Of a stretch of 64,000 nucleotides of DNA, positions 1-64,000 are shown in pieces; the first letter of the stretch is position 1; each line of letters opens with the position of its first letter. The DNA is from Bacteroides muris (ex Afrizal et al. 2022). GTDB taxonomy: Bacteria > Bacteroidota > Bacteroidia > Bacteroidales > Bacteroidaceae. The position numbers were made by a program, and so were the translations under genes. The notes beneath the pieces were generated by a model. That model was not told the DNA's origin. It saw only the letters and a list, made by a program, of their open reading frames with translations, and ran no database searches. The stretch lies in the NCBI RefSeq assembly GCF_004793475.1, contig NZ_SRYZ01000007.1, forward strand, positions 1 to 64,000, read 5' to 3'.

Positions 1-684
1 GAAATGATTCATCTCTCCAGGCGCAAGACGGTCAAAGAGGTTACTTTGGATCTTTTACCGACCATGATGCGGATTGTCCGAACGACTTTTCCCAATGCCA
101 CTATGACCAATGACCGGTTTCATGTACAGAAACTCTTTTATGAGGCAATTGATGAGCTCAGGATTACTTATCGCTGGATGGCACGGGATTTGGAGAACGA
201 TGAAATTCAGCGGTGCAAAGAGCAAAACATAGAGTATGTTCCGTTTCGATATACCAATGGTGATACCCGCAAGCAGCTGCTGGCAAGGGCCAAACATGTA
301 CTTGTCAAGCATTCCAGTAAATGGACTGAATCCCAAAGAATACGTGCGGAAATCATATTCGACCATTATCCGGAACTGAAATCTGTTTACGACTTAGCTA
401 TAGAGTTGACCAATATATATAATAAGCACTATGACAAGGATGTGGCACGTGGAAAGCTTGCCTTGTGGTACAATAAAATAGAAAAGCTTGGATACGGATG
501 TTTCAGAACCGTAACAAATACCATGCAGAACTATTATGAAACAATACTAAACTATTTCGTTAACAGAGAAACGAATGCATTTGCTGAATCATTCAATGCA
601 AAAATTAAAGCGTTCAGAGCACAGTTTAGGGGAGTCGGAGATATACCATTCTTTATTTTTAGATTATGCAAACTAACAGTGTAG
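1..684 (+). mobile_element. ISL3-family transposase, 3' portion (truncated by window start)
   Basis: The frame is open from the first base and ends with TAG at 684, so the window cuts the gene and the ATG at 4 is probably internal. The protein resembles the DDE catalytic half of ISL3 (IS204/IS1001/IS1096/IS1165) transposases. The VTNDRFHV-like block is seen as MTNDRFHVQKL near residue 37, and the C-terminal ETNAFAESFNAKIKAFRAQFRG block carries the likely catalytic Glu. These enzymes cut and join IS ends. The 3' end is undisturbed, so the element may be intact upstream. The terminal inverted repeat probably lies within about 690-745 but cannot be fixed without the left end. Confidence 0.85.
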
Positions 685-726
685 ATTTAACATACCCACA
701 GGGTTTTCGGACTGACCCGAACATGA

Positions 727-745
727 TTTACGGGTGACCCGTAAA
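727..745. repeat. Perfect short palindrome at the IS right end
   Basis: TTTACGGGTGACCCGTAAA is an 8-bp inverted repeat around a TGA centre. It lies just downstream of the transposase stop. It may belong to the right terminus of the ISL3-type element or act as a hairpin. Confidence 0.45.
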
Positions 746-772
746 ACTCCCGTAATCCTTAACAAAAAGAAA

Positions 773-799
773 ACCACTGACTCATTGTGAATCAGTGGT
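773..799 (-). terminator. Rho-independent terminator of the tRNA-Ala transcript
   Basis: The arms ACCACTGA and TCAGTGGT enclose an 11-nt loop. Read on the minus strand, the stem starts 6 nt after the tRNA 3' end and is followed by a T-rich stretch (TTTTCTTTTTG). Confidence 0.7.
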
Positions 800-804
800 C
801 TAAG

Positions 805-878
805 TGGAGCGTATGAGACTCGAACTCATCACCTCGACACTGCCAGTGTCGCGCTCTAGCCAGATGAGCTAACGCCCC
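805..878 (-). tRNA. tRNA-Ala (anticodon GGC)
   Basis: The minus strand folds as a cloverleaf. The acceptor is GGGGCGT/ACGCTCC, with T8-A9 before the GCTC D-stem, and the anticodon stem is CGACA/TGTCG around loop CTGGCAG, giving anticodon GGC. The acceptor contains a G3:U70 wobble pair, the classic alanine identity element, and the discriminator is A. The 3' CCA is not encoded. Confidence 0.95.
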
Positions 879-918
879 GTTGCCAACGTTTGCGGGCTTG
901 CTTTCATTTTTGATGGTG

Positions 919-957
919 CAAATATAATGCATTATTCTGAAATAATTGCTATGTTTG
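919..957. promoter_or_regulatory. Divergent Bacteroidales -7 boxes between tRNA-Ala and DUF4286/ruvC
   Basis: TATATTTG is present on the minus strand (926-919) facing the tRNA. TATGTTTG is present on the plus strand (950-957) facing the gene at 982. Both match the TAnnTTTG -7 consensus. Clear -33 boxes are not seen. Confidence 0.5.
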
Positions 958-981
958 CGAAAGAATTTGAAAAAATAAGTT

Positions 982-1287
982 ATGCTGATATATAATACCA
1001 CTTATCATGTAGAGAAAGGAGAAGACAAAAACTTCCTGATATGGATGCAGGAACACTATCTTCCCGAGGTAGAAAAGAATGGAATATTGTATGCTCCACG
1101 TATAGCCCGTATCTTGAGTCATATTGAGGAAGGAAGTATCTGTTATTCTGTTCAGTTTGAGGTAGAAAACTCTGCCAAATTGCATCGTTGGCATCAAGAG
1201 CAAGGAGTGAAACTGAATGAGGAATTACTGAATATCTTTAAGAATAAAGTGATTGGATTTCCTACATTGATGGAGGTAATAATGTGA
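982..1287 (+). CDS. DUF4286 family protein
   Basis: This 101-residue cytoplasmic protein has the look of a small ferredoxin-like (dimeric alpha/beta barrel) fold: an N-terminal [10 protein letters not shown] strand, helices, and a second strand CYSVQFEVE near residue 53. It matches the DUF4286 family found in Bacteroidetes; its function is unknown. Its stop overlaps the start of ruvC by 4 nt (ATGTGA), so the two genes are translationally coupled. That suggests a link with Holliday-junction processing, but this is context only. Confidence 0.8.
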
Positions 1288-1862
1288 TACAACCGGTCAA
1301 AGAGAAAATAATATTGGGTATAGACCCTGGTACCACCATTATGGGGTATGGAGTATTGCGTGTGGCAGGTGTCAAGCCAGAAATGATAGCTATGGGAATT
1401 ATTGACCTCCGCAAATTTGGAGACCACTATCTGAAGTTACGCCATATTCATGAACGGATACTGAGTATCATAGAGAGTTATTTGCCTGATGAGCTTGCTA
1501 TTGAAGCCCCTTTCTTTGGAAAGAATGTACAGTCCATGTTGAAGTTGGGGCGTGCGCAAGGCGTAGCAATGGCAGCTGCTTTGAGTAGGGATATTCCCAT
1601 TACGGAATATGCTCCTTTAAAAATAAAGATGGCAATCACCGGAAACGGACAAGCATCCAAGGAACAGGTGGCGAACATGTTGCAGCGTATGCTGCATTTT
1701 CCTAAAGAGGATATGCCTACTTTTATGGATGCAACGGACGGGCTTGCTGCTGCCTATTGTCACTTTCTGCAGATGGGGCGTCCCACGGTGGAGAAAGGCT
1801 ATCATGGCTGGAAAGACTTTATTGCCAAAAATCCGGATAAGGTGAAGAAGTATAAGAATTGA
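1284..1862 (+). CDS. ruvC: Crossover junction endodeoxyribonuclease RuvC
   Basis: RuvC cuts Holliday junctions symmetrically as a dimer, working with the RuvAB branch-migration motor in recombination repair. The RNase-H-like acidic residues are in place: D14 in LGIDPGT, E74 in [10 protein letters not shown], and D149/D152 in [14 protein letters not shown]. At 192 residues it is slightly longer than E. coli RuvC, with a basic tail ending near VKKYKN. The start is GTG at 1284, overlapping the DUF4286 stop. It is the second gene of a two-gene unit and 24 nt upstream of the pullulanase. Confidence 0.96.
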
Positions 1863-1886
1863 AATGTAGAATATAAAAATAATATC

Positions 1887-3884
1887 ATGAAATTGAATGA
1901 ACTTGCTATCATTGGAGTGGCTGCGACAACGGTTGTAAGCTGCACTCCCGCGAAGACGGAGTATGCTTCGTACGAACTTTACCCTGTCCGTTCGGGTAGT
2001 CTGACAGAGATGGAATATACACCTGCTGCCACGCAATTCACATTATGGGCGCCTACGGCGGATGAAGTTCGCCTGATGTTGTTCGAAGCAGGAGATGGAG
2101 GTCATGCCTACGAAACTATTTCAATGGAATCATCTGAAGAAGGGACTTGGAAAGCTAAAGTTGAAAAGGACTTGATAGGTAAATTCTACACATTCAATGT
2201 GAAAATCAATGATAAGTGGTTGGGGGATACTCCGGGTATCAATGCCAAAGCTGTAGGGGTGAATGGAAAGCGTGCCGCCATCATCGACATGAAATCCACA
2301 GACCCCGAAGGATGGGCAGATGATAAACGTCCGGCATTGGACTCTCCTGCCGATGTGATTCTTTATGAAATGCACCATCGTGATATATCCATTGATTCGT
2401 CGTCGGGTATTGAGCATAAAGGAAAGTTCCTGGCATTGACAGAACAGGGAACGGTAAGTCCTGATGGGCTGGCAACCGGCATTGACCATCTGAAAGAATT
2501 GGGAGTGACACATGTACATCTCCTTCCGTCTTATGACTATGCCTCCGTTGATGAGACAAAGCTGGACGAGAACAAGTATAATTGGGGATATGATCCGCAG
2601 AACTACAATGTGCCTGACGGCTCTTATTCCACTGACCCTTATAAGCCGGATGTTCGTATCCGCGAATTCAAGCAGATGGTGCAGGCTTTGCACAAAGCTG
2701 GTATCCGTGTTGTTCTGGATGTGGTGTATAACCATACTTTCAATACATCTGACAGCAATTTCGAACGTACAGTTCCAGGATACTTTTATCGTCAGCGGCC
2801 GGATGGAACGTATGCAAACGGTTCGGCTTGTGGCAATGAAACTGCCAGCAACCGTCCGATGATGCGTAAATACATGATAGAGTCTGTGTTACATTGGATT
2901 AATGAATATCACATTGACGGCTTCCGTTTTGACTTGATGGGTATCCATGACATCGAGACAATGAACGAAATCCGTAAGGCGGCAACGTCTGTAGATTCGA
3001 CTATATTTATATATGGTGAAGGATGGGCGGCGTCGGCTCCACAGATGGCGGAAGATTCTCTGGCAATGAAAGCCAATACTTATAAGATGCCGGGTGTTGC
3101 TGCTTTCTCTGACGAAATGCGTGATGCTTTGCGCGGTCCGTTCAATGACAATCATCAAGGTGCTTTCCTTGCCGGATTGCCGGGAGGAGAGGAGAGCATA
3201 AAGTTTGGTATTGTAGGAGCCATCAGGCATCCGCAAGTAAATAATGACTCTGTGAATTATAGTAAGGCTCCGTGGGCGGAACAACCTACACAGATGATTA
3301 GCTATGTTTCCTGCCATGATGATATGTGCTTGGTGGATAGGCTGAAAGCAAGTATCCCGGGTATTACTCCCGTAGAATTGGCAAAGCTTGACAAACTGGC
3401 GCAAACAGCCGTATTCACTTCCCAAGGTGTACCGTTTATTTATGCCGGTGAGGAAGTGATGCGTGACAAGAAGGGAGTACACAATAGTTTTGAGAGTCCC
3501 GATTCCATCAATGCGATTGATTGGAGACGAAAGGCGGAGCATGCAGATGTATTTGCTTATTATAAAGGTTTGATACAGCTTCGTAAGAAGCATCCGGCTT
3601 TCCGTATGGGTGATGCGGATTTGGTGCGTAAACATTTGGAATTTCTACCGGTTGACGGCAGCAATGTGGTGGCTTACCGTCTGAAAGAAAATGCCAACGG
3701 TGATGCTTGGGGAGATATTATAGTAGTCTTGAATGCCCGTAAGGAGCCTGCCAAACTTACCGTACCCGAAGGTAAATATACAGTGGTCTGCAAGGATGGC
3801 TTTATCAATGAACAAGGTTTGGGTACACTGTACGGCCCCGAAGTTGTTGTTCCGGCCCAATCGGCACTGATTATGTATAAATGA
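1887..3884 (+). CDS. pulA: Type I pullulanase (GH13) lipoprotein
   Basis: This 665-residue debranching enzyme should hydrolyse alpha-1,6 links in pullulan, glycogen or limit dextrins. A lipoprotein signal ends at Cys19 (VVSC), placing it in the envelope. An N-terminal CBM48-like domain (about 45-140) carries FTLWAPTADEVRLMLF. The GH13 barrel shows YNWGYDP (231-237, typical of type I pullulanase), DVVYNH (278-283), nucleophile D349 in GFRFDLMGIHD, acid/base E378 in YGEGW, and H477-D478. No susC/susD partners are nearby, so it is a stand-alone enzyme. It is followed after 7 nt by the ModF-like ATPase. Confidence 0.95.
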   Translation: MKLNELAIIGVAATTVVSCTPAKTEYASYELYPVRSGSLTEMEYTPAATQFTLWAPTADEVRLMLFEAGDGGHAYETISMESSEEGTWKAKVEKDLIGKFYTFNVKINDKWLGDTPGINAKAVGVNGKRAAIIDMKSTDPEGWADDKRPALDSPADVILYEMHHRDISIDSSSGIEHKGKFLALTEQGTVSPDGLATGIDHLKELGVTHVHLLPSYDYASVDETKLDENKYNWGYDPQNYNVPDGSYSTDPYKPDVRIREFKQMVQALHKAGIRVVLDVVYNHTFNTSDSNFERTVPGYFYRQRPDGTYANGSACGNETASNRPMMRKYMIESVLHWINEYHIDGFRFDLMGIHDIETMNEIRKAATSVDSTIFIYGEGWAASAPQMAEDSLAMKANTYKMPGVAAFSDEMRDALRGPFNDNHQGAFLAGLPGGEESIKFGIVGAIRHPQVNNDSVNYSKAPWAEQPTQMISYVSCHDDMCLVDRLKASIPGITPVELAKLDKLAQTAVFTSQGVPFIYAGEEVMRDKKGVHNSFESPDSINAIDWRRKAEHADVFAYYKGLIQLRKKHPAFRMGDADLVRKHLEFLPVDGSNVVAYRLKENANGDAWGDIIVVLNARKEPAKLTVPEGKYTVVCKDGFINEQGLGTLYGPEVVVPAQSALIMYK

Positions 3885-3891
3885 TGATTGG

Positions 3892-5364
3892 ATGATGCAG
3901 CAACATACAATACACATAGCGGGGGGCGTAGTACGCAACCCGCTTGTTCGTTTGACAGAGCCTGTCACCCTTGATTTTCTGGCAGGAGAACACATTGCCA
4001 TTGTAGGACCGAACGGAGCCGGAAAGAGTCTTTTGGTGGATATGCTGACGGGAAAGTATCCATTGCGTGATGGTGAGCTTACCTATGATTTCTCTCCCTC
4101 CCTCACGAAAACTGCCTATGACAATATCAGATACATTGCTTTCCGTGATACTTACGGTTCCGCCGATGCCAATTATTACTATCAACAGCGTTGGAATGCC
4201 CACGACCTGGAGGATGCTCCGTCGATACGCGAAGTACTGGGAGAAGTAAAGGACGATGCCTTGAGGCAACGACTATTTGAACTTTTCAGCATAGAGCCGA
4301 TGCTTGACAAGAAAATCATTCTTCTCAGTAGTGGGGAACTCCGTAAGTTTCAGCTGACTAAGGCTCTATTGTCCGCTCCCCGAATTCTTATCATGGATAA
4401 TCCTTTCATCGGGTTGGATGCGCCTACACGCGAACTGCTCTCCGGTTTGTTGGAACAGCTTACCAGGCTGGGCGGGTTGCAAATTGTCCTTGTGCTTTCC
4501 ATGTTGGATGATATACCTTCATTTGTTACACACGTTGTTTCGGTAGATGGTATGAAGGTGAGCGGGAAGATGAAGCGCGAGGAGTATGTGCAGGCATTCT
4601 GTGTGGACAATCAGATACATATTCGGGAAGAAGCCGGTGCTTTGGAGGAATTGCGGCGGCGTATTTTTGATTTACCCTATGAGCATACGGATTTTACTTC
4701 CGATGAAGTGGTGAAGTTGAACGGGGTCAGTATCCGTTACGATGACCGTATCATTCTGAAGGAGCTGGATTGGACAGTGATGCGTGGGGAGAAGTGGGCG
4801 TTGAGTGGCGAGAACGGTTCCGGTAAGTCTACGTTACTCAGTCTGGTATGTGCCGATAATCCACAGTCGTACGCTTGTGATATTAGTCTTTTCGGACGGA
4901 AGCGCGGGACGGGGGAGAGTATTTGGGAAATCAAGAGACACATCGGTTACGTCAGTCCGGAGATGCATCGTTCTTATCTGAAGAACCTGCCTGCCATGGA
5001 GATTGTAGCTTCCGGTCTGCACGACAGTATCGGACTGTATAAGCGTCCTCACGCAGAACAGATGTCGGTATGCGAGTGGTGGATGGATATTTTCGGTATT
5101 GCCGCCTTGAAAGACAAGCCTTTTCTGCAACTTTCCAGTGGTGAACAACGTCTGGCGTTGTTGGCGCGTGCTTTCGTGAAAGACCCGGAATTGCTGATTT
5201 TGGATGAACCGCTTCATGGACTTGATACTTACAACCGTCGTCGGGTCAAGAAGATTATAGAAGCATTCTGCCACCGAAGAGATAAAACGATGATTATGGT
5301 GACTCATTATGAAAACGAGTTGCCGGGTACGATTACGAATCGGCTATTTTTGAAACGCAACTGA
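3892..5364 (+). CDS. ModF-like tandem ABC ATPase
   Basis: This 490-residue protein has two ABC ATPase domains and no membrane segment. It closely resembles E. coli ModF (PhrA) in length and in the second-half block around LLSLVCADNPQ, ISLFGRKRGTGESIWEIK and HIGYVS. Walker A motifs are GPNGAGKS (39-46) and GENGSGKS (306-313); signatures LSSGE are at 145-149 and 414-418. The second Walker B is canonical (LILDEP, 435-440), but the first reads LIMDNP (167-171), replacing the catalytic Glu with Asn, so the first site may bind ATP without efficient hydrolysis. No molybdate permease is adjacent, and the cellular role is unproven. Confidence 0.88.
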   Translation: MMQQHTIHIAGGVVRNPLVRLTEPVTLDFLAGEHIAIVGPNGAGKSLLVDMLTGKYPLRDGELTYDFSPSLTKTAYDNIRYIAFRDTYGSADANYYYQQRWNAHDLEDAPSIREVLGEVKDDALRQRLFELFSIEPMLDKKIILLSSGELRKFQLTKALLSAPRILIMDNPFIGLDAPTRELLSGLLEQLTRLGGLQIVLVLSMLDDIPSFVTHVVSVDGMKVSGKMKREEYVQAFCVDNQIHIREEAGALEELRRRIFDLPYEHTDFTSDEVVKLNGVSIRYDDRIILKELDWTVMRGEKWALSGENGSGKSTLLSLVCADNPQSYACDISLFGRKRGTGESIWEIKRHIGYVSPEMHRSYLKNLPAMEIVASGLHDSIGLYKRPHAEQMSVCEWWMDIFGIAALKDKPFLQLSSGEQRLALLARAFVKDPELLILDEPLHGLDTYNRRRVKKIIEAFCHRRDKTMIMVTHYENELPGTITNRLFLKRN

Positions 5365-5382
5365 TAATAATACTACAAAAAA

Positions 5383-6675
5383 ATGAAGTACGGAATTCTT
5401 TACCTGTTGCTTCTGCTTTTCTTGTTGGTTTCTTGTGGAAAACAGCGTCTGGCATCGGAGCCTATGCGTCCCGATTCTGCTAGAGTGGCTTGGATTTTTT
5501 ATAAGAAAATCTGGGCTGTATCCGCATTGGATAGTGTGGAAAGATATGCAAATCTGACATGTCGTTATCTTTCGGATAAAGAACTCACAGCAAGAGTGAA
5601 TTACGGTGTGGCGCTTCGTTGCATGAAGTTAGGAATGTTTGAACGGGCTTTGGTCTATTATAGGAAAACAGGTGACGGGGCAGATACTTGGATACAGGGA
5701 GAAGTGTGTAGGGCCATGCCCGAGGCTTATGCCGGTATGGGGCGTTATTTGGATGCAGTCCGTTGTCTGGATTCCATACGCGATTGCAGGCAGTCTCGTT
5801 CCGTCATACCGCATTATTGCCTGGCTAAGGGAAACCTGTATGCCATGACAGGACAAGTTGATTCGGCCTGCCGTTACTATGAAAGTGCTGCTCGTTCGCT
5901 GAATCGTTGGGTGGCAGGTGTAGCTTCGCGGCGATTGAGTGCTTTTCATGCTTCGCGTGGCAAGGATAGCTTAGCTTATAATCTGGCATTGAAAGCGGAT
6001 AAGATACTGATACGTGAAATCCAAAAGGAAGAAGCTACAGAAAATCGTGAGAATTATGAGAAAGAGAAAATGCAGAATGAACTGAATCGTTTGAGGATAG
6101 ACAAGCAGCGGCAAGAAATCATGGTATTATCCCTTGGACTGATTGTGGTTCTGATTGTTTTTGTTTTCTATTTTGTATCGCAGCGTCGAAAACGCCAGAC
6201 CGACCTCTTGTTGTTGCAGGAGAAAACGATTCGACTGGAACAGACCCGACAGTTGCTGGTGCAGGCAGAGGAGTTGACGCTTTTGCGTGAAAAGGAATCG
6301 CAGTTGCGCGAGTCTTTATTTCGCCGTATGAAGTCTTTTCATAAGATTCCTTCTTTGGAAGACAACGACCGGAAAGAAACAGATACCAACCTGCGCATTG
6401 CTTTGAGTAAAGAGGACTGGGACGATATCCGGCAGACGGTGGATAAGAGTTATGATAACTTTACGCAACGGCTGAAACGGAGTTTTCCTTCTTTGTCGGA
6501 GAAGGATGTCAATTTTTGTTGTCTGGTGAAGATTGGAGTCAGTATAAAAGACCTTTCAGATATTTATTGTATCAGTCGCACATCCGTCAGCCGTAAAAAG
6601 CAGCGGGTGAAAAAAGATAAGTTCGGATTGACTGCCGAAGATGATACTTTGGATTCTTTTTTGCGGCATTTTTAG
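5383..6675 (+). CDS. Membrane-anchored TPR regulator with C-terminal HTH
   Basis: This 430-residue protein starts with a lipoprotein-like signal (LLVSCGK). TPR-like helical repeats (about 40-210) follow, then a charged stretch, one transmembrane segment (about 246-265, MVLSLGLIVVLIVFVFYFV), a coiled coil (about 270-320) and a terminal LuxR/sigma4-like helix-turn-helix (about 375-420, LSEKDVNFCCLVKIGVSIKDL). The layout fits the Bacteroides one-protein envelope sensor/regulator class that senses outside through TPRs and has its DNA-binding end in the cytoplasm. The next genes encode BF3164-type propeller lipoproteins, a frequent partner and likely target. Ligand unknown. Confidence 0.75.
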   Translation: MKYGILYLLLLLFLLVSCGKQRLASEPMRPDSARVAWIFYKKIWAVSALDSVERYANLTCRYLSDKELTARVNYGVALRCMKLGMFERALVYYRKTGDGADTWIQGEVCRAMPEAYAGMGRYLDAVRCLDSIRDCRQSRSVIPHYCLAKGNLYAMTGQVDSACRYYESAARSLNRWVAGVASRRLSAFHASRGKDSLAYNLALKADKILIREIQKEEATENRENYEKEKMQNELNRLRIDKQRQEIMVLSLGLIVVLIVFVFYFVSQRRKRQTDLLLLQEKTIRLEQTRQLLVQAEELTLLREKESQLRESLFRRMKSFHKIPSLEDNDRKETDTNLRIALSKEDWDDIRQTVDKSYDNFTQRLKRSFPSLSEKDVNFCCLVKIGVSIKDLSDIYCISRTSVSRKKQRVKKDKFGLTAEDDTLDSFLRHF

Positions 6676-6784
6676 AACTATGTGGCAAAATGTCTATATG
6701 ATACTTTCTTTGTATATAGGTTATATATCTGTATTATAGTGAAATATAAAAGAAAGAAACTTCCGCTTTTGTCTATCGCGAGAA

Positions 6785-6815
6785 TTGTGTTATTGCAATT
6801 TCTACTCTAATTTTG
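6785..6815 (+). promoter_or_regulatory. Promoter of the BF3164-type lipoprotein
   Basis: A TTG element at 6785-6787 is followed after 20 bp by TAATTTTG (6808-6815), matching the Bacteroidales -33/-7 layout. Start codon is 38 nt downstream of the -7 box. Confidence 0.6.
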
Positions 6816-6852
6816 TTCTCATTCTATTCATGAATTTAAAAAGAATGAGGAC

Positions 6853-8070
6853 ATGAAAAACAAAAAACAGATGAGGGTCTTTTCCTTATTGATGGGGGTG
6901 GCTTTATTGGCGGGTTGCAATGGAGCCGGTAAAAAAGCGACGGATGGTTTGGCTGACTATCCGATGGTAAATTCTTTGGCCGGGCAGTCGGTGGTAGGTT
7001 CTGTGGAGGTAATGGATGGCGATTCGGTATGGGTCTGTGACTTTTCTAAATTAAAAGATACGGTTACTTTGCCTTTAAGTGCTATTGCGGAAGAGTTTCA
7101 AGTGGTGAAATTGGATAACAGTGACGAGGCGCTGGTTCCGGCAGGAGGTGTTTTGGTTTCGGACAATTATATATTGGTATATGGCAGGCAGCAGACACCT
7201 TTTAAACTATTTGACAAGTTCGGCAGGTTTCTGGCGAATATAGGCTCTTTCGGACAAGGGCCGGGTGAGTATCAGCTGGTGTATGATGCACAGATTGACG
7301 AGGCGTCGGAGCGTATTTATATCCTGCCCTGGAATGCAAAAGCTTTGCTTGCTTATGACTTGAAAGGTCAGTATGTACAGAGCATTCCTCTGCCCACACT
7401 GGTTCCGAAGGGGAAATTTAAAGTGGACAGTAAAAATTCCACTCTATCGGTATTCATCCTTCCTTTCAATAATCTGCTCTATGCGGCATGGCGTCAGGAC
7501 TTTCAGGGGAATCTGCTGGATACCATTCCCGGACGTCATTTGGCGGTGCGTCCGGACTTCAGTAACGAGGTATTTAGTAACAAGGTGAACGGAAAGTTCG
7601 ATGTATCTTTATTTACTTTCTTTGAACTTCGTCCCGATACGCTTTATCATTTTGAAGAGGGACGTTTGAATCCGCGTTTTACGGTGGATTTCGAGATGAA
7701 GGAAATCCCGATACATTTTTATCAGGAATTGCCCCACTGTTTTGTGGGCGACGTGACGGTAAAGAAGCAGGTAAGTGAGAATAGCTATGTCACTGAGGCT
7801 CCGTCCTGTTATATCATGGACAAGAAGACGTTGAAAGGTGCTTTCTACAGATTGGTGAATGACTATCTGGGAGACATGCCCGCCTATCTTACGGTGAATG
7901 GTGATTACTATATTCTCAATATGGAGCCAGCCAAGCTAAAAGATGCTTTGGAGAAACATCTGGAAATCAAGACAAATCTTTCTTCCAAAGAACGCGAACG
8001 CTTGCAGAAGTTGGCAGATAGCATCCATGAGAATGACAATAACTATATATTATATGCTAAATTGAGATAA
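6853..8070 (+). CDS. BF3164-type 6-bladed beta-propeller lipoprotein
   Basis: This 405-residue lipoprotein carries a lipobox at LLAGCNG (Cys about 22). The body resembles the Bacteroides TolB-like 6-bladed propeller lipoproteins: repeated strands with LFDKFGRFLANIGSFGQGPGEYQLVYDAQID (about 118-150) is the diagnostic blade, where D-x-x-G-x-F-L-x-x-I-G-x-x-GxGPGEY recurs in the family. It should face the periplasm or cell surface. It follows a TPR/HTH membrane regulator and has its own promoter. Function is unknown; ligand sensing with that regulator is inferred. Confidence 0.8.
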   Translation: MKNKKQMRVFSLLMGVALLAGCNGAGKKATDGLADYPMVNSLAGQSVVGSVEVMDGDSVWVCDFSKLKDTVTLPLSAIAEEFQVVKLDNSDEALVPAGGVLVSDNYILVYGRQQTPFKLFDKFGRFLANIGSFGQGPGEYQLVYDAQIDEASERIYILPWNAKALLAYDLKGQYVQSIPLPTLVPKGKFKVDSKNSTLSVFILPFNNLLYAAWRQDFQGNLLDTIPGRHLAVRPDFSNEVFSNKVNGKFDVSLFTFFELRPDTLYHFEEGRLNPRFTVDFEMKEIPIHFYQELPHCFVGDVTVKKQVSENSYVTEAPSCYIMDKKTLKGAFYRLVNDYLGDMPAYLTVNGDYYILNMEPAKLKDALEKHLEIKTNLSSKERERLQKLADSIHENDNNYILYAKLR

Positions 8071-8080
8071 ACCATGAAAT

Positions 8081-8603
8081 ATGTTTGTTTTCTTGTTGGT
8101 ACTTTTCTCTTTTTCGACTTGCAAATAGAGAGCGGAAAAAAGAACCGGTTGTTGCCGATACTCTGTCTGTGACCGTAGAACCGGTACGTTCTGTTGAACC
8201 GTCTTTGGTTGCCGGAAGTGTCACTTTGAGCGAGGATGATTTAGTGCAGAGTTGCGGTAGTGCTCGCGGAACGGCATATTTGTATGAAACGACTGCTTCT
8301 AAGCTGTATGCCGCAGATACTACCGGCACTCTAAAGTCGGTTCCTGTAAAATTCGAGGCCATAAAAGGGAGCAGCTATTCTAGCAAGCAAATAGTCATGG
8401 CGGCGCCTGATACACTCTATTCGGTAGATAACGTCAGGGGAGGCAAGGCACTTTTCCGCATGGTATTGCAAGGTGACTCAACGGTGACGGAGCAGATTTA
8501 CAATCTCTCTTTCAGTAAAAAACACAAGGGGTGGGCTGCTTATATAGGAGACTTCCTTTATGAGTTGCCGGAAGATGTATTGCGTGGTCAACAAGCACTA
8601 TAA
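8081..8603 (+). pseudogene. Small lipoprotein with a frameshift after the lipobox Cys
   Basis: ATG at 8081 opens a convincing lipoprotein signal (MFVFLLVLFSFSTCK), which hits TAG immediately after the Cys-Lys. The mature part continues in the +1 frame from about 8136 (NRERKKEPVVADTLSVTVEPVRS) to a stop at 8603. Removing one A from the AAA at about 8135-8137 would join the two into one lipoprotein of about 173 residues. An alternative TTG start at 8085 gives a continuous frame but no secretion signal. The C-terminal domain is not recognised; DTLYSVDNVRGGKALFRMV suggests another beta-rich envelope protein. It lies 10 nt after the propeller lipoprotein, as a second operon gene would. Confidence 0.6.
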
Positions 8604-8669
8604 ATGCTATAAGCCTATCTTTCAATGTAATTATTGACTGATATTGGCGAGAAATAGAATAAAAAGGTT

Positions 8670-8677
8670 TATTTTTG
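8670..8677 (+). promoter_or_regulatory. -7 box of the LTA-synthase-like gene
   Basis: TATTTTTG matches TAnnTTTG and lies 31 nt before the start codon. A weak TTG element is at 8644-8646, 23 bp upstream. Confidence 0.45.
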
Positions 8678-8708
8678 CGCCTTATATTAAATATATGATA
8701 AGGCACTG

Positions 8709-10607
8709 ATGAAAGATAGGCTCATAGGATTTATTAAGACATACTGCTTGTTTGTCTGTATTTTTGTGTTGCAGAAACCACTATTTATGCTGTTTTACAA
8801 GTCGCTGTATCCGGACGCCTCGTGTGCGGACTGGTTCAGTGTCGCTTGGCATGGGTTACCTTTGGACTTGTCTTTGGCTGGTTATCTGACGGCTATTCCA
8901 GGTTTCCTTTTCATTGCTTCCGTATGGACGCTTTCTAAATCCCTTCATCGCATCTGGTGCGGGTATTTCCTCTTTGTTTCAGTTCTTATTTCCATAATTT
9001 TTACTGTCGATTTAGGACTGTACGAGTATTGGGGATTTCGTTTGGATGCTACTCCGTTATTCTATTTCTTTTCTTCTCCTAAAGATGCAGTGGCCAGCGT
9101 CAGCATCTGGATGGTGCTGGGAGGAATTGTGGCAATGGTTGTGTATGCTGTCGTACTCTATGCTGTTTTTTACAGCATCTTGTTGCAGAAGAAACAGCTG
9201 CTGCGGATGAAACTGCCTTATCGTCGTCTGAAGATGTCGGGCATACTGTTGCTGATGACGGGGTTGCTGTTTATTCCTATCCGTGGAGGCTTTACGGTAT
9301 CTACCATGAATGTGGGGAAAGTCTATTTCAGTGCCGAGCAGCGTCTGAACCATGCAGCTATCAACCCTGCATTCAGTCTGATGGAATCTCTTGCCAAGCA
9401 GAAGGACTTCAGCAAGCAGTACCGTTTTATGGAAGCTGCGAAGGCCGACCGGATTTTTAAAGACATGCTTGAGCCTGCAGTAGTCGGTGGTCAAACGGAA
9501 GAGACTGACTCTGTGCTGCAAGCTACTGACTCGCTGCATACTTTATTCAATACTCAGCGTCCCGATGTACTCTTTGTGATTCTTGAGAGTTTTTCCTCCA
9601 GGTTGATGACAGCTTTGGGAGGTGAGCCGAATATTGCCATCCATCTGGATAGTCTGAGTAAAGAAGGGGTACTCTTTACGAACTTCTACGCCAACAGTTT
9701 CCGTACGGACCGTGGACTGGTGGCTATCTTGAGCGGTTATCCTGCCCAGCCCACCACGAGTATCATGAAATATCCCCGCAAGACGCAGTCTATTCCTGCC
9801 ATTGCAGGCAGCTTGCGGAAGGCGGGTTATGGTACCAAGTATTATTATGGCGGTGATGCCGACTTTACCAATATGCGTTCCTACCTGATGTCATCGGGCT
9901 TTGAAGATATTGTTTCCGACCAGGACTTTCCCGTAACGGAACGTTTAAGTAAGTGGGGGGCGCACGACCATCTCGTATTCAACCGTCTGCTGGAAGACTT
10001 GAAAACCGAAGCAGCCGAAGGAACTGCCGAAGAGAAAACTCCTCATTTCCGTGTCTTGCAGACCTCCAGCAGCCACGAGCCTTTTGAAGTACCTTTCCGT
10101 CGTCTGGAGAATGACCGGCTGAACGCCTTTGCCTATACGGATAGTTGTGCAGGCGATTTTGTAAGACAGTTTCGTGAGCTCCCCCAGTGGAAGAATACGG
10201 TGATTGTGTTTGTTCCAGACCACTTGGGAGCTTATCCCGAACATATCGACAATTTGTCGGTAGAACGCTACCGGATACCTCTGTTGATGGTGGGCGGTGC
10301 CGTCCGAGAGCCGAGGCGCATTGACGTCTATGGCTCGCAACATGACATTGCAGCCACGTTGCTGGCCCAATTGGCGCTGCCCCATGAAGAGTTTGTTTTC
10401 AGTAAAGATATGCTTAATCCCGCTTCCCCTCATTTTGCGTTCTTTACCGTACCCGATGCTTTCGGTATGGTGACAGCGGACAACCGGGTGATATTCAATT
10501 GCCAGGCAGGTGCTGTGGTATTGGATGAGGGTACGGCAAAGGGGAAGAATCTGCCTTTGGGCAAAGCCTATCTGCAAAAATTGTATGACGATATAGCAAA
10601 AAGATAG
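8709..10607 (+). CDS. LTA synthase/phosphoglycerol transferase-like membrane protein
   Basis: This 632-residue protein has about five N-terminal transmembrane segments (10-200) and an extracytoplasmic sulfatase-fold domain (about 280-610). Metal and catalytic residues of the LtaS/MdoB superfamily are present: E293 in VILESFSS, likely nucleophile T333 in SFRTDRGLVA, then YYYGGDADFTNMR, SSSHEPF and PDHLGAYPEH. Gram-negative members transfer phospho-head groups (glycerol phosphate or phosphoethanolamine) to glycans or lipids. Bacteroides lacks lipoteichoic acid, so the acceptor is unknown. A PAP2 phosphatase follows after 32 nt, which fits a lipid head-group pathway. Confidence 0.87.
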   Translation: MKDRLIGFIKTYCLFVCIFVLQKPLFMLFYKSLYPDASCADWFSVAWHGLPLDLSLAGYLTAIPGFLFIASVWTLSKSLHRIWCGYFLFVSVLISIIFTVDLGLYEYWGFRLDATPLFYFFSSPKDAVASVSIWMVLGGIVAMVVYAVVLYAVFYSILLQKKQLLRMKLPYRRLKMSGILLLMTGLLFIPIRGGFTVSTMNVGKVYFSAEQRLNHAAINPAFSLMESLAKQKDFSKQYRFMEAAKADRIFKDMLEPAVVGGQTEETDSVLQATDSLHTLFNTQRPDVLFVILESFSSRLMTALGGEPNIAIHLDSLSKEGVLFTNFYANSFRTDRGLVAILSGYPAQPTTSIMKYPRKTQSIPAIAGSLRKAGYGTKYYYGGDADFTNMRSYLMSSGFEDIVSDQDFPVTERLSKWGAHDHLVFNRLLEDLKTEAAEGTAEEKTPHFRVLQTSSSHEPFEVPFRRLENDRLNAFAYTDSCAGDFVRQFRELPQWKNTVIVFVPDHLGAYPEHIDNLSVERYRIPLLMVGGAVREPRRIDVYGSQHDIAATLLAQLALPHEEFVFSKDMLNPASPHFAFFTVPDAFGMVTADNRVIFNCQAGAVVLDEGTAKGKNLPLGKAYLQKLYDDIAKR

Positions 10608-10639
10608 AGGAAGATAATTAAAGTATAAGAGTATAAAGT

Positions 10640-11320
10640 ATGACAGCACTTATGGATGCCTTGCAAAGGGCGATAGATATAGACACAAACATATTCCTTT
10701 TCATCAATGGGATGCACAACACCTTTTTCGATTATTTTATGAGCGCCTACAGCGGTAAGTGGGTCTGGGTGCCGATGTATGCTGCCATTTGGTATGTGAT
10801 GCTGCGCAACTTCCATTGGAAAGTGACTTTGTGCTGCATGGTCGGTCTGGCACTCGTAATTACCATTGCCGACCAGACGGGGGCAACATTGATACGCCCG
10901 TATGTGGAACGCCTTCGTCCCGCCAATCTGGAAAATCCCATATCCGACATGGTGCATATCGTAAACGGGTATCGGGGAGGGCGTTATGGATTCCCCTCCT
11001 GTCATGCTGCCAATACTTTTGGCCTGGCATTCTTTGTCTGGTTTCTTTTCCGTAAACGATGGCTCACTGTGTTTATGATGGGATGGGCGTTGCTGACCTG
11101 CTATTCACGTATCTACTTGGGAGTGCATTATCCGGGCGATCTCATCGTGGGAACATTGGTTGGATTGATTGCCGCATACATTGTATATCGCCTTTTCCTG
11201 AAAGTCAGCGGGTATAAGACCATGAAGAAAGTCCCCCATATTTATGCTCCCATATTGGTGGGCGGATTGACGATAGTTGGGATATTGATATATTCCACGG
11301 TGATGATATTGCAGGCTTAG
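10640..11320 (+). CDS. PAP2-family membrane phosphatase
   Basis: This 226-residue integral membrane protein has the three type-2 phosphatidic-acid-phosphatase motifs. Motif 1 is R86-x6-R93P94 (Arg where Lys is usual), motif 2 is PSCH (119-122, normally PSGH), and motif 3 is S156R-x5-H163-x3-D167. About six hydrophobic segments surround them. Likely substrates are lipid phosphates or undecaprenyl pyrophosphate. It follows the LTA-synthase-like gene. Its TAG stop shares bases with the reverse-complement TAA of the converging outer-membrane gene (11317-11320). Confidence 0.88.
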   Translation: MTALMDALQRAIDIDTNIFLFINGMHNTFFDYFMSAYSGKWVWVPMYAAIWYVMLRNFHWKVTLCCMVGLALVITIADQTGATLIRPYVERLRPANLENPISDMVHIVNGYRGGRYGFPSCHAANTFGLAFFVWFLFRKRWLTVFMMGWALLTCYSRIYLGVHYPGDLIVGTLVGLIAAYIVYRLFLKVSGYKTMKKVPHIYAPILVGGLTIVGILIYSTVMILQA

Positions 11321-13854
11321 AACTGATGATTTATCGTCACCATTGCTTCCCTCGGACGTATATTTAGTCGTGAAGTGTAGCTTTGCGTGGTGGAATACGT
11401 GGTGTAAGCATACTCTTTTTTGTTGAACAGGTTGTTGAGGCTTGCTTCCAATCTCCATTTTTTTCTTTTATAGATAAGGGATGCATCTGCGAACACGGTG
11501 TTGAGATGTGCGTCCCCTCCTAAGTCATTCCGGTAATGCTCGCCGGATAGCCGTAGGTCTACCTGCCCGATACTGAATGTGAGATGTAGCCGTTGTACGA
11601 AGTCCAGTAACGGGGTGAGACGGGTATCACTTCCTATCTTACTGCCGCCATAGCCTAATGTGGCATGATATTCCGCTTCAAAAACATCTGCGGGCGACCA
11701 GATTATTTTAGGCTCTGCTTTCAGATAATCATAACGATAGGTCTGCAGAAGACTTTGCCGGTTACCCTCGCTGTCAGCCAGGCGGGTAAGCTGTTCGCCA
11801 TTGCTGCGACTGAGTAGTAGGGTGAGTGAGGTTTTCAAATGCCAGTCGTATATACCTTTGGACAAAGTACTGCTGAGATTCCAGCTATCGTTATGGTTCG
11901 GTAGTTCACGACGAGTGTAGACAATGGCATTTTCGGAAACACTCTGTTCGAAAAGAGTATTCCGGTTGCTGCGGCTGTAGGTTAGTGCGGCAGTGATGAA
12001 AAATTCCTGTACAGTGTTTTTGTACTCTCCGTAGAGATTGTAGGTTTGCGTGAGGCTGGTAGGGAAGAGTCCGTTGCCGTCTCGCCAGGTGCGGTAATCA
12101 GTTTGGTAGAGTCCCGGATACAAGTCGGAGAAGTCTCCTGCCGAGCGTTTCAGACTGCCATAAAGGGAGAACGTCCAATGATAATCCAGTTTATAGCGCA
12201 AATACATGGACGGATTGAAGAACAGGAACGAACGCTGTTGTGAGAAATACCGATCTGCTTTCAGAGGAAGCGAAAGTGTAGCCAGCCATTTTCCACGTTC
12301 CAGCTGGAAGTAGGGGGTAATATGCAATGACAGATGCGAAGCATTGAAATCATTGGGCTGTCTTGTCAGAGTATATTTCAGGGTAGCCCGTTCTCCTTGT
12401 ATTCCTGCCTTATATTGTTGGGTAAATCCATCATACTTTCGTAGATATGCGGCACTGTTATCTGTGTAGAAGTTGTGCTGGTTGAATTTACTTTTTCCTT
12501 CTTCGAGTAGTAAGGATGCAGGCTGGTAAGCATACTGTGTCGTCGAACGAAATTCCCAGGTTCCGCTTTCCCGGTTTCGGATAAGATTGAAGTAGTTTCC
12601 GGCACTTAGCTGTGAAGTTTGCAGAGTTTGTCCCAGTTCCTCCGAATGTCCGCGATTTGTTTCTCCGTCTACGGTGAAGCGGTTGGATATATAATTCCGG
12701 CTGCTGTTGTCTTCATAACGCAGTTCCAGATTAGCGATGTCACTTCTCAGACGATAATGGTAGGTTTCGTCTATTTGTATGGTATCTGTCGGTTGATAGT
12801 AGATTTGGGTATTTCCCCGTTGCTGTCGGATTAGCTCACGAGTATATCCGGCTTGCAGGCGTAAGCTGCGGTCATCATTCCATTTGTACATACGGTTGCC
12901 GTTCAGGGTGTGGGTTTCATTGAATAATAAGCGATTCTTGTCTAATGGTGCGCTGATGCCCGGCTGGGAGAGAAAACCGGAAAGCGGAACTTGTTGCTGG
13001 CCATTTCCGGTCAGTTTGGTTTGCTCGTTGCTGAGGTCCTTGCCATTGTTATTTGTCTTGTAATTATAGACACTCTGTTTTCCTTTACCCAGTTGAAGGG
13101 CATTCAGTCTGCCTTCCCACAGGATTTTGTTGTTGTCACTCCATCCGGTTCCCAGAGTACCGTTTGCTATCCATTGATCGCGTGCTTTCGGATCCAGTTT
13201 CAGGTTCAATGCCACCTCATCGGAATTGATTTTTCCTTTCAAGGCCTTTACTGACTGATAGTTCTCCATGATTTCCGCACTCTTTACGGCTTTGGCACTC
13301 AGGTTGTTGTTGATTTGGTTATAACGTCCGCCTGTCACGTCCATTCCTTCCACAAAGTAGTGGTCGATGGCTTTCCCTTTATACTTAACCTGTCCGTTTT
13401 CATCTACATCTACGCCCGGAAGTTTCTTCAATACATCCTTTATGTGCACATCTTTAGATGATGCAAACTGCGCCAAGTCATATCTCACCGTATCTTTTCG
13501 GGTATTGATACGTCCGGGACGTATTTGTACTTCTTTTAATACGATGGCTTCCGGTTGTAGGCTGAGGTTCAGGATTCCTGCCGCATTGATATTCCGCATT
13601 TCTCTCTTATAGCCTAACAAAGAAATATTGAGTTGCAGCATTCCGCTATGCTTCCACGGCAAAGAAAATTGTCCTTTGGCATCGGTCAATGCATAGTCTA
13701 TCGTTATGTTTCCGCGTAATACACTAATCATTACAGCTTCTAGCGGTTGATTGGTTTCTGCATCTGTTATCTTGCCGCTCAACGTCTGTGCGCAGGTAGG
13801 CGACAAGAAACGAAAGAGAAACAGGGAAAATAGAATGATAGTTTTTTTATTCAT
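11317..13854 (-). CDS. TonB-receptor-like outer-membrane beta-barrel protein
   Basis: The start is placed at the ATG whose first codon is 13854-13852 because it opens a clean signal peptide (MNKKTIILFSLFLFRFLSPTCAQ); an ATG 54 nt upstream would bury it. About 845 residues follow: a carboxypeptidase-regulatory-like domain (LSGKITDAETNQPLEAVMI, about 24-105), a plug-like region (KDVLKKLPGVDVDENGQVKYKG), then a long aromatic-rich barrel ending in Phe (TINHQF). It belongs to the outer-membrane beta-barrel family often next to GLPGLI proteins. Here the GLPGLI gene lies directly upstream on the same strand, separated by 22-bp repeat array A. Substrate unknown. Confidence 0.85.
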   Translation of the reverse strand: MNKKTIILFSLFLFRFLSPTCAQTLSGKITDAETNQPLEAVMISVLRGNITIDYALTDAKGQFSLPWKHSGMLQLNISLLGYKREMRNINAAGILNLSLQPEAIVLKEVQIRPGRINTRKDTVRYDLAQFASSKDVHIKDVLKKLPGVDVDENGQVKYKGKAIDHYFVEGMDVTGGRYNQINNNLSAKAVKSAEIMENYQSVKALKGKINSDEVALNLKLDPKARDQWIANGTLGTGWSDNNKILWEGRLNALQLGKGKQSVYNYKTNNNGKDLSNEQTKLTGNGQQQVPLSGFLSQPGISAPLDKNRLLFNETHTLNGNRMYKWNDDRSLRLQAGYTRELIRQQRGNTQIYYQPTDTIQIDETYHYRLRSDIANLELRYEDNSSRNYISNRFTVDGETNRGHSEELGQTLQTSQLSAGNYFNLIRNRESGTWEFRSTTQYAYQPASLLLEEGKSKFNQHNFYTDNSAAYLRKYDGFTQQYKAGIQGERATLKYTLTRQPNDFNASHLSLHITPYFQLERGKWLATLSLPLKADRYFSQQRSFLFFNPSMYLRYKLDYHWTFSLYGSLKRSAGDFSDLYPGLYQTDYRTWRDGNGLFPTSLTQTYNLYGEYKNTVQEFFITAALTYSRSNRNTLFEQSVSENAIVYTRRELPNHNDSWNLSSTLSKGIYDWHLKTSLTLLLSRSNGEQLTRLADSEGNRQSLLQTYRYDYLKAEPKIIWSPADVFEAEYHATLGYGGSKIGSDTRLTPLLDFVQRLHLTFSIGQVDLRLSGEHYRNDLGGDAHLNTVFADASLIYKRKKWRLEASLNNLFNKKEYAYTTYSTTQSYTSRLNIRPREAMVTINHQF

Positions 13855-13960
13855 ACACTGCAATAATTGATTGTTTGGCAATTGAAGTTTGTTGTAATTT
13901 TTATACAATTATGATAGTTTCATAATCCGTTGATTATCAATGCGTAAAAAAGAGGGTATT

Positions 13961-14046
13961 TAAGTATACGACTGAATGGCATTCACTATACGACTGAATA
14001 GGGTTCAGTATACGACTGAAATGCATTCAGTATGCGATAGATTTCA
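13961..14046. repeat. Array A: four 22-bp units with palindromic core
   Basis: Four copies of a TTCAGTATACGACTGAA-like core are phased at exactly 22 bp; the TATACG centres start at 13965, 13987, 14009 and (as TATGCG) 14031. The core is an inverted repeat, TTCAGT/ACTGAA around 5 nt. Outer units are degenerate. The 5-bp linkers differ (TGGCA, TAGGG, ATGCA). The array sits between the GLPGLI gene and the barrel gene, both on the minus strand. The same core recurs in array C 22 kb away. Confidence 0.9.
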
Positions 14047-14072
14047 CGAATGCTTACGGGTGTGGAGAAATA

Positions 14073-14936
14073 TTATCGTTCCAGTGGATTATAAGGAACG
14101 TTTTTCGGGTTCTTGGTTGCATTGCCGTGTTCATCACTAACCTTAATGGTGACGTTCGGCATGCTTCCGGTGATAAATCCTACCGGATTGGCATAATAAC
14201 GTTCGTGCACTTTGTTGTATGCTTTGCGGTTCATCGGTTCGTGCTTCTTTCCGTCGAAAAGTATCGGCCGATATGTGTGGCATTGCTCTACACCTGTGGC
14301 AGTGAATGAATAATGCCCTTCACTGTCTTCGGCTTTCAGTATCAGTCCGGGCAGTCCGCAAAGCTTCCATGGACCTTCGCTGACGGGTATTTCTGCAGTA
14401 AACCATGCCGTCCATGTACGGCCTTTTAATTGACATTCGGCTTTGCTGCAAAGGTAGGAGAGGACACTATCGTTTTCTGCCAGTATCTTCCACTGCGGAC
14501 GTTCATCCGTTTCTTCGCAACGTAGGCGGGATATGCCTGCCACTTCATCGAGAGTCGTTACTTTTCCGGCAGGATAACCTCTGAAGGTTCGTTCGCTCAG
14601 TTTGCTTGTTCCGTATTGTTTCAGATGTTCATTAATCGTTTCCTGCGAGGCTTTATTGGCGAAGTCTACTGCCAGTACAGAGTCGCAAACATACTTGGTG
14701 TAACTGTAGAATTTAGAGAGATTTTTACCGACTTCCAGCATCATGGTTTCTTCCGTAATATTTTCCGGCTTTTCCGTATTACTGATACAGCGCGTTTCAT
14801 ATTGCACAAGGATTTGTGCTTCACCGATGGTATCATTCTGTATTTTCGTTCCATCAGAAACGATGATTTGTGCCTTCGCTTGTGATGCGAACAATATAGC
14901 GAGACACAGATTGAGGAAAATAATTCTTGCACTCAT
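14073..14936 (-). CDS. GLPGLI family protein
   Basis: This 287-residue secreted protein has a signal peptide (MSARIIFLNLCLAILFASQAKAQ). It carries the signature WKLCGLPGLILKAED at about 200-214, which names the family. GLPGLI proteins are confined to Bacteroidetes and often sit next to a TonB-receptor-like barrel, as here. Their role is unknown; export or processing of a small product has been suggested. The divergent neighbour is a sensor kinase/regulator pair that may control this cassette. Confidence 0.9.
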   Translation of the reverse strand: MSARIIFLNLCLAILFASQAKAQIIVSDGTKIQNDTIGEAQILVQYETRCISNTEKPENITEETMMLEVGKNLSKFYSYTKYVCDSVLAVDFANKASQETINEHLKQYGTSKLSERTFRGYPAGKVTTLDEVAGISRLRCEETDERPQWKILAENDSVLSYLCSKAECQLKGRTWTAWFTAEIPVSEGPWKLCGLPGLILKAEDSEGHYSFTATGVEQCHTYRPILFDGKKHEPMNRKAYNKVHERYYANPVGFITGSMPNVTIKVSDEHGNATKNPKNVPYNPLER

Positions 14937-15151
14937 AGTTTTTACATTTTTAGAGGTTTTACATATTGCTTCCAGCGATTATTGTACTGCAAAACTATGC
15001 GGATTTTGCTTCAGAAGAGGCTGAAAGTTATTACTGAAATATTACTCAATGCATAATATCTGCCTCGCACGTACCTATATTTGCAAGCTAACTTCTACCT
15101 TTGCCGGTACTAAATGAAAGTCTTTCTAAGTGAGACTAAAAAAGAACAATT

Positions 15152-16687
15152 ATGGAACAACGGATTAAGATCGTTTGGATATTCTCCATCGCATCGATAC
15201 TGCTTATTACCTGCGGACAGGTCTACTGGTTGCGTAATCAGTATCAGTATATGAATGATGAACAAATCAATGATATTTATGATTGCATCTTGCAGACCAC
15301 CCAACAGTATGACTCTATCCGTACTCCCCAACCCAAAAAGGTGCTTAGCAATACCAATATGTTCTTCTATCAGCTTAGCAAATCCATTGATTTGGAAAAG
15401 CGGACTACTATCGACGAATTAATTTTGGGTGTTCTGAAAGGGCGGGACTTGGAGAGCTTGGGCCAAAAGAATACAGAAATTCTCAAAATAGAGCAGCAGG
15501 ACTCTGCCAGTACAGATGATAAAGAGAGAGAGGCAAAGCGTAGGGAATGGGCATTGGCGTTAGACACCCTTTTGCCGGAAGAGCGGCTCATTGCGAAGGA
15601 TTCATTCAAAATCAATATGTCCGATAAAGATGCTCCTAATTTGAACTCTATTATTAATCTTTATCGTTTGGAGTTGGATGTGCCTTTTGCGTTGCAGCAA
15701 TTTGATTCCTTGCTTGCCATACGTTTGGACGAACAAACGTTTACTACGCATCTGGTGGTTTCCGAAGATTCCATTTACCAGTGGAATGCGGAACTGAAAC
15801 GGCAAGGTACATTGTTCAATCCATATATAGAAGTAATGTATCCTTATAATCCCCTGAAACGCCAGTTTGTGCTTGTTTCCGTGAAGGTTTCACCTCATGT
15901 GGTACTTGTGCGTATGGGTTGGCAGTTAGTGGGCAGTACATGTCTGATATTTCTGCTGGGGCTTTGTCTGCTGTTTCAGATAAAAACCATCTTGAAGCAA
16001 CGGCGGATAGACGAACTGCGAAAAAGCTTTGTAAACACTATGATACATGAACTGAAACGTCCCGTCCAGGCTCTGAAAATGTGTATAGCCTTTCTCAATG
16101 ACAAGTCTATGCGAACAGATGAGAAAGCGATGGATGAAGTGATTCACGATTCCATGTCCGAGCTGGATAACTTGTCGGCCTATCTTTCAAAACTACGTGA
16201 TATGACGCGTGCCGATGATGAACACACGCAGCTTTCCGTCCGTACATTTGATATAAAGACGAGTTTGGAAAAGCTTGTCCGGCTTTACCATGTTCCTGAG
16301 GATAAGGATGTTGCTATTGAAACCCATTTCAGTTCGGAGACTCTGGTAACGGCAGACCCGGTGCATGTTTCTAATATTATCAGTAATTTGATAGAGAACG
16401 CCGTAAAGTATTCGGGCAAGTCTGTGCATATTGTTGTAGATTGCCTTTTGCAGGATTACCAATTGACGATACGGGTGTCTGATGATGGCATCGGCATTCC
16501 GGTTTCCGAACAGAACCGTGTATTCGATAAGTTTTATCGGGGTAGTAATCTTCCCGACCGTTCGTTGCCCGGCATTGGTCTGGGGTTGAGCTATGTAAAG
16601 TTGCTGGTAGAGGCGCATCATGGAAGCATTTCTTTAAATAGTCAGGCAGGCAAGGGAACAATGATTGAAATTAATATTCCTCAATAA
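15152..16687 (+). CDS. Sensor histidine kinase
   Basis: This 511-residue kinase has transmembrane segments at about 8-26 and 252-276, which bracket a periplasmic sensor of about 225 residues with no recognised fold. The phospho-acceptor is H299 in the H-box MIHELKRPVQ. Then come the N-box NIISNLIENAVKYS, G1 VSDDGIGIP, F-box FDKFYRG and G2 GIGLGLSYVKLLVEAHHG. There is no HAMP domain. It is followed after 45 nt by the OmpR-type regulator and is divergent from the GLPGLI-barrel genes, its likely targets. Confidence 0.93.
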   Translation: MEQRIKIVWIFSIASILLITCGQVYWLRNQYQYMNDEQINDIYDCILQTTQQYDSIRTPQPKKVLSNTNMFFYQLSKSIDLEKRTTIDELILGVLKGRDLESLGQKNTEILKIEQQDSASTDDKEREAKRREWALALDTLLPEERLIAKDSFKINMSDKDAPNLNSIINLYRLELDVPFALQQFDSLLAIRLDEQTFTTHLVVSEDSIYQWNAELKRQGTLFNPYIEVMYPYNPLKRQFVLVSVKVSPHVVLVRMGWQLVGSTCLIFLLGLCLLFQIKTILKQRRIDELRKSFVNTMIHELKRPVQALKMCIAFLNDKSMRTDEKAMDEVIHDSMSELDNLSAYLSKLRDMTRADDEHTQLSVRTFDIKTSLEKLVRLYHVPEDKDVAIETHFSSETLVTADPVHVSNIISNLIENAVKYSGKSVHIVVDCLLQDYQLTIRVSDDGIGIPVSEQNRVFDKFYRGSNLPDRSLPGIGLGLSYVKLLVEAHHGSISLNSQAGKGTMIEINIPQ

Positions 16688-16732
16688 GTCCGTGCTAACC
16701 CGCATAATCCCTACTCTAAAATAACCAATGAT

Positions 16733-17416
16733 ATGAAAGCCTTGAAAATACTTTTTGCCGATGATGATTTGAAATATTCAATGCTGCTGAAGCGCTTTCT
16801 TGAGAAGGAAGGCTATGAAGTGACTTATGCCGGAAACGGGGAAATTGCTCTGGAACAATTTCCGCTCATAAAGCCTGATTTGGTATTGCTCGATATCAAT
16901 ATGCCCGGTTACAATGGCTTTGAAGTGGCTGAACGCATTCGCGAGACGGATAAACACGTCCTGATTTTTTTCCTTTCCGACCGTAGCGATAAGGCCGACC
17001 GCCTGCAAGGATTCCAACTGAAGGCGAACGATTATCTTGCCAAACCCTTCTATCCGGAAGAGCTGACAGCGCGTATCCGCGAGCGTTTCACTTCGCAGTT
17101 GTCCGGCGTGGCGGAGAATGAGATGTATGCTTTCGGCCATTCCGTATTCAATTACAGTACGAACGAGATTCGTACGGGAAATAGTAAGGTGCTGATTACT
17201 TCCCGTCAAGCCGATATCCTTCGCTTGCTTGCGCTGAATGTGAATAAGACTGTCGGCCGCGATATGTTGCTGGATGCCGTGTGGGGCACTGCCTCATATG
17301 CCAATTCCCTTGCCTTGAATGTGCAGGTGTCCTATCTGAGGCGGGCATTGAAAAACGACCCGGCCGTGAGGATTGAGTCGTTGATGAAAAAGGGGTATAT
17401 GCTTGCCGTTCCCTGA
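16733..17416 (+). CDS. OmpR-family response regulator
   Basis: This 227-residue protein has a receiver domain (1-120) with acidic pocket DDD (10-12), phospho-acceptor D54 in VLLDINMPG, a Ser switch in FFLSD and Lys in LAKPF. The C-terminal winged helix (about 130-227) has ITSRQADILRLLALN and the recognition-helix region NVQVSYLRRALKNDP. It pairs with the histidine kinase just upstream. Its output probably includes the neighbouring envelope genes. Confidence 0.93.
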   Translation: MKALKILFADDDLKYSMLLKRFLEKEGYEVTYAGNGEIALEQFPLIKPDLVLLDINMPGYNGFEVAERIRETDKHVLIFFLSDRSDKADRLQGFQLKANDYLAKPFYPEELTARIRERFTSQLSGVAENEMYAFGHSVFNYSTNEIRTGNSKVLITSRQADILRLLALNVNKTVGRDMLLDAVWGTASYANSLALNVQVSYLRRALKNDPAVRIESLMKKGYMLAVP

Positions 17417-17489
17417 AACCATCTTTATCTTTGGATTGTTATACAAACAAGAGACTTCAAAAAAGAGAGCTTGTGATGAGTTTAGGAGG

Positions 17490-17663
17490 ATGAATGAACA
17501 AAGTCCTGACAAGTTGGGGGATAGACCCGAGGTTTGCCGAAATGTATTTCTCTTCGCGCAACAAAGTTTGGAAAGAGTACGAGCGCATTCAGTCCGACAT
17601 CTCGACCATTTGTTGGTTATAGCGCAGAAGTTTGATTTGAAGCTGTATCAGTATTCCGATTAA
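17490..17663 (+). CDS. Possible small ORF(s) after the response regulator, frame uncertain
   Basis: A good AGGAGG (17484-17489), unusual for this genome, precedes two overlapping ATGs. ATG 17494 gives 42 residues (MNKVLTSWGIDPRFAEMYF to STICWL, ending about 17622) with Bacteroides-like codon use and better spacing. ATG 17490 gives 57 residues ending LLVIAQKFDLKLYQYSD at 17663. The first frame looks natural early and the second late, so the gene may be one protein broken by a frameshift near 17610. No family recognised. Confidence 0.3.
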   Translation: MNEQSPDKLGDRPEVCRNVFLFAQQSLERVRAHSVRHLDHLLVIAQKFDLKLYQYSD

Positions 17664-18718
17664 TATATCAACCGGAACTCCGCATATACAGGCAAGTGGT
17701 CGCTGTATCCTCCTTGATACTTCATCCCGTAGTAGGTGCGGAAAGGTTGCTGCCCTCCGTATTTCTTGTCTCTTGTCAGTAGGAAGGGCGGGCGGAATAC
17801 ATCCGACTTTGCTTCCTCCGTACGTAGTGATGAGTGTTCTTGCAACAGCGTGCCCGATACGATGATGTGGTCCAGCAGTCCCCATTCTCCTTGATACCTG
17901 TAGCTGCCGAAGTGCTTGTGTGTCTTGGCTTTTTCTGCCAGCAGATGATAAAGCTTTTGTGGACGTAGAGAGTCTTGCAATGTTGACGGTGCTACCGCCT
18001 CCAACACCTCCTTTACCGATTTATTCTCCGGATAATCGTTGAAATCCCCTAAAAGGACAATTTGCGGATGTCGGCGTATCGTGTATAGACTGTCTATGGC
18101 ATACTTCACCTTTCGGGCAGCCAGTAGCCGGTAAGGTTCAGACTCTCTTGCCCCTCCCGAACGGGATGGGAAGTGAGCTACCAGTACATCAAGCGTATCC
18201 CGATTCAGCAACAATCCGCTGACGTGAAGAATGTCCCGTGTGGGACGGCTATTCTTCCGGGGCTTGTCTACGGGGAGGCTCTGATAGGAAAGCAGCTTGA
18301 AAAGATTACGTTGATAAAGCAGCGCTATGTCGATGCCGCGTTCGTCGGGAGACTGTGTCATCACATACCGGTAGTCTGCTTCGCGCAAGGCGGAGTAGCG
18401 GGTAAGGTCGCGCATCACACTGTCATTCTCCACCTCACACAAGGCAACAAGGGCAGGCGGCGTCCATCCTCCGGTGGCGATGATGACGCGGGCTATATTG
18501 TCCAGTTTCTTTCTGTATTTAGAGTAGTTCCAATGCCGGACGGCATCCGGCAGGAACTCGTAGTCATTCTTTAGTGTATCATGTCGGCAGTCGAATAGGT
18601 TTTCTACGTTGTAGCTTACTATCCGAAACGTGAGGGTATCTTTTCCTTCTTGCCCGTACAGAGTGATGTACGGGCATAGAAGGAAGAGTATAACTCCTAT
18701 CTTATAGATAACGTTCAT
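17660..18718 (-). CDS. Endonuclease/exonuclease/phosphatase family protein (secreted)
   Basis: This 352-residue protein has a signal peptide (MNVIYKIGVILFLLCPYITLYGQ). The EEP fold is shown by VSYNVENLFD (about 34-43), VALCEVEND (metal-binding Glu), LLGDFNDYPENKS (about 228-240) and the terminal SDHLPVYAEF with its catalytic Asp-His. Such exported Bacteroides members could hydrolyse nucleic acids or phosphodiesters outside the cytoplasm. Substrate cannot be named from sequence. Confidence 0.87.
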   Translation of the reverse strand: MNVIYKIGVILFLLCPYITLYGQEGKDTLTFRIVSYNVENLFDCRHDTLKNDYEFLPDAVRHWNYSKYRKKLDNIARVIIATGGWTPPALVALCEVENDSVMRDLTRYSALREADYRYVMTQSPDERGIDIALLYQRNLFKLLSYQSLPVDKPRKNSRPTRDILHVSGLLLNRDTLDVLVAHFPSRSGGARESEPYRLLAARKVKYAIDSLYTIRRHPQIVLLGDFNDYPENKSVKEVLEAVAPSTLQDSLRPQKLYHLLAEKAKTHKHFGSYRYQGEWGLLDHIIVSGTLLQEHSSLRTEEAKSDVFRPPFLLTRDKKYGGQQPFRTYYGMKYQGGYSDHLPVYAEFRLIY

Positions 18719-18757
18719 ACAAACTATTCCCGTTCCCTTTTAAGGAACGTGGGATAT

Positions 18758-20215
18758 TTATTTCACCGGTATGTGCTTCAGTATATCCAGCAGATGGTCC
18801 CAGAACTTCTGTACGGTAGGAATCAGCATCCGTTCGTCGGGAGAGTGTACACCCTGCAGGGTAGGTCCGAAGGAAATCATGTCCAGTGCCGGGTATTTGT
18901 CAAGGAACAGTCCGCATTCCAAACCTGCATGGATAGCTTTTACCTTGGCATCTACACCGAACAAGCGTTTGTAGGACTCGACAGCCACTTCCAGAATTTC
19001 TGAATGCGGGTTGGGTTTCCAGCCCGGATATCCGTCTCCGAAGGATACGGCTGCTCCACCCATTTCGAATACAGTGCGTACCATATTGGCAATGTCTTGT
19101 TTGGAGGAGGCGGTAGAACTGCGCTGGCTGGTCTCGATGCGGATGATATGGCCGGGTTTCATCTTTACGGAGGCCAGATTGGTAGAGGTTTCCACCAACC
19201 CCGGAATGTCTTGGCTCATGGCATATACACCGTGAGGTGCGGCATAGATGGTTTGCAGCAATCGCTTGGCGGTATCTTTGTCAATGGCTTTGGGACGGGC
19301 TGCTTCCGATTCGAGCACGAATTGGAGGTCTGGGTCAACGACGGCATATTCTGCCTCCACTTCGGCGGCAAAGACATTCAAGTCTGTGCGCAGGGCATGC
19401 TTGTCGGCATCGGGTATGGCAATTACCGCGTGTGCTTCGCGGGCAATGGCATTGCGCAGGTTACCACCGTCTATTTCGCAAAGGTACATGTCGTACTTCT
19501 GGGATGCCTGGCTCAGGAAGCGGTTCAGCAGTTTGTTGGCATTGCCACGCCCCAGGTGTATGTCGCCGCCGGAGTGTCCGCCTTTCAGCCCCTTTACCTG
19601 CACTTTGCAGCAGAAGTATCCTGCAGGTACGTCCACTTCCCGGTAGGTGAACTCGCCAACGGAATCTATGCCTCCTGCGCAGCCGATGAAGAGCTCGCCT
19701 TCATCTTCGGAATCAAGGTTCAGCAGAATGTCTCCGTTCATGAAACCTTCTTTCAGTGCAAAGGCACCGGTCAGTCCGGTCTCCTCGTCCACGGTGAATA
19801 AGCATTCGACAGGACCGTGTTCAATGCTGTCGTCGGCAAGGATAGCCAGTTCGGTGGCTACACCGATGCCGTTGTCGGCTCCCAAGGTAGTACCTTTGGC
19901 TTTCAGCCATTCGCCGTCAATTTCGGTTTCGATAGGGTCGGTCAGGAAATCGTGCTTCACGTCGTTGTTCTTTTCGCATACCATGTCGATGTGCGATTGA
20001 AGTACGACAGTCTTGCGGTTTTCCATGCCCGGAGTGGCGGGTTTCTTTATCAGAACGTTTCCGGCTCCGTCCACTTTTGTTTCCAACTTATGTTTTTCTC
20101 CGAATGCTTTTAAGTAAGCAATGATTTTCTCCTCCTCCTTAGAAGGACGCGGCACTTGGCAGATTTCCTCGAAATAGTGAAATACACCGGCCGGTTTCAA
20201 GTCTTTTTCTTCCAT
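18758..20215 (-). CDS. pepD: Aminoacyl-histidine dipeptidase (M20, PepD)
   Basis: This 485-residue zinc dipeptidase cleaves Xaa-His and related dipeptides. Metal and catalytic blocks of peptidase family M20C are clear: VVLQSHIDMVCEKN (about 68-81), TTLGADNGIGVA (about 114-125), the DEETGLTGAF general base (about 145-154), and a C-terminal AIHAGLECGLF. No signal peptide is present, so it is cytoplasmic. Its length and order match E. coli PepD. It is monocistronic, with an AT-rich 230-bp gap upstream. Confidence 0.95.
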   Translation of the reverse strand: MEEKDLKPAGVFHYFEEICQVPRPSKEEEKIIAYLKAFGEKHKLETKVDGAGNVLIKKPATPGMENRKTVVLQSHIDMVCEKNNDVKHDFLTDPIETEIDGEWLKAKGTTLGADNGIGVATELAILADDSIEHGPVECLFTVDEETGLTGAFALKEGFMNGDILLNLDSEDEGELFIGCAGGIDSVGEFTYREVDVPAGYFCCKVQVKGLKGGHSGGDIHLGRGNANKLLNRFLSQASQKYDMYLCEIDGGNLRNAIAREAHAVIAIPDADKHALRTDLNVFAAEVEAEYAVVDPDLQFVLESEAARPKAIDKDTAKRLLQTIYAAPHGVYAMSQDIPGLVETSTNLASVKMKPGHIIRIETSQRSSTASSKQDIANMVRTVFEMGGAAVSFGDGYPGWKPNPHSEILEVAVESYKRLFGVDAKVKAIHAGLECGLFLDKYPALDMISFGPTLQGVHSPDERMLIPTVQKFWDHLLDILKHIPVK

Positions 20216-20394
20216 AATTATCTGAATTAACAGCTGCCTTACATGCGTTTATGCAGCCTTCATTATCAATTGTCAATTATTAATTCTCCATTAAATTAAC
20301 CGCTTATTGCTAAATATGGTTAAAATGGTTGGCTATTTTATTCCCCTTTCTCTTTTTTTAGAGTAAAAAAGGCGTGTTAGTCCAACCAAAGCCC

Positions 20395-20402
20395 TATATT
20401 TG
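20395..20402 (+). promoter_or_regulatory. -7 box upstream of the small membrane protein/OmpH pair
   Basis: TATATTTG matches the Bacteroidales -7 consensus and lies 45 nt before the ATG at 20448. No exact TTTG is seen at -33. Confidence 0.45.
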
Positions 20403-20447
20403 CACCCACAAAAATAGTAAAAACGCTATTTTCATGTAACAAAATTA

Positions 20448-20687
20448 ATGGAAATGCTTGATACAATATTGATAACTCTGTTAATAGTTGCTATTTGCAT
20501 TGTTTTATTGGGTGTAAAGGTCTTTTTTGTGAAAGGCGGCAGGTTTCCTAATGGGCATGTCAGTGGCAATAAGGCTATGCGCGATAGAGGTATCGGCTGT
20601 GTGCAGTCGCAGGATAGGGAAGCGCAACGCAAATCCCGTTTTTCCATTGATGAACTGGAAAAAGCCTTAAACGATAGTATGAACTAA
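20448..20687 (+). CDS. Small single-pass membrane protein
   Basis: This 79-residue protein has one N-terminal transmembrane helix (about 5-28, ILITLLIVAICIVLLGVKVFFV). A charged cytoplasmic tail follows with GGRFPNGHVSGNKAMRDRGIGCVQSQDREAQRK. The type is conserved in Bacteroides without assigned function. It lies 25 nt upstream of the OmpH-like lipoprotein and likely shares its transcript. Not recognised beyond this. Confidence 0.65.
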   Translation: MEMLDTILITLLIVAICIVLLGVKVFFVKGGRFPNGHVSGNKAMRDRGIGCVQSQDREAQRKSRFSIDELEKALNDSMN

Positions 20688-20712
20688 ATTTTAAAAACAA
20701 TATTTATCAATT

Positions 20713-21315
20713 ATGAAGAGATTAAACTACCTCATGAACGGTCTGGCAGCTCTCGCACTGATCGTTTTATTTGCTCAATGTGCCGGCAATACTGATAAAC
20801 AGACAACAAACGCTCCTGCACAAGCCGGCGGATTATCGGAAATGAAAATTGCTTATGTTGAAATAGATACGCTTTTGGCAAAATACAACTATTGCATAGA
20901 CTTGAATGAGGCTATGGTGAAGAAAGGAGAGAATGTCCGCCTGACCCTGAACCAGAAAGCCAGCGAGCTGGAGAAGCAGAAACAGGAATTCCAGACAAAG
21001 TACCAGAACAACGCTTATCTTTCTCAGGAGAGAGCGCAGCAGGAATACAACCGCATTGCCAAATTGGAGCAGGATTTGCAAAATTTGAGCAACAAGCTGC
21101 AGTCTGAGCTGATGAGTGAGAATGAAAAGAACAGCTTGCAGTTGCGTGATTCTATCAATGCTTTCCTGAAGGAGTACAATAAGACAAAAGGTTACAGCAT
21201 GATTATCAGCAATACGGGTTTTGATAATCTGCTCTATGCAGACAGTGTCTACAACATCACTCGTGAGATTCTGGATGGTCTGAATGCAAGATACTCTTCT
21301 CCGGTGAAGAAATAA
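20713..21315 (+). CDS. OmpH/Skp-family lipoprotein
   Basis: This 200-residue protein has a lipobox at LFAQCAG (Cys about 24). Then comes a conserved IAYVEIDTLLAKYNY strand (about 45-60) and a long Lys/Glu/Gln-rich coiled coil (70-150), which is the tentacle arrangement of OmpH/Skp periplasmic chaperones. The C-terminus (YSMIISNTGFDNLLYADSVYNIT) completes the small beta-domain. Skp proteins hold outer-membrane proteins in transit; lipid anchoring would fix this one to a membrane. A terminator follows at once. Confidence 0.82.
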   Translation: MKRLNYLMNGLAALALIVLFAQCAGNTDKQTTNAPAQAGGLSEMKIAYVEIDTLLAKYNYCIDLNEAMVKKGENVRLTLNQKASELEKQKQEFQTKYQNNAYLSQERAQQEYNRIAKLEQDLQNLSNKLQSELMSENEKNSLQLRDSINAFLKEYNKTKGYSMIISNTGFDNLLYADSVYNITREILDGLNARYSSPVKK

Positions 21316-21340
21316 TATATATCCTAATGATATAAGAAAT

Positions 21341-21370
21341 AAGGATGTACTTTCGGTACATCCTTTTTTA
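21341..21370 (+). terminator. Rho-independent terminator after the OmpH-like gene
   Basis: AAGGATGTAC and GTACATCCTT form a 10-bp perfect stem with a short loop and a T-run (21364-21369), 25 nt after the stop. Confidence 0.85.
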
Positions 21371-21375
21371 TAGGA

Positions 21376-21467
21376 GGGTGTGTCAAAACCCTCTTTTTAA
21401 CAAAATCACCCTTGCTACAGATATCTGTGGCAGGGGTGATTTTCATATTTTTGGTGTTTTGACACCC
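21376..21467. repeat. Nested inverted repeat, MITE-like or terminator of cutC
   Basis: The outer ends GGGTGTGTCAAAAC (21376-21389) and GTTTTGACACCC (21456-21467) are near-perfect inverted repeats, differing by a TG insertion. Inside lies a second imperfect hairpin, AAAATCACCC (21402-21411) with GGGTGATTTT (21434-21443). Size (92 bp), IS-like ends and lack of coding capacity fit a small non-autonomous element. It ends 10 bp before the cutC stop codon and could also terminate cutC transcription. Confidence 0.5.
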
Positions 21468-21477
21468 TGTTTTGAAG

Positions 21478-22290
21478 TTACCCTTGTTTGTATTTTGTAG
21501 GACTATCTTTGTCCTCCTCCCCATGAGGAGGGGCTAGGAGAGAGGTTTTCAATGCTCCGATTGTTTGCCTTACCCGTTCCGTCGTAGTGATGGTGTGTGT
21601 ATATTCATCAATATGTACCGTTCCTCCCATAGAGACGTTGGAATTATGATAGAGCATGGAACTCTCGATATTTTCCCTGGCGGAGAAATGGAACTCGCGG
21701 ATACCGGTTTCTCGGGCAATGTGGGCTATGTTGGTTTCATTCACCCCACAGCCTGCCAATAGAATGATTCGGCCTGCTGCTTGTTGTTGGAGTTCTTCTA
21801 GCAGAGGGATGCCTTGCTCTGCTGTAGATTGCTGTCCGGAAGTTAGGATGCGGTTGCATCCTAATGCGATAATATCTTCTATTGCTTTTCGTGGATTTCT
21901 GCATACATCGAAAGCACGGTGGAAGGTGACGGACATCCCTTGTGAGGCTTTCATAAGTTGCTCCATCAATGGGAGGTCTACATCTCCTTCTGCCGTCAGG
22001 CAACCGAACACGACTCCGTCAGCGCCTAGACGGCGGGCATTCTCTATGTCTTTCAGCATGATGCGCTGTTCGGTGGAGGAGTAAAGGAAGTCTCCTCCGC
22101 GGGGACGGACAATGATATGCAATTTGGTCTGCTGCAATACTTCCCGTGCGATGAGGATATCGCCGTATGAGGGGGTTGTTCCTCCCTCGGGGATGCCTGC
22201 ACATAGTTCTACTCGGTCTGCTCCGCCGGCTTGTGCGGCAATGCAACTCTCTACGGAGTTGGCACAAACTTCAAACTGATAATCTTTCAT
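21478..22290 (-). CDS. cutC: CutC family protein
   Basis: The start is the ATG at 22290 (MKDYQFEVCANSVESC), the usual family start; an ATG 27 nt upstream adds only a non-conserved stretch. The 270-residue TIM-barrel protein has EVCANSVESCIAAQAGGADRVELCA, RPRGGDFLY, GADGVVFGCLTAEGDVD and VTFHRAFD, all CutC hallmarks. CutC is linked to copper tolerance in some bacteria but its biochemistry is unsettled. The extra C-terminal tail (LLAPPHGEEDKDSPTKYKQG) runs into the MITE-like repeat and may be a product of that insertion. Confidence 0.9.
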   Translation of the reverse strand: MKDYQFEVCANSVESCIAAQAGGADRVELCAGIPEGGTTPSYGDILIAREVLQQTKLHIIVRPRGGDFLYSSTEQRIMLKDIENARRLGADGVVFGCLTAEGDVDLPLMEQLMKASQGMSVTFHRAFDVCRNPRKAIEDIIALGCNRILTSGQQSTAEQGIPLLEELQQQAAGRIILLAGCGVNETNIAHIARETGIREFHFSARENIESSMLYHNSNVSMGGTVHIDEYTHTITTTERVRQTIGALKTSLLAPPHGEEDKDSPTKYKQG

Positions 22291-22324
22291 TTTTGTAAAG
22301 TTATGGTTATAGTGCAAAAATAAG

Positions 22325-22352
22325 AAAAGGGTGAATATGAATTCACCCTTTT
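22325..22352 (-). terminator. Terminator downstream of rny
   Basis: AAAAGGGTGAAT and ATTCACCCTTTT form a perfect 12-bp stem with a 4-nt loop. On the minus strand it comes 24 nt after the rny stop and is followed by CTTATTTTT. Confidence 0.85.
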
Positions 22353-22376
22353 CTGCATTTATTTTCTTTTCCGATG

Positions 22377-23915
22377 TTACTTTGCGTAGCTCACTGCACG
22401 CGTCTCGCGGATAACGGTAATCTTCACCTGGCCCGGATAAGTCATTTCATCCTGAATCTTCTTGGCGATTTCGCCGGAAAGACTCTCCGTCTGCTTGTCG
22501 TCAATCTTGTCGGCACCGACAATGACGCGCAACTCACGACCTGCCTGGATGGCATATGTCTTTGTCACTCCCGGATAGGACATGGCCAATTGTTCAAGGT
22601 CGTTCAGGCGCTTGATGTATGCTTCTACAATTTCGCGGCGTGCTCCCGGGCGTGCTCCTGAAATGGCGTCGCATACTTGTACGATGGGGGCCAGCAGGCT
22701 GGTCATTTCCACTTCGTCGTGGTGGGCACCGATGGCGTTGCAGATGTCCGGTTTTTCCTTAAACTTTTCTGCCAGCTTCATACCATAGAGTGCATGCGGC
22801 AATTCCGGTTCTTCATCGGGCACCTTACCTATATCGTGCAGCAGTCCGGCACGTTTTGCTTTCTTCGGGTTGAGTCCCAGCTCTGATGCCATCACAGCGC
22901 AAAGATTGGCTGTCTCGCGTGCATGCTGCAAAAGGTTCTGGCCGTACGAAGAACGGTATTTCATCTTACCGATAATGCGGATAAGTTCCGGGTGCAGACC
23001 GTGGATGCCCAGGTCGATAGTAGTACGTTTACCGGTTTCGATGATTTCCTCTTCTACCTGCTTGCGTACTTTGGCAACTACCTCTTCAATGCGTGCCGGA
23101 TGGATACGTCCGTCCGTCACCAGCTGGTGCAATGCCAGACGTGCAATCTCACGGCGAACTGGGTCGAAGGCTGACAATACGATAGCTTCCGGAGTATCGT
23201 CTACTACGATTTCTACACCGGTAGCGGCTTCCAGAGCACGGATGTTGCGGCCTTCGCGACCGATGATACGTCCCTTTATTTCATCTGATTCGATGTGGAA
23301 CACGGTTACTGAGTTTTCAATGGCTGTTTCCGTAGCTACACGCTGGATGCTCTGTATCACGATGCGCTTGGCCTCTTTGCTTGCTGTCAGCTTGGCGTCG
23401 TCCATGATGTCGTTGATGTAGGACTGGGCCTGCGTTTTGGCTTCTTCCTTCAGGGATTCCACCATGCGCTCTTTGGCTTCTTCGGCAGAAAGTCCGGAGA
23501 TAGCTTCCAGTTTTTCTATTTCCTGGCGCTGCATGTGCTCCAGTTCTTCTTTCTTCTTGTCTACGATGGACAGCTGGGCTTCTAGATTTTCTTTCACGGC
23601 TTCTGCTTCCATCTTCTTGCGCTGGATTTCTTCCTGGCGTTGGTTCAGTACCAATTCACGTTGTTTCAGCTTGTTTTCTGCCTGCTGTATCTTTTGGTTA
23701 CGTTGGGCCACTTCTTTTTCCAGGTCTGCCTTCTTGTTTAAGAATTTTTCCTTTACTTCCAGCAACTTGTTCTTCTTAATCACTTCCGCTTCCGCTTCCG
23801 CATCTTTCAGGATACCGTCGTATTTGTTTTTCAGCCCGTGCTTGAAGAACAAGTACGAGGCAAACCCTCCGACAATGAGGCAGGCAATGGATAATACTAT
23901 TGTAACTACTGTCAT
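22377..23915 (-). CDS. rny: Ribonuclease Y
   Basis: This 512-residue membrane-anchored endoribonuclease initiates mRNA decay. Seen in order: an N-terminal transmembrane helix (about 3-25), a long coiled coil (30-190, rich in Lys/Glu/Gln), a KH RNA-binding domain (about 205-270, [22 protein letters not shown]), and an HD phosphohydrolase domain (about 325-420). The HD domain holds [16 protein letters not shown], the HD pair in [10 protein letters not shown] and the distal AHHDEVEM. Length and architecture match the family. It lies downstream of zapA on the same strand, separated by a long hairpin. Confidence 0.97.
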
Positions 23916-23939
23916 TTTATTAATTTGTTTTTAATATAT

Positions 23940-24037
23940 AAATAAAAAAGCACTGCATAAAAGCTTGCTTCGATGAAGGGCAAACTTTTGTACAGTGCGC
24001 GAATTTCTCTCTTTTACCGACCCGACGGAGGGATTGC
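23940..24037 (-). ncRNA. Structured RNA between zapA and rny: possible 6S-type RNA, or a long terminator
   Basis: On the minus strand a near-continuous hairpin is formed by GCACTG...CAGTGC, then AAAAGTTTGC pairing GCAAGCTTTT with one U-G pair, then TTC-ATC-GAA, followed by a T6 run (about 23943-23948). The 125-bp gap between zapA and rny is larger than needed for a terminator. A compact 6S RNA class (6S-Flavo) is known in Bacteroidetes, and zapA-6S linkage is known in enterobacteria; both are recalled knowledge, not a search. Strong termination is certain; the 6S identity is inferred. Confidence 0.45.
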
Positions 24038-24040
24038 AGC

Positions 24041-24331
24041 TTATTGTTCCTTGAAATAGGTCTCCAATACCTCTGTCAGTTCCTTTATTTTAGCTGTATA
24101 GGGTTCAGTATCATTACAATCCTTCAACCGAAGGTTTTCTAAAGCGAACTGATAGGCCACCATAGCTATAATTCTCTCTAGAGACACATTCAGATAATGC
24201 TCCCGATACGCATTGAGTCTGATATCTACCTGCTTGGCGGCTTCTCTTACCATTTCCTCGTCCTCACGGTTGATTGTGAGAGGGTAGGAGGCCCCTGCCA
24301 TCTTCAGGTTTATCTTTATTTTATCGTTCAT
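24041..24331 (-). CDS. zapA: Cell division protein ZapA
   Basis: This 96-residue protein bundles FtsZ filaments. The globular head holds IKINLKMAGASYPLTINREDEEMVREAAKQVDIRLNAYRE; a helical segment LERIIAMVAYQFALENL and a coiled coil follow. Length and order fit the family. The gene is 14 nt downstream of a coiled-coil gene and upstream of rny. Confidence 0.9.
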   Translation of the reverse strand: MNDKIKINLKMAGASYPLTINREDEEMVREAAKQVDIRLNAYREHYLNVSLERIIAMVAYQFALENLRLKDCNDTEPYTAKIKELTEVLETYFKEQ

Positions 24332-24345
24332 ACATCCTCTTTTCT

Positions 24346-24639
24346 TTATTCATTCAACAAAGCGATGCATTTATCGATTTCACGCACTAATTTGGACAAT
24401 CGCAGTTTCGTCTCTTTCACGTCGCTGCCGTTAAGGCTGATTGTCATAGCTGTTTTTAGGTTCGTGTAGTTAAGTTCCAGTTCGCGGTATTCAGCCTGTA
24501 CCTTCCCGTATTCTTCCTCTTTGGCTTTAAGAAGTTGCTTTAGCTCAGTATTTTCGCGTTTTAATTCATCGTGCAGATAGATTAAATGCCGCAGTCTGGC
24601 TTCAAAGGTACTTAATAGCTTCTTTTCTTCGTCTGTCAT
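24346..24639 (-). CDS. Coiled-coil protein upstream of zapA (ZapB-like in style)
   Basis: The start is the ATG at 24639 (MTDEEKKLLSTFEARLRHL); an in-frame ATG 21 nt upstream overlaps the promoter. The 97-residue, almost entirely helical protein carries heptads from about 10 to 60 (LIYLHDELKRENTELKQLLKAKEEEY) and ends KLVREIDKCIALLNE. It is conserved next to zapA in Bacteroidales. A role with ZapA at the division ring is a context inference; sequence alone shows only a coiled coil. Confidence 0.75.
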   Translation of the reverse strand: MTDEEKKLLSTFEARLRHLIYLHDELKRENTELKQLLKAKEEEYGKVQAEYRELELNYTNLKTAMTISLNGSDVKETKLRLSKLVREIDKCIALLNE

Positions 24640-24659
24640 TACTACACCAAAATTGTACA

Positions 24660-24689
24660 CAAAAATACGATTTACTTGGAGATTACAAA
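24660..24689 (-). promoter_or_regulatory. Promoter of the coiled-coil/zapA operon
   Basis: On the minus strand TTTG (24689-24686) is followed after 18 bp by TATTTTTG (24667-24660), matching the Bacteroidales -33/-7 pattern, 21 nt before the ATG. Confidence 0.65.
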
Positions 24690-24869
24690 AACTTTTCGGA
24701 GAAAATGTGTTGTAGAGGTATCGAAATAACCGAAATGGCCTATGAAAACCTGCTTTCGGGGGATTGAAAAAGGGGCGGACTGTTTATCAAAAGATAGGAT
24801 ATGTGTGGGACTATTGGTTTTCTGCAAGGATTCTCTTCCTTTCTTTTCAAACGCTTAGTATTTCTGTTG

Positions 24870-24979
24870 CTAACTATTAATCGTCCGACAGTTGTTGAAT
24901 TATCGTCCAACAACTGTCGGATGATAATTAGACATATGTCGGACGATAATAAAACGGTTATCGGACGATTAATAGTTAG
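24870..24979. repeat. Array B: 22-bp phased TCGTCCGAC motif inside a large inverted repeat
   Basis: Two forward copies (TCGTCCGAC at 24881, TCGTCCAAC at 24903) and three inverted copies (TCGGATGAT at 24917, TCGGACGAT at 24939 and 24961) are each spaced exactly 22 bp. The whole is bounded by a perfect 19-bp inverted repeat (24870-24888 with 24961-24979). A perfect 14-bp hairpin is nested inside (24884-24897 with 24908-24921). The 526-bp gap 24661-25186 holds, besides this, only the zapA-side promoter and AT-rich sequence. Confidence 0.9.
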
Positions 24980-25186
24980 TAAGGCAGGAATTACTTTTTG
25001 CTGTTTCCGGAACTACTGCTTGGGAATGATTGGAATAATCTACAGTAAAGGAGGATGCAAAGAAATAAATAAAATAATTTATATAATAGTTTGGTTTATA
25101 AAATAAACTAATTGTATTTGCATTGGAGTTCGAACCTAAAAAGTGTTTTTGTTAATATGTGTGTAACTTTAAAATGAAGTGTGATT

Positions 25187-25561
25187 ATGAAAACAATGGG
25201 TTATAAAGGTATGGTAATCGTTCTTTTTAGTATGTTTGTAGTGGGTGTGTCGGCGCAGAGTGTTCTGACGCTGAAAGTGACGAATGTTCCTTCTGCCAAG
25301 GGGAAGCTGATGGCGGCTACCGACAAGGGGCAATATAATATGGTGGATGCCGCTGTGAGCGATGTCGTGCTGGAGCTGAAGGATGTGCCTGCGGGCAAGT
25401 GCAAAATTTACGTCTATCACGATGAAAACGGTAATTACCGGCTCGACAGAGAGGACGGAGTACCGATGGAGTATTGTGCCATTGTCGATTGGGAGGTAAA
25501 AGAAAATACGGAGACGGTGGTTGTGCCGTTGGTGGATGTCCGAAAGGGAATGAAGAAGTAA
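25187..25561 (+). CDS. DUF2141-like secreted protein
   Basis: ATG 25187 is preferred over the GTG two codons earlier. The protein has a signal peptide (MKTMGYKGMVIVLFSMFVVGVSAQ) and a small beta-sandwich of about 100 residues. The block VPAGKCKIYVYHDENGNYRLDREDGVPMEY (about 65-94) matches the DUF2141 core (PxGxYAVxVxHDxNxNxxLDxxxxGxPxE). It is the first gene of a four-gene run ending with a winged-helix regulator. Function unknown. Confidence 0.7.
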   Translation: MKTMGYKGMVIVLFSMFVVGVSAQSVLTLKVTNVPSAKGKLMAATDKGQYNMVDAAVSDVVLELKDVPAGKCKIYVYHDENGNYRLDREDGVPMEYCAIVDWEVKENTETVVVPLVDVRKGMKK

Positions 25562-25578
25562 TCATATCGGGTATAATT

Positions 25579-26202
25579 ATGAAAGATAAAGAATTGAACG
25601 AGAAAGAGAGTTTGGAACTTATCGCTCGAATGATACGCAATACGCGTCGCAACCTGGATACGGGTAGCGGAAATGTTTTTTTAGTGTGGGGATATGTAGG
25701 TGTGTTGGTGACTTTGGCCGTATGGGCAGGTGTCACGTTTACGGGCAATCCTGTCTGGATGTGGGGATTCTGGGGGATTCCGGTTGTGGGGTATCTGTTG
25801 ATGTTCCTCTTATTGCGTAAGCGGCAAAAACCTGTGAAGTTTTATCTTGACAAGATACTGGAGCGGGTGTGGGGGGTGTTCGGGATGGTATGTATGATGG
25901 GGGTGCTGGCGGCAACGGATGCCGGACGTTACGAAACTATTCTGCCTTTGTGTGCCATCTTCTTCTCGTTGGGCAGCATCATTACGGGCTGCATCATTCG
26001 CTATACTACGTTTTTTATCTTCCCGCTGTTTGGCTTTTTATGGGGGCTGAAGAATTTGTTGTATACTTGGGGAGAAGTGCCTTTCCTCTCATCCCTGCTT
26101 TGGTTTGTCGGTGTACTGGTATTTTCGCTGATTATTCCCGGGCATATACTGAATTATAAGGCGCGGAAAGAAAATCGAAACGGAGAGTGGGGTGAAGTAT
26201 GA
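25579..26202 (+). CDS. Integral membrane protein, unknown function
   Basis: The start is ATG 25579 (MKDKELNEKESLELIARMIRNTRRNLD); earlier in-frame codons overlap the previous gene out of style. The 207-residue protein has a cytoplasmic N-terminus and about five hydrophobic segments (for example VFLVWGYVGVLVTLAVWAGV and PVVGYLLMFLLLR). The N-terminal ELIARMIRNTRRNLDTGSGNVFLVWGY block recurs in Bacteroidetes membrane proteins encoded beside HTH regulators. Its stop overlaps the next start by 4 nt. Confidence 0.7.
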   Translation: MKDKELNEKESLELIARMIRNTRRNLDTGSGNVFLVWGYVGVLVTLAVWAGVTFTGNPVWMWGFWGIPVVGYLLMFLLLRKRQKPVKFYLDKILERVWGVFGMVCMMGVLAATDAGRYETILPLCAIFFSLGSIITGCIIRYTTFFIFPLFGFLWGLKNLLYTWGEVPFLSSLLWFVGVLVFSLIIPGHILNYKARKENRNGEWGEV

Positions 26203-26981
26203 TGACACGAAACAGTGCTTTAGACAAATTCCTGCTTTCCCGAAAGTTTATTGTGTGTATAATTGTTTTGCAATTTATTCTATTGCCGATTGCTACTAAA
26301 GGATTTCGGTGGGAGAACATCGGTGATCTGATAATTTATACCTTGAGCCATGCACTTATACAAGGGATGTATCCTTATGCGTGGACTTTTCAGATTGTTT
26401 CCCTTGTCATGCTGATGCTGCTTGTGCTTCGGCGCGTGACGATGTCGCGCTGGTTTATGTTTTATGTGGGAGGTTGCTATGTGCTGTATGCCATTGTACA
26501 GAATGTGGCAGTAACAGATAAATATGGTTTCAGCATAGTGACGGTCAATGTGGTGATGATGCTCTTGGTTGCCCTGCTTTGGATGAGGGAAGCCTGGCGG
26601 GGGAGCAGCAGGCTGACCTTCGGCAATCTGAACCGAAGGACGGCATGGCTGATACCCGTGGCACTCTTTTGCCTATGGTGGCCTATGGACATGATGCGTG
26701 GCGCAGAACCCGATTTCAGCCCGATACATCTGTTTGCCGGAGGCTCGGCGATGGCATTTTGTCCGATGACTCCGGTTTTTCTGGTCCTGCTTCTATTGAG
26801 TAAAGAAAATATTGATTTAACTTTGCTGCGGGTAACGGCGTTGGTGGGGTTTATCATCGGCTGTTATAACATGGGCAATTTTGCAACCGATGCAGGGTTT
26901 TATTTGGGATTGTATCACCTTCCTTTGGTGGGAATATCTCTCTATGCATTGTTGAAAAGTAAACGGAAGAATAAAATTTGA
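26199..26981 (+). CDS. Polytopic membrane protein, unknown function
   Basis: This 260-residue protein has about seven hydrophobic helices, beginning FIVCIIVLQFILLPIA (about 18-34) and ending LPLVGISLYALLKSKRKN. The start ATG overlaps the preceding TGA, so translation is coupled. No catalytic motif is seen. The membrane pair followed immediately by a winged-helix regulator suggests a regulated envelope unit; the substrate or signal is unknown. Confidence 0.65.
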   Translation: MMTRNSALDKFLLSRKFIVCIIVLQFILLPIATKGFRWENIGDLIIYTLSHALIQGMYPYAWTFQIVSLVMLMLLVLRRVTMSRWFMFYVGGCYVLYAIVQNVAVTDKYGFSIVTVNVVMMLLVALLWMREAWRGSSRLTFGNLNRRTAWLIPVALFCLWWPMDMMRGAEPDFSPIHLFAGGSAMAFCPMTPVFLVLLLLSKENIDLTLLRVTALVGFIIGCYNMGNFATDAGFYLGLYHLPLVGISLYALLKSKRKNKI

Positions 26982-26982
26982 T

Positions 26983-27273
26983 ATGTTTAAAGAACTGAAC
27001 CCTTTGCTTCACAGTGAACTGCGGCTTGCGGTGATATCGTTGCTCATCAGTGTCGAGGAAGCGGATTTTGTCTATATCCGTCAACAAACGAAAGCTACGG
27101 CAGGAAACCTCAGTGTGCAGTTGGACAAGCTCAGCAAGGCGGGTTATGTGGAGATAACAAAAACTTTTAAAGGAAAAATGCCTTGTACACTTTGTAGGAT
27201 TACTCCGCAGGGAGTGGATGCCTTTGAAGAATATATAGAGGCGTTGAAATCTTATCTGGTGGGAAAATTATGA
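26983..27273 (+). CDS. Winged-helix transcriptional regulator
   Basis: This 96-residue protein is a single winged-helix domain of the HTH_34/MarR-like type. LHSELRLAVISLL is followed by the recognition region IRQQTKATAGNLSVQLDKLSKAGYVEITKTF and a C-terminal dimer helix. It starts 1 nt after the membrane gene stop, so it is the last gene of that unit. It probably autoregulates the operon starting near 25187. Confidence 0.85.
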   Translation: MFKELNPLLHSELRLAVISLLISVEEADFVYIRQQTKATAGNLSVQLDKLSKAGYVEITKTFKGKMPCTLCRITPQGVDAFEEYIEALKSYLVGKL

Positions 27274-27338
27274 TTTTCCTGAGAATTTGATGAGATTGAT
27301 GGAAAATGGCAGTGTCTGATTAAAAACAATGAATTGAT

Positions 27339-27917
27339 ATGAGAATCTTGGTTACTTATGCCGTACAAGGCGAATTTACTGAATTGAAATTTCCCGGACT
27401 GATAGGGGAGGAAGAGGTGCAGATTGGCTATCTCCGTACCGGCGTGGGAAAGGTGAAATCGGCTTTTTATCTTTCTGAAGCGATAAACCATGCGCAACCG
27501 GACTTGGTGGTCAATGTAGGTACGGCAGGGACTATCTGTCATCAGGTAGGAGATATTTTCGTATGTCGCCATTTCGTAGACCGCGATATGCAGAAGCTGG
27601 TGGAGCTTGGTATGGAGCATGAGATTGATTCAACGGATTTGTTGTCCCAAAAAGGATATTGTTTGCACTGGCCGGCAGGCGGTGTATGCAATACGGGGGA
27701 TACTTTCCTGACAGAACTCTCGGATGTGTCCGGTGATGTTGTGGATATGGAAGCCTATGCCCAGGCTTTGGTATGCCGTGCCAAGAATGTTCCTTTCATT
27801 TCGGTGAAGTACGTGACGGATATTATCGGACAGAACTCCGTGAAACATTGGGAAGACAAGCTTGCCGATGCCCGGAAAGGGTTGGGAGAATTCTTTGAAA
27901 AATTGGGAGGAATTTAG
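27339..27917 (+). CDS. MTA/SAH nucleosidase-like phosphorylase-fold protein
   Basis: This 192-residue protein has the PNP/UDP nucleosidase fold: RILVTYAVQGEFTEL (1-16), VVNVGTAGTIC (about 58-68), then the substrate-binding DVVDMEAYAQALVCR (about 135-149) and the catalytic Asp in SVKYVTDIIGQNS (about 158-170). It is shorter than E. coli Pfs (232) and may act on a nucleoside such as methylthioadenosine, S-adenosylhomocysteine or futalosine. Exact substrate cannot be set. It converges on the YbaN-like gene with a 4-nt gap. Confidence 0.8.
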   Translation: MRILVTYAVQGEFTELKFPGLIGEEEVQIGYLRTGVGKVKSAFYLSEAINHAQPDLVVNVGTAGTICHQVGDIFVCRHFVDRDMQKLVELGMEHEIDSTDLLSQKGYCLHWPAGGVCNTGDTFLTELSDVSGDVVDMEAYAQALVCRAKNVPFISVKYVTDIIGQNSVKHWEDKLADARKGLGEFFEKLGGI

Positions 27918-27921
27918 CACG

Positions 27922-28281
27922 TTACCTCAACGTCTTGAATGACAGAATATGCCAAGTCACCCCCACAGCGACAAGAAACAATACTATCTTTATTTCTGTT
28001 AGTGGAATCAGGAAGAAGATGCAGTAAACCATTGTTCCCCACATCAGCAGTAGGGAGATGATTTTGGCACGTAGAGGGATGGCTTTGTTCTCGCGGAAGT
28101 TGCGGATGTAGGGGCCGAGGCATTTGTGGTTCAGCAGCCATTGGTACAGTCTGGGTGAGCCTCTGAAATAGAGCGTAGCCGTGAGCAGCAGGAAAGGCGT
28201 AGTGGGCAGCAACGGCAGGAAGATACCGATGATGCCGAGTGCCAAAGAAAGTGTTCCTAAAATGATGTAGACTGTTTTCAT
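27922..28281 (-). CDS. YbaN/DUF454 family membrane protein
   Basis: This 119-residue inner-membrane protein matches the YbaN/DUF454 family. Its hallmark LGIIGIFLPLLPTTPFLLLTATLYFRGSPRLYQWLLNH (about 16-52) holds the conserved LPLLPTTPF. A charged loop with RNFRENKAIPLRAKI and two C-terminal helices follow. Function unknown in all organisms. Confidence 0.88.
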   Translation of the reverse strand: MKTVYIILGTLSLALGIIGIFLPLLPTTPFLLLTATLYFRGSPRLYQWLLNHKCLGPYIRNFRENKAIPLRAKIISLLLMWGTMVYCIFFLIPLTEIKIVLFLVAVGVTWHILSFKTLR

Positions 28282-28316
28282 GCAGCAAATGTAGGAAAAA
28301 TAATAATATAGATAAT

Positions 28317-29189
28317 ATGTATGCGAATAAAGTAAAGAAGGTTGTTGCCGTCCACGACTTGTCGGGAGTCGGACGGGTGTCTCTGACGGTGGTCATTCCC
28401 ATTCTTTCGTCTATGGGTTTCCAGGTGTGCCCATTGCCTACAGCCGTATTGTCAAGCCATACCCAGTATCCGGAATTCTCTTTTCTGGACCTGACGGATG
28501 AAATGCCGAAGATTATTTCCGAGTGGAAAAAGCTGGAAATGCAGTTTGATGCCTTTTATACCGGCTATCTGGGTTCTCCGCGGCAGATACATATTGTTTC
28601 TGACTTTATTGATGACTTCCACCGACCGGACGGTCTGGTTGTGGTAGACCCGGTGTTGGGCGATAACGGACGGCTTTATGCGAACTTCCACGAGTCCATG
28701 ATTGATGAAATGAAACATCTCATCACCAAGGCCGATGTCGTTACTCCCAATCTGACGGAACTGTTCTATCTGCTGGGCATTCCTTATAAGGAGATGAATA
28801 CGGATGAGGAGTTGAAGTCATATCTTCGCCAGCTTTCCGATTGTGGTCCCGAAGTGGTGATTATTACCAGTGTGCCTGTATGGGATGATAAGCATAAGAC
28901 GTCCGTATATGCCTATAACCGGAACGGTAACCGCTACTGGAAGGTTACGTGTCCTTACTTGCCGGCCCATTATCCCGGAACGGGGGATACGTTTACCAGT
29001 GTCATCACCGGAGCACTGTTGCAAGGCGACAGTTTGCCCATTGCCCTGGACCGTGCCACGCAGTTCATTCTGCAAGGTATCCGTGCTACTTTCGGATACG
29101 AGTACGACAACCGTGAAGGTATACAGCTTGAAAAGGTGTTGCATAATCTCGACATGCCGATTCAAATCTGCAGCTATGAATTAATTTAA
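28317..29189 (+). CDS. Pyridoxamine kinase (PdxK/PdxY-like)
   Basis: This 290-residue ribokinase-family enzyme should phosphorylate pyridoxal, pyridoxamine or pyridoxine for PLP salvage. The N-terminus VVAVHDLSGVGRVSLTVVIPILSSMGFQVCPLPTAVLSSHTQYPEF matches the vitamin-B6 kinases. YTGYLGSPRQ and VVDPVLGDNGRLY (about 104-117) follow. The catalytic anion-hole Asp lies in HYPGTGDTFTSVITGALL (about 219-236). It is cytoplasmic, and 14 nt upstream of a secreted glycosidase that is probably unrelated in pathway. Confidence 0.9.
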   Translation: MYANKVKKVVAVHDLSGVGRVSLTVVIPILSSMGFQVCPLPTAVLSSHTQYPEFSFLDLTDEMPKIISEWKKLEMQFDAFYTGYLGSPRQIHIVSDFIDDFHRPDGLVVVDPVLGDNGRLYANFHESMIDEMKHLITKADVVTPNLTELFYLLGIPYKEMNTDEELKSYLRQLSDCGPEVVIITSVPVWDDKHKTSVYAYNRNGNRYWKVTCPYLPAHYPGTGDTFTSVITGALLQGDSLPIALDRATQFILQGIRATFGYEYDNREGIQLEKVLHNLDMPIQICSYELI

Positions 29190-29203
29190 ACCAATCCCAT
29201 CTT

Positions 29204-30037
29204 ATGAAAAAGAAAATATTCCTGGCAGTGTTTCTCTGCTGCGGCATGTTTGCAGCAATGGCGCAGACTGCTGCCGACTCTCTTGCCATCGTTTCTGCCA
29301 CCTGGCAGACTGAGCCCCTGCAGAAAGGGATGCTTTATAAAAAGGCAGTATTCAGTTCTTTGTATGGAGTTCCTCAGGAAGTGTCCATTCTTGAAATATC
29401 CCCGAAACGCTACCGTTTCGATGTGCTCGTCCACAATCCCAAGGAGGAGACCAGCGTAGCCGCCCGGCATGCAGGTGCGGTGGCGGCCATCAATGGTTCC
29501 TATTTTGATATGAAAGCCGGTAATTCCGTCTGTTATCTGCGTAAGGACGGGGTGGTGATAGACACTACCTCTACCGGGGGGGTGGCAACAGTGTCCAATG
29601 GAGCTGTGTTCATAAGGAAGGGTAGGCTGGAACTGATTCCCTGGAGCAGGCAGGATGAAAAGACGTGTACTTTGAAAAAGGGCACTGTGCTGGCTTCCGG
29701 TCCTTTGATGCTGAAGGACGGGCAAATGTGCGACTTGTCCGGGACTAACCGGAATTTTGTAAATACCAAGCATCCCCGCAGTGCTGTGGCGCTGACAAGA
29801 GAAGGAAAAATCCTGCTTATTGTTGTTGACGGACGTCGGAAGGGAAAATCGGAAGGTATCAATATACCCGAGCTTGCTCATATGATTCGTATATTGGGCG
29901 GGGAGGATGCGTTGAATCTGGATGGTGGCGGTTCTTCTACGCTGTGGAGTGGGGCGTTGCCGGATAAGGGAATAGCCAATACCCCGAGTGGCAGTGCCGA
30001 GCGTAAGGTTGCCAATTCTCTTTGTGTGTACGAATAA
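29204..30037 (+). CDS. Secreted phosphodiester glycosidase family protein (NAGPA-like)
   Basis: This 277-residue protein has a signal peptide ending AAMAQ (about 21). The NAGPA/DUF2233 domain fills the rest: VAAINGSYFDMKAGNSVCYLRKDGVVID (about 90-117), HPRSAVALTREGKILLIVVDGRRKGKSEGIN, and the terminal ALNLDGGGSSTLW (about 238-250). Relatives remove N-acetylglucosamine from phosphodiesters; bacterial members may act on exopolysaccharide or teichoic-type linkages. Substrate is not predictable. Confidence 0.88.
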   Translation: MKKKIFLAVFLCCGMFAAMAQTAADSLAIVSATWQTEPLQKGMLYKKAVFSSLYGVPQEVSILEISPKRYRFDVLVHNPKEETSVAARHAGAVAAINGSYFDMKAGNSVCYLRKDGVVIDTTSTGGVATVSNGAVFIRKGRLELIPWSRQDEKTCTLKKGTVLASGPLMLKDGQMCDLSGTNRNFVNTKHPRSAVALTREGKILLIVVDGRRKGKSEGINIPELAHMIRILGGEDALNLDGGGSSTLWSGALPDKGIANTPSGSAERKVANSLCVYE

Positions 30038-30073
30038 GTTAGGGAAGTAAATGGATAAATCTTAAGTTTTTTG

Positions 30074-30081
30074 TAATTTTG
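30074..30081 (+). promoter_or_regulatory. -7 box for queDE
   Basis: TAATTTTG fits TAnnTTTG. The transcript would start near 30088 and open with a short hairpin (TCGCATC/GATGCGA, about 30085-30111). No preQ1 aptamer consensus is visible. Confidence 0.5.
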
Positions 30082-30145
30082 CCGTCGCATCGAGGTGACA
30101 TTAGATGCGATAACTTATATTATATTAATTAGCGTATTAACAAGT

Positions 30146-30478
30146 ATGTACACAGTCATCAAACGCATGGAAGTGTCGGCTGCCCATAGCCTGAAACTTT
30201 CTTATCGCAGCAAGTGTGAGAATCTGCACGGTCACAACTGGATTATCACTGTCTATTGCCGTTCCAAAGAGCTGAATGCGGACGGAATGGTGGTAGACTT
30301 CAGTCACATCAAGCAGGTGGTAAAGGAACAGCTGGACCATCACAATCTTAATGAAGTGCTTTCCTTCAATCCCACAGCCGAGAACATAGCCCGTTGGATA
30401 TGCGACCAGATACCCACTTGCTTCAAGGTAGAGGTGCAGGAGTCGGAATCAAACATTGCCGTCTATGAGGAAGATTAA
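30146..30478 (+). CDS. queD: 6-carboxytetrahydropterin synthase
   Basis: ATG 30146 (MYTVIKRMEVSAAHSL) is the family start; the upstream in-frame stretch is leader. The 110-residue enzyme turns dihydroneopterin triphosphate into 6-carboxytetrahydropterin, the second step to queuosine. Zinc ligands sit in SAAHSL (about 10-15) and ENLHGHNW, with the catalytic Cys in SKCENLHGH; the distal DHHNLNEV and ESNIAVYEE complete the T-fold. It overlaps queE by 14 nt. Confidence 0.93.
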   Translation: MYTVIKRMEVSAAHSLKLSYRSKCENLHGHNWIITVYCRSKELNADGMVVDFSHIKQVVKEQLDHHNLNEVLSFNPTAENIARWICDQIPTCFKVEVQESESNIAVYEED

Positions 30479-31010
30479 TGAGATATTCTACAGTTTGCAG
30501 GGAGAAGGATACCATACGGGTACTCCGGCTGTCTTTATCCGTTTTTCCGGTTGCAACCTGAAGTGCCCCTTTTGTGATACGCAGCATGAGGACGGCATAC
30601 TGATGTCCGATGAAGATATCGTAACAGAAGTCAGTAAATACACTGCCGCTACCGTGATATTGACCGGTGGAGAACCCTCCCTTTGGATTGACCATGAATT
30701 TGTGGATTGTCTGCACCGGGCAGGAAAGTATGTCTGCATTGAAACAAACGGTACCCGTCCGCTGCCGGATAATATAGATTGGGTGACCTGTTCTCCCAAG
30801 CAGGGGGCAAAGCTGGAAATTACGCGTATGGATGAAGTGAAGGTGGTGTATGAAGGGCAGGATATTACTGTTTATGAGCAGCTGCCTGCCAGGCATTTCT
30901 TTCTCCAGCCTTGCTCTTGCAGCAATACGGCCGAAACGGTGGATTGCGTGATGAAGCATCCTAAGTGGAGGCTTAGTTTGCAGACACATAAGCTGATAGA
31001 TATCCGGTAG
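30465..31010 (+). CDS. queE: 7-carboxy-7-deazaguanine synthase (radical SAM)
   Basis: ATG 30465 (MRKINEIFYSLQGEG) is chosen, giving 181 residues; a TTG three codons earlier is unlikely. QueE makes 7-carboxy-7-deazaguanine from the QueD product. It shows FYSLQGEGYHTGTPAVFIRFSGCNLKCPFCDT, with the Cys-x3-Cys-x2-Cys iron-sulfur motif (about 28-35), and ILTGGEPSLW for SAM binding. It is the second gene of the queDE pair; queC is not in the window. Ends at a strong bidirectional hairpin. Confidence 0.95.
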   Translation: MRKINEIFYSLQGEGYHTGTPAVFIRFSGCNLKCPFCDTQHEDGILMSDEDIVTEVSKYTAATVILTGGEPSLWIDHEFVDCLHRAGKYVCIETNGTRPLPDNIDWVTCSPKQGAKLEITRMDEVKVVYEGQDITVYEQLPARHFFLQPCSCSNTAETVDCVMKHPKWRLSLQTHKLIDIR

Positions 31011-31020
31011 GCGTTTATAA

Positions 31021-31061
31021 AACGATAAAGGCTGTAAGCATTGCTTACAGCCTTTATCGTT
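31021..31061. terminator. Bidirectional terminator between queE and tRNA-Trp
   Basis: Two perfect complementary 20-nt arms (31021-31040 and 31042-31061) are separated by one base, forming an 18-bp stem in practice. It ends both the queE transcript (+) and the tRNA-Trp transcript (-). Confidence 0.8.
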
Positions 31062-31065
31062 CATG

Positions 31066-31138
31066 CACGGGAGGAGAGGCTCGAACTCCCGACACCCGGT
31101 TTTGGAGACCGGTGCTCTACCAACTGAGCTACTCCCGT
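31066..31138 (-). tRNA. tRNA-Trp (anticodon CCA)
   Basis: The minus strand folds with acceptor ACGGGAG/CTCCCGT, T8-A9, D-arm GCTC/GAGC, and anticodon stem CCGGT/ACCGG around loop CTCCAAA, giving anticodon CCA. The T-arm is GGGAG-TTCGAGC-CTCTC. The discriminator is G, as expected for tryptophan. The 3' CCA is not encoded. Confidence 0.95.
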
Positions 31139-31213
31139 GTTTGCGGCTGCAAAGGTAATGTAAACTTTCAAATATACAAGTAATATACGTACTTATTTTA
31201 TAAAGAAAGTTGC

Positions 31214-31789
31214 TTATAGCATCTGTAAGTCCTGATACATAATGCGATAGGCAGCTGCCTTTTTTTCCAGTGCCAGCGGGTAGGCTCTCGAGGAAGAAGG
31301 CATCCGGTAGAGACGCATCGGATGGTTTTCAAAAAGAAACTCTGTGAAGTCTCCTACTTTGGGTTTGTCGATGGAGAACTGTGTGCACAGCGTATCCGTC
31401 GCCTTCTCGCCGGTGGTGACGATAGCCTTGCATTGAGGTATCCGGTGTAGCAGGGCAGGGATGTCCGTGGGTTGCACCACTTCCAGAAACTTATCCGAGG
31501 CGTTGTCTTGCAGGCGCCGTATGGCAGAGGCTGTGTCGAACAAGGCAATACCTTTTTCCTGCAGGAAACTGATGAGGCGTGCTTTGCAGAAAGCCTTCTT
31601 CGTCTTGTCTACAAAATAATCCTTGTCATTGAAGAAAAGTAATCCGGTAATCCTCCACATGTCATTGTTCCAGTTGGGATAGTAAAACTCCATGGACCAC
31701 CGTTTTTTCTGCGGAGGAAAACTTCCCAGCATAAGCAGACGGGCATTGCCGGGAAGGAAGGGTTCTAAAGGGTGTTGTTCTATTTCCAT
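31214..31789 (-). CDS. Uracil-DNA glycosylase-fold protein
   Basis: The start is ATG 31789 (MEIEQHPLEPFLPGNARLLMLGSFPP); upstream codons are low-complexity. The 191-residue protein has the UDG superfamily pattern: LLMLGSFPPQKKRWSMEFYYPNWNNDMWRI near the N-terminus, a central CKAIVTTGEKAT strand, and the C-terminal MPSSSRAYPL in place of the HPSP loop. It resembles the mismatch-type UDG-like proteins of Bacteroidetes. Base specificity is not predictable. Confidence 0.78.
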   Translation of the reverse strand: MEIEQHPLEPFLPGNARLLMLGSFPPQKKRWSMEFYYPNWNNDMWRITGLLFFNDKDYFVDKTKKAFCKARLISFLQEKGIALFDTASAIRRLQDNASDKFLEVVQPTDIPALLHRIPQCKAIVTTGEKATDTLCTQFSIDKPKVGDFTEFLFENHPMRLYRMPSSSRAYPLALEKKAAAYRIMYQDLQML

Positions 31790-31946
31790 ACTTTCCAATC
31801 GTCTTGCCTTTCGTATAGTTCCGGATGATGGCATATTCTTCGGCGTCTTCTCCCATGGCTTGCAGTTGGTGGAGGCAGGAGGCTTTGGTTGTCAATGAAC
31901 CAGCCAGCCGCCAGCCGGCGGCATTAGGCTTGCCGGACTCCACCAT
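31662..31946 (-). CDS. Possible small ORF or fragment overlapping the UDG-fold gene
   Basis: An open frame of 94 codons (MVESGKPNAAGWRLAGSLTTKASC...) starts 33 nt after the stop of the gene at 31980. Its first 52 codons use Bacteroides-like codons (GCC, CTG, AAG, GAC). The last 128 nt overlap the UDG gene in another frame and read poorly. It may be a truncated gene whose 3' end was lost. No family recognised. Confidence 0.3.
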   Translation of the reverse strand: MVESGKPNAAGWRLAGSLTTKASCLHQLQAMGEDAEEYAIIRNYTKGKTIGKYGNRTTPFRTLPSRQCPSAYAGKFSSAEKTVVHGVLLSQLEQ

Positions 31947-31979
31947 ATTCTACTGTTTCCAGTTAGAATTCTTATTCTT

Positions 31980-32606
31980 TTATTTCTCTTCGTTGGCTTT
32001 CTGTTTCGGTTCCTTTTTGGCCAGCATCACTACGTTGTAAACGTACTCGGTCATCCATTGTTCCGAATATCCCAGACGCTCTTTGTACTGGCGTACTGCC
32101 GCTGCCGTCTTGTGTACATCGTCCTTTTTCCATACGGTTTTTGTGCAGACATCGTGTACGGTTTTTTCGGTCATGCTGCGCAGTGCTCCCTTGAAGATGG
32201 AAGGCATGCGGAATTTCCACTGCATCAGGTTTCCCATCAGCATCATAAGATCATTGGAGAAGCCCTGATACATGAAGAGGTAGCCTTGTACGTCATTTTG
32301 TGTACGACAGTGCTTTTTGACAGAAGTGTCAATTTCCTTGAAGAAGTTTTCACTGATACCGTAGTCCTGCATCAGCATTTTGCGCGAAGCGGCCTTTTCC
32401 GCTTGTCCCAAGCGTCCTCCCTGCGTGGGGATTTTGAACAGACGCTTGAAATTGGCTACATCCGGCACAAAGCGGATGTTGGTGATGCCCAGATTGGCGG
32501 CTATTACAGACTGGAAGTAGACGCGTGTCAGTGACACGAAATCTTCTACATTCTTCGAAGATACTTCTTCGGTATTCTTGTTGAATAGTTTGGCAAATAA
32601 ACTCAT
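31980..32606 (-). CDS. Conserved hypothetical protein (Bacteroides)
   Basis: This 208-residue, mostly helical, Lys-rich soluble protein has no signal or membrane segment. It starts MSLFAKLFNKNTEEVSS and contains FKEIDTSVKKHCRTQNDVQGYLFMYQGF (about 88-115). The end is strongly charged (KKEPKQKANEEK). No catalytic motif stands out. I do not recognise the family; the coding character is clear from length and codon use. Confidence 0.7.
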   Translation of the reverse strand: MSLFAKLFNKNTEEVSSKNVEDFVSLTRVYFQSVIAANLGITNIRFVPDVANFKRLFKIPTQGGRLGQAEKAASRKMLMQDYGISENFFKEIDTSVKKHCRTQNDVQGYLFMYQGFSNDLMMLMGNLMQWKFRMPSIFKGALRSMTEKTVHDVCTKTVWKKDDVHKTAAAVRQYKERLGYSEQWMTEYVYNVVMLAKKEPKQKANEEK

Positions 32607-33080
32607 ATCAAATTACGAATTATTGATTACAATTTACAAAATCGCAGGTCATCCGGCGGTTTCGGCTGCAAAAGTACGAAATAAGTTGGTTATCACCAGC
32701 ACTCTATGTCTTTTTCTACCTCTTTCAGGCAGTTCTTGGTGAAAACGGGGTCTTGGATATCGGTGCTTTTCTGTGCGCGGTAGTCTTAAGGCAGCCTGAA
32801 AGCATATTTTCCGATTATCCCAACAGCAGGGCGATGAGGATGTAGATCCGGAGCAGGTCGTTTATCAGATTTATTATTCGCATCAATGTATATATACAGT
32901 AATCTATTTGCAGTAAAAAACTTGCACAAAACAACTACTATCCTCTGTCGTTATTCAAGATTGCTTCTGTTGTTATAGAGATGAGCTTTTGCAAATTTTT
33001 GATAATCAGCAATATGAAGTCTGTTGTGCTGCAACTTGCGGCATGGGCAAATCTGGACGAACCTGATGGAATCTCCTTGC
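32607..33080. other. 474-bp gap without an intact gene
   Basis: It holds a 30-codon minus-strand remnant (32693-32785) and a 22-codon hydrophobic minus ORF (MRIINLINDLLRIYILIALLLG, 32883-32815) with no clear ribosome site. A plus-strand 37-codon frame (32981-33094) is probably chance. The rest looks like decayed sequence. Confidence 0.5.
32693..32785 (-). pseudogene. C-terminal gene remnant, unknown family
   Basis: After an in-frame TAA, 30 codons read DYRAQKSTDIQDPVFTKNCLKEVEKDIECW and stop. Codon use and composition are typical of a real helical C-terminus, but no start or upstream part remains. Parent gene not recognised. Confidence 0.35.
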
Positions 33081-33722
33081 CTATTTCAGCCTGAAGTGAA
33101 ATTTGTGCCCTTCAAACACAGGCTCCACGATGTCATAACGAACAAACTTTGCCAGCAGATGTTCGGCGGTGCGTCGGGAAAGATGCGCTAGGCGGCAGTA
33201 ACGGTTCAGTGAAAGGCGGTTGTCTTCTTCCAGCAGATTGAGCAGCAGTTGTTCCCGTTCGGTATATTCTATCAGTTCTCCTTTCAGACTTCCGCTTTGC
33301 TGCCAGACGCGTAGATGAACGGGAGTAGCCAGGATGTTTTCGTCCTTGATGCGCAGATAGGCCAAGTATTTTCCTGTTTCGTCCTTGGCGTATACCGGCT
33401 TCCGGTCACTTTCCTCGATTTGTACCACCAGCACACTGCGTCCTTCCACCAGATAGGTCTGCATGGTGTAGTTCACTTCGGGACTGCAATAAAGTCCGGC
33501 AGCCGCTTCTATCATATATTGTTCTTCGTCCGAACGGACACCGGCAATTTTCCCGTTGTCTTTCACTCCAATGAGCAGTTTTCCGCCGTCTGTATTGGCA
33601 AAGGCTGAAAGGGTTTTGGCTATCTTGCGGGCGTCGGATATTTCGAACTTGAAATCCTGTTGTTGATGCTCTCCTTCAGCTATGAGAGCGTGTATATACT
33701 CGGTGTCAGTAAGCGTTTTCAT
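33081..33722 (-). CDS. AlbA_2/Schlafen-type putative ATP-binding protein
   Basis: ATG 33722 (MKTLTDTEYIHALIAEGEHQQQDFKFE) is the start; the upstream in-frame part is AT-rich leader. The 213-residue protein has the AlbA_2 (Schlafen AAA_4) domain over residues 10-130: EGEHQQQDFKFEISDARKIAKTLSAFANTDGGKLLIGVKDNGKIAGV carries the E..DFK and ANTDGG blocks. A C-terminal winged helix (about 155-210, LLNLLEEDNRLSLNRYCRLAHLSRRTAEHLLAKFVRYDIV) suggests DNA binding. Likely a regulator; related domains also occur in RNA cleavage and defence. Confidence 0.82.
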   Translation of the reverse strand: MKTLTDTEYIHALIAEGEHQQQDFKFEISDARKIAKTLSAFANTDGGKLLIGVKDNGKIAGVRSDEEQYMIEAAAGLYCSPEVNYTMQTYLVEGRSVLVVQIEESDRKPVYAKDETGKYLAYLRIKDENILATPVHLRVWQQSGSLKGELIEYTEREQLLLNLLEEDNRLSLNRYCRLAHLSRRTAEHLLAKFVRYDIVEPVFEGHKFHFRLK

Positions 33723-33828
33723 GCTTGCAAAAGTAGATAAAAAACGCGTAAGAGCCCGTTTTTGAGGCGATTTTACCGAATATTTCAAAAAAAATATCGT
33801 TTTTCTGTATTTATTTCAAGAAAGAATG

Positions 33829-33836
33829 TATTTTTG
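33829..33836 (+). promoter_or_regulatory. -7 box of the Hc1 gene
   Basis: TATTTTTG fits TAnnTTTG, 36 nt before the ATG. It sits in an AT-rich divergent gap shared with the Schlafen-type gene. Confidence 0.6.
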
Positions 33837-33871
33837 CCAGACATTATTAACGAAGTAATTTGAAAAGGATT

Positions 33872-34048
33872 ATGAAAGAATTAGTTGAAAAAGTAGCTGC
33901 ATTATATGCAGACTTCTCAAAAGATGCAAACGCTCAGTTGGAAAACGGTAATAAGGCAGCAGGAACTCGTGCTCGTAAGGCTTCTTTGGAAATCGAAAAA
34001 GCTATGAAGGAATTCCGCAAAGCATCTTTGGAAGCTTCTAAGAAGTAA
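33872..34048 (+). CDS. Histone H1-like protein (Hc1 family)
   Basis: ATG 33872 (MKELVEKVAALYADFSKDANAQLENGNKAAGTRARKASLEIEKAMKEFRKASLEASKK) gives 58 residues; a TTG 12 nt earlier is not needed. It is basic, Lys/Ala-rich and helical, matching the small Hc1 histone-like proteins of Bacteroidetes. It should bind DNA and help compact the nucleoid. It is monocistronic, with its own promoter and a strong terminator. Confidence 0.92.
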   Translation: MKELVEKVAALYADFSKDANAQLENGNKAAGTRARKASLEIEKAMKEFRKASLEASKK

Positions 34049-34073
34049 GAAAAAAAGCATATCTTATGCTGTG

Positions 34074-34105
34074 AAAGACTGCCACGTTTGGCGGTCTTTT
34101 TTGTT
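34074..34105 (+). terminator. Terminator after Hc1
   Basis: AAGACTGCCA pairs with TGGCGGTCTT (one G-U pair) around a 4-nt loop, followed by TTTTTTG, about 27 nt after the stop. Confidence 0.85.
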
Positions 34106-34141
34106 TTTAAAAGTATTATTATTACTTTTGGCGCAGGTATT

Positions 34142-35407
34142 ATGGATGAAAACGTTCTCAATAAACTGAAGATACTGGCAGAGTCGGCAAAGTATGACGT
34201 CTCTTGCTCCTCCAGTGGTACGGTACGCTCCGGCAAGGCAGGCATGCTGGGGAATGCTGTGGGTGGCTGGGGCATCTGCCATAGTTTTGCCGAGGACGGC
34301 CGTTGCATCTCTCTGCTCAAAGTGATGCTTACCAATTATTGCATCTACGATTGTGCCTACTGCATCAACCGCCGCAGCAACGACCTGCCGCGTGCCACGC
34401 TGTCGGTGACCGAGCTTGTAGGCCTCACCATGGAGTTCTATCGCCGCAACTATATCGAAGGGCTTTTTCTGAGCAGTGGGGTGGTGCGTAATCCCGATTA
34501 CACAATGGAACGCCTGGTGCGTGTTGCCAAGGATCTCCGTACCATCCATCGTTTCAACGGTTATATCCATCTGAAAAGCATTCCCGGCGCCAGCCGCGAA
34601 CTGGTGAATGAGGCAGGGCTTTATGCCGACCGTCTCAGCGTCAATGTCGAAATACCGAAGGAAGAGAATCTGAAACTGCTTGCTCCGGAGAAAGACCATA
34701 AGAGTGTATATGCGCCTATGCGCTACATCCAGCAGGGTGTCCTTGAAAGTTCGGAAGAACGCAAGAAACACCGCCATGCTCCTCGTTTCGCTCCTGCCGG
34801 ACAAAGCACACAGATGATAGTAGGTGCTACTGCCGAGACGGACAAGGATATTCTGTATCTTTCGTCAGCCCTCTACAAGGGACCTACGATGCGACGTGTC
34901 TACTATTCGGGCTATATTTCCGTCAATACCTACGATAAGCGCCTGCCGGCCTTAAAACAGCCCCCTTTAGTACGTGAAAACCGGCTCTACCAGGCTGATT
35001 GGTTGATGCGTTTTTATCAGTTCAAGGTGGAGGAAATAGTGGATGATGCCTATCCGGACCTTGATTTGGAGATTGACCCCAAGCTGTCCTGGGCTTTGCG
35101 TCATCCCGAGCAGTTTCCAGTCGATGTGAACAAGGCGGATTATGAACTGTTGCTTCGCGTGCCGGGCATCGGCGTGAAGTCGGCACGGCTGATAGTGGCT
35201 TCCCGGCGTTTCTCCAAGATAGGTTTCTATCAGTTGAAGAAGATAGGGGTGGTGATGAAGAAGGCACAGTATTTCATTACCTGCTGCGAGTTGCCGATGC
35301 ACACGGTCAATGAGCTGACTCCGCAAGGGGTACGCAGCCTGCTGTTGCCCAAACCGAACAAGAAAAAAGTGGATGAGAGGCAGTTGATGCTTGATTTTGG
35401 CGAATGA
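34142..35407 (+). CDS. Putative DNA modification/repair radical SAM protein (TIGR03916 type)
   Basis: ATG 34142 (MDENVLNKLKILAESAKYDVSCSSSGTVR) is the family start; earlier codons overlap the Hc1 terminator. The 421-residue protein has the radical-SAM cluster motif CIYDCAYC (Cys-x3-Cys-x2-Cys, about 67-74) in VMLTNYCIYDCAYCINRRSND. A C-terminal helix-hairpin-helix (LLLRVPGIGVKSARLIVASRRF, about 335-356) indicates DNA binding. It overlaps by 4 nt its constant partner, the DUF4130-type protein. The reaction is unknown. Confidence 0.93.
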   Translation: MDENVLNKLKILAESAKYDVSCSSSGTVRSGKAGMLGNAVGGWGICHSFAEDGRCISLLKVMLTNYCIYDCAYCINRRSNDLPRATLSVTELVGLTMEFYRRNYIEGLFLSSGVVRNPDYTMERLVRVAKDLRTIHRFNGYIHLKSIPGASRELVNEAGLYADRLSVNVEIPKEENLKLLAPEKDHKSVYAPMRYIQQGVLESSEERKKHRHAPRFAPAGQSTQMIVGATAETDKDILYLSSALYKGPTMRRVYYSGYISVNTYDKRLPALKQPPLVRENRLYQADWLMRFYQFKVEEIVDDAYPDLDLEIDPKLSWALRHPEQFPVDVNKADYELLLRVPGIGVKSARLIVASRRFSKIGFYQLKKIGVVMKKAQYFITCCELPMHTVNELTPQGVRSLLLPKPNKKKVDERQLMLDFGE

Positions 35408-36177
35408 ATATTTTTTTATACGATAAGACTTTTGAGGGATTGTTGACTTCTGTTTTTGAAGCCTATTCCCGCCGCACTTTCCCCGATGCACTGTTGTTGG
35501 AAGGAGAGCCTCTTCCATTGTTCTGCGATGAAATATTTACAGTGATAACCGATGAAGAGAAATCCGGCCGCGTCTGGCGGGGATTGCAGAAGAAACTGTC
35601 GTCTGCGGCACTTGCCTGCCTCGCCCAGTGCTGGCTGGCGGAGGAACCGGAAACTCCCATGCTGCTGTTCCGCTATATCCGCAAGGCGATAGATGCTCTT
35701 CGCTCCATTGAAACGAATTTTGCCGATCCTGATGTGCTGGAGTTCTCCCGTATGTGGAAGCGGGTGGATTGGGAGCGTATACGCCTGCTTCAGTTTGTCC
35801 GTTTTCAGAAGGCTGCGGACGGTACTTTCTTTGCGGCCGTCGAGCCCGAGAAGAATGCCCTTCCTTTGGTGACGGAGCATTTCAAGGATCGTTTTTCCGA
35901 CCAGCGTTGGCTGATTTATGACATCAGGCGAGCCTATGGGTACTATTACGACTTGAAGGAGGTGCGCCAAGTGACTTTTGGTGAGGACAGCTGCGAGGGG
36001 CATCTTGTCACCGGCATGCTCGACGAAAGTCTGATGGACAAAGACGAACGGCTTTTCCAGTCTCTCTGGAAAACCTATTTCAAGGCAATCTGCATCAAGG
36101 AACGCCTCAATCCCCGAAAGCACAAGCAAGACATGCCCGTGCGCTATTGGAAATATCTGACGGAGAAACAGCAGTGA
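35404..36177 (+). CDS. Putative DNA repair protein, DUF4130/TIGR03915 type
   Basis: This 257-residue partner of the radical SAM protein is translationally coupled to it (ATGA overlap). The DUF4130 fold resembles uracil-DNA glycosylases: MNIFLYDKTFEGLLTSVFEAY at the start, SRMWKRVDWERIRLLQFVRFQK in the middle, RWLIYDIRRAYGYYYDLKEV, and a C-terminal KERLNPRKHKQDMPVRYWKYLTEK. It probably handles a base or lesion processed by its partner. The pair is widespread but its substrate is not established to my knowledge. Confidence 0.92.
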   Translation: MNIFLYDKTFEGLLTSVFEAYSRRTFPDALLLEGEPLPLFCDEIFTVITDEEKSGRVWRGLQKKLSSAALACLAQCWLAEEPETPMLLFRYIRKAIDALRSIETNFADPDVLEFSRMWKRVDWERIRLLQFVRFQKAADGTFFAAVEPEKNALPLVTEHFKDRFSDQRWLIYDIRRAYGYYYDLKEVRQVTFGEDSCEGHLVTGMLDESLMDKDERLFQSLWKTYFKAICIKERLNPRKHKQDMPVRYWKYLTEKQQ

Positions 36178-36392
36178 TTCCTTTTATTCGATTTTCCACT
36201 GTCATCTCGGGAAATTCCTGCCCAGTTGCAGCAAATATCCCTCATCATAGTTTATTAATACGAATCTGTGGTTGAAACGGGGCATAACGGCCCTGAAACG
36301 AGTACAATGATATTTTGATGAATTGTTGTGATTTAATGAAGTGATGATGGCGGTTTGTAATATTCTGATTATCTGCGTGTTTAAGATGACCT

Positions 36393-36480
36393 GCATTCAG
36401 TATACGACTGAACCCTATTCAGTATACGATTGAATGGCATTCAGTATACGACTGAATTAGGTTCAATATGGCACTGTATC
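36393..36480. repeat. Array C: four 22-bp units, same core as array A
   Basis: Centres TATACG start at 36401, 36423 and 36445, with a degenerate TATGGC at 36467, exactly 22 bp apart. The full core TTCAGTATACGACTGAA occurs at 36396 and 36440 with close variants between. Linkers are 5 bp (CCCTA, TGGCA, TTAGG). It lies in a 406-bp convergent gap (36178-36583), which holds nothing else I can identify. Confidence 0.9.
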
Positions 36481-36583
36481 TCGAATCTGTATTATTTGTA
36501 AATAATGCAGATTGCCATCCGACTTCTGTCTCGGCTCATGACCGATAAAAAAAGGAATTAGTTTCAACTACTGATTCGCATTG

Positions 36584-37564
36584 TTAATTGATGACCCAGT
36601 TCTTGTCGTGGGGTACTGTTTTCTTGGGGTCGTAATGCATTCCATCCTGCGTAGGTATCTTCAGTGTATAAGTACGTCCGCTTTTATTCATCAGTAAGGT
36701 ATCCCGTAGCCAAGGGTTGGCGTCTTTCAGTTGGGCATAGGTGATGCCTTTACTTTTGGCAAACTGTGCCAGGTTGGCAATACCCGTTGTGACAGCCACT
36801 TCCGTGCAGGGTATGGGCGGATAAAGATGTTCCCGTTTCAGCAGAAAACCGTACTGTTGCGGATTGCTGATGACGGCTTTGGCTGCCAGCAGGCGGAACA
36901 TGTAACGCGAAGTTTCTTCTACCAGCCACAAGTCGACGGCTTGGTCTACCATTTGTCTTTGCATCTGTGTGGAGATGCGCCCTTGTCCGGCATTGTAGGC
37001 GGCAGCCACGCACAGCCAGTTTCCATATTTCTGATAGGCGTCTTTCAGGTATTTGCAGGCTGCCTTGGTTTCCTTCTCGATATGGTATCGTTCGTCGATG
37101 TTGCTGTTCACCTCCAGGCCGAATTCACGTCCGGTGGCAGGCATGAACTGCCATAGGCCTGCAGCACCCGCAGGCGATTTGGCTAGCGGGTTCAGGTTGC
37201 TTTCTATCACAGCGAGGTACTTGAAGTCATCGGGCAGGCCGTTGGCTTTCAGTATAGGTTCTATGACGGGGAAGTAGCGGTTGGCACGCTTCACCATGAG
37301 CATGGTGGTGGAGTGCATGTAGGTGAATGACATCAGTTCGCGGTCCATACGCTCGCGATGGTCATAGCGCAGCAGGTCAATATCCTGCCCGGCAAAAGTA
37401 ATCTTGTCCGGTACGCTGGGAGAGGTCACGCAGTAGGGAACTTCGGATTTCACGGAATCGCGTTCGGGGTTCAGCGCACTGCTGCCTGCGAGGAAGGGGA
37501 GGCTGGAACCTGCACACAGTGCAATGGCAGCCGTAAGCACGATATATTTTGAATTTTTCTTCAT
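36584..37564 (-). CDS. Lytic transglycosylase (MltD-like)
   Basis: This 326-residue peptidoglycan hydrolase has a signal peptide (about 1-30) and an SLT domain: LPDDFKYLAVIESNLNPLAKSPAGAAGLWQFMPATGREFGL, with catalytic E121, and AAAYNAGQGRISTQM. The C-terminal region (about 265-315, YAQLKDANPWLRDTLLMNKSGRTYTLKIP) resembles a single LysM-type glycan-binding module. It cleaves murein glycan to 1,6-anhydro products in the periplasm. It is 31 nt upstream-spaced from the SDR gene on the same strand. Confidence 0.92.
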   Translation of the reverse strand: MKKNSKYIVLTAAIALCAGSSLPFLAGSSALNPERDSVKSEVPYCVTSPSVPDKITFAGQDIDLLRYDHRERMDRELMSFTYMHSTTMLMVKRANRYFPVIEPILKANGLPDDFKYLAVIESNLNPLAKSPAGAAGLWQFMPATGREFGLEVNSNIDERYHIEKETKAACKYLKDAYQKYGNWLCVAAAYNAGQGRISTQMQRQMVDQAVDLWLVEETSRYMFRLLAAKAVISNPQQYGFLLKREHLYPPIPCTEVAVTTGIANLAQFAKSKGITYAQLKDANPWLRDTLLMNKSGRTYTLKIPTQDGMHYDPKKTVPHDKNWVIN

Positions 37565-37606
37565 GTCTGTATGTATATTTCTGTTTGGAGACGTGAAGAT
37601 ACGAAA

Positions 37607-38332
37607 TCAATTCGTTATAGGCAACCTTTCCCATAGCCATCGTGGAATCATACGCCAAAAAAACACCAGTACCCGGTAGCGTCCGTCAATGACAACTACC
37701 CGTCTCTTTTCTCTTAAAGCCTTGATTATGTGCTGTGCTACACGGTCTGCTTTCATCAGCATCGGGTATTTCCCGCTTTTCAGTAAATCGGTGGCAACAA
37801 ATCCCGGACGGATGTCGGTGAAGTGTATATCAAGATGCTGCATCCGGGCAAGTTGTGCCAGCGCTTCGATATAGGTATTCTGGAAGCGTTTGGTGGCAGA
37901 GTAGGCCGGTGCAACGCCTAGTCCTTTAGTGCCTGCAATGGAACTGATGACAGCAATATGTCCGGAGCCTTTTTCCTTGAAATAGTTGAAGGCGGCAGTC
38001 ACCATGCGGGTAAATCCCTCTACATTGGTACGTGCCGTGTTCAGTTCGATGTCCGGTTGTAAGTCCCGGTTTTGATGTCCCACGCCGGAACTGAGGAAAA
38101 ACAAGTCCATACCTCCCAGCTTTTCTATCAGGTTATGGAGGTGTAGGGTCGCGGTCTCTTCCGTAACGTCCAGCTGTTCCGTGACTATCCGGTCGGGTGC
38201 GGTGGTTTGCAGGGCATGCAATGCCTCTTTCCTTCTGCCGGCAATGCCTATATGCCAGCCTTGTTGTACAAGTATCCTGGCTACTTCTTGTCCGATGCCT
38301 GAAGTGGCACCGATGATGATGGCTTTCTGCAT
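37607..38332 (-). CDS. Short-chain dehydrogenase/reductase
   Basis: This 241-residue classical SDR has the NAD(P)-binding GATSGIGQEVA (about 8-18), a structural LSSGVG motif, Ser in VISSIAG and the catalytic YSATK (Y about 153, K157). The C-terminal hydrophobic stretch (VVVIDGRYRVLVFFWRMIPRWLWERL) suggests membrane association. Substrate unknown. It follows yjbQ with a 12-nt gap. Confidence 0.9.
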   Translation of the reverse strand: MQKAIIIGATSGIGQEVARILVQQGWHIGIAGRRKEALHALQTTAPDRIVTEQLDVTEETATLHLHNLIEKLGGMDLFFLSSGVGHQNRDLQPDIELNTARTNVEGFTRMVTAAFNYFKEKGSGHIAVISSIAGTKGLGVAPAYSATKRFQNTYIEALAQLARMQHLDIHFTDIRPGFVATDLLKSGKYPMLMKADRVAQHIIKALREKRRVVVIDGRYRVLVFFWRMIPRWLWERLPITN

Positions 38333-38344
38333 GATGATAGGGGA

Positions 38345-38755
38345 TTATCCGATGACGGTTGCTACAATTCTTCTTCCTCCGCCCCGGTTGCGGAACTCGC
38401 AGAGATAGATGCCTTGCCAGGTACCCATGTTCAGGCGTCCGTTGGTGATGGGAATCGTAAGGCTGGTTCCGCTGAGAGTTGCTTTGGCATGGGCGGGCAT
38501 GTCGTCATCCCCTTCGCATGTATGTTGGTAATAAGGTTCCCGCTCTTTTACGAGGCGGTTGAAGATGGCTTCCATGTCTGTCTGTACGTCAGGGTCTGCA
38601 TTTTCGTTGATGGTGAGGCCTGCGCTTGTATGCTTGATGAACAGATGCAGGATTCCGGCAGGTGGAAGAGGGGGAAGGTTACGTATAATCTCCTCTGTCA
38701 CCAGGTGAAAGCCACGCCGGCGAGGGGTCAGGGTAAATTCTTTCTGTGCGGTCAT
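38345..38755 (-). CDS. YjbQ (UPF0047) family protein
   Basis: This 136-residue protein matches the YjbQ family, described as secondary thiamine-phosphate synthase enzymes. The motif GILHLFIKHTSAGLTINENADPDVQTDME (about 38-66) is diagnostic, along with EGDDDMPAHAKATLSGTSLTIPITNGRLNMGTWQGIYLCEFRNRGGGR. It is likely a metal-binding trimer. The physiological role is uncertain. It heads the unit with the SDR gene. Confidence 0.92.
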   Translation of the reverse strand: MTAQKEFTLTPRRRGFHLVTEEIIRNLPPLPPAGILHLFIKHTSAGLTINENADPDVQTDMEAIFNRLVKEREPYYQHTCEGDDDMPAHAKATLSGTSLTIPITNGRLNMGTWQGIYLCEFRNRGGGRRIVATVIG

Positions 38756-38784
38756 AAATCATTGTTTTTCGTTTGTTGTCAGGC

Positions 38785-38859
38785 TTATCTTGTCTGGCAG
38801 GGCAGTTCCACGGTGAATGTACTTCCCACGCCCATTGTCGAATCTACGGCAATCACTCT
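38785..38859 (-). pseudogene. C-terminal remnant of a histidine kinase
   Basis: The minus strand reads VIAVDSTMGVGSTFTVELPCQTR and stops at TAA (38787-38785). This is the terminal strand of a HATPase domain (typical: VxSxxGxGSTFTVxLP). No upstream kinase sequence survives; an in-frame stop precedes it. Confidence 0.6.
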
Positions 38860-38997
38860 TTAATAGTGATGTTTTTGTTCTGTCACAACAATTAAGATAT
38901 TGACAAAGATATATTATTTCCAAATTAATATGTGATGAACGGAAATAAAAAATAAAGGTTGTATCTGTTTTGAGGAAATGGGAAAAAGATACCCGAG

Positions 38998-39030
38998 TTT
39001 TTGTACTTGCGGGAATAAGACGTATATTTG
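38998..39030 (+). promoter_or_regulatory. Intact promoter before the SGNH pseudogene
   Basis: TTTTTG ending at 39003 is followed after 19 bp by TATATTTG (39023-39030), a near-ideal Bacteroidales promoter, 32 nt before the pseudogene ATG. Confidence 0.6.
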
Positions 39031-39062
39031 TTGCAATTTTTGCATCCTGACAAGAAAATGAC

Positions 39063-39373
39063 ATGAAGCGTATTGGACTCTTTGTAATGGTTTTTTCTGC
39101 ATGTCACTCTTGCTCCATGCAAGTGGTCTGCGTGTCTTGTTTATCGGAGATTCTGTGATATGAACCATATTTATGGTAGCGGCTATATGTATTTGTGTGC
39201 AAGTCATTATCAAGGAAATTTCCCGGAAAAGGAATATGCTTTTTTAATCGTGGCATCAGTGGAAACACTCTCCGGCTTCTCAAGACCCCTATTGGATTTG
39301 GGACGGTATCCACCCCACTCCTGCAGGGCATAAACGAATGGCAGATATGTGGATAAAGCGCGTGAATTTATAA
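39063..39373 (+). pseudogene. SGNH/GDSL hydrolase pseudogene, internally deleted
   Basis: ATG 39063 begins a signal peptide (MKRIGLFVMVF), which shifts frame near the T6 run at 39091-39096 into CMSLLLHASGLRVLFIGDSV, the GDSL block I. A second shift leads into DMNHIYGSGYMYLCASHYQGNFPEKEYAFL. A large deletion then joins to DPYWIWDGIHPTPAGHKRMADMWIKRVNL, the block V with catalytic Asp-His, ending TAA 39373. About 100 residues against 220 or more in intact enzymes. The promoter upstream is still good, so loss may be recent. Confidence 0.8.
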
Positions 39374-39395
39374 TTTATCAATAAAATAGAGAGTA

Positions 39396-39860
39396 ATGGA
39401 AAAAGTGATTATCAACTCGTACGAGGATTTTGAAAAGCTGGTAGGCCAGCAAATCGGTGTTTCGGAATATGTAGAGCTCCCTCAGGAGCGTATCAATCTG
39501 TTTGCTGATGCGACATTGGACCATCAGTGGATACACGTCGATACGGAACGTGCCAAAGTGGAAAGCCCTTTTAAGAGCACCATTGCACATGGGTATCTCA
39601 CCTTGTCCATGTTGCCATATCTGTGGAACCAGATTATTGAAGTGAACAACCTGAAGATGATGATTAATTATGGTATGGACAAGATGAAGTTCGGTCAGGC
39701 GGTATTGTCCGGACAGAGCATCCGACTGGTTGCCCATTTGCAATCTCTGTCGAATCTGCGCGGTGTGGCAAAGGCGGAAATAAAGTTTGCCATCGAGATA
39801 CAAGGTGAAAAGAAGAAGGCACTGGAAGGGGTGGCTATATTTTTGTATTATTTCAATTGA
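39396..39860 (+). CDS. MaoC family hydratase
   Basis: This 154-residue single hot-dog protein has the hydratase-2 motif FADATLDHQWIHVDTERAKVESPFKSTIAHGYLTLSMLP (about 33-71), where Asp and His of D-x4-H are catalytic. Such enzymes hydrate 2-enoyl-CoA to (R)-3-hydroxyacyl-CoA. The partner pathway is not visible here. It overlaps or abuts the small zinc-ribbon gene at 39860. Confidence 0.9.
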   Translation: MEKVIINSYEDFEKLVGQQIGVSEYVELPQERINLFADATLDHQWIHVDTERAKVESPFKSTIAHGYLTLSMLPYLWNQIIEVNNLKMMINYGMDKMKFGQAVLSGQSIRLVAHLQSLSNLRGVAKAEIKFAIEIQGEKKKALEGVAIFLYYFN

Positions 39861-40069
39861 TGATGCGTAAGATGGTATGCCCCCAATGCAAGGTGGGGGC
39901 ATTTTTTGTGATGAACGGACAAGGTGAGCGCCTGCCGGTCTACATCTCTGACAAAGGCGAGATTGTGCCTAAAGACAGCACCTCTTCATTGGAAGGATAC
40001 GACCTGGATACGGTTTATTGTTTGTGCTGTTCCTGGCGCGGAACTCCGAAACGTTTGGTGAGATACTGA
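39860..40069 (+). CDS. Small zinc-ribbon protein
   Basis: ATG 39860 overlaps the MaoC stop by one base. The 69-residue protein holds two Cys pairs, MVCPQCKVG (N-terminal) and YCLCCSWRG (C-terminal), making a split zinc ribbon. No other domain. Its last 55 nt overlap the 3' end of the converging gene at 40015-40371. Function unknown. Confidence 0.7.
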   Translation: MMRKMVCPQCKVGAFFVMNGQGERLPVYISDKGEIVPKDSTSSLEGYDLDTVYCLCCSWRGTPKRLVRY

Positions 40070-40371
40070 TGGACATATTCCTGCCACAAATGGCAGATTG
40101 CCGCCACGGGATGGTATAACAGCATCCGTGGTCCGGCATACCGCATGACTTTACGCATCCGTTCTTTCATTTCGGGCTTGTAGCAGTGAATGCTGCATTG
40201 CCTGCAGGTGGATTTATTCTCACCGAAAGGACAGCGTGAAAGACGAATGCGGGCATATCCCAGCAATTCCTCGCATCGGGGACACAATTGCTTGTTACCT
40301 TCCTTTTTCCGGCAGTAGAGGCGGACCATCCGTTCTACTGTCTGTTTTTCCTGCTCGATACGGGATGGCAT
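40015..40371 (-). CDS. Nitrous oxide-stimulated promoter family protein (YgbA-like)
   Basis: This 118-residue Cys-rich protein has MVRLYCRKKEGNKQLCPRCEELLGYARIRLSRCPFGENKSTCRQCSIHCYKPEMKERMRKVMRYAGPRMLLYHP, matching the nitrous-oxide-stimulated promoter family (E. coli YgbA). The conserved cysteines suggest an iron-sulfur or zinc site; in enterobacteria the gene responds to nitrosative stress. It follows a zinc-ribbon gene with a 2-nt gap, so the two are likely cotranscribed. Confidence 0.88.
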   Translation of the reverse strand: MPSRIEQEKQTVERMVRLYCRKKEGNKQLCPRCEELLGYARIRLSRCPFGENKSTCRQCSIHCYKPEMKERMRKVMRYAGPRMLLYHPVAAICHLWQEYVHQYLTKRFGVPRQEQHKQ

Positions 40372-40373
40372 GT

Positions 40374-40652
40374 TTATTGTTTGGACTGCCAGCGTTTCAA
40401 GGTCGGGAAGAATTCTTTCATACCGGCAATGGCTTCCTCTTTAGTGAAATTCATTCCGGAATCCTTGTTGAATTCGTCGGTGAACTGTGCACAATGTTCT
40501 ATCATTTCGTCCATAGTGCAGTCTTGTGCAAAATTGCCGTGCTGGTAGCAATAGGTGCAATATTCCTCGTTGAGGCTACCGTCGGCATTGGTTCCGAGTA
40601 CTTCTGCAGATGACAAGGGCATTCCGCAGCTTTGGCAAAGTTTAGCTTCCAT
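40374..40652 (-). CDS. Zinc-ribbon domain protein (Zn_ribbon_2 type)
   Basis: This 92-residue protein opens EAKLCQSCGMPLSSAEVLGTNADGSLNEEYCTYCYQHGNF, the putative zinc-ribbon 2 domain with C-x2-C...C-x2-C ligands. The helical rest includes DCTMDEMIEHCAQFTDEFNKDSGMNFTKEEAIAGMKEFFPTLKRW. It is widespread in anaerobes without known function. First gene of a pair with the YgbA-like gene. Confidence 0.88.
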   Translation of the reverse strand: MEAKLCQSCGMPLSSAEVLGTNADGSLNEEYCTYCYQHGNFAQDCTMDEMIEHCAQFTDEFNKDSGMNFTKEEAIAGMKEFFPTLKRWQSKQ

Positions 40653-40688
40653 AATGTGTGGAGTTAAGTGATATGCAAATATAGGATA

Positions 40689-41147
40689 TTATTTTGGTTG
40701 AAGCGTCCTTTTCAGATAAATCATGTCTTTCAGTTGCTTGCCTCCTTCAAATATGGGGTGGTCGTAATTATCGATAAAGAAATCGGGTACCCGGTGTGAG
40801 TATGCAAATCCGCAGCTTTCATAGAAGGGGATGGTTAGCGGACTGTCTCCAGTGCCGACAAGCATAGTATGGCACCGGTCTTTATAATGTTCAAGAACGA
40901 ATGCTATCAGTTGTCTTCCATATCCCTGGCGCTGGTATTCCGGATAGACAGCTATGCTCTTTATTTCGTAGATTCCTTTATCCTCGCAGGTGATTACACA
41001 AGACGCTTTGACTGTATCATTATCGGATAGGATGAACATCTCTCCCCGTTCCAGATAACGGTCAATCATGGACTCTTGTTCGTCGGCAAGCAGCAGCAGG
41101 TCAAGATATTGCTTTTTGTTGCCGGATATGGGATGTATTCTTATCAT
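40689..41147 (-). CDS. GNAT N-acetyltransferase
   Basis: This 152-residue acetyltransferase shows the acetyl-CoA motif A, IKSIAVYPEYQRQGYGRQLIAFVLEHY (about 73-99; R/Q-x2-G-x-G/A as RQGYGR), and motif B FYESCGFAYSHRVP (about 118-131). Substrate unknown. It is close in style to small-molecule GNATs, and lies 36 nt upstream of the zinc-ribbon pair on the same strand. Confidence 0.9.
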   Translation of the reverse strand: MIRIHPISGNKKQYLDLLLLADEQESMIDRYLERGEMFILSDNDTVKASCVITCEDKGIYEIKSIAVYPEYQRQGYGRQLIAFVLEHYKDRCHTMLVGTGDSPLTIPFYESCGFAYSHRVPDFFIDNYDHPIFEGGKQLKDMIYLKRTLQPK

Positions 41148-41292
41148 ATTTCTGAATTTCTGGTGTGAAGTTAGTCATTTTCTATTGAATTACAATGGAT
41201 ATCTCTTTTTAACTGTTGAATGGTTGAGAGTTGCCGGTGAACAAAATCTGCCATACGCCGTTCTTCTCATAACATGATAATCTGATGAAGTT

Positions 41293-41627
41293 ATGAGTAA
41301 GTTGAAATTCTCTTTTCTGGTTTTGATACGAAAGTCTGGTTTGACGGGCAGGCGCAATGGGTAATGCAACAGACGGACTGGGAGACAATGGACGAAGTGC
41401 CCCCTGCCGTTTACAATGCTTTTGCCGCCAGTGAATATTCCGGAGGGATGGTGCAGAATGTCACTTGGGTACAGTTTCCCAAATGGCAGTCCATCGTGGC
41501 GGTAGAGGTAGGGATGGCAAATCTCCAGACGAAATATCAGATATTGTTTACCCCGACGGGCGAAATCATCCGTGCCCGTAATGTCACCTATACATACAAT
41601 CCGCTCGGGGCAGCCACTTTCTTGTAA
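41293..41627 (+). pseudogene. PepSY-like (PF11396-type) protein, broken
   Basis: ATG 41293 starts a signal-like MSKLKFSFLVL, which soon leaves frame. From about 41322 the next frame reads FDTKVWFDGQAQWVMQQTDWETMDEVPPAVYNAFAASEY and continues to a stop at 41627. The (V)WFDxxxQWVMxxTD...LPxAVxxAF pattern is the second half of Bacteroides PepSY-like periplasmic proteins. The first PepSY-like half is missing. A start at ATG 41364 would give an unexported 87-residue fragment. Confidence 0.6.
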
Positions 41628-41685
41628 CGTCTGTTCGCATACCTGCTGAATTTATCATATCTTTGCCTTCCCAAACCAGACTTTT

Positions 41686-42003
41686 ATGGACAAAGACACT
41701 TTTCAGCAGGAGGTTTATAATGTAGTGGCCGCAATCCCTCCGGGGCGGGTGGTGACGTACGGACAGATTGCCTATCTTGTCGGAAGACCTCTATGTTCGC
41801 GCATGGTGGGACATGCCATGCACGATGTGCCCGACGGCATGTGTCTGCCCTGCCATCGGGTAGTGAACAGCCAGGGCAGGCTGGCACCGTGCTGGACTGA
41901 ACAGCGGGCTTTGCTGGAGGCAGAGGGCGTGACGTTCAGAAAGAATGGGTGTGTAGACATGAAAAAATGCCAGTGGGAATTCATGAAAGAACAAATACAA
42001 TAA
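41686..42003 (+). CDS. MGMT-family DNA methyltransferase, catalytic domain only
   Basis: This 105-residue protein is just the C-terminal MGMT domain: [24 protein letters not shown] (about 11-34), MVGHAMHD, and the acceptor site [11 protein letters not shown] (Cys about 56). The Cys is retained, so unlike Atl proteins it could accept alkyl groups from O6-alkylguanine. The N-terminal domain of Ada/Ogt is absent. The endonuclease IV gene follows after 4 nt, a sensible repair pairing. Confidence 0.9.
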
Positions 42004-42007
42004 GATT

Positions 42008-42850
42008 ATGAAATTTATAGGTGCACATGTATCGGCCAGTGGGGGAGTGGAAGCGGCTCCCGTCAATGCCGGTGAGATAGGGGCAAATGCTTTTGCCTTG
42101 TTTACCAAGAACCAGCGTCAGTGGGTGGCAAAGCCGCTGGCGGCTGATAGTATTGAATTGTTTAAGGAAAATTGCGGGAAGCTTGGTTTCGATTCCCGCT
42201 GCATCCTGCCTCACGACAGTTATCTGATAAATTTAGGGCATCCCGAAGAAGAAGGGCTACAGAAAAGCCGCGCCGCTTTTCTGGATGAGATGCAGCGCTG
42301 CGAACAATTAGGGCTGAAGTTGCTGAATTTTCATCCGGGCAGCCATCTGAATAAGATTTCCGTGGAAGAGTGTCTGGATAGGGTCGCTGAATCCATTAAT
42401 CTTATATTGGGCAAGACGCACGATGTGGTGGCTGTCATAGAGAACACAGCCGGGCAGGGTAGCAATGTGGGAAACGAGTTCTGGCAGCTGGGACATATCA
42501 TTGACCGGGTGGATGACAAGTCTCGCGTTGGAGTTTGCCTTGATACCTGCCACACGTATACAGCAGGCTATGATATAGTGAATGAGTATGACAAGGTGTT
42601 TGAGGAGTTTGACGCAGCGGTAGGCTTCGGCTATCTGCGCGGTATACACCTGAATGACTCCAAGAAAGCACTCGGCTCCAGAGTAGACCGTCACGACAGC
42701 ATCGGCAAGGGGCTGATAGGTATGGATTTCTTCCGGCGTTTTATGCAAGATGTGCGTTTTGACGGTATACCTATTATTTTGGAGACGCCCGATGAATCGC
42801 TTTGGGCAGAGGAGATAAAACTGTTGAGAAGCTTTGTTTCCTCTGATTGA
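42008..42850 (+). CDS. nfo: Deoxyribonuclease IV (AP endonuclease)
   Basis: This 280-residue TIM-barrel AP endonuclease incises at abasic sites with three zinc ions. All family blocks are seen: [15 protein letters not shown] (4-18), [50 protein letters not shown] (about 176-191), [23 protein letters not shown] and the terminal PIILETP. Length is typical. It is coupled to the MGMT-domain gene and converges on the VOC gene. Confidence 0.97.
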
Positions 42851-42854
42851 GAGA

Positions 42855-43244
42855 CTATGCCCTGAATACGCATTCTATACGGTTACCGTCCGGGTCGAGG
42901 ACGACACTTTCAAAATATCCGTCGCCGGAGGTACGGGGCTCTCCTGCGATGGTATATCCCGCTGTACGTAGCCGTTCTGTCTGTCGGAGGACAGCTTCCT
43001 GGCTGTCGAAGGCAAAGGCAAAGTGGGTCAGTCCCAGTCTGTTTTCCTCAATAGGGGTATTCTGTATGTCCGTACGGCTCATCAGTTCCAAATCCGTTCC
43101 TTCATCGAAGTGAAGGAAATAAGATTCGAATCCTTTTTTGGGGTTGATGTACTTTTCATTGCTGCTCCCGTTGAAGTAACGTGTGTAGAACTCTTTCATC
43201 TCTTCCAGTTGGAAGGTCTAGATGGCGATGTGATGTATCTTCAT
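42855..43244 (-). pseudogene. VOC/glyoxalase-family protein with a nonsense codon
   Basis: From ATG 43244 the frame reads MKIHHIAI, then TAG at 43220-43218 (codon 9), then TFQLEEMKEFYTRYFNG and an intact domain to the stop at 42855. The family expects Trp at this position, so a single TGG-to-TAG change explains it. The only open start left, ATG 43199, drops the HHIAI strand with its metal-ligand His. The rest (GFESYFLHFDEGTDLELM, LTHFAFAFDSQEAV, VVLDPDGNRIECV) is undamaged. Either a recent pseudogene, a sequencing error or read-through. Confidence 0.85.
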
Positions 43245-43256
43245 AAGTTTGCTAAA

Positions 43257-43727
43257 TTATAATCTGTGTTCTACCCGAGTAATCTGTGGTGGGGTTGGTA
43301 ATTGCAGATGCAGAATAGGGAAAGGCTTTCCCGTCGGGTCGGTTTCGTCCCGGCCGGCCACTTGGAATCCCATATGTTGGTAAAATCGGCAAGCTTGTCC
43401 GTTCTGCTCGTTTACATCCACTTTGTGGATGTGTTTTTGGTGGACGGCGTACTCCATGAGCCGTTTTCCGTATCCCTTACCTTGTTGGTCAGGACGGACA
43501 AACAACATCTCGATGAGTTCATCGCTCAGTCCCATAAAGGCGGCAATTTCTTCTTTTTCGTTGCGGATGATGTAAAGCTCTACGGCGAGAAAGGACTGCT
43601 CTCTTATCAGCGGTTTGTAAAACTGTATATCCTTTTCTGCCAGGAAGTGGTGTGTGCTGCGGACAGAGGCTTCCCAGACGGTCAACAGTTCGTCATAATC
43701 TTGTGGGGTAGGTCGGAATATCATCAT
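43257..43727 (-). CDS. GNAT N-acetyltransferase
   Basis: This 156-residue acetyltransferase has ELIEMLFVRPDQQGKGYGKRLMEYAVHQ (about 68-95), whose QQGKGYGKRL is the acetyl-CoA loop, and CRFYQHMGFQVAGRDETDPTGKPFPILHLQL, like the YjaB/PhnO-type GNATs of unknown substrate. It lies just upstream of the VOC gene on the same strand, 12 nt apart. Confidence 0.9.
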   Translation of the reverse strand: MMIFRPTPQDYDELLTVWEASVRSTHHFLAEKDIQFYKPLIREQSFLAVELYIIRNEKEEIAAFMGLSDELIEMLFVRPDQQGKGYGKRLMEYAVHQKHIHKVDVNEQNGQACRFYQHMGFQVAGRDETDPTGKPFPILHLQLPTPPQITRVEHRL

Positions 43728-43765
43728 TTATTGCATTACTTTGCTGGTTATTAATCAGTAGGCAG

Positions 43766-45394
43766 TCAGAATTCAGCTTCTTTGGTAATCCTTAGGGTTT
43801 CTCCCGTGATAGGATGCGTAAATTCCAAATACTCGGCATGCAGATAAAGCCGTTTTGCTTTCTCCCCGTAAAGTTCATCACCGATGATGGGGCAGTGCAA
43901 GCCAAGCGGGTGTGCTGCATGTATACGTAGCTGATGGGTTCTTCCCGTGCGCGGATAGAAAGCGATACGGGTCTGTTTCCCGTCCAGACGTTCCAGAACT
44001 TGATAATCGGTGATGGCGGGCTTCCCGTGTTCGGTGTGTACCATTTGTCGTGGACGGTCAAGTGGATTCAAGCAAAGCGGGAGGTCGACCGTACCTTTGT
44101 CCTTTGGAACAACACCCTCGAGCAATGCGACATAACGTTTCCTGACCAGGCGGTTCTTGAACTGGGCCTGCAGGTTCTGGTGTACACGCTTGGTCTTGGC
44201 AATGAGCATTAAACCGGAAGTGGCCATGTCGAGACGATGTACCGTCAGTGGACCGTCAGCTTCTGGATATTGCCCACGCATCAGGCTATAGACGGAGACT
44301 GCATCTTCCTTGCCGGGAACAGACAGCATTCCTGCCGGTTTGTTGATGACCGAAAGCCATGAATCCTCGTAAACAATCTCCAAATTCTTGGAGGGCACCT
44401 GCATTCTTTTCAGCATGGGGTTTTCCTCTACTTGCAGACCTTGCAGCATATGCTGCAGTATAGGTTCGCACTTTCCTTTGCAAGCCGGATAATAGTGCCC
44501 GTGATGGCGTATCTCTGTCTTGGGGGAGTCACCCCACCAGAACTCGGCCATGGCAATCGGTTTCCATCCATGCAAATAAGCTTGTTGTAGCAATTTGGGG
44601 GCTGCACATTCACCCGCGCCGGCAGGAGGTGTCTTGTGCACGGTCTGCCCGAATATCTCACAGAGATTCTTGACTTCTCCTCGGTAATTCAGCATCCCGA
44701 ACTGTTCGAATAGCTTTTGCTGCAATGCTGCAGAGCGGGTTTTACGTTCAGACTTCAATGCTGAAATCCGTCTTTCCCAGTCTTCCGTCTGCGTTTGCAG
44801 TGTGGCAATCCTTGCTTTCCATGAACGTTCCAGGCGTTTATATTCCGCCTTTTGAAACTGGCTTTCCCGTATCAGTTCGGCTTCTTCCTGCGCATTGAGT
44901 TCTTTTTCTTTTCTGCGCTGTTCTCTGGCAGTTTTGGCTTCTTTCAACTGTGCTTTGGCTGTTGCCAGTATGTCTTCTGCTGACTGGATAGTCCGGGCAA
45001 GCTCTGCTGATAAGGCGGCATATGCTTTGTCATTTTCCAATTGCCGGATGTTGCGGTTGATGGAAGAGATGTTCTCTTCTTCTATCTTGAAAAAGCCTTG
45101 TGGCTGTAGCAAGTCATATACGGGAGGAACAAAAAAGGGATGTAGGTTCTTTCCGGCCAATATGCCTGAGAATGCAGCTAAATATCCGGTTTCTCCATGC
45201 TCGGTTTGTACAATCAGTACCCCGAACATTTTGCCTTGGCGCAGTTCGTCCTTCCATGCAGTTTGTCGGGTAAGATAGCTTTGTACTTCTTTGGCTGCCA
45301 ATATACATAACGGGTGCGGAGTATAGCAGAAAGGATAGGTGAACCTTTCCGGAAGCGGAATGTCGGTTATGGGAGTAGTAAAACGATGCAACAT
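43766..45394 (-). CDS. RluA-family pseudouridine synthase with long N-terminal coiled coil
   Basis: This 542-residue protein has a catalytic RluA domain in its C-terminal 215 residues: LSVINKPAGMLSVPGKED, PLTVHRLDMATSGLMLIAK with the catalytic Asp in HRLD, RKRYVALLEG and FYPRTGRTHQLRIHAAH. The N-terminal half is a Bacteroidales-type extension with a charged coiled coil (about 110-230) and a Cys-containing segment HYYPACKGKCEPIL. It should isomerise uridines in rRNA or tRNA. The extension's purpose is unknown. Confidence 0.92.
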   Translation of the reverse strand: MLHRFTTPITDIPLPERFTYPFCYTPHPLCILAAKEVQSYLTRQTAWKDELRQGKMFGVLIVQTEHGETGYLAAFSGILAGKNLHPFFVPPVYDLLQPQGFFKIEEENISSINRNIRQLENDKAYAALSAELARTIQSAEDILATAKAQLKEAKTAREQRRKEKELNAQEEAELIRESQFQKAEYKRLERSWKARIATLQTQTEDWERRISALKSERKTRSAALQQKLFEQFGMLNYRGEVKNLCEIFGQTVHKTPPAGAGECAAPKLLQQAYLHGWKPIAMAEFWWGDSPKTEIRHHGHYYPACKGKCEPILQHMLQGLQVEENPMLKRMQVPSKNLEIVYEDSWLSVINKPAGMLSVPGKEDAVSVYSLMRGQYPEADGPLTVHRLDMATSGLMLIAKTKRVHQNLQAQFKNRLVRKRYVALLEGVVPKDKGTVDLPLCLNPLDRPRQMVHTEHGKPAITDYQVLERLDGKQTRIAFYPRTGRTHQLRIHAAHPLGLHCPIIGDELYGEKAKRLYLHAEYLEFTHPITGETLRITKEAEF

Positions 45395-45466
45395 GATGTT
45401 GCAAAGATACTACATTTCTCTCATAACAGATTGTTTGTACTGCAAATCTTTCTTTCGTTATTACTT

Positions 45467-46117
45467 TTAGAAGCGGTAGTCTTGTTCGATGTATGTCATA
45501 TATTCGTCGTAACTGATGTGCCTGCCTCCCATTGTCTTGAGGTGAGGGGTTTCGAACTGGCAATCTATCATGACGCCTCCATGTTCCCTGAAGAATTGGG
45601 CCAGACGGATGAGGGCCAGCTTTGAGGCGCTGGGAACAAGTGAGAACATGCTCTCTCCAAAGAAACAACGTCCCAGGGTCACTCCGTACAGCCCACCTAC
45701 CAGTTGTTCTTCTTCCCATACTTCCACGCTGGCGGCGAAGCCTTGTTCGTGCAGGTGTGTATAGGCTTCCATCATCTGCGTTCCAAGCCAGGCTCCTTCT
45801 TGTTCCATCCGCAATTCTCCGCAGGTTTGTATGACGTCTTCAAAAGCTTCGTTGAAGGTGATTTCGTACTTTCCTTTGTTGATGAGTGTACGCATGGAGT
45901 GGGAGATATGTATTTCGTCCGGAAAGATGACAAAACGGTCCATCGGGCACCACCATTGTATCAGTTCTTCCCGAAATGCGTACCAGGGGAATATACCGTT
46001 GGAGTACGCCAAGATGAGGCGGTCGATGGAGAGGTCACCGCCCACGGCGAGCAACCCGTCGGGGTCGCCGTAGTGAGGATCGGGGAAAGCAAGTTTATTC
46101 GTCAGTTGAAAGACCAT
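45467..46117 (-). CDS. aat: Leucyl/phenylalanyl-tRNA-protein transferase
   Basis: This 216-residue enzyme adds Leu or Phe from tRNA to N-terminal Lys/Arg of proteins, creating primary N-degrons. Hallmarks: FPDPHYGDPDGLLAVGGDLSIDRLILAYSNGIFPWY (about 11-46), WWCPMDRFVI, GAWLGTQMMEAYTHLHEQGFAASVEVWE (about 102-129) and GVTLGRCFFGESMFSLVPSASKLAL. It starts 4 nt after clpA, so it is cotranscribed with clpS-clpA, joining the tagging, recognition and unfolding steps. Confidence 0.96.
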   Translation of the reverse strand: MVFQLTNKLAFPDPHYGDPDGLLAVGGDLSIDRLILAYSNGIFPWYAFREELIQWWCPMDRFVIFPDEIHISHSMRTLINKGKYEITFNEAFEDVIQTCGELRMEQEGAWLGTQMMEAYTHLHEQGFAASVEVWEEEQLVGGLYGVTLGRCFFGESMFSLVPSASKLALIRLAQFFREHGGVMIDCQFETPHLKTMGGRHISYDEYMTYIEQDYRF

Positions 46118-46121
46118 ATCG

Positions 46122-48362
46122 TTATTCGGTTGCGGGTTGTAGTTTCAATGCTCCGTTTTCCACTTGCACGCGGACTTTCCCTCCCTCCTTCAGTGTGCCG
46201 AACAAAATTTCGCGCATCAATAAAGGTTTCAAGTGCGAGGCTATCACGCGGTCCATCTCTCGGGCACCGTATTCGGGGATAAAGCCCCGTTGGAGCAGCC
46301 ATTCGTGTGCTTCCTGGCTCAATACCATTTCCACCTGGCGGGAAGACAGCTTGCTGCCCAGTTCTCCGAGTTTCTTGTCGAGGATAAGTGATGCCATCGG
46401 GCGGTCCATGTCATGGAAGACAACTGTGGCTGAAAGGCGGTTGATGAATTCGGGCTTAAAGGTTTTCTTGACTTGTTTCAGCATGGCTTCTCCGGCGGTG
46501 ACCTGACTATTGAAGCCGATGGATGCTTGGCGGGCATATTGTGCTCCGGCATTGGAGGTCATGATGAGAACCACGTGGCGACAGTCGGCTTTCCGCCCTT
46601 TGTTGTCGGTCAGTATGGCATAGTCCATTACTTGCAGCAGGATGTTGAATACGTCAGGATGCGCTTTTTCTATTTCGTCGAGCAGCAACACGCAGTTTGG
46701 GGTCTTGCGTATGGCGTCGGTCAGCAGACCGCCGTCCTCGTAACCCACGTAGCCGGCAGGCGAGCCAATCAGTTTGGCTACGGTATGCTTTTCGGTATAT
46801 TCGCTCATGTCAAAACGTTGCAGGGCGATGCCCAGCTCGGCGGCGAGCACTTTGGCAACTTCGGTCTTTCCTACTCCGGTGGGGCCTACAAAGAGCAGGC
46901 TTGCCAGCGGTTTGTTTTCGTCCAGCAGTCCGGCTTTGGACATTTGCACAGCTTCCACCACCTGACGGACGGCTTCTTCCTGCCCGTAGATGCGGGAGCT
47001 GATGCGTTCGTGCAGGCTTTCCAAGGCGGTGGTGTCGTCCTCTTTCATGGCGAGGGCATTGACTTTGCAGGTACGTGCCAGTATGTCGGTTATCAGTGCC
47101 TTGTCCACGGTCTGTTCTCCGGAGTCTGTGGGATGTATTTCCCGGTAAGCTCCTGCTTCGTCCACCAGGTCGATGGCTTTGTCGGGCAGGAAACGGTCGC
47201 TGATGTAGCGGGCGCTTGCCTTTACGGCGTAGGGGATGACGTCGGGCTCGTAGGTGACGCCGTGGTAGGTTTCGTATTTCTCTTTCAGGCCTTCTACGAT
47301 ATGTATGGCTTCTTCAATGCTCGGTTCCAGTATGTCTATCTGCTGGAAGCGGCGTACCAGTCCCTTGCTGCGTGCGAAGTAGCGGTTGTACTCGTCGTAG
47401 GTGGTAGAGCCGATGAAACGTATTGCCCCGGTTTCCAGATAGGGTTTCAGCATGTTGGAGGCATCCATGGAGCCTTCACCCGTGCGTCCGGCGCCTATCA
47501 GGTTGTGTATCTCGTCGATGTAGACGATGGCGTGTCCTTCACGGCCTATGCCCTCCATGATGGTTTTCAACCGCTTCTCGAAATCGCCGCGATATTGCGT
47601 GCCTGCCAGCAGATTGCCCAAGTCCAGCTCGTAGATGCGGCAACCGGCAAGCCGTTCGGGGACGTTGCCCGCTTCGATACGGGCGGCAAGCCCATAGGCA
47701 AGGGCTGTTTTGCCTACGCCGGGTTCGCCCACATGCAACGGGTTGTTCTTTTCTTTGCGGCAGAGCACTTGTATGGTTCGCTCCAACTCCATCTCCCTGC
47801 CGATAAGCGGGTTGTGGTCTGCCAGGCGGTCGTTGAGGCAGGTCACGTAGTTACGCCATGGTTCTGTTTTCTCTTGTTCATCGGGAGATGGCGTATCGCC
47901 TGCTTCTTCTGCCAGCTCCGCTTCTTCGTAGTGGGTAATGAGCAGACTGAGGAATTCGGACAGGTCGCCGCCGACTGCTTCCTTTAGGAAATGGCATGCC
48001 CAGGAATCTTCCAGTTGCAGCAAGCCTTGTATCAGATGAGGAACATCCAGCTCTTCGGCGCTGGAATACTCTGTCACCGTATAGGCATGTTGCAGGAGTG
48101 AGCTGAGCTGGACGGAAAGTCCCAACTCGTATTCCACATTGTCGGGGACAGTGTCCACTTCTTCCGTCAGATAGTTTTCCAGCGAGATGCTGAGCTCCAC
48201 ATAATTGTAGAAGGTATCTTGCAGGGTGTGGATAAAGGGTTCCTGCTCTATAATGGCGCTCAGCAGATGTTCGGGCATGATGAACTCGTGCCGGTAAGAC
48301 TCGGCCTTTCTTTGTGCGGAAGCGAATGCTTGGTTTACGAATATCGTATTTTTTATATCCAT
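46122..48362 (-). CDS. clpA: ATP-dependent Clp protease ATP-binding subunit ClpA
   Basis: This 746-residue Hsp100 unfoldase feeds substrates to ClpP. It has the N-terminal ClpN domain (1-145; binds ClpS), a first AAA module with Walker [14 protein letters not shown] (about 215) and Walker [14 protein letters not shown], and a second with [15 protein letters not shown] (about 495), [11 protein letters not shown] and the sensor MTSNAG. It lacks the ClpB middle domain, consistent with ClpA. It lies between clpS and aat. clpP itself is not in the window. Confidence 0.96.
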
Positions 48363-48377
48363 ATTGTTTCTTTCTTC

Positions 48378-48689
48378 TTATTCTTCTTCCTCCGGGGTGA
48401 CGGTGAGCCGGAGGGGGAAACCTTCATTGCGTGCCATGCGGGTGGCTTTCTGTACTTTGGAGTGGGCGATGTCGTATGAGTAGATGCCCACTACCGCGGA
48501 GTTGCTCTTGTGCACCTGCAGCATCAGTGTTTCCGCTTCTACCGATGATTTGTAAAAGACGGTGGTGAGTACCTTTACCACAAACTCCATGGTGGTGAAG
48601 TCATCATTGTAGATGGTGACTTTAAAGCGTCGGGGTTCCCGTAGTTCTATGCGTTCTTTTTCTTTGAAAGAAGATTGCTGTTGTTCCAT
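48378..48689 (-). CDS. clpS: ClpS adaptor
   Basis: This 103-residue adaptor delivers N-degron proteins to ClpA. The core RRFKVTIYNDDFTTMEFVVKVLTTVFYKSSVEAETLMLQVHKSNSAVVGIYSYDIAHSKV holds the NDD and M-x-F residues and the His that line the N-degron pocket. It starts 31 nt after the glycine-zipper lipoprotein and ends 15 nt before clpA. Confidence 0.96.
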   Translation of the reverse strand: MEQQQSSFKEKERIELREPRRFKVTIYNDDFTTMEFVVKVLTTVFYKSSVEAETLMLQVHKSNSAVVGIYSYDIAHSKVQKATRMARNEGFPLRLTVTPEEEE

Positions 48690-48720
48690 TTCTTTGAAAA
48701 ACTACTGTTAAGACATTGTT

Positions 48721-49404
48721 CTACCGTTGTGTGGGCAACGAAAACTCCTGCCAGTCATATTCGTCTCCGTACTCGTCGGCTATGGCTATGCGTATGGTGA
48801 CGTTACCCGTCTTTATCCGTTCTCCGGCACTGATGTTGGCGGTGTATTTCACACCGTTGCGCGGAGTTATTTGCTCTATCATGACCGACGGCGATATGTA
48901 AATACGCTTCATGCCCGTGGTTTCCACCACCACCGGCACTACGTTGTAGGCTGTTTTGTTTCCTTCGTTCATGATTTCAAAAATCACTTTACAGTTTTCG
49001 CCCGAATTGATGACGTGGTTGCGGCTGTCGTCAATGAAACGTATATTCCGTATCCTCAAGTGGTCGATAGCCGATGCTTGCGGCTGTCTTCCGGATTGCG
49101 GGGGATAGGGCTGTGTCCTTTCTATCCGGTAGCTGTACTCCTCCTGCTTTTGGGGGGCTGTGGCTGCATTGGCAATGGCAGCTCCCGCAATGGTCCCTAT
49201 GATGGTGCCGATGGCGGAACCCCGGTATCCTCCTCGCCAGCCTCCGTTACTGTCACCTATCAGCCCGCCGATGGCACCGCCTACATTACTTCCGATGGCA
49301 GCTCCTGCGAGCACTGCGTTAGGGTCGCCTGCAGCCATCTGGCTTGTGCCGCATCCGCTGAGGATGATGGTTGCTGCCAGGATTCCTATAAAAGACTTTT
49401 TCAT
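48721..49404 (-). CDS. Glycine-zipper lipoprotein
   Basis: ATG 49404 (MKKSFIGILAATIILSGCGTSQ) is chosen; an ATG two codons earlier is also possible. The 227-residue lipoprotein (Cys about 18) carries a Gly/Ala-rich zipper (about 30-80, VLAGAAIGSNVGGAIGGLIGDSNGGWRGG... GTIIGTIAGAAIANAA) likely to embed in a membrane. A C-terminal beta-sandwich follows (about 110-227). Outer-membrane biogenesis or stress role is possible. It sits upstream of clpS on the same strand. Confidence 0.75.
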   Translation of the reverse strand: MKKSFIGILAATIILSGCGTSQMAAGDPNAVLAGAAIGSNVGGAIGGLIGDSNGGWRGGYRGSAIGTIIGTIAGAAIANAATAPQKQEEYSYRIERTQPYPPQSGRQPQASAIDHLRIRNIRFIDDSRNHVINSGENCKVIFEIMNEGNKTAYNVVPVVVETTGMKRIYISPSVMIEQITPRNGVKYTANISAGERIKTGNVTIRIAIADEYGDEYDWQEFSLPTQR

Positions 49405-49452
49405 GTTCATATCCTATAATTATTATGTTGGGCAGATTGTTTTATAAAAGGG

Positions 49453-50310
49453 CTATTCCCGATAAATCATCTTTTTGGTCATGCCTCCGTCAATGGTGAT
49501 GTTTTCGCCATTGATGAAGTCGTTTTCGTCTTGACATAGGAATAGGCACATACGGGCAATATCTTCCGGTTTGCCAACCCGTCCGGAGGGATGTTGTGAA
49601 TGGTCTTCTACCCGTAATTGTTCATAATCGTGTGTCTGAATCCAGCCCGGAGAGATGGAGTTGACCGTGATGTGCCACTCTGCAAGCGATAAAGCCAACG
49701 CATGCGTCAATGAATAGATACCTCCTTTGGAAGCTGCATATCCTTCACTGCCCGGTTCACTCATCAGATAGCGGGTAGAACAGAGATTAATGATTCTTCC
49801 GTAGGTATTCGTGCTGTTTTGACTTTTGCGGTGTACTGCCAACGCATGTGAAGTAATGAATACCGGACGTAAATTCACAGACAATATTTTATCGAACGTC
49901 TCCACACTCGTTTCTGTGATGGGAGAGAATTCACTGATGCCGGCATTGTTTATAATGATGTCAATATCCCCCCATTCCTTGAAAATATTTTGCAGGCAAA
50001 GTTCCAATGCTTCTTTGCTGTTTAGGTCGACGGGGTGAAATTGTGCTCCGGTGGCTTGGGCGGTTTGTTGTCCTTCCAGTTCATTCTTGTCACAAAAGGC
50101 TACTTGGTAATTAAGCTTGCAGAAGGCTTCTACAATGGCTTTGCCAATCCCCCCGGCACCTCCGGTCACGAAAACTTTCTTTCCGCCTTTTTTGAGGGGA
50201 AGTGTCGGCTTATGTAGCGTTTGTACCTTGCCGGATTTTTTCGCTTTCTCCCAAGCTGCTTTGCGTGCCTGGTATTGCTCGTACTGATTTTCAAGATAAT
50301 TATCGGCCAT
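49453..50310 (-). CDS. SDR family oxidoreductase with N-terminal extension
   Basis: This 285-residue protein has a charged 45-residue N-terminal helix (MADNYLENQYEQYQARKAAWEKAKK) before the Rossmann motif VFVTGGAGGIGKAIVEAF (about 46-63). It shows NNAGISEF, Ser in LCSTRYL, the catalytic YAASKGG (about 192) and ISPGWIQTHDYEQL. It is a classical SDR; the C-terminal EDIARMCLFLCQDENDFINGENITIDGG is typical. Substrate unknown. It lies 13 nt after a tiny lipoprotein gene. Confidence 0.9.
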   Translation of the reverse strand: MADNYLENQYEQYQARKAAWEKAKKSGKVQTLHKPTLPLKKGGKKVFVTGGAGGIGKAIVEAFCKLNYQVAFCDKNELEGQQTAQATGAQFHPVDLNSKEALELCLQNIFKEWGDIDIIINNAGISEFSPITETSVETFDKILSVNLRPVFITSHALAVHRKSQNSTNTYGRIINLCSTRYLMSEPGSEGYAASKGGIYSLTHALALSLAEWHITVNSISPGWIQTHDYEQLRVEDHSQHPSGRVGKPEDIARMCLFLCQDENDFINGENITIDGGMTKKMIYRE

Positions 50311-50323
50311 GTCTGTTTCGGTT

Positions 50324-50470
50324 TTATTGTTTAACTACGGTGTGTGTCACTTCGTATCCGATGACTACTGCCAGTCCGTTCTGTTTCAAGTATTGTCCGA
50401 TGGCGGGTACGTAACCGCATCCGTTCAATATGAGCAGGGAAGTGGTCAGTATGGCAATCTGTTTCTTCAT
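50324..50470 (-). CDS. Tiny lipoprotein (48 residues)
   Basis: ATG 50470 opens MKKQIAILTTSLLILNGCGYVPAIGQYLK and stops with TAA at 50326-50324. A positive N-terminus, hydrophobic core and lipobox LNGC (Cys18) leave a mature peptide of only 31 residues ending EVTHTVVKQ. It is 13 nt upstream of the SDR gene. Codon use is normal. No family is recognised; too short for many gene callers. Confidence 0.7.
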   Translation of the reverse strand: MKKQIAILTTSLLILNGCGYVPAIGQYLKQNGLAVVIGYEVTHTVVKQ

Positions 50471-50540
50471 GTCATTTTGACTTTATTTGGTTTAATGTTA
50501 CAAAGGTAGAGAAAGTATTGAAAAGGCTATAGGGGTAGCA

Positions 50541-50771
50541 TTATATTTTCTTTCCTTTTGTCATATTATTTTTTTCAATGTGGTGATTCACCTCTCCATT
50601 AATGAGAGTTATATGATGGCTTTTACTGATTTTTCCTACTTTTTGTTTGTGGCTTTTCCCACTTCTACGAAATAAGTTACATATTTCTGTAATTAGAACT
50701 GTCAAAATGGCTATAATGATGGGAACTAACCACTCTTTATTATTTTGTATGAATTCTACTGGATTGCTCAT
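50541..50771 (-). CDS. Small membrane protein in an AT-rich island
   Basis: This 76-residue protein has one transmembrane helix (about 14-33, WLVPIIIAILTVLITEICNLF) and a basic tail with KSHKQKVGKISKSHHITLINGEVNHHIEKN. Its ATG overlaps the stop of the gene above by 4 nt, which supports both. The region is more AT-rich than its neighbours, suggesting recent acquisition. Function unknown. Confidence 0.5.
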   Translation of the reverse strand: MSNPVEFIQNNKEWLVPIIIAILTVLITEICNLFRRSGKSHKQKVGKISKSHHITLINGEVNHHIEKNNMTKGKKI

Positions 50772-50977
50772 ATTTGTATGTATTTATTAAAGTTAGATAT
50801 GGATAACGGTGATGAATGAGTGAGTTTCCCTATGATTTTTGTTCCAATATATAATCCTAAGATACTTAAACTTAATCTTGTTAATGTAGAACTATTTAGT
50901 AGATTGAATACTTGCTCCCAGTTCTTATTTAAATTACAAAAATAACTTCTGACTTCTGTGGCTGTAAACGGTGGCAT
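50768..50977 (-). CDS. Small hypothetical protein, coupled to the next gene
   Basis: This 69-residue protein starts MPPFTATEVRSYFCNLNKNWEQVFNLLNSS and has one hydrophobic helix (LSLSILGLYIGTKIIGKL, about 35-52). It overlaps the following small membrane ORF by 4 nt. It is AT-rich. A PDDEXK nuclease lies 130 nt upstream on the same strand. No family recognised. Confidence 0.45.
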   Translation of the reverse strand: MPPFTATEVRSYFCNLNKNWEQVFNLLNSSTLTRLSLSILGLYIGTKIIGKLTHSSPLSISNFNKYIQI

Positions 50978-51106
50978 TTCCTTTTTAGGCTCTTTCAGTC
51001 GTTTTTGATTTTTTTACTCTATTGAGTCATGTGGTATATTCACATGCTTCATCAATAGACTTGTCTTTTCTTCGGATAAGTTCACTATATTGATACAAAA
51101 TAACCT

Positions 51107-52180
51107 TCATCTCTCTTCCTTCTTTTTTCCTTGAATTCTCTTTACTTGTTCCTCTATTTCCTCAATCGAAGGCAGTTGACTTTTAATATCTTCGGGAATC
51201 AGCTTAGACAGCTTACACTCTGATATGCCGATAGGCTGATTTGTTGATTCCAGTGCATATTGCGCCATTACTTGTTTTTTTGTCTTGCAGATAAGCAAGC
51301 CGATGGTGGGGTTATCGCCAGGTTTACATTTTAGATGGTTTACGGCACTGATATAAGTACCGAGTTGACCTATAAATTCAGGTTTGAACTTCTGTACTTT
51401 TAGCTCGATTACGCAATAACAACGCAGTTCCAAGTGGTAGAAAAGCAAGTCGGGATAGATTGTTTCATCGCCTACTTCCAAAGGCATTTGACGTCCTACG
51501 AATGCAAATCCTTTACCCAATTCAAGCAGAAAACGAGTGATATTCTGTGTCAAAACCTTTTCTAACTCTAATTCTTGAAAATCTTTGGTAATGGTCAGGA
51601 AATCGAAGTTATAGGGGTCTTTGAGTGTCTGTAGAGCTGGGTCACTTTGCGGTTTGGGTAGCAGACGACTGAAATTGTTTACCGCTTTGCCTTGCCGCTC
51701 ATAGAGATTGGTATCAAGAAAGTTGAGCAAAACGGCACGACTCCAGCCGTTTTCTACAGTTTCATTCAGATAGAATAGAGCCTTATCCACTTCCTTGCAT
51801 TGGGAGATGATATAGAGATGATGCCCCCAAGGGATGGAGAAAAATTTCTCTTCACCTAATTTGGAAACAACTTGTTGCCAAATTGTATATGGCTCATTAT
51901 AAAATAGATACCACTGCTTTATACTGCGTATGTTTCTATATGAGAACCCTTTCATATCAGGAAATTCTGCCATCAGCTCACGACTCAACTCTTCGAGAAA
52001 TCCGCTTCCCCAAGTCATTTCTTTCTGCCGTTCTATAATTTCTGTCCCCAGTTGCCAGTAAAGGTGAAGCAGTTCGCTGTTCACGCGTACAGCCGCTTTA
52101 ATCTGTGCACTACGAATGTCTTGTTTTAGGTGGTTTACCCAATCCTTGAATGGTTGATTTATAGATAGTGCTGTTTTCAT
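51107..52180 (-). CDS. PDDEXK nuclease-domain protein (DUF1016/YhcG type)
   Basis: This 357-residue protein has the YhcG layout. An N-terminal DUF1016 helical domain (1-150: AAVRVNSELLHLYWQLGTEIIERQKEMTWGSGFLEELSRELMAEFPDMKGFSYRNI) precedes a C-terminal PDDEXK nuclease. The catalytic pattern is D in IYPDLLFYH and E-x-K in CYCVIELKVQKFKPEFIGQLGTYISAV (about 260-290). Such proteins occur in restriction and defence loci and as orphan genes. Here no methylase is adjacent. A candidate -7 box TAACTTTG lies on the minus strand at 52230-52223. Confidence 0.88.
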   Translation of the reverse strand: MKTALSINQPFKDWVNHLKQDIRSAQIKAAVRVNSELLHLYWQLGTEIIERQKEMTWGSGFLEELSRELMAEFPDMKGFSYRNIRSIKQWYLFYNEPYTIWQQVVSKLGEEKFFSIPWGHHLYIISQCKEVDKALFYLNETVENGWSRAVLLNFLDTNLYERQGKAVNNFSRLLPKPQSDPALQTLKDPYNFDFLTITKDFQELELEKVLTQNITRFLLELGKGFAFVGRQMPLEVGDETIYPDLLFYHLELRCYCVIELKVQKFKPEFIGQLGTYISAVNHLKCKPGDNPTIGLLICKTKKQVMAQYALESTNQPIGISECKLSKLIPEDIKSQLPSIEEIEEQVKRIQGKKKEER

Positions 52181-52321
52181 ATTTTTATTTTCTTCATCGT
52201 CATATTCGATGTTTCTATTTCACAAAGTTAAGAAAAAGAATTTATTTCAACTGTAATCCTTTCCGTCTTTTCTACCTCTCCACTTTTACCACACAATATA
52301 CCATCTCCCCCTCTTTTTCCT

Positions 52322-52495
52322 TTACCTCATCCCGTGTTGCTGCAATATCCTCCCGAACACGTTCACCCGTTTTGCAGAGAATAGGTATCGCACTATGTCG
52401 CTGTATTTCCTCCTATATTTTCGCAGGCGATAATTATTCCCCTTGTAGGGCTTCAAAAGGGAATCCGTCTGTTTCCCTAAGGAGAACGGTTTGTT
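52322..52495 (-). pseudogene. Remnant open frame before the repeat array
   Basis: An open stretch of 57 codons without ATG ends KPYKGNNYRLRKYRRKYSDIVRYLFSAKRVNVFGRILQQHGMR and stop. It is very basic and reads naturally at its C-terminal half. Its 5' part runs into array D. Either a gene remnant or part of the repeat element itself. Confidence 0.3.
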
Positions 52496-52676
52496 TCAAT
52501 ATGGAGAACAGTTTGTTTCATTAGTAGGAAACAGTTTGTTCCGTTAAAGAAAACAGTTTGTTTTATTGAGTGCGAACAGTTTGTTTCATAGTATGTGAAC
52601 ACTTTGTTTCATAGTATGTGAACACTTTGTTTCTTACTGTTGTAACAAAGTGTTCACCGTTGTGAACTAAAGTGTT
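52460..52676. repeat. Array D: eight direct 22/23-bp units plus two inverted copies
   Basis: Copies of a GAACAGTTTGTTTCAT-like motif have their TTTG centres at 52468 (TCTG), 52490, 52512, 52535, 52557, 52580, 52603 and 52626, so spacing is 22 or 23 bp. The last two units drift to GTGAACACTTTGTTTC. Two inverted copies follow (AAAG at 52647 and 52669, 22 bp apart); the first pairs perfectly over 14 nt with the last direct unit (52618-52631 with 52644-52657). The 549-bp gap 52181-52729 holds this, the nuclease promoter and the remnant frame. Confidence 0.9.
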
Positions 52677-52729
52677 ATCTATATTTTCAGTGATAAAATG
52701 ACATGAAAAGGGGGCTGAAGATTACCTTT

Positions 52730-53164
52730 CTACCATTTGTATTCCTCGCTGTAAGAGTCGAAAGCCGGTTCTCCCGGAATGTTGTATTGGTGGAAAGTTC
52801 TGCGGATATAGTTCTGGTCTTCGGGGGAAAGGTAAGATTCTTCCCGGTAGAAGCGGTAGTATTTTCCGCGGCCGAAATGGGCTATCAACTGGCTTTTCAG
52901 AGGTTGGAGATTCTTGTAGGGAACTTCATCGAGCAAGTGGCTGATTCCCCATGCAACATGTATCTTTTGTGTCGATTGGAAATAGGCGCATTGACTGCTA
53001 TCCTCTGGAATGCACAGTGGATTGATGATGCGGATGGACGGGTACTCGGGGGTATCGCGAAGGGCGGCTAAGCGATGCAGGCAGTTGTCGGCTTTCGGGC
53101 ATTGGTTGTTGAAACAGCGTGAGTAGTTGGCAGGTGCTAAAGGTTTTTCGGAAGAATGTTTCAT
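52730..53164 (-). CDS. DUF6078 family protein
   Basis: This 144-residue soluble protein has an N-terminal Cys cluster (RCFNNQCPKADNCLHRLAALRDTPEYPSIRIINPLCIPEDSSQCAYFQ) that may bind metal. The conserved VAWGISHLLDEVPYKNLQPLKSQLIAHFGRGKYYRFYREESYLSPEDQNYIRRTFHQYNI matches DUF6078, a Bacteroides family without known function. Confidence 0.85.
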   Translation of the reverse strand: MKHSSEKPLAPANYSRCFNNQCPKADNCLHRLAALRDTPEYPSIRIINPLCIPEDSSQCAYFQSTQKIHVAWGISHLLDEVPYKNLQPLKSQLIAHFGRGKYYRFYREESYLSPEDQNYIRRTFHQYNIPGEPAFDSYSEEYKW

Positions 53165-53262
53165 GTTTATATATACTTTGATGAAGCTACAAAGATAACA
53201 CTAACTTTTTGATATAGCCTTCTGTTCTCTTGTTTGAAATGCCTCTTCATTGAAAAAACAGT

Positions 53263-53297
53263 AGCCGGAACCACTGAATCCAGTAATTCCGGCTATA
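53263..53297 (-). terminator. Terminator after the NlpE-like gene
   Basis: AGCCGGAA and TTCCGGCT form an 8-bp stem, downstream of the minus-strand stop at 53325 and close to a T-rich minus-strand tract. Confidence 0.55.
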
Positions 53298-53324
53298 CCG
53301 TTCTTTCTTATAAGCAAGGATGGA

Positions 53325-53795
53325 CTATTTCACCTGGATGATGTCATAATTCAAGTCACTCACTGCTTCCTGCAGGCTGTCGTTGACAAGGTGCAGGGTA
53401 GTGTCGTTCACTACTACGAAGTACACCGGAGTGTCCCCGTCGTTCGGGGTCAGCTTGATGGCTGTTTTCTTCTTGTTGTCGACGTCTTTCTGGATAACTT
53501 CTTTCTTTCCTTTGGAAGTAAAGCTTTTGTTTTTTCCGGGGCCTTCGGCATCCAAATAAGTTGTTACCAACGTATAACCGCTTTCTCCATCAGGACTTAC
53601 GCTCAATACATACCGGATGCCCGGACCGTCGGCAGCAGGAAGAATTCCCTCGTATACGGCCACGGCAGACGAGTCATTGCCGGCAACTGTCATTATCCCT
53701 TCGTCTACGGCGACAGCATCATTGTTTGGGGTTCCTTTTGATTGGCAGGATACCAATGCAGCTGTAAAGGTTGCAATCATCATTACTTTTTTCAT
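53325..53795 (-). CDS. NlpE N-terminal-like lipoprotein
   Basis: This 156-residue lipoprotein has lipobox LVSCQS (Cys about 18). The body resembles the NlpE N-terminal beta-barrel: AVYEGILPAADGPGIRYVLSVSPDGESGYTLVTTYLDAEG (about 46-86), then KGKKEVIQKDVDNKKKTAIKLTPNDGDTPVYFVVVNDTTLHLVNDS. NlpE relatives report envelope or surface stress; a CXXC copper site is not evident here. Monocistronic. Confidence 0.8.
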   Translation of the reverse strand: MKKVMMIATFTAALVSCQSKGTPNNDAVAVDEGIMTVAGNDSSAVAVYEGILPAADGPGIRYVLSVSPDGESGYTLVTTYLDAEGPGKNKSFTSKGKKEVIQKDVDNKKKTAIKLTPNDGDTPVYFVVVNDTTLHLVNDSLQEAVSDLNYDIIQVK

Positions 53796-53839
53796 GGTTT
53801 TAATGGTTTAAATTAATTATAAAGACGCAATAGCGTTCG

Positions 53840-55132
53840 TTATTCATCTTCTTCTTTCTTGATGACAAGCAGTTTGTCCACTCGTCCGCGGTCCATATCC
53901 ACTACTTCGAAGTCCAGGTTTTTGTAGCTGAACAAGTCTCCGGCTTTCGGCACCCGTCCTATCAGGAACATGGCAAGACCGCTCAAGGTGGTGAAGTCTT
54001 CTTCTTTCAAGTCATCATAGTTCATAATGCCCATCGCCTCCATAAAGTCATCCAGATTCATGGAAGCCTCCACCAGCATGGAACCGTCCTGACGGACAAC
54101 GATCTCCTCTTCTTCCGTTTCATTCTCTTCGAGGATGTCTCCGAAGATGCTTTCCGTCAGATCGTGCAGGGTGATGATACCTTCTGTATTTCCATACTCG
54201 TCTACAACAACTCCAAACTTGTTTTTGTTCTTCTTAAACAGCTCTAAAACTTTCTTTGCATACAAGCTTTCCGGAATAAATAGGGCAGGGCGGGCAATAT
54301 TGCGTAGGTTGAAGGGTTGTTCGCCGCCCATCATCAAGATGATGTCCTTTACGGAAACCACACCGATAATCTCGTCTTTTCCTCGCTCCACCAGGAGATA
54401 TTTGCTGAAGTGTTCTTCGTGGATGATACGTAGCACCTCTTTTGGGGTGTCTGTGGGATGGAGCACGACGATGTCGCGGCGATAGGTCATCAGGTCATTC
54501 GCTCTTTTGTCCGAGAAACGGAACACGTCACGCAACATTTCCGTTTCGTCTTTGTCGATGACGCCTTGTTCCGAGCTTTGGTGCAGAATCATCTTCAGTT
54601 CGTCTTGTGTCATTTGGCGTTCCTCGCCGCTGTTCAGTCCGATGATTTTGTTCATCAGTTTGGTGGATGCACTCAGCAGGCATACAAACGGATAGGAAAT
54701 CTTGGTCAGCACAATCATGAAGGGGCTGAGCATAGTGGCCCATCGTTCCGGGTTGTTCAAGGCGATGGACTTGGGCACCAGTTCGCCTATGATGAGCGAC
54801 AGATAGGTGATGATGGCTACTACGGTAATCATGGCGAGAGTCTTGGCATAGGCGGCTGCTCCCGGAATGAAGGCGAACAGCGGTTCTACGTCATCAGCGA
54901 TGGTGGCACCACCATAGGCACCGGATACGATACCGATAAGGGTAATACCAATTTGGATAGTGGAGAGGAACTTTTCGGGTTCTTCCAGTTGTTTCAATAC
55001 TCCTTTGGCTCTTTTGTTCCCTTTTCCGACAAGAGTTTCAAGGCGTGCTTTACTTGAGGAGACTAAGGCGATTTCATACATGGCAAAAATGCCGTTCAGA
55101 ATAAGTAAAAGTAGAATGATAATAAACTCCAT
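53840..55132 (-). CDS. CNNM/CBS/CorC (hemolysin family) protein
   Basis: This 430-residue membrane protein has a DUF21/CNNM transmembrane domain (about 1-190), a CBS pair (about 205-330, DIVVLHPTDTPKEVLRIIHEE and ARPALFIPESLYAKKVLELFKKNKNKFGVVVDEYGNTEGIITLHDL) and a CorC_HlyC domain (about 345-425). It is probably a Mg/Co transport-related protein; the 'hemolysin' label is historical. It has single-gene layout on the minus strand. Confidence 0.92.
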   Translation of the reverse strand: MEFIIILLLLILNGIFAMYEIALVSSSKARLETLVGKGNKRAKGVLKQLEEPEKFLSTIQIGITLIGIVSGAYGGATIADDVEPLFAFIPGAAAYAKTLAMITVVAIITYLSLIIGELVPKSIALNNPERWATMLSPFMIVLTKISYPFVCLLSASTKLMNKIIGLNSGEERQMTQDELKMILHQSSEQGVIDKDETEMLRDVFRFSDKRANDLMTYRRDIVVLHPTDTPKEVLRIIHEEHFSKYLLVERGKDEIIGVVSVKDIILMMGGEQPFNLRNIARPALFIPESLYAKKVLELFKKNKNKFGVVVDEYGNTEGIITLHDLTESIFGDILEENETEEEEIVVRQDGSMLVEASMNLDDFMEAMGIMNYDDLKEEDFTTLSGLAMFLIGRVPKAGDLFSYKNLDFEVVDMDRGRVDKLLVIKKEEDE

Positions 55133-55226
55133 AGTGGATTTTGAATAGTTTGTGAGGCAAAGATAATGATTTTTCAGTATTTATTGTTAATATTGCCATC
55201 CGTTAGAAAAAATAAACAATAAATAG

Positions 55227-56039
55227 ATGAAAAAAAGAATTATTGCCTTGGGGCTTTTGTGGTGTCTGTCTGCCGTAATGTTGCAGGCGGCACGTGTAGA
55301 CACGGTGTTGGTGAGAAGTGCAGCCATGAATAAGGATGTAAAAGTTGTGTATGTATTGCCTGATAAGGCTATCGGCAAGCAGGCTTGTCCGGTGGTTTAT
55401 CTGTTGCACGGTTATGGCGGCAATGCGCGGAGCTGGGTGCAGCTGAAGCCGGAATTGCCGCAGATGGCAGATGAGAAAGGAATCATATTTGTATGTCCGG
55501 ACGGCAAGAACAGTTGGTATTGGGACAGTCCGGAGAATCCTGCCTACCGTTATGAGACTTTTGTCACCTCGGAATTGGTGAAGTATACAGACGGGAACTA
55601 TGCTACCATTCCCGACAGAAAGGCGCGTGCCATCAGTGGATTGAGTATGGGCGGCCACGGTGCTTTGTGGAGTGCTATCCGTCATAAGGATGTGTTCGGT
55701 GCAGCGGGCAGTATGAGTGGAGGAGTGGATATACGGCCGTTCCCCCAGAATTGGAAAATGAGCAAGCAGTTGGGAGAGTTTGCTGCCAACAAGGCATCTT
55801 GGGATGCGCATACGGTGGTCAACCAGCTGGATAAGATTGAGAATGGAGACTTGGCGCTAATCATCGACTGCGGTGAGGCCGATTTCTTTCTTGAAGTGAA
55901 CAAGGACTTGCACAACCGGCTGCTGGCAAGGAAGATAGACCATGACTTCATCACCCGTCCCGGTGGACATACCGGAACGTATTGGAACAACTCCATAGAC
56001 TATCATGTCCTTTTCTTCGACAAGTTCTTTAAGAAGTAA
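55227..56039 (+). CDS. Secreted alpha/beta-hydrolase (esterase D/feruloyl esterase-like)
   Basis: This 270-residue protein has a signal peptide (MKKRIIALGLLWCLSAVMLQA). The fold shows CPVVYLLHGYGGNARSW, the nucleophile elbow GLSMGGHGALW (Ser about 142) and a C-terminal His in RPGGHTGTYW. Relatives include carbohydrate esterases of the CE1 type and the antigen 85/esterase D group. Substrate unknown. It ends 8 nt from the converging lipoprotein gene. Confidence 0.9.
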   Translation: MKKRIIALGLLWCLSAVMLQAARVDTVLVRSAAMNKDVKVVYVLPDKAIGKQACPVVYLLHGYGGNARSWVQLKPELPQMADEKGIIFVCPDGKNSWYWDSPENPAYRYETFVTSELVKYTDGNYATIPDRKARAISGLSMGGHGALWSAIRHKDVFGAAGSMSGGVDIRPFPQNWKMSKQLGEFAANKASWDAHTVVNQLDKIENGDLALIIDCGEADFFLEVNKDLHNRLLARKIDHDFITRPGGHTGTYWNNSIDYHVLFFDKFFKK

Positions 56040-56047
56040 GTAGTTTA

Positions 56048-56953
56048 TTATTCGATGGTATAGTTCACGGTGCGTGTGTAGTCCTGCTCGTAGCCGTTCC
56101 TTATATGCCTGACGACTGCATGGCAGGAAGTGACGATACCCCGGTTATCTAACGTATAAGTATAGGTGGTGGTCTCTTCACTTTCTCCGTTGCTGTCCGG
56201 GATGAGTTGGGTAATCAGATAGTTTGCAGGTTCTCCCAATATCTTCCCGTATATGGCAACCGCATGCATGGAAAGCGGATACATGTCCGTAATGAATAGG
56301 CTTGGTATTTCGGAGATATTTGCAATTTCATTGCCTGATGGTGTGGTAGCCGTACTGTTGTGCTCAAAAGTGTCAACCTTTTGCTGTATGCGCAATGCCC
56401 GGAAGTTGCTGTAGTCTATTGTAATGAATGAGTATTCTTTTCCGTCGTCCAGCTTTTCTGTGATGTTTTCCAGATAGTATTTGTCTTCGGTGTTGATGAG
56501 GTAGGAGAAGGTGTAAGTACGGGTATTTCCTGCCATATCCTGACTGGTACAAGTGGTGGCATAACCTTTGTCATTCAGCGTGTAGGTTGATACTGTACCT
56601 GCTTCGTCGGTTATCACGGCTTGATGGTCCTTGTATTCGACAGTAGTGGTATTCTCTATCTCGAAGAGTTCGTCTCCTGCTGTAAAGCTCTGTTTGCCGG
56701 TGTAGCTGGTCAGCCTGCCTGCACTGTTGTAAAGGTAGGTGTGGGTGGCAGTAACCGGTTGCGCATCGCTCTCTATCACTTCTTTTAGTTCGATTTTGGA
56801 GAAAGGAGTGGTGGGGTAGGTTGACGGCTCCGGTTCTGGCGTATCATTGCCATTGTTATCATCGCTGCAAGCTGCCAGTCCGCCGAGCAACAGCAGGCTG
56901 AACATGATTCCCGAAAATCGGGTGATGATTGTAACTCTTCTGTTTAGTTTCAT
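56048..56953 (-). CDS. DUF4595-like/YD-repeat-like lipoprotein
   Basis: ATG 56953 (MKLNRRVTIITRFSGIMFSLLLLGGLAACSDDNNGNDTPEPEP) gives a lipoprotein with Cys about 29 and a Ser/Asp/Asn/Pro linker, a surface-exposure style. The 301-residue body has repeated beta strands such as HTYLYNSAGRLTSYTGKQSF and YTLDNRGIVTSCHAVV, the DUF4595-type repeats of Bacteroides. It starts 13 nt after the S41 peptidase, so the two are cotranscribed. Function unknown. Confidence 0.75.
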   Translation of the reverse strand: MKLNRRVTIITRFSGIMFSLLLLGGLAACSDDNNGNDTPEPEPSTYPTTPFSKIELKEVIESDAQPVTATHTYLYNSAGRLTSYTGKQSFTAGDELFEIENTTTVEYKDHQAVITDEAGTVSTYTLNDKGYATTCTSQDMAGNTRTYTFSYLINTEDKYYLENITEKLDDGKEYSFITIDYSNFRALRIQQKVDTFEHNSTATTPSGNEIANISEIPSLFITDMYPLSMHAVAIYGKILGEPANYLITQLIPDSNGESEETTTYTYTLDNRGIVTSCHAVVRHIRNGYEQDYTRTVNYTIE

Positions 56954-56966
56954 CCTATTGGTCTTT

Positions 56967-58349
56967 TTATTTGATGCGTACGGCATGGCTTGCCCGGCGT
57001 TCAATGGAGTTTGCGAGAGTGGTCACTCTTAAAGAACGGGTATCTTCTTGTGCGGGCGGTTGTATGCTTCCGTCGATGGCGCCGAGTGCAGTGCTCAATA
57101 AGGCTTCGTTGGTATCTCCAAAGGGCAGGAAACGTGACATGTCGCTCATCTCATTCACTACATATCCCGAGTAGGCCGGTTGGAATCCGGATTCATAATC
57201 AGATTTCCCTTCCGAATTGTATATCTTGCAGACGATGGGATTCATCGTTATCATCAGTTCGGGGCTGGAGAAATTCCTGGAACCTACATTCTTGCCTACG
57301 GTAGTACCGCCGATGATGACAACATCCATATACGGGGCGAGGCAGTTAATCACCATTTCGGAGGCGGAGGCAGTCTGGCTGCTGGTAAGTACGTAGAGAG
57401 TATTCAGGTTTAGGTTTGCTCCGTTTCCGATGAGTCCGGAGTTCAGGGTGAACGGTACTATCTGCGGATTGAAGCGGTTGTTGAATTCCAGGTACCCCAA
57501 CTCTTGTCCCAAGGCGGAGGAAGGTGCAAGCATGGTACACAGCAATTCTGCGCAACTCAGTAATCCACCGTTGTTGTAGCGCAAGTCAAGGATGAATTCG
57601 TTGACTTGCTGTGATGCGAAATATTGGAATGCGCTGCGCAGGTCGTTGTCATATTCATTACTGTTGTCCGTGGGGCCGGAACTGAAGTGGTTGTAGACCA
57701 GATAACCTATTTTCTTGCTGCCTGATGTATATACATTCTTATAGTGCACCGGGTTGTCGTTGACGGGACGCGCCGATGCTATCTGTCTGGGTTTGTCGTA
57801 AGCAACGATGGCATTTTTCTCCACGTCGTAATAACCTACTGTAAGTTCCATGGCACTACTTCCATACAGTTTCTTATAATTCTGTTCAGTAATAAAGTTC
57901 CCGTCCATCTTCATAATCCAGTCACCCCGTTTCAGCCCGATTTCCGAGGCCGGGCTTCCGTCGGCAACGTAAAGAATCTGTGCAACAATGGCATTATTTT
58001 CTCCTTCTACTTCTATCTGGTTGGTAGTGAACTGGAATCCGTAGCTGTAATCCGTATAGGGGATGCTGCGGGTAGTGGTGACGCTGACCAGACTGTCGAT
58101 GGTGGAGAATTTGTCCTCTTCGGATTTGAGCGAGGCAAAGAAAGTGAAAGGGGCTTGGAAATAGTTCAGGTCGTTGGTATGGGGGATAGCGTCTACCCAA
58201 TAGTACCACACACGCATGGTGTCGTCAATCCAGCGGTCTGTCTGGGTCTGTCCGGCATACTCTTTCCAACGGTCCACTCCGCAGGAAGTCAGATAAATGG
58301 GAAGAATCAGGGTTCCCAATATGAGTATCAGTATATTTTTTGCTTTCAT
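56967..58349 (-). CDS. S41 family (C-terminal processing) peptidase lipoprotein
   Basis: ATG 58349 (MKAKNILILILGTLILPIYLTSCGVDRW) is taken as the start, with lipobox LTSC (Cys about 23). The 460-residue protein has a PDZ domain (about 120-190, GSPASEIGLKRGDWIMKMDGNFI) and the S41 catalytic domain with the tail-specific block VNEFILDLRYNNGGLLSCAELLCTMLAP, then the nucleophile region SSQTASASEMVINCLAPYM and GTTVGKNVGS. It trims proteins in the envelope. Its downstream lipoprotein may be a substrate or partner. Confidence 0.88.
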   Translation of the reverse strand: MKAKNILILILGTLILPIYLTSCGVDRWKEYAGQTQTDRWIDDTMRVWYYWVDAIPHTNDLNYFQAPFTFFASLKSEEDKFSTIDSLVSVTTTRSIPYTDYSYGFQFTTNQIEVEGENNAIVAQILYVADGSPASEIGLKRGDWIMKMDGNFITEQNYKKLYGSSAMELTVGYYDVEKNAIVAYDKPRQIASARPVNDNPVHYKNVYTSGSKKIGYLVYNHFSSGPTDNSNEYDNDLRSAFQYFASQQVNEFILDLRYNNGGLLSCAELLCTMLAPSSALGQELGYLEFNNRFNPQIVPFTLNSGLIGNGANLNLNTLYVLTSSQTASASEMVINCLAPYMDVVIIGGTTVGKNVGSRNFSSPELMITMNPIVCKIYNSEGKSDYESGFQPAYSGYVVNEMSDMSRFLPFGDTNEALLSTALGAIDGSIQPPAQEDTRSLRVTTLANSIERRASHAVRIK

Positions 58350-58382
58350 GGGGGCAAAGATAGTGCAAATTGAGTGCAGAAC

Positions 58383-58400
58383 TTTCATGCTTGCATGAAA
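58383..58400. promoter_or_regulatory. Short palindrome in the S41/metY divergent gap
   Basis: TTTCATGCTTGCATGAAA is an 8-bp perfect inverted repeat with a 2-nt centre, 34 bp before the S41 start. It may be an operator; no protein can be assigned. Confidence 0.4.
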
Positions 58401-58456
58401 AAGTTTTGCCGAAATGCAGCTTATCTTATCTAAAGATAGAAAATAGCTTGCTTATC

Positions 58457-58472
58457 TACCACAATTGTGGTA
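58457..58472. promoter_or_regulatory. Perfect 16-bp palindrome upstream of the metY promoter
   Basis: TACCACAATTGTGGTA is fully self-complementary. It lies 23 bp upstream of the metY -33 element and could be an operator for sulfur-amino-acid control. Confidence 0.55.
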
Positions 58473-58494
58473 TAAAATTCCCTAACCTGTGTCA

Positions 58495-58525
58495 TTGTCT
58501 GCCCCAGCTTATCGCTCTATCTTTG
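58495..58525 (+). promoter_or_regulatory. Promoter of metY
   Basis: TTG at 58495-58497, then 20 bp, then TATCTTTG at 58518-58525, fits the Bacteroidales pattern. The ATG is 48 nt downstream. Confidence 0.65.
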
Positions 58526-58572
58526 CAACATCCGAATGAGAAACGGTTTATTCACCTAAAATACAAACGACA

Positions 58573-59859
58573 ATGGAAACAAAGAAATTGCACTTTGAGA
58601 CTCTACAACTTCACGTTGGACAAGAACAACCCGACCCGGCAACTGATGCCCGCGCCGTACCTATCTATCAGACAACTTCGTATGTATTCCGTAATTCGGC
58701 CCATGCGGCAGCTCGCTTTGGCTTGCAGGACCCGGGGAATATTTACGGGCGGTTGACGAATTCCACCCAGGATGTGTTCGAGAAACGTGTGGCGGCTCTG
58801 GAAGGCGGTGTTGCCGGATTGGCCGTAGCCTCGGGTGCGGCAGCCATCACTTATGCCTTTGAGAATATCACCCGTGCAGGCGACCATATCGTGGCAGCTA
58901 AGACCATCTACGGCGGAACGTATAATCTGCTGGCCCACACATTGCCTGCCTACGGGGTTACCACTACTTTTGTGGACCCGGGCAATCTGGACAATTTCGA
59001 GAAAGCGATTCAGGAGAATACCAAGGCAGTATTCATTGAAACGCTGGGAAATCCGAATTGCAACATCATTGACATTGATGCCGTTGCTGAAATAGCACAC
59101 CGTCACCGGATTCCTCTGATTATAGATAACACCTTCGGTACTCCTTACTTGATTCGTCCCATAGAGCATGGGGCAGATATTGTAGTCCATTCGGCAACGA
59201 AGTTCATCGGAGGGCATGGTACGTCCTTGGGTGGTGTTATTGTAGATAGCGGCAAGTTCGACTGGGTGGCCTCGGGGAAGTTTCCCCAACTGACGGAACC
59301 GGACCCGAGTTATCATGGAGTACGTTTCGTCGACGCTGCCGGTCCTGCTGCCTATGCCATCCGTATCCGTGCCGTATTGTTGCGTGATACCGGTGCCACA
59401 ATCAGTCCTTTCAATGCTTTCATTCTGTTGCAAGGATTGGAGACGTTGTCGCTTCGCGTGGAACGTCATGTGGAGAATGCCTTGAAAGTGGTTGAATTCT
59501 TGAAGAAGCATCCCAAAGTGGTTGCCGTGAACCACCCGTCCCTGCCCGAGCATCCTGACCACGCGCTTTACGGGAAATACTTTCCGAATGGAGGCGGTTC
59601 TATCTTTACGTTTGAGGTGCGGGGCGGTGTGAAGGAAGCGCAGACGTTTATTGACAGTTTACAGATATTCTCGTTGCTTGCCAATGTGGCTGATGTGAAA
59701 TCCCTGGTTATCCATCCTGCCACCACTACCCATTCCCAATTGAGTGCACGGGAATTGGAAGAACAAGGCATCAAACCGGGCACGGTCCGCCTCTCCATCG
59801 GGACAGAACATATCGATGATTTGCTGGACGACTTGTCCCAGGCATTTGACAGAATTTAA
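58573..59859 (+). CDS. metY: O-acetylhomoserine sulfhydrylase-type PLP enzyme
   Basis: This 428-residue enzyme makes homocysteine (or cysteine) from O-acetylhomoserine and sulfide. The Cys/Met-metabolism PLP fold is clear: [31 protein letters not shown] at the start, [22 protein letters not shown], and the PLP-lysine block [26 protein letters not shown] (Lys about 209). The C-terminal [21 protein letters not shown] is typical. It is followed by mnmA after 22 nt, which links sulfur supply to tRNA thiolation. Confidence 0.94.
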
Positions 59860-59881
59860 AAGAATAACAGTATACGATAGA

Positions 59882-60946
59882 ATGAATATTGCTGTATTAT
59901 TGTCGGGAGGTGTAGACAGCTCCGTGGTGGTACATCTCCTTTGCGAACAAGGTTACCGTCCTTCTCTATTTTATATCAAAATAGGGAGGGACGATGCCGA
60001 TTATATGGACTGCTCTGCGGAAGAGGATATGGAGATGGCTTCTGCCATTGCCCGGCGTTATGGATTATCGTTGGAAGTAGTGGACCTGCACCGGGAGTAT
60101 TGGGACCAGGTGGCGGCTTATGCCATTGATAAAATAAGACGTGGCTTGACTCCCAATCCGGATGTGATGTGCAACAAGCTGATAAAGTTCGGGTGCTTTG
60201 AGCAACGTGTGGGGAAGGATTTCGATGTCACGGCAACCGGGCACTACGCCACTACGGTGTTGAGGGATGGAAAGACATGGCTCGGTACCGCTGCCGATTC
60301 CGTGAAAGACCAGACCGACTTTCTGGCACAGATAGATTATCTGCAAGTTTCCAAACTGATGTTTCCATTGGGCAGACTGATGAAGAATGAGGTTCGTGAC
60401 ATAGCCCTGCGTGCCGGATTGCCCAGCGCCAGACGTCGTGACAGTCAGGGCATCTGCTTTCTGGGAAAGATTGATTATAATGATTTTGTGCGCCGTTTCC
60501 TTGGCGAAAGGGAAGGGGATATTGTGGAGTTGGAAACGGGTAGAAAGTTGGGCAAGCATCGGGGCTATTGGTTTCATACCATTGGCCAGCGTAAAGGATT
60601 GGGGTTGGGTGGAGGACCGTGGTTTGTTGTCCGCAAGGATGTGGAGGAGAATGTGATTTACGTGTCCCGCGGATGTGATACGGCATTGCAATACGGCTAT
60701 GAATTCCGTATGTACGATTTTCATTTCATTACGGATAATCCCTGGAAGGGAGCGCAGGAAGAGGTGGAGGTGACTTTCAAGATACGCCATACGCCGGAGT
60801 TTGTCAAAGGCAGGTTGCAAAAGGAGGCGGAGGGTTACCGCATTGTTTCGGAAGAAAAGCTGCAAGGCATTGCTCCGGGCCAGTTCGGAGTGGTGTATGA
60901 TGCTGATGCCCGGCTGTGTGTCGGGAGCGGGGAGATTTATATATAA
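59882..60946 (+). CDS. mnmA: tRNA-specific 2-thiouridylase MnmA
   Basis: ATG 59882 ([25 protein letters not shown]) fits the family; an in-frame start 138 nt earlier lies inside metY. The 354-residue enzyme thiolates U34 of tRNA Lys/Glu/Gln. It has the PP-loop SGGVDSS (9-15), [16 protein letters not shown] with the first catalytic Cys (about 97), GHYAT, and [10 protein letters not shown] with the second (about 196). Its end overlaps the converging regulator by 10 nt. Bacteroides often carry more than one MnmA paralogue, so its tRNA set is uncertain. Confidence 0.93.
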
Positions 60947-61599
60947 TATTCCACCAAGTCTACGATGCCTGCCTTCATGGCATATTTGGTGGCTTCGTGC
61001 GCATTGTTTACACCCAGTTTCCGGAAGATATTCTTCCGGTGGCTGTTTACCGTATGGAAGCTGAGGTTTCGTTCGGCAGCTATTTCTTTGGTTGTTTTCC
61101 CCAGGGCTATCTCTTTTAGGATGCTCCGTTCGGCAGTAGTCAGTAAATCATCTTTGATGGTAGGATGAGTGGGGGAGGAGGAACCGTTGCCTGCGAGCAG
61201 CAGGTTACTGACGTGATTACAGATAAATCGCTCCTTGCGTGAGGCACATTGTAGTGCGGTTAGTATCTCTTCTTTGGAATTATCTTTCAGCACTACGCCG
61301 AATGCCATGCTGCTGAACAATACCTGGCGCAGGAACGGTATACTCAATTCGTCGGAAAAGAGTAGCCAATCGGTTTCTTTGAAGCGTTCGTGAAGTACCA
61401 TCAGCTCTTCAGCTCCTGAAAAATCAAAAAGGGTATAGTCCAGAATGACAACGGCGGTGGGATGCAGGCGTAGTTGCTGTATCAGTTCTGCCTTGTTGTC
61501 GGCTTCCAGCAGCAGGGAGGTGTCTTTCTGTCTGCCCAATAGGAACATCATGCCTGCTTTGGTGATATCTTGATTGTCTGCAATGATAAATTCTCTCAT
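60937..61599 (-). CDS. NarL/LuxR-type response regulator
   Basis: This 220-residue protein has a receiver domain with the phospho-acceptor D about 54 in [15 protein letters not shown]. The LuxR HTH (about 150-210, [60 protein letters not shown]) is canonical. No cognate kinase is adjacent. It is monocistronic on the minus strand, with an upstream hairpin that ends the DUF4251 transcript. Confidence 0.9.
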
Positions 61600-61617
61600 G
61601 ACATTGGTATATAAAAA

Positions 61618-61663
61618 ACTCCGCTACAAATGTACACTTTTTAGTGTGATTTGTGGCGGAGTG
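61618..61663 (-). terminator. Terminator of the DUF4251 gene
   Basis: Minus-strand arms ACTCCGC-ACAAAT-CAC pair with GTG-ATTTGT-GCGGAGT with small bulges around TAAAAA, followed by TTTTTATATA. It lies 27 nt after the DUF4251 stop and just upstream of the regulator start. Confidence 0.75.
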
Positions 61664-61689
61664 GGAATATATATATTTATATAAGGGTT

Positions 61690-62280
61690 TTACCAGGAAC
61701 GTCCCTTGAATATGTTGGATTGTTCCAGCGGAACCAGGTTCCCGCTCAAAGTCATGGTGTTGGAGTTGAAGTTCGGGCTGATGGTTACGGTTGCGTTGTT
61801 CCCGCCATCGGTCAGCGTAAGGAATATCTGGGCGGAAATGCCGATACCCTGGATGCTGAAGTTACAATTCACGTTGCCCCGTTTGTCGGTAGTTATTTGG
61901 ATGTCCGATACGGTTCCGTCTACTGTTACACCGCCAATGCCGTTAGGACCTGGGTATACGGTGTTGAAGGCTACCTGCACGGTGCCACGTCCTTGGTTGA
62001 CCAATACGAAGTTGGTGTTGGAGTTTACAAATGCGGTCTGTCCGTTGCGGAACATCACTTGGTCTGCCTCCATTACGAACTGGTGAGCTTTCAAGGCCGC
62101 CATTGCGTCATCGTACGAAATGGCATCCTGTGCTTGTTCTTCAGCTTTCAGGCGTGCACGTTCTGCGTCTCTTTGGGCTTTACGGTCTGCGCGCTTTTCA
62201 GCTCTACTCTCTTGTGCATACATGGTCGTTGTTGCCATGCTTACCAATACTACTGCTGCTAATGCAATAAACTTTTTCAT
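61690..62280 (-). CDS. DUF4251 domain protein (secreted)
   Basis: This 196-residue protein has a signal peptide (MKKFIALAAVVLVSMATTTMYAQ), a basic coiled helix (ESRAEKRADRKAQRDAERARLKAEEQAQ), then the DUF4251 beta domain from about 55 (DAMAALKAHQFVMEADQVMFRNGQTAFVNSNTNFVLVNQGRGTVQVAF to GNLVPLEQSNIFKGRSW). The family is common in Bacteroidetes periplasm; function unknown. Single gene, ends at a clear terminator. Confidence 0.9.
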   Translation of the reverse strand: MKKFIALAAVVLVSMATTTMYAQESRAEKRADRKAQRDAERARLKAEEQAQDAISYDDAMAALKAHQFVMEADQVMFRNGQTAFVNSNTNFVLVNQGRGTVQVAFNTVYPGPNGIGGVTVDGTVSDIQITTDKRGNVNCNFSIQGIGISAQIFLTLTDGGNNATVTISPNFNSNTMTLSGNLVPLEQSNIFKGRSW

Positions 62281-62346
62281 AATCGAATCTTTTTTTGTTT
62301 AGGTTTAAATAAATTGTTCGTTATAAGTTTATTGCAAGAACAATGC

Positions 62347-63783
62347 CTATCCAGGATTGTTCACCGGTTTTTTAATTATTTTATATCCGATAGCAGCAAT
62401 AAAGATACTCATTACCGGACTGATAAGGTTGAAGAAGCAATAGGGAAGGTAGGTCAGCGTAGGTACGCTCAAGATAGTGGCTTGTGTCATTCCGCAAGTA
62501 TTCCACGGAATTAATGGAGATGTAACGGTCACGGCATCCTCCGTAGTACGGCTAAGTAGCCGGCTTTCGTAGCCTTTCTTTGCGTAGACGTTGCTGAACA
62601 TGTTTCCGGTGAGGATAATGCTGATATACTGGTCTGCTGTGGCAAGGTTCAGGAACAATCCGGAACATACAGTGGATGCTACCATGCTGGCTGTATTCTT
62701 CATGAAGCAGACGAATAGGGAAGTGATGCTTCTCAGCATGCCGCTTGCCGTCATGGCTCCGCCGAAACACATGGCGCAGATGATAAGCCAGATGGTATTC
62801 ATCATTCCTGCCATGCCTCGTGTAGCAATAAGTTCTGTCAACATGTCACTGTCAGTTTGTAGGCTGGTACTGCCATAGAATGTCATCATTATCCCTTTGA
62901 ACATATTCCCATCTTCCGCTATCTCATTCAGTAGTCCCGGTTGGAAGATGAAGGCGAATATCCCTGCCAGCAGAGTGGAGAGAAAGAGTGTGATGACGGA
63001 AGGCACTCTCCGGGCAATCAGTATTCCCGTAATCACGGGAACAGCCAGTAACCAGGAAGTAATGTTGAATTTGGCGTCCAATGCTGCCGTAAATTCCGCA
63101 ATCTGTTGTGTATTGTTCGTTTCGTGTGTGAGTCCCATTACTGTAAAGATGACAAGGGTGATGAGGAGAGAGGGGACGGTGGTAATCATCATATAGCGGA
63201 TATGGCTGAATAACGGTGTTTCCGTTACGGATGAGGCAAGGACCGTGGTATCCGATAACGGTGAAATTTTGTCTCCGAAATAGGCTCCCGAAATGATGGC
63301 ACCGGCTATCCATCCCTCTTCAAAACCTTGTGCCTTGCCTATGCCCAAAAGGGCGATACCGATGGTGGCGATAGTGGTCCATGAACTTCCCGTCATTACT
63401 GATACCAATGCACAAATAATGCAGGTAGAAGCAAGGAAAAAATTCGGATGGATAATCTGCATACCATAATATATAAGGGTAGGTACCACCCCACTTATCA
63501 TCCATGTGCCGCTCAAAGCACCGATAATCAATAGAATAATGATAGCTGTGGCAACACCTGAAATGTTGTTGGTGATGGCAAGTTCATAATCTTTCCAAGG
63601 GATGCGGTAGAAAGCCATGCCGATAAAGACACACATACCAGTGGTGGCAAGCAGGGAAATCTGGCTTCCTCCACTCAAGGCGTCACTTCCGAAAGTATGG
63701 ATGGTGGCGAACAGCATTCCTACGAGAAAAGCGATGGGAAATAGAGAAACGAGTGGAGAGGGTATTTTCTTTGCTGAATTCAT
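62347..63783 (-). CDS. nhaC: Na+/H+ antiporter NhaC family
   Basis: ATG 63783 (MNSAKKIPSPLVSLFPIAFLVGMLF) is preferred; an ATG 69 nt upstream adds a charged, non-family stretch. The 478-residue protein has about eleven transmembrane helices and typical NhaC blocks: SVMTGSSWTTIATIGIALLGIGKAQGFEEGWIAGAIISGAYFGDKISPLSDTTVLASSVT and the late SPLIPWNTCGMTQATILSVPTLTYLPYCFFNLISPVMS. It exchanges Na+ for H+. Monocistronic, minus strand. Confidence 0.92.
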   Translation of the reverse strand: MNSAKKIPSPLVSLFPIAFLVGMLFATIHTFGSDALSGGSQISLLATTGMCVFIGMAFYRIPWKDYELAITNNISGVATAIIILLIIGALSGTWMISGVVPTLIYYGMQIIHPNFFLASTCIICALVSVMTGSSWTTIATIGIALLGIGKAQGFEEGWIAGAIISGAYFGDKISPLSDTTVLASSVTETPLFSHIRYMMITTVPSLLITLVIFTVMGLTHETNNTQQIAEFTAALDAKFNITSWLLAVPVITGILIARRVPSVITLFLSTLLAGIFAFIFQPGLLNEIAEDGNMFKGIMMTFYGSTSLQTDSDMLTELIATRGMAGMMNTIWLIICAMCFGGAMTASGMLRSITSLFVCFMKNTASMVASTVCSGLFLNLATADQYISIILTGNMFSNVYAKKGYESRLLSRTTEDAVTVTSPLIPWNTCGMTQATILSVPTLTYLPYCFFNLISPVMSIFIAAIGYKIIKKPVNNPG

Positions 63784-63942
63784 TGGATCGTTTTTACTAT
63801 GCTTGGTTGACGAATCTATTATCACTCTGCCGTTTACAGTTTGATGTGGCAAAGGTATAACAATTCTGTTTAATATCTTTCTTATCCTCTGTATGACAAA
63901 TAAAAATTATCAAATCTTTGCGTTTGCTTGAAAAAATGATAG

Positions 63943-63981
63943 TATTTTTGACTTTCAATTGATATATTTGACTTTAAATTG
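63943..63981 (+). repeat. Two 19-bp direct repeats carrying -7-like boxes
   Basis: TATTTTTGACTTTCAATTG (63943-63961) and TATATTTGACTTTAAATTG (63963-63981) differ at three positions and lie 20 bp apart. Each starts with a TAnnTTTG box, just before the ATG at 63989. Confidence 0.55.
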
Positions 63982-63988
63982 TATATTT

Positions 63989-64000
63989 ATGAATAAAAAA
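63989..64000 (+). CDS. Start of a gene cut by the window end
   Basis: ATG at 63989 begins MNKK and runs off the window. Only the position 8 nt after promoter-like repeats supports it; the product cannot be named. Confidence 0.35.

Follow-up and report, generated by a model that had tools for sequence, protein, structure and literature searches.

Palindromic 17-bp words in 22-bp phased intergenic arrays of Bacteroides as candidate DNA-architecture elements

Results

The intergenic DNA of this Bacteroides genome contains arrays of a dyad-symmetric 17-bp word that recurs every 22 bp. The word forms 11 arrays genome-wide, and 32 of its 33 near-perfect copies (at most two mismatches) share a 22-bp register with at least one other; single scattered copies, which the original prediction had named as the case against it, therefore do not dominate. 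We lean, tentatively, towards reading the arrays as non-coding elements that are likely bound cooperatively on one helix face by a candidate protein and that may act as DNA-architecture or boundary elements like the BIMEs of E. coli.

Two of the arrays lie in the window (the whole 64,000-nucleotide stretch analysed). Array A (13960..14042, plus strand) consists of units at 13960-13976, 13982-13998 and 14004-14020 and a degenerate one at 14026-14042, with the 5-bp spacers TGGCA, TAGGG and ATGCA in that order. Array C (36396..36478, plus strand) has units at 36396-36412, 36418-36434 and 36440-36456 and a degenerate one at 36462-36478, separated by CCCTA, TGGCA and TTAGG. The 17-bp word is perfect in only three of these eight units (14004, 36396 and 36440), and the last unit differs from it at four positions in array A and at five in array C. 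Four units with exact 22-bp spacing had been predicted for both places and are present, but the predicted centres were 3 bp too low: unit starts of 13960 and 36396 put the centres at 13968 and following and at 36404 and following. A search of the window for TTCAGT-N5-ACTGAA with up to two mismatches gave 10 matches, seven of them in arrays A and C, while 100 shuffles gave 2.9 on average and 8 at most. Array A occupies the gap between two minus-strand genes and array C a gap between convergent genes, as had been described, and the view that the arrays do not stem from gene duplication was borne out. The proposed helical phasing also held, 22 bp being two helix turns, and the arrays look more like protein-binding arrays than like a product of chance.

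Among 71 distinct multi-unit arrays of this genome and others, 70 kept the register; the set contains orthologues, so that the counts are not independent, and leaves aside loci with one near-perfect unit (several in genome G011) as well as L296, a 10-kb piece of genome G089. Units occur either way round, and both orientations were observed within 32 of 70 arrays (units with at most two mismatches). Over 227 units, the most conserved stretch was the centre, ATACGA. An asymmetric centre is odd for a simple homodimer site and weighs against the protein-binding reading. As in REP and BIME elements, the units are short, palindromic and intergenic and recur at many loci; their copy number is patchy, 6 of the 59 other genomes in the genus having 10 matches or more. 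Strains that carry the word include some of B. gallinarum, B. rodentium and B. fluxus.

The same geometry is found with unrelated words. Array B (52470 to 52633 or 52650, plus strand) is 22/23-bp phased, carries a GAACAGTTTGTTTC-like word and is of the same class by geometry. Palindromes of other sequence likewise favour spacings of 11, 22, 33 and 44 bp, as a scan of 858 kb of this genome showed: in 77.9 kb of intergenic DNA, from which the five gaps holding the TTCAGT word had been removed, these distances between palindrome centres occurred 31, 22, 15 and 15 times, compared with 3.9, 3.1, 2.8 and 2.1 in shuffles, and lesser excesses occurred at 8, 14, 19, 21 and 41 bp. In E. coli, 200 kb of sequence showed no such peak. 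Three successive evenly spaced palindromes occur at seven places at 22 bp, while each of the other spacings between 15 and 30 bp yields one place at most; six of the seven places lack the TTCAGT word, and two of these six lie inside called ORFs. The class is weak in 400 kb of genome G113, with a single palindrome triple, at 23 bp, although its three largest distance excesses are those at 11, 22 and 33 bp. In 120 kb of genome G128 we found no evenly spaced palindrome triples of the class.

Array positions persist across species, and in relatives the orthologous gaps often hold an array that is phased at 22/23 bp but built on another word (genome G042 could not be placed at the S46 gap, and genome G112 gave no match at the NamZ gap). 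Conservation of the array above its intergenic flanks, compared without the L088 and L089 pairs, was clear at one pair of loci (L091/L129, 0 of 83 array positions changed versus 54 of 464 flank positions), fair at a second (L091/L131, 6/83 versus 63/464) and not seen elsewhere: L094/L159, 3/83 versus 0/87; L092/L163, 6/83 versus 3/55; L092/L161, 14/83, including two flips, versus 7/56; L087/L160, 0/61 versus 5/161. Against L141 and L177, the array at L094 had changed at 32/83 and 35/82 positions, with about half of the flanks changed. The two flips are single units inverted in place between close relatives.

An IHF-like site accompanies part of the arrays at a fixed distance. On the minus strand, AATCAACGGATTA at 13923..13935 matches the consensus WATCAANNNNTTR 24 bp from array A, and AATCAGAATATTA at 36358..36370, one base off the strict consensus, lies 25 bp from array C. 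The consensus was taken from PMC10380432; a table in PMC6907758 gives it in the H-NS row, apparently swapped with IHF. Of 72 arrays, 20 have an outward WATCARNNNNTTR within 100 bp, arrays A and C among them, and its distance to the array edge is 23–25 bp in every case. In their 70-bp flanks, 14 of the 72 carry the strict consensus, compared with a mean of 1.07 and a maximum of 5 in shuffled flanks. Judged by sequence match, the putative site would stand outside the array and not between its palindromes. None of the 13 other-word arrays inspected in this genome has an IHF-like site in this outward place, and three have one within 120 bp, differently placed. The genome has 16 matches to the HU/IHF fold (PF00216). 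This fixed-distance site had been missed by the original prediction, as had the unrelated 22-bp arrays, array B among them, the in-place flips and the change of word at fixed sites.

Arrays A and C also share a class-1 scaffold. With array A it covers 13888..14042 on the plus strand (TTTGTTGTAATTT ... TTGATTATCAA ... array), its right part not being recognisable. The dispersed element bearing array C spans 36295..36569 (plus strand).

Discussion

In the explanation that we favour, a putative protein would read the word, likely cooperatively, on one helix face, and an IHF/HU-type protein would bend the neighbouring site. The word and its reader may change together between species, and copies might spread between loci through copying or conversion. 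By analogy with what is thought of E. coli BIMEs, bound arrays would serve as DNA-architecture or boundary elements. It is also possible, though we hold this broader view less firmly, that Bacteroides possess 22-bp-phased palindrome arrays as a whole class, in which places and geometry are handed down whereas the recognition word changes from one species to the next and stays alike across the loci of one genome: a DNA punctuation with changing dialects and a co-evolving putative reader.

It seems unlikely that the arrays act instead as inter-cistronic hairpins of RNA (or single-stranded DNA) that shield mRNA ends or slow transcription in the manner of 3'-end REPs. In favour of this, palindromic arms are found again in unrelated words and in the same gaps, the folding of arrays A and C on either strand is better than that of most shuffles (z -2.2 to -3.5), and co-directional genes flank 7 of the 16 intergenic arrays of period 22; however, another five lie in divergent gaps, with genes taken as long, uncurated ORFs so that both counts are rough. 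RNA hairpins would need no strict 22-bp register, nor do they fit the mixed unit orientation. The letters of the stem do not behave as pairs either: at pair 5:13, the 227 units (up to three mismatches) have C-C in 36 cases, G-G in 13, A-T in one and C-G in none, or in one once units with four mismatches are admitted. In neither register, unit-centred or spacer-centred, did pairing exceed that of 2000 re-pairings (units with up to four mismatches), and there was no excess of compensatory base changes within the TTCAGT family, which counts against a selected hairpin RNA. The hairpin-RNA arrays of the original prediction were thus not upheld. Rfam found two tRNAs in the window and no gathering-level match to the arrays; at six loci it found one tRNA and, at the arrays, merely sub-threshold microRNA matches. 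No terminator-like site was found at array C. Operator arrays for one transcription regulator would account for the sequence-specific letters and the phased sites, but this is improbable, given that array C sits between convergent gene ends and that the neighbours have no theme in common (GH43, S46 peptidases, pyruvate formate-lyase, pantothenate kinase, NamZ). A regulon was rejected, with no common function among the neighbour proteins scanned.

The arrays could also be selfish non-autonomous repeats (MITE- or BOX-like), with a transposase supplied elsewhere, no host function and a register inherited via copying. The patchy copy number agrees with this, as does the class-1 element of array C, which is 71–83% identical over 140–274 bp to copies elsewhere in this and other genomes. 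An array was moreover lost or gained within an otherwise aligned gap (L086 versus G119). A clean insertion at L086 was nevertheless rejected, since G119 retains the outer scaffold and short repeats could just as well have given rise to an internal deletion; at array C it was rejected as well, the element there occupying the place of an MgtC-family gene in a close relative, so that the gap differs by replacement. Inspection by eye revealed neither terminal inverted repeats nor a clean target duplication, and no clean empty site was found. The Y1 transposase (RAYT, PF01797) has no match in the array-carrying genomes G000, G035, G056 and G119. It was matched in 19 of 99 genomes, among them array-bearing (G011, G018) and array-poor ones (G045 and G031, for example), and mobilisation by RAYT was dismissed, as its presence does not track array number. 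A phage origin was rejected after two exact-pattern viral scans without a single stretch, and a plasmid origin for want of a plasmid match; two partial matches were in unverified faecal scaffolds. With positions kept across species and a 22-bp register common to unrelated words, we regard a purely selfish repeat as rather unlikely. Recombination sites of a tyrosine-recombinase type, with symmetric arms flanking an asymmetric 5-bp overlap, are more doubtful still and quite improbable. They would explain the conserved asymmetric centre, the flipped units at L092/L161 and a difference of exactly one 22-bp unit between L087 and L160, but a single flipped 17-bp unit with unchanged spacers looks too short for ordinary synapsis, and template switching between short inverted repeats would account for the flip as well.

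Comparison with known systems

Plasmid iterons have a register of about 22 bp and are bound cooperatively by an initiator. Unlike iterons, the arrays are dispersed over chromosomal contigs and run in both orientations. The iteron idea of the original prediction gained no support: there was no plasmid match, and no replication-initiator family was found by Pfam among the 30 array-near proteins scanned (four had no family at all). Like the FopS multicopy sRNAs of Bacteroides, the arrays are multicopy and mostly intergenic, but FopS is described as a single-stranded 5' stretch followed by a terminator hairpin (PMC11697453), and identity with FopS was rejected on this architecture and the lack of a gathering-level Rfam match.

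Neither the 17-bp word nor a fitting description of such Bacteroides arrays was found in the literature searched; most subscription papers and preprints lie outside that search, so absence is not proven. In PMC1525189 Bacteroides appears only among the references, and the three Bacteroidota genomes whose REP candidates PMC12306157 tabulates include no Bacteroides. The GTAG/CGTC REP super-families, of which CGTC repeats are reported from Bacteroidetes among five phyla, resemble the arrays in their short palindromes and in having several families per genome (PMC3733652). They differ in their tags: within 5 bp of 243 array units we found GTAG once and CTAC ten times (11/243), and CGTC or its complement GACG never.

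The closest likeness is to BIME-1/RIB of E. coli, which likewise are intergenic palindromic repeats at many loci without coding capacity and which carry an IHF-type site, to which the IHF-like site beside the arrays may correspond; a BIME is reported to hinder supercoil diffusion (PMC6907758). The arrays differ from them in being two to four 17-bp words in strict 22-bp register, without a GTAG/CGTC head at most units and in a genome without a Y1 transposase match, in the IHF-like site outside the array, and in a word that varies between species at fixed sites. They are best read as a variant of BIME-like elements with an unusual mode of evolution. On this reading, four-unit arrays and rephased controls would be ready probes for the protein, and gaps that hold different words natural test cases. 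If it is true, Bacteroides would have a code between their genes that organises the chromosome or marks the bounds of transcription. Such a code would resemble the BIMEs of enterobacteria, set apart by its strict helical register and species-varying word.

A dispersed family of arrays in a 22-bp register

Arrays A (13960-14042) and C (36396-36478) each consist of four 17-bp units of the palindrome TTCAGT-N5-ACTGAA, here called the TTCAGT word. Their exact 22-bp spacing, as originally predicted, can be read directly in the sequence, although the predicted unit centres lay 3 bp too low. Only three of the eight units carry the perfect word. With up to two mismatches the window holds ten matches (shuffle mean 2.9, maximum 8 in 100 shuffles), seven of them in these two arrays. 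At array C we found no terminator-like site; the closest sampled relative, G119, has an MgtC-family gene at this position (Pfam E 6.6e-40).

Across all 4.39 Mb of this genome (150 contigs), 47 matches were found at up to three mismatches and 33 at up to two, versus 10 and 1 for the reversed control. Single scattered copies, the case raised against the original prediction, do not dominate: 32 of the 33 closer copies sit in 11 arrays in the 22-bp register, the sole solitary one being on contig C33. The family is patchy among relatives. Among 59 further genomes of the genus, 6 have ten or more matches, and none of 40 genomes from other families of the order has more than four. Two units in register were found in 25 stretches of named records, which belong to Bacteroides gallinarum, rodentium, timonensis, fluxus, cutis and several other Bacteroides assemblies, as well as to a single uncultured Mediterranea and a single Bacteroidales bacterium. 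Of 71 distinct fetched arrays that have two or more near-perfect units, 70 keep the register (the exception is locus L195); four units are present in 39 of the 70, three in 25 and two in 6, counts that take in orthologues. In genome G011, an array lies no more than about 130 bp from the end of contigs C3, C10, C53, C56 and C67, which would be expected of repeats.

The same register in other words

The wider class of 22-bp phased palindrome arrays was sought in 858 kb, about a fifth of this genome. A tandem-repeat search gave 41 intergenic arrays, 16 of period 22 and three of period 44-45, the next commonest period after 22 being 16 with four arrays; in coding DNA, period 22 accounts for 2 of 29 tandem arrays. 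Other words include TTGCAG-N5-CTGCAA-like (three places), TTTACATACTATGGTAAA-like (two places) and TGCCATCACGGTGGCA, whose array lies inside a called ORF. Array B (52470-52650), in which about 6.5 copies of a GAACAGTTTGTTTC-like palindrome follow one another every 22-23 bp or so, adjoins a DUF1016/YhcG nuclease gene.

Distances between palindrome centres peak at 11, 22, 33 and 44 bp, also once the five TTCAGT-word gaps are removed, with weaker excesses at 8, 14, 19, 21 and 41 bp. Counted without gene calls, three successive palindromes occur in seven places at spacing 22 and at most once at every other spacing from 15 to 30; six of the seven are without the TTCAGT word, and two of these six lie inside called ORFs. 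Such triples were absent from 200 kb of E. coli, where the largest distance excess is at 9 bp, and from 120 kb of G128, while G067 (140 kb) has one at 28 and G113 (400 kb) one at 23. The three largest excesses of G113 are at 33, 22 and 11 bp (8, 8 and 8 vs 1.5, 2.1 and 3.3). The class is thus strong in this genome and uneven across the genus. Ten of 99 genomes contain dispersed copies of a second word, ATACGACTGAGGGTACCTCAG, with 14 matches in G035 and none here. We also observed a separate MITE-like repeat with ends like GTGTCAAAAC ... GTTTTGACACA, seen in three copies on contigs C62 and C106 (L236 near 8757, L244 near 953, L267 near 18069).

Arrays in orthologous gaps

Fifteen genomes were compared at the gap that separates two S46 peptidase genes; G042 could not be placed, and in G112 the gap's 23 bp leave no room for an array. 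A 22-bp phased dyad triple, with a score reached by none of 100 shuffles, was found in 9 of 13 genomes (tied with period 27 in G115), and no such triple in G047, G113, G057 and G127, in which inverted copies of another 17-mer were seen by eye. The words are TTCAGTATACGACTGAA in this genome, G119, G124 and G035, CTAAG[GT]ATACGACTGAG in G018 and G031, TTCAGTCACTGACTCAA in G102, CTC..GAG in G115 and ATACTT-AGCAC-AAGTAT in G056. The 5-bp spacer is the centre of the best-scoring dyads, and centres of units and spacers alternate every 11 bp. Since the head ahead of the array (GCGTTAGAAG .. AGGGGG) is common to most genomes, the array seems to have been changed in place.

The NamZ gap could be placed in 14 of 15 genomes. 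In eight of these, no more than 1 in 100 shuffles matches the observed score, with a spacing of 22 bp in five and 23 bp in three (by eye, GAGATACGTATCTC); G047, G102, G057, G035 and G115 miss this level and G031 is without the gap. Five genomes (this one, G119, G018, G056 and G043) carry TTCAGT-family arrays there, differing in spacers, unit number and orientation. For the gap of array A, both flanks were present in 5 of 10 genomes: this genome and G113 (with CTCCCCAGCTGGGGAG) reach 0 in 100, G047 (12) and G035 (89) do not, and G119 has no room.

With one genome compared per species, six arrays, one matched by a single flank only, are orthologous between this genome and G119 (matched flanks about 89-97% identical). 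L087 and L160 differ by exactly one 22-bp unit, lost or gained. Between L092 and L161 the spacers are identical but two units have flipped in place, with G124 like this genome; inverted arms of about 9 bp are present at both flips, so that template switching would explain them simply. At L086 (129 bp) one array is absent from an otherwise aligned gap. Divergence of array versus flank is mixed: 0/83 vs 54/464 changes for L091/L129, 6/83 vs 63/464 for L091/L131 and 3/83 vs 0/87 for L094/L159, without clear difference in other pairs.

Aligned parts of 8604-17545 are 72-79% identical to G119, and 88-96% beyond 17545; around array A (13200-15000) G113 matches best (89-90%). This suggests that the sequence around array A may have been replaced by transfer. 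The array-bearing L090 region (3765-6184) shares 92-96% identity with two other genomes (L144, L164), one of which is only 82-86% identical at other array loci; the distance from the array to one edge of the region is about 100-250 bp. A transferred block is suggested here as well.

Surroundings of the arrays

Two kinds of surroundings recur. In class 1, to which A and C belong among others, ATTTGTTG..AATTTAT is followed by TTTTGTAAC-N3-TTGATTATCA about 25 bp ahead of the array, and ATTTGTAAATAAT comes behind it. Arrays of class 2 are immediately preceded by a G-rich head, TTCTGAGAGGGGGTA or the like, which in many cases forms the right arm of a larger inverted repeat. Read outward, the class-1 motif is WATCARNNNNTTR, close to the IHF consensus of PMC10380432 (TAAnnnnTTGATW and WATCAAnnnnTTR). 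An outward IHF-like site lies within 100 bp of 20 of 72 arrays, always at 23-25 bp from the edge; a relaxed search also gave six inward sites, of which four are at 12 bp. Of the 72 arrays, 14 have the strict form in their 70-bp flanks (shuffled-flank mean 1.07, largest 5). By sequence match, it is found beside array A at 13923-13935, and a one-base variant beside array C at 36358-36370. This genome has 16 HU/IHF-fold matches. At L089, around 5929, synteny with G119 is broken about 25 bp beyond the array, near a ATTTGTAAAT-like class-1 element end.

Possible function and relation to known elements

Hairpin RNA arrays had been proposed as one reading. RNA folding does beat most shuffles (z -2.2 to -3.5), as expected of palindromes. 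However, Watson-Crick pairing is no higher than in re-pairings, either around the unit centre (1177/1452 vs a mean of 1188.9) or around the spacer (869/1020 vs 867.3). Among 227 units the most conserved stretch is the centre, ATACGA, matched in firmness by positions 2, 14 and 16; variation is greatest at positions 1, 3, 5, 6, 13 and 17. At pair 5:13, 36 units have C-C, 13 have G-G, one has A-T and none has C-G; a single C-G appears when 4-mismatch units are included (242 units). The letters of the unit, rather than a hairpin, therefore look constrained. In G011 the word takes a form particular to that genome, 35 of 40 units having G or A at position 6, which points to homogenisation of units within a genome.

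The scanned neighbouring genes share no theme. By rough gene calls, period-22 arrays lie in 7 co-directional, 5 divergent and 4 convergent gaps, compared with 203, 80 and 62 for all gaps above 60 bp. These observations, the strict two-turn register and the IHF-like site jointly favour a DNA-level, putatively protein-bound element.

The closest known systems are the E. coli BIME-1/RIB elements. In published work, the sequence between REPs is reported to interact with IHF and BIME-2 to bind gyrase (both PMC2817692), and supercoil diffusion to be impeded by a BIME (PMC6907758). By tag and RAYT the arrays fall outside the REP/BIME elements, so we file them as elements that may work like a BIME without being one.
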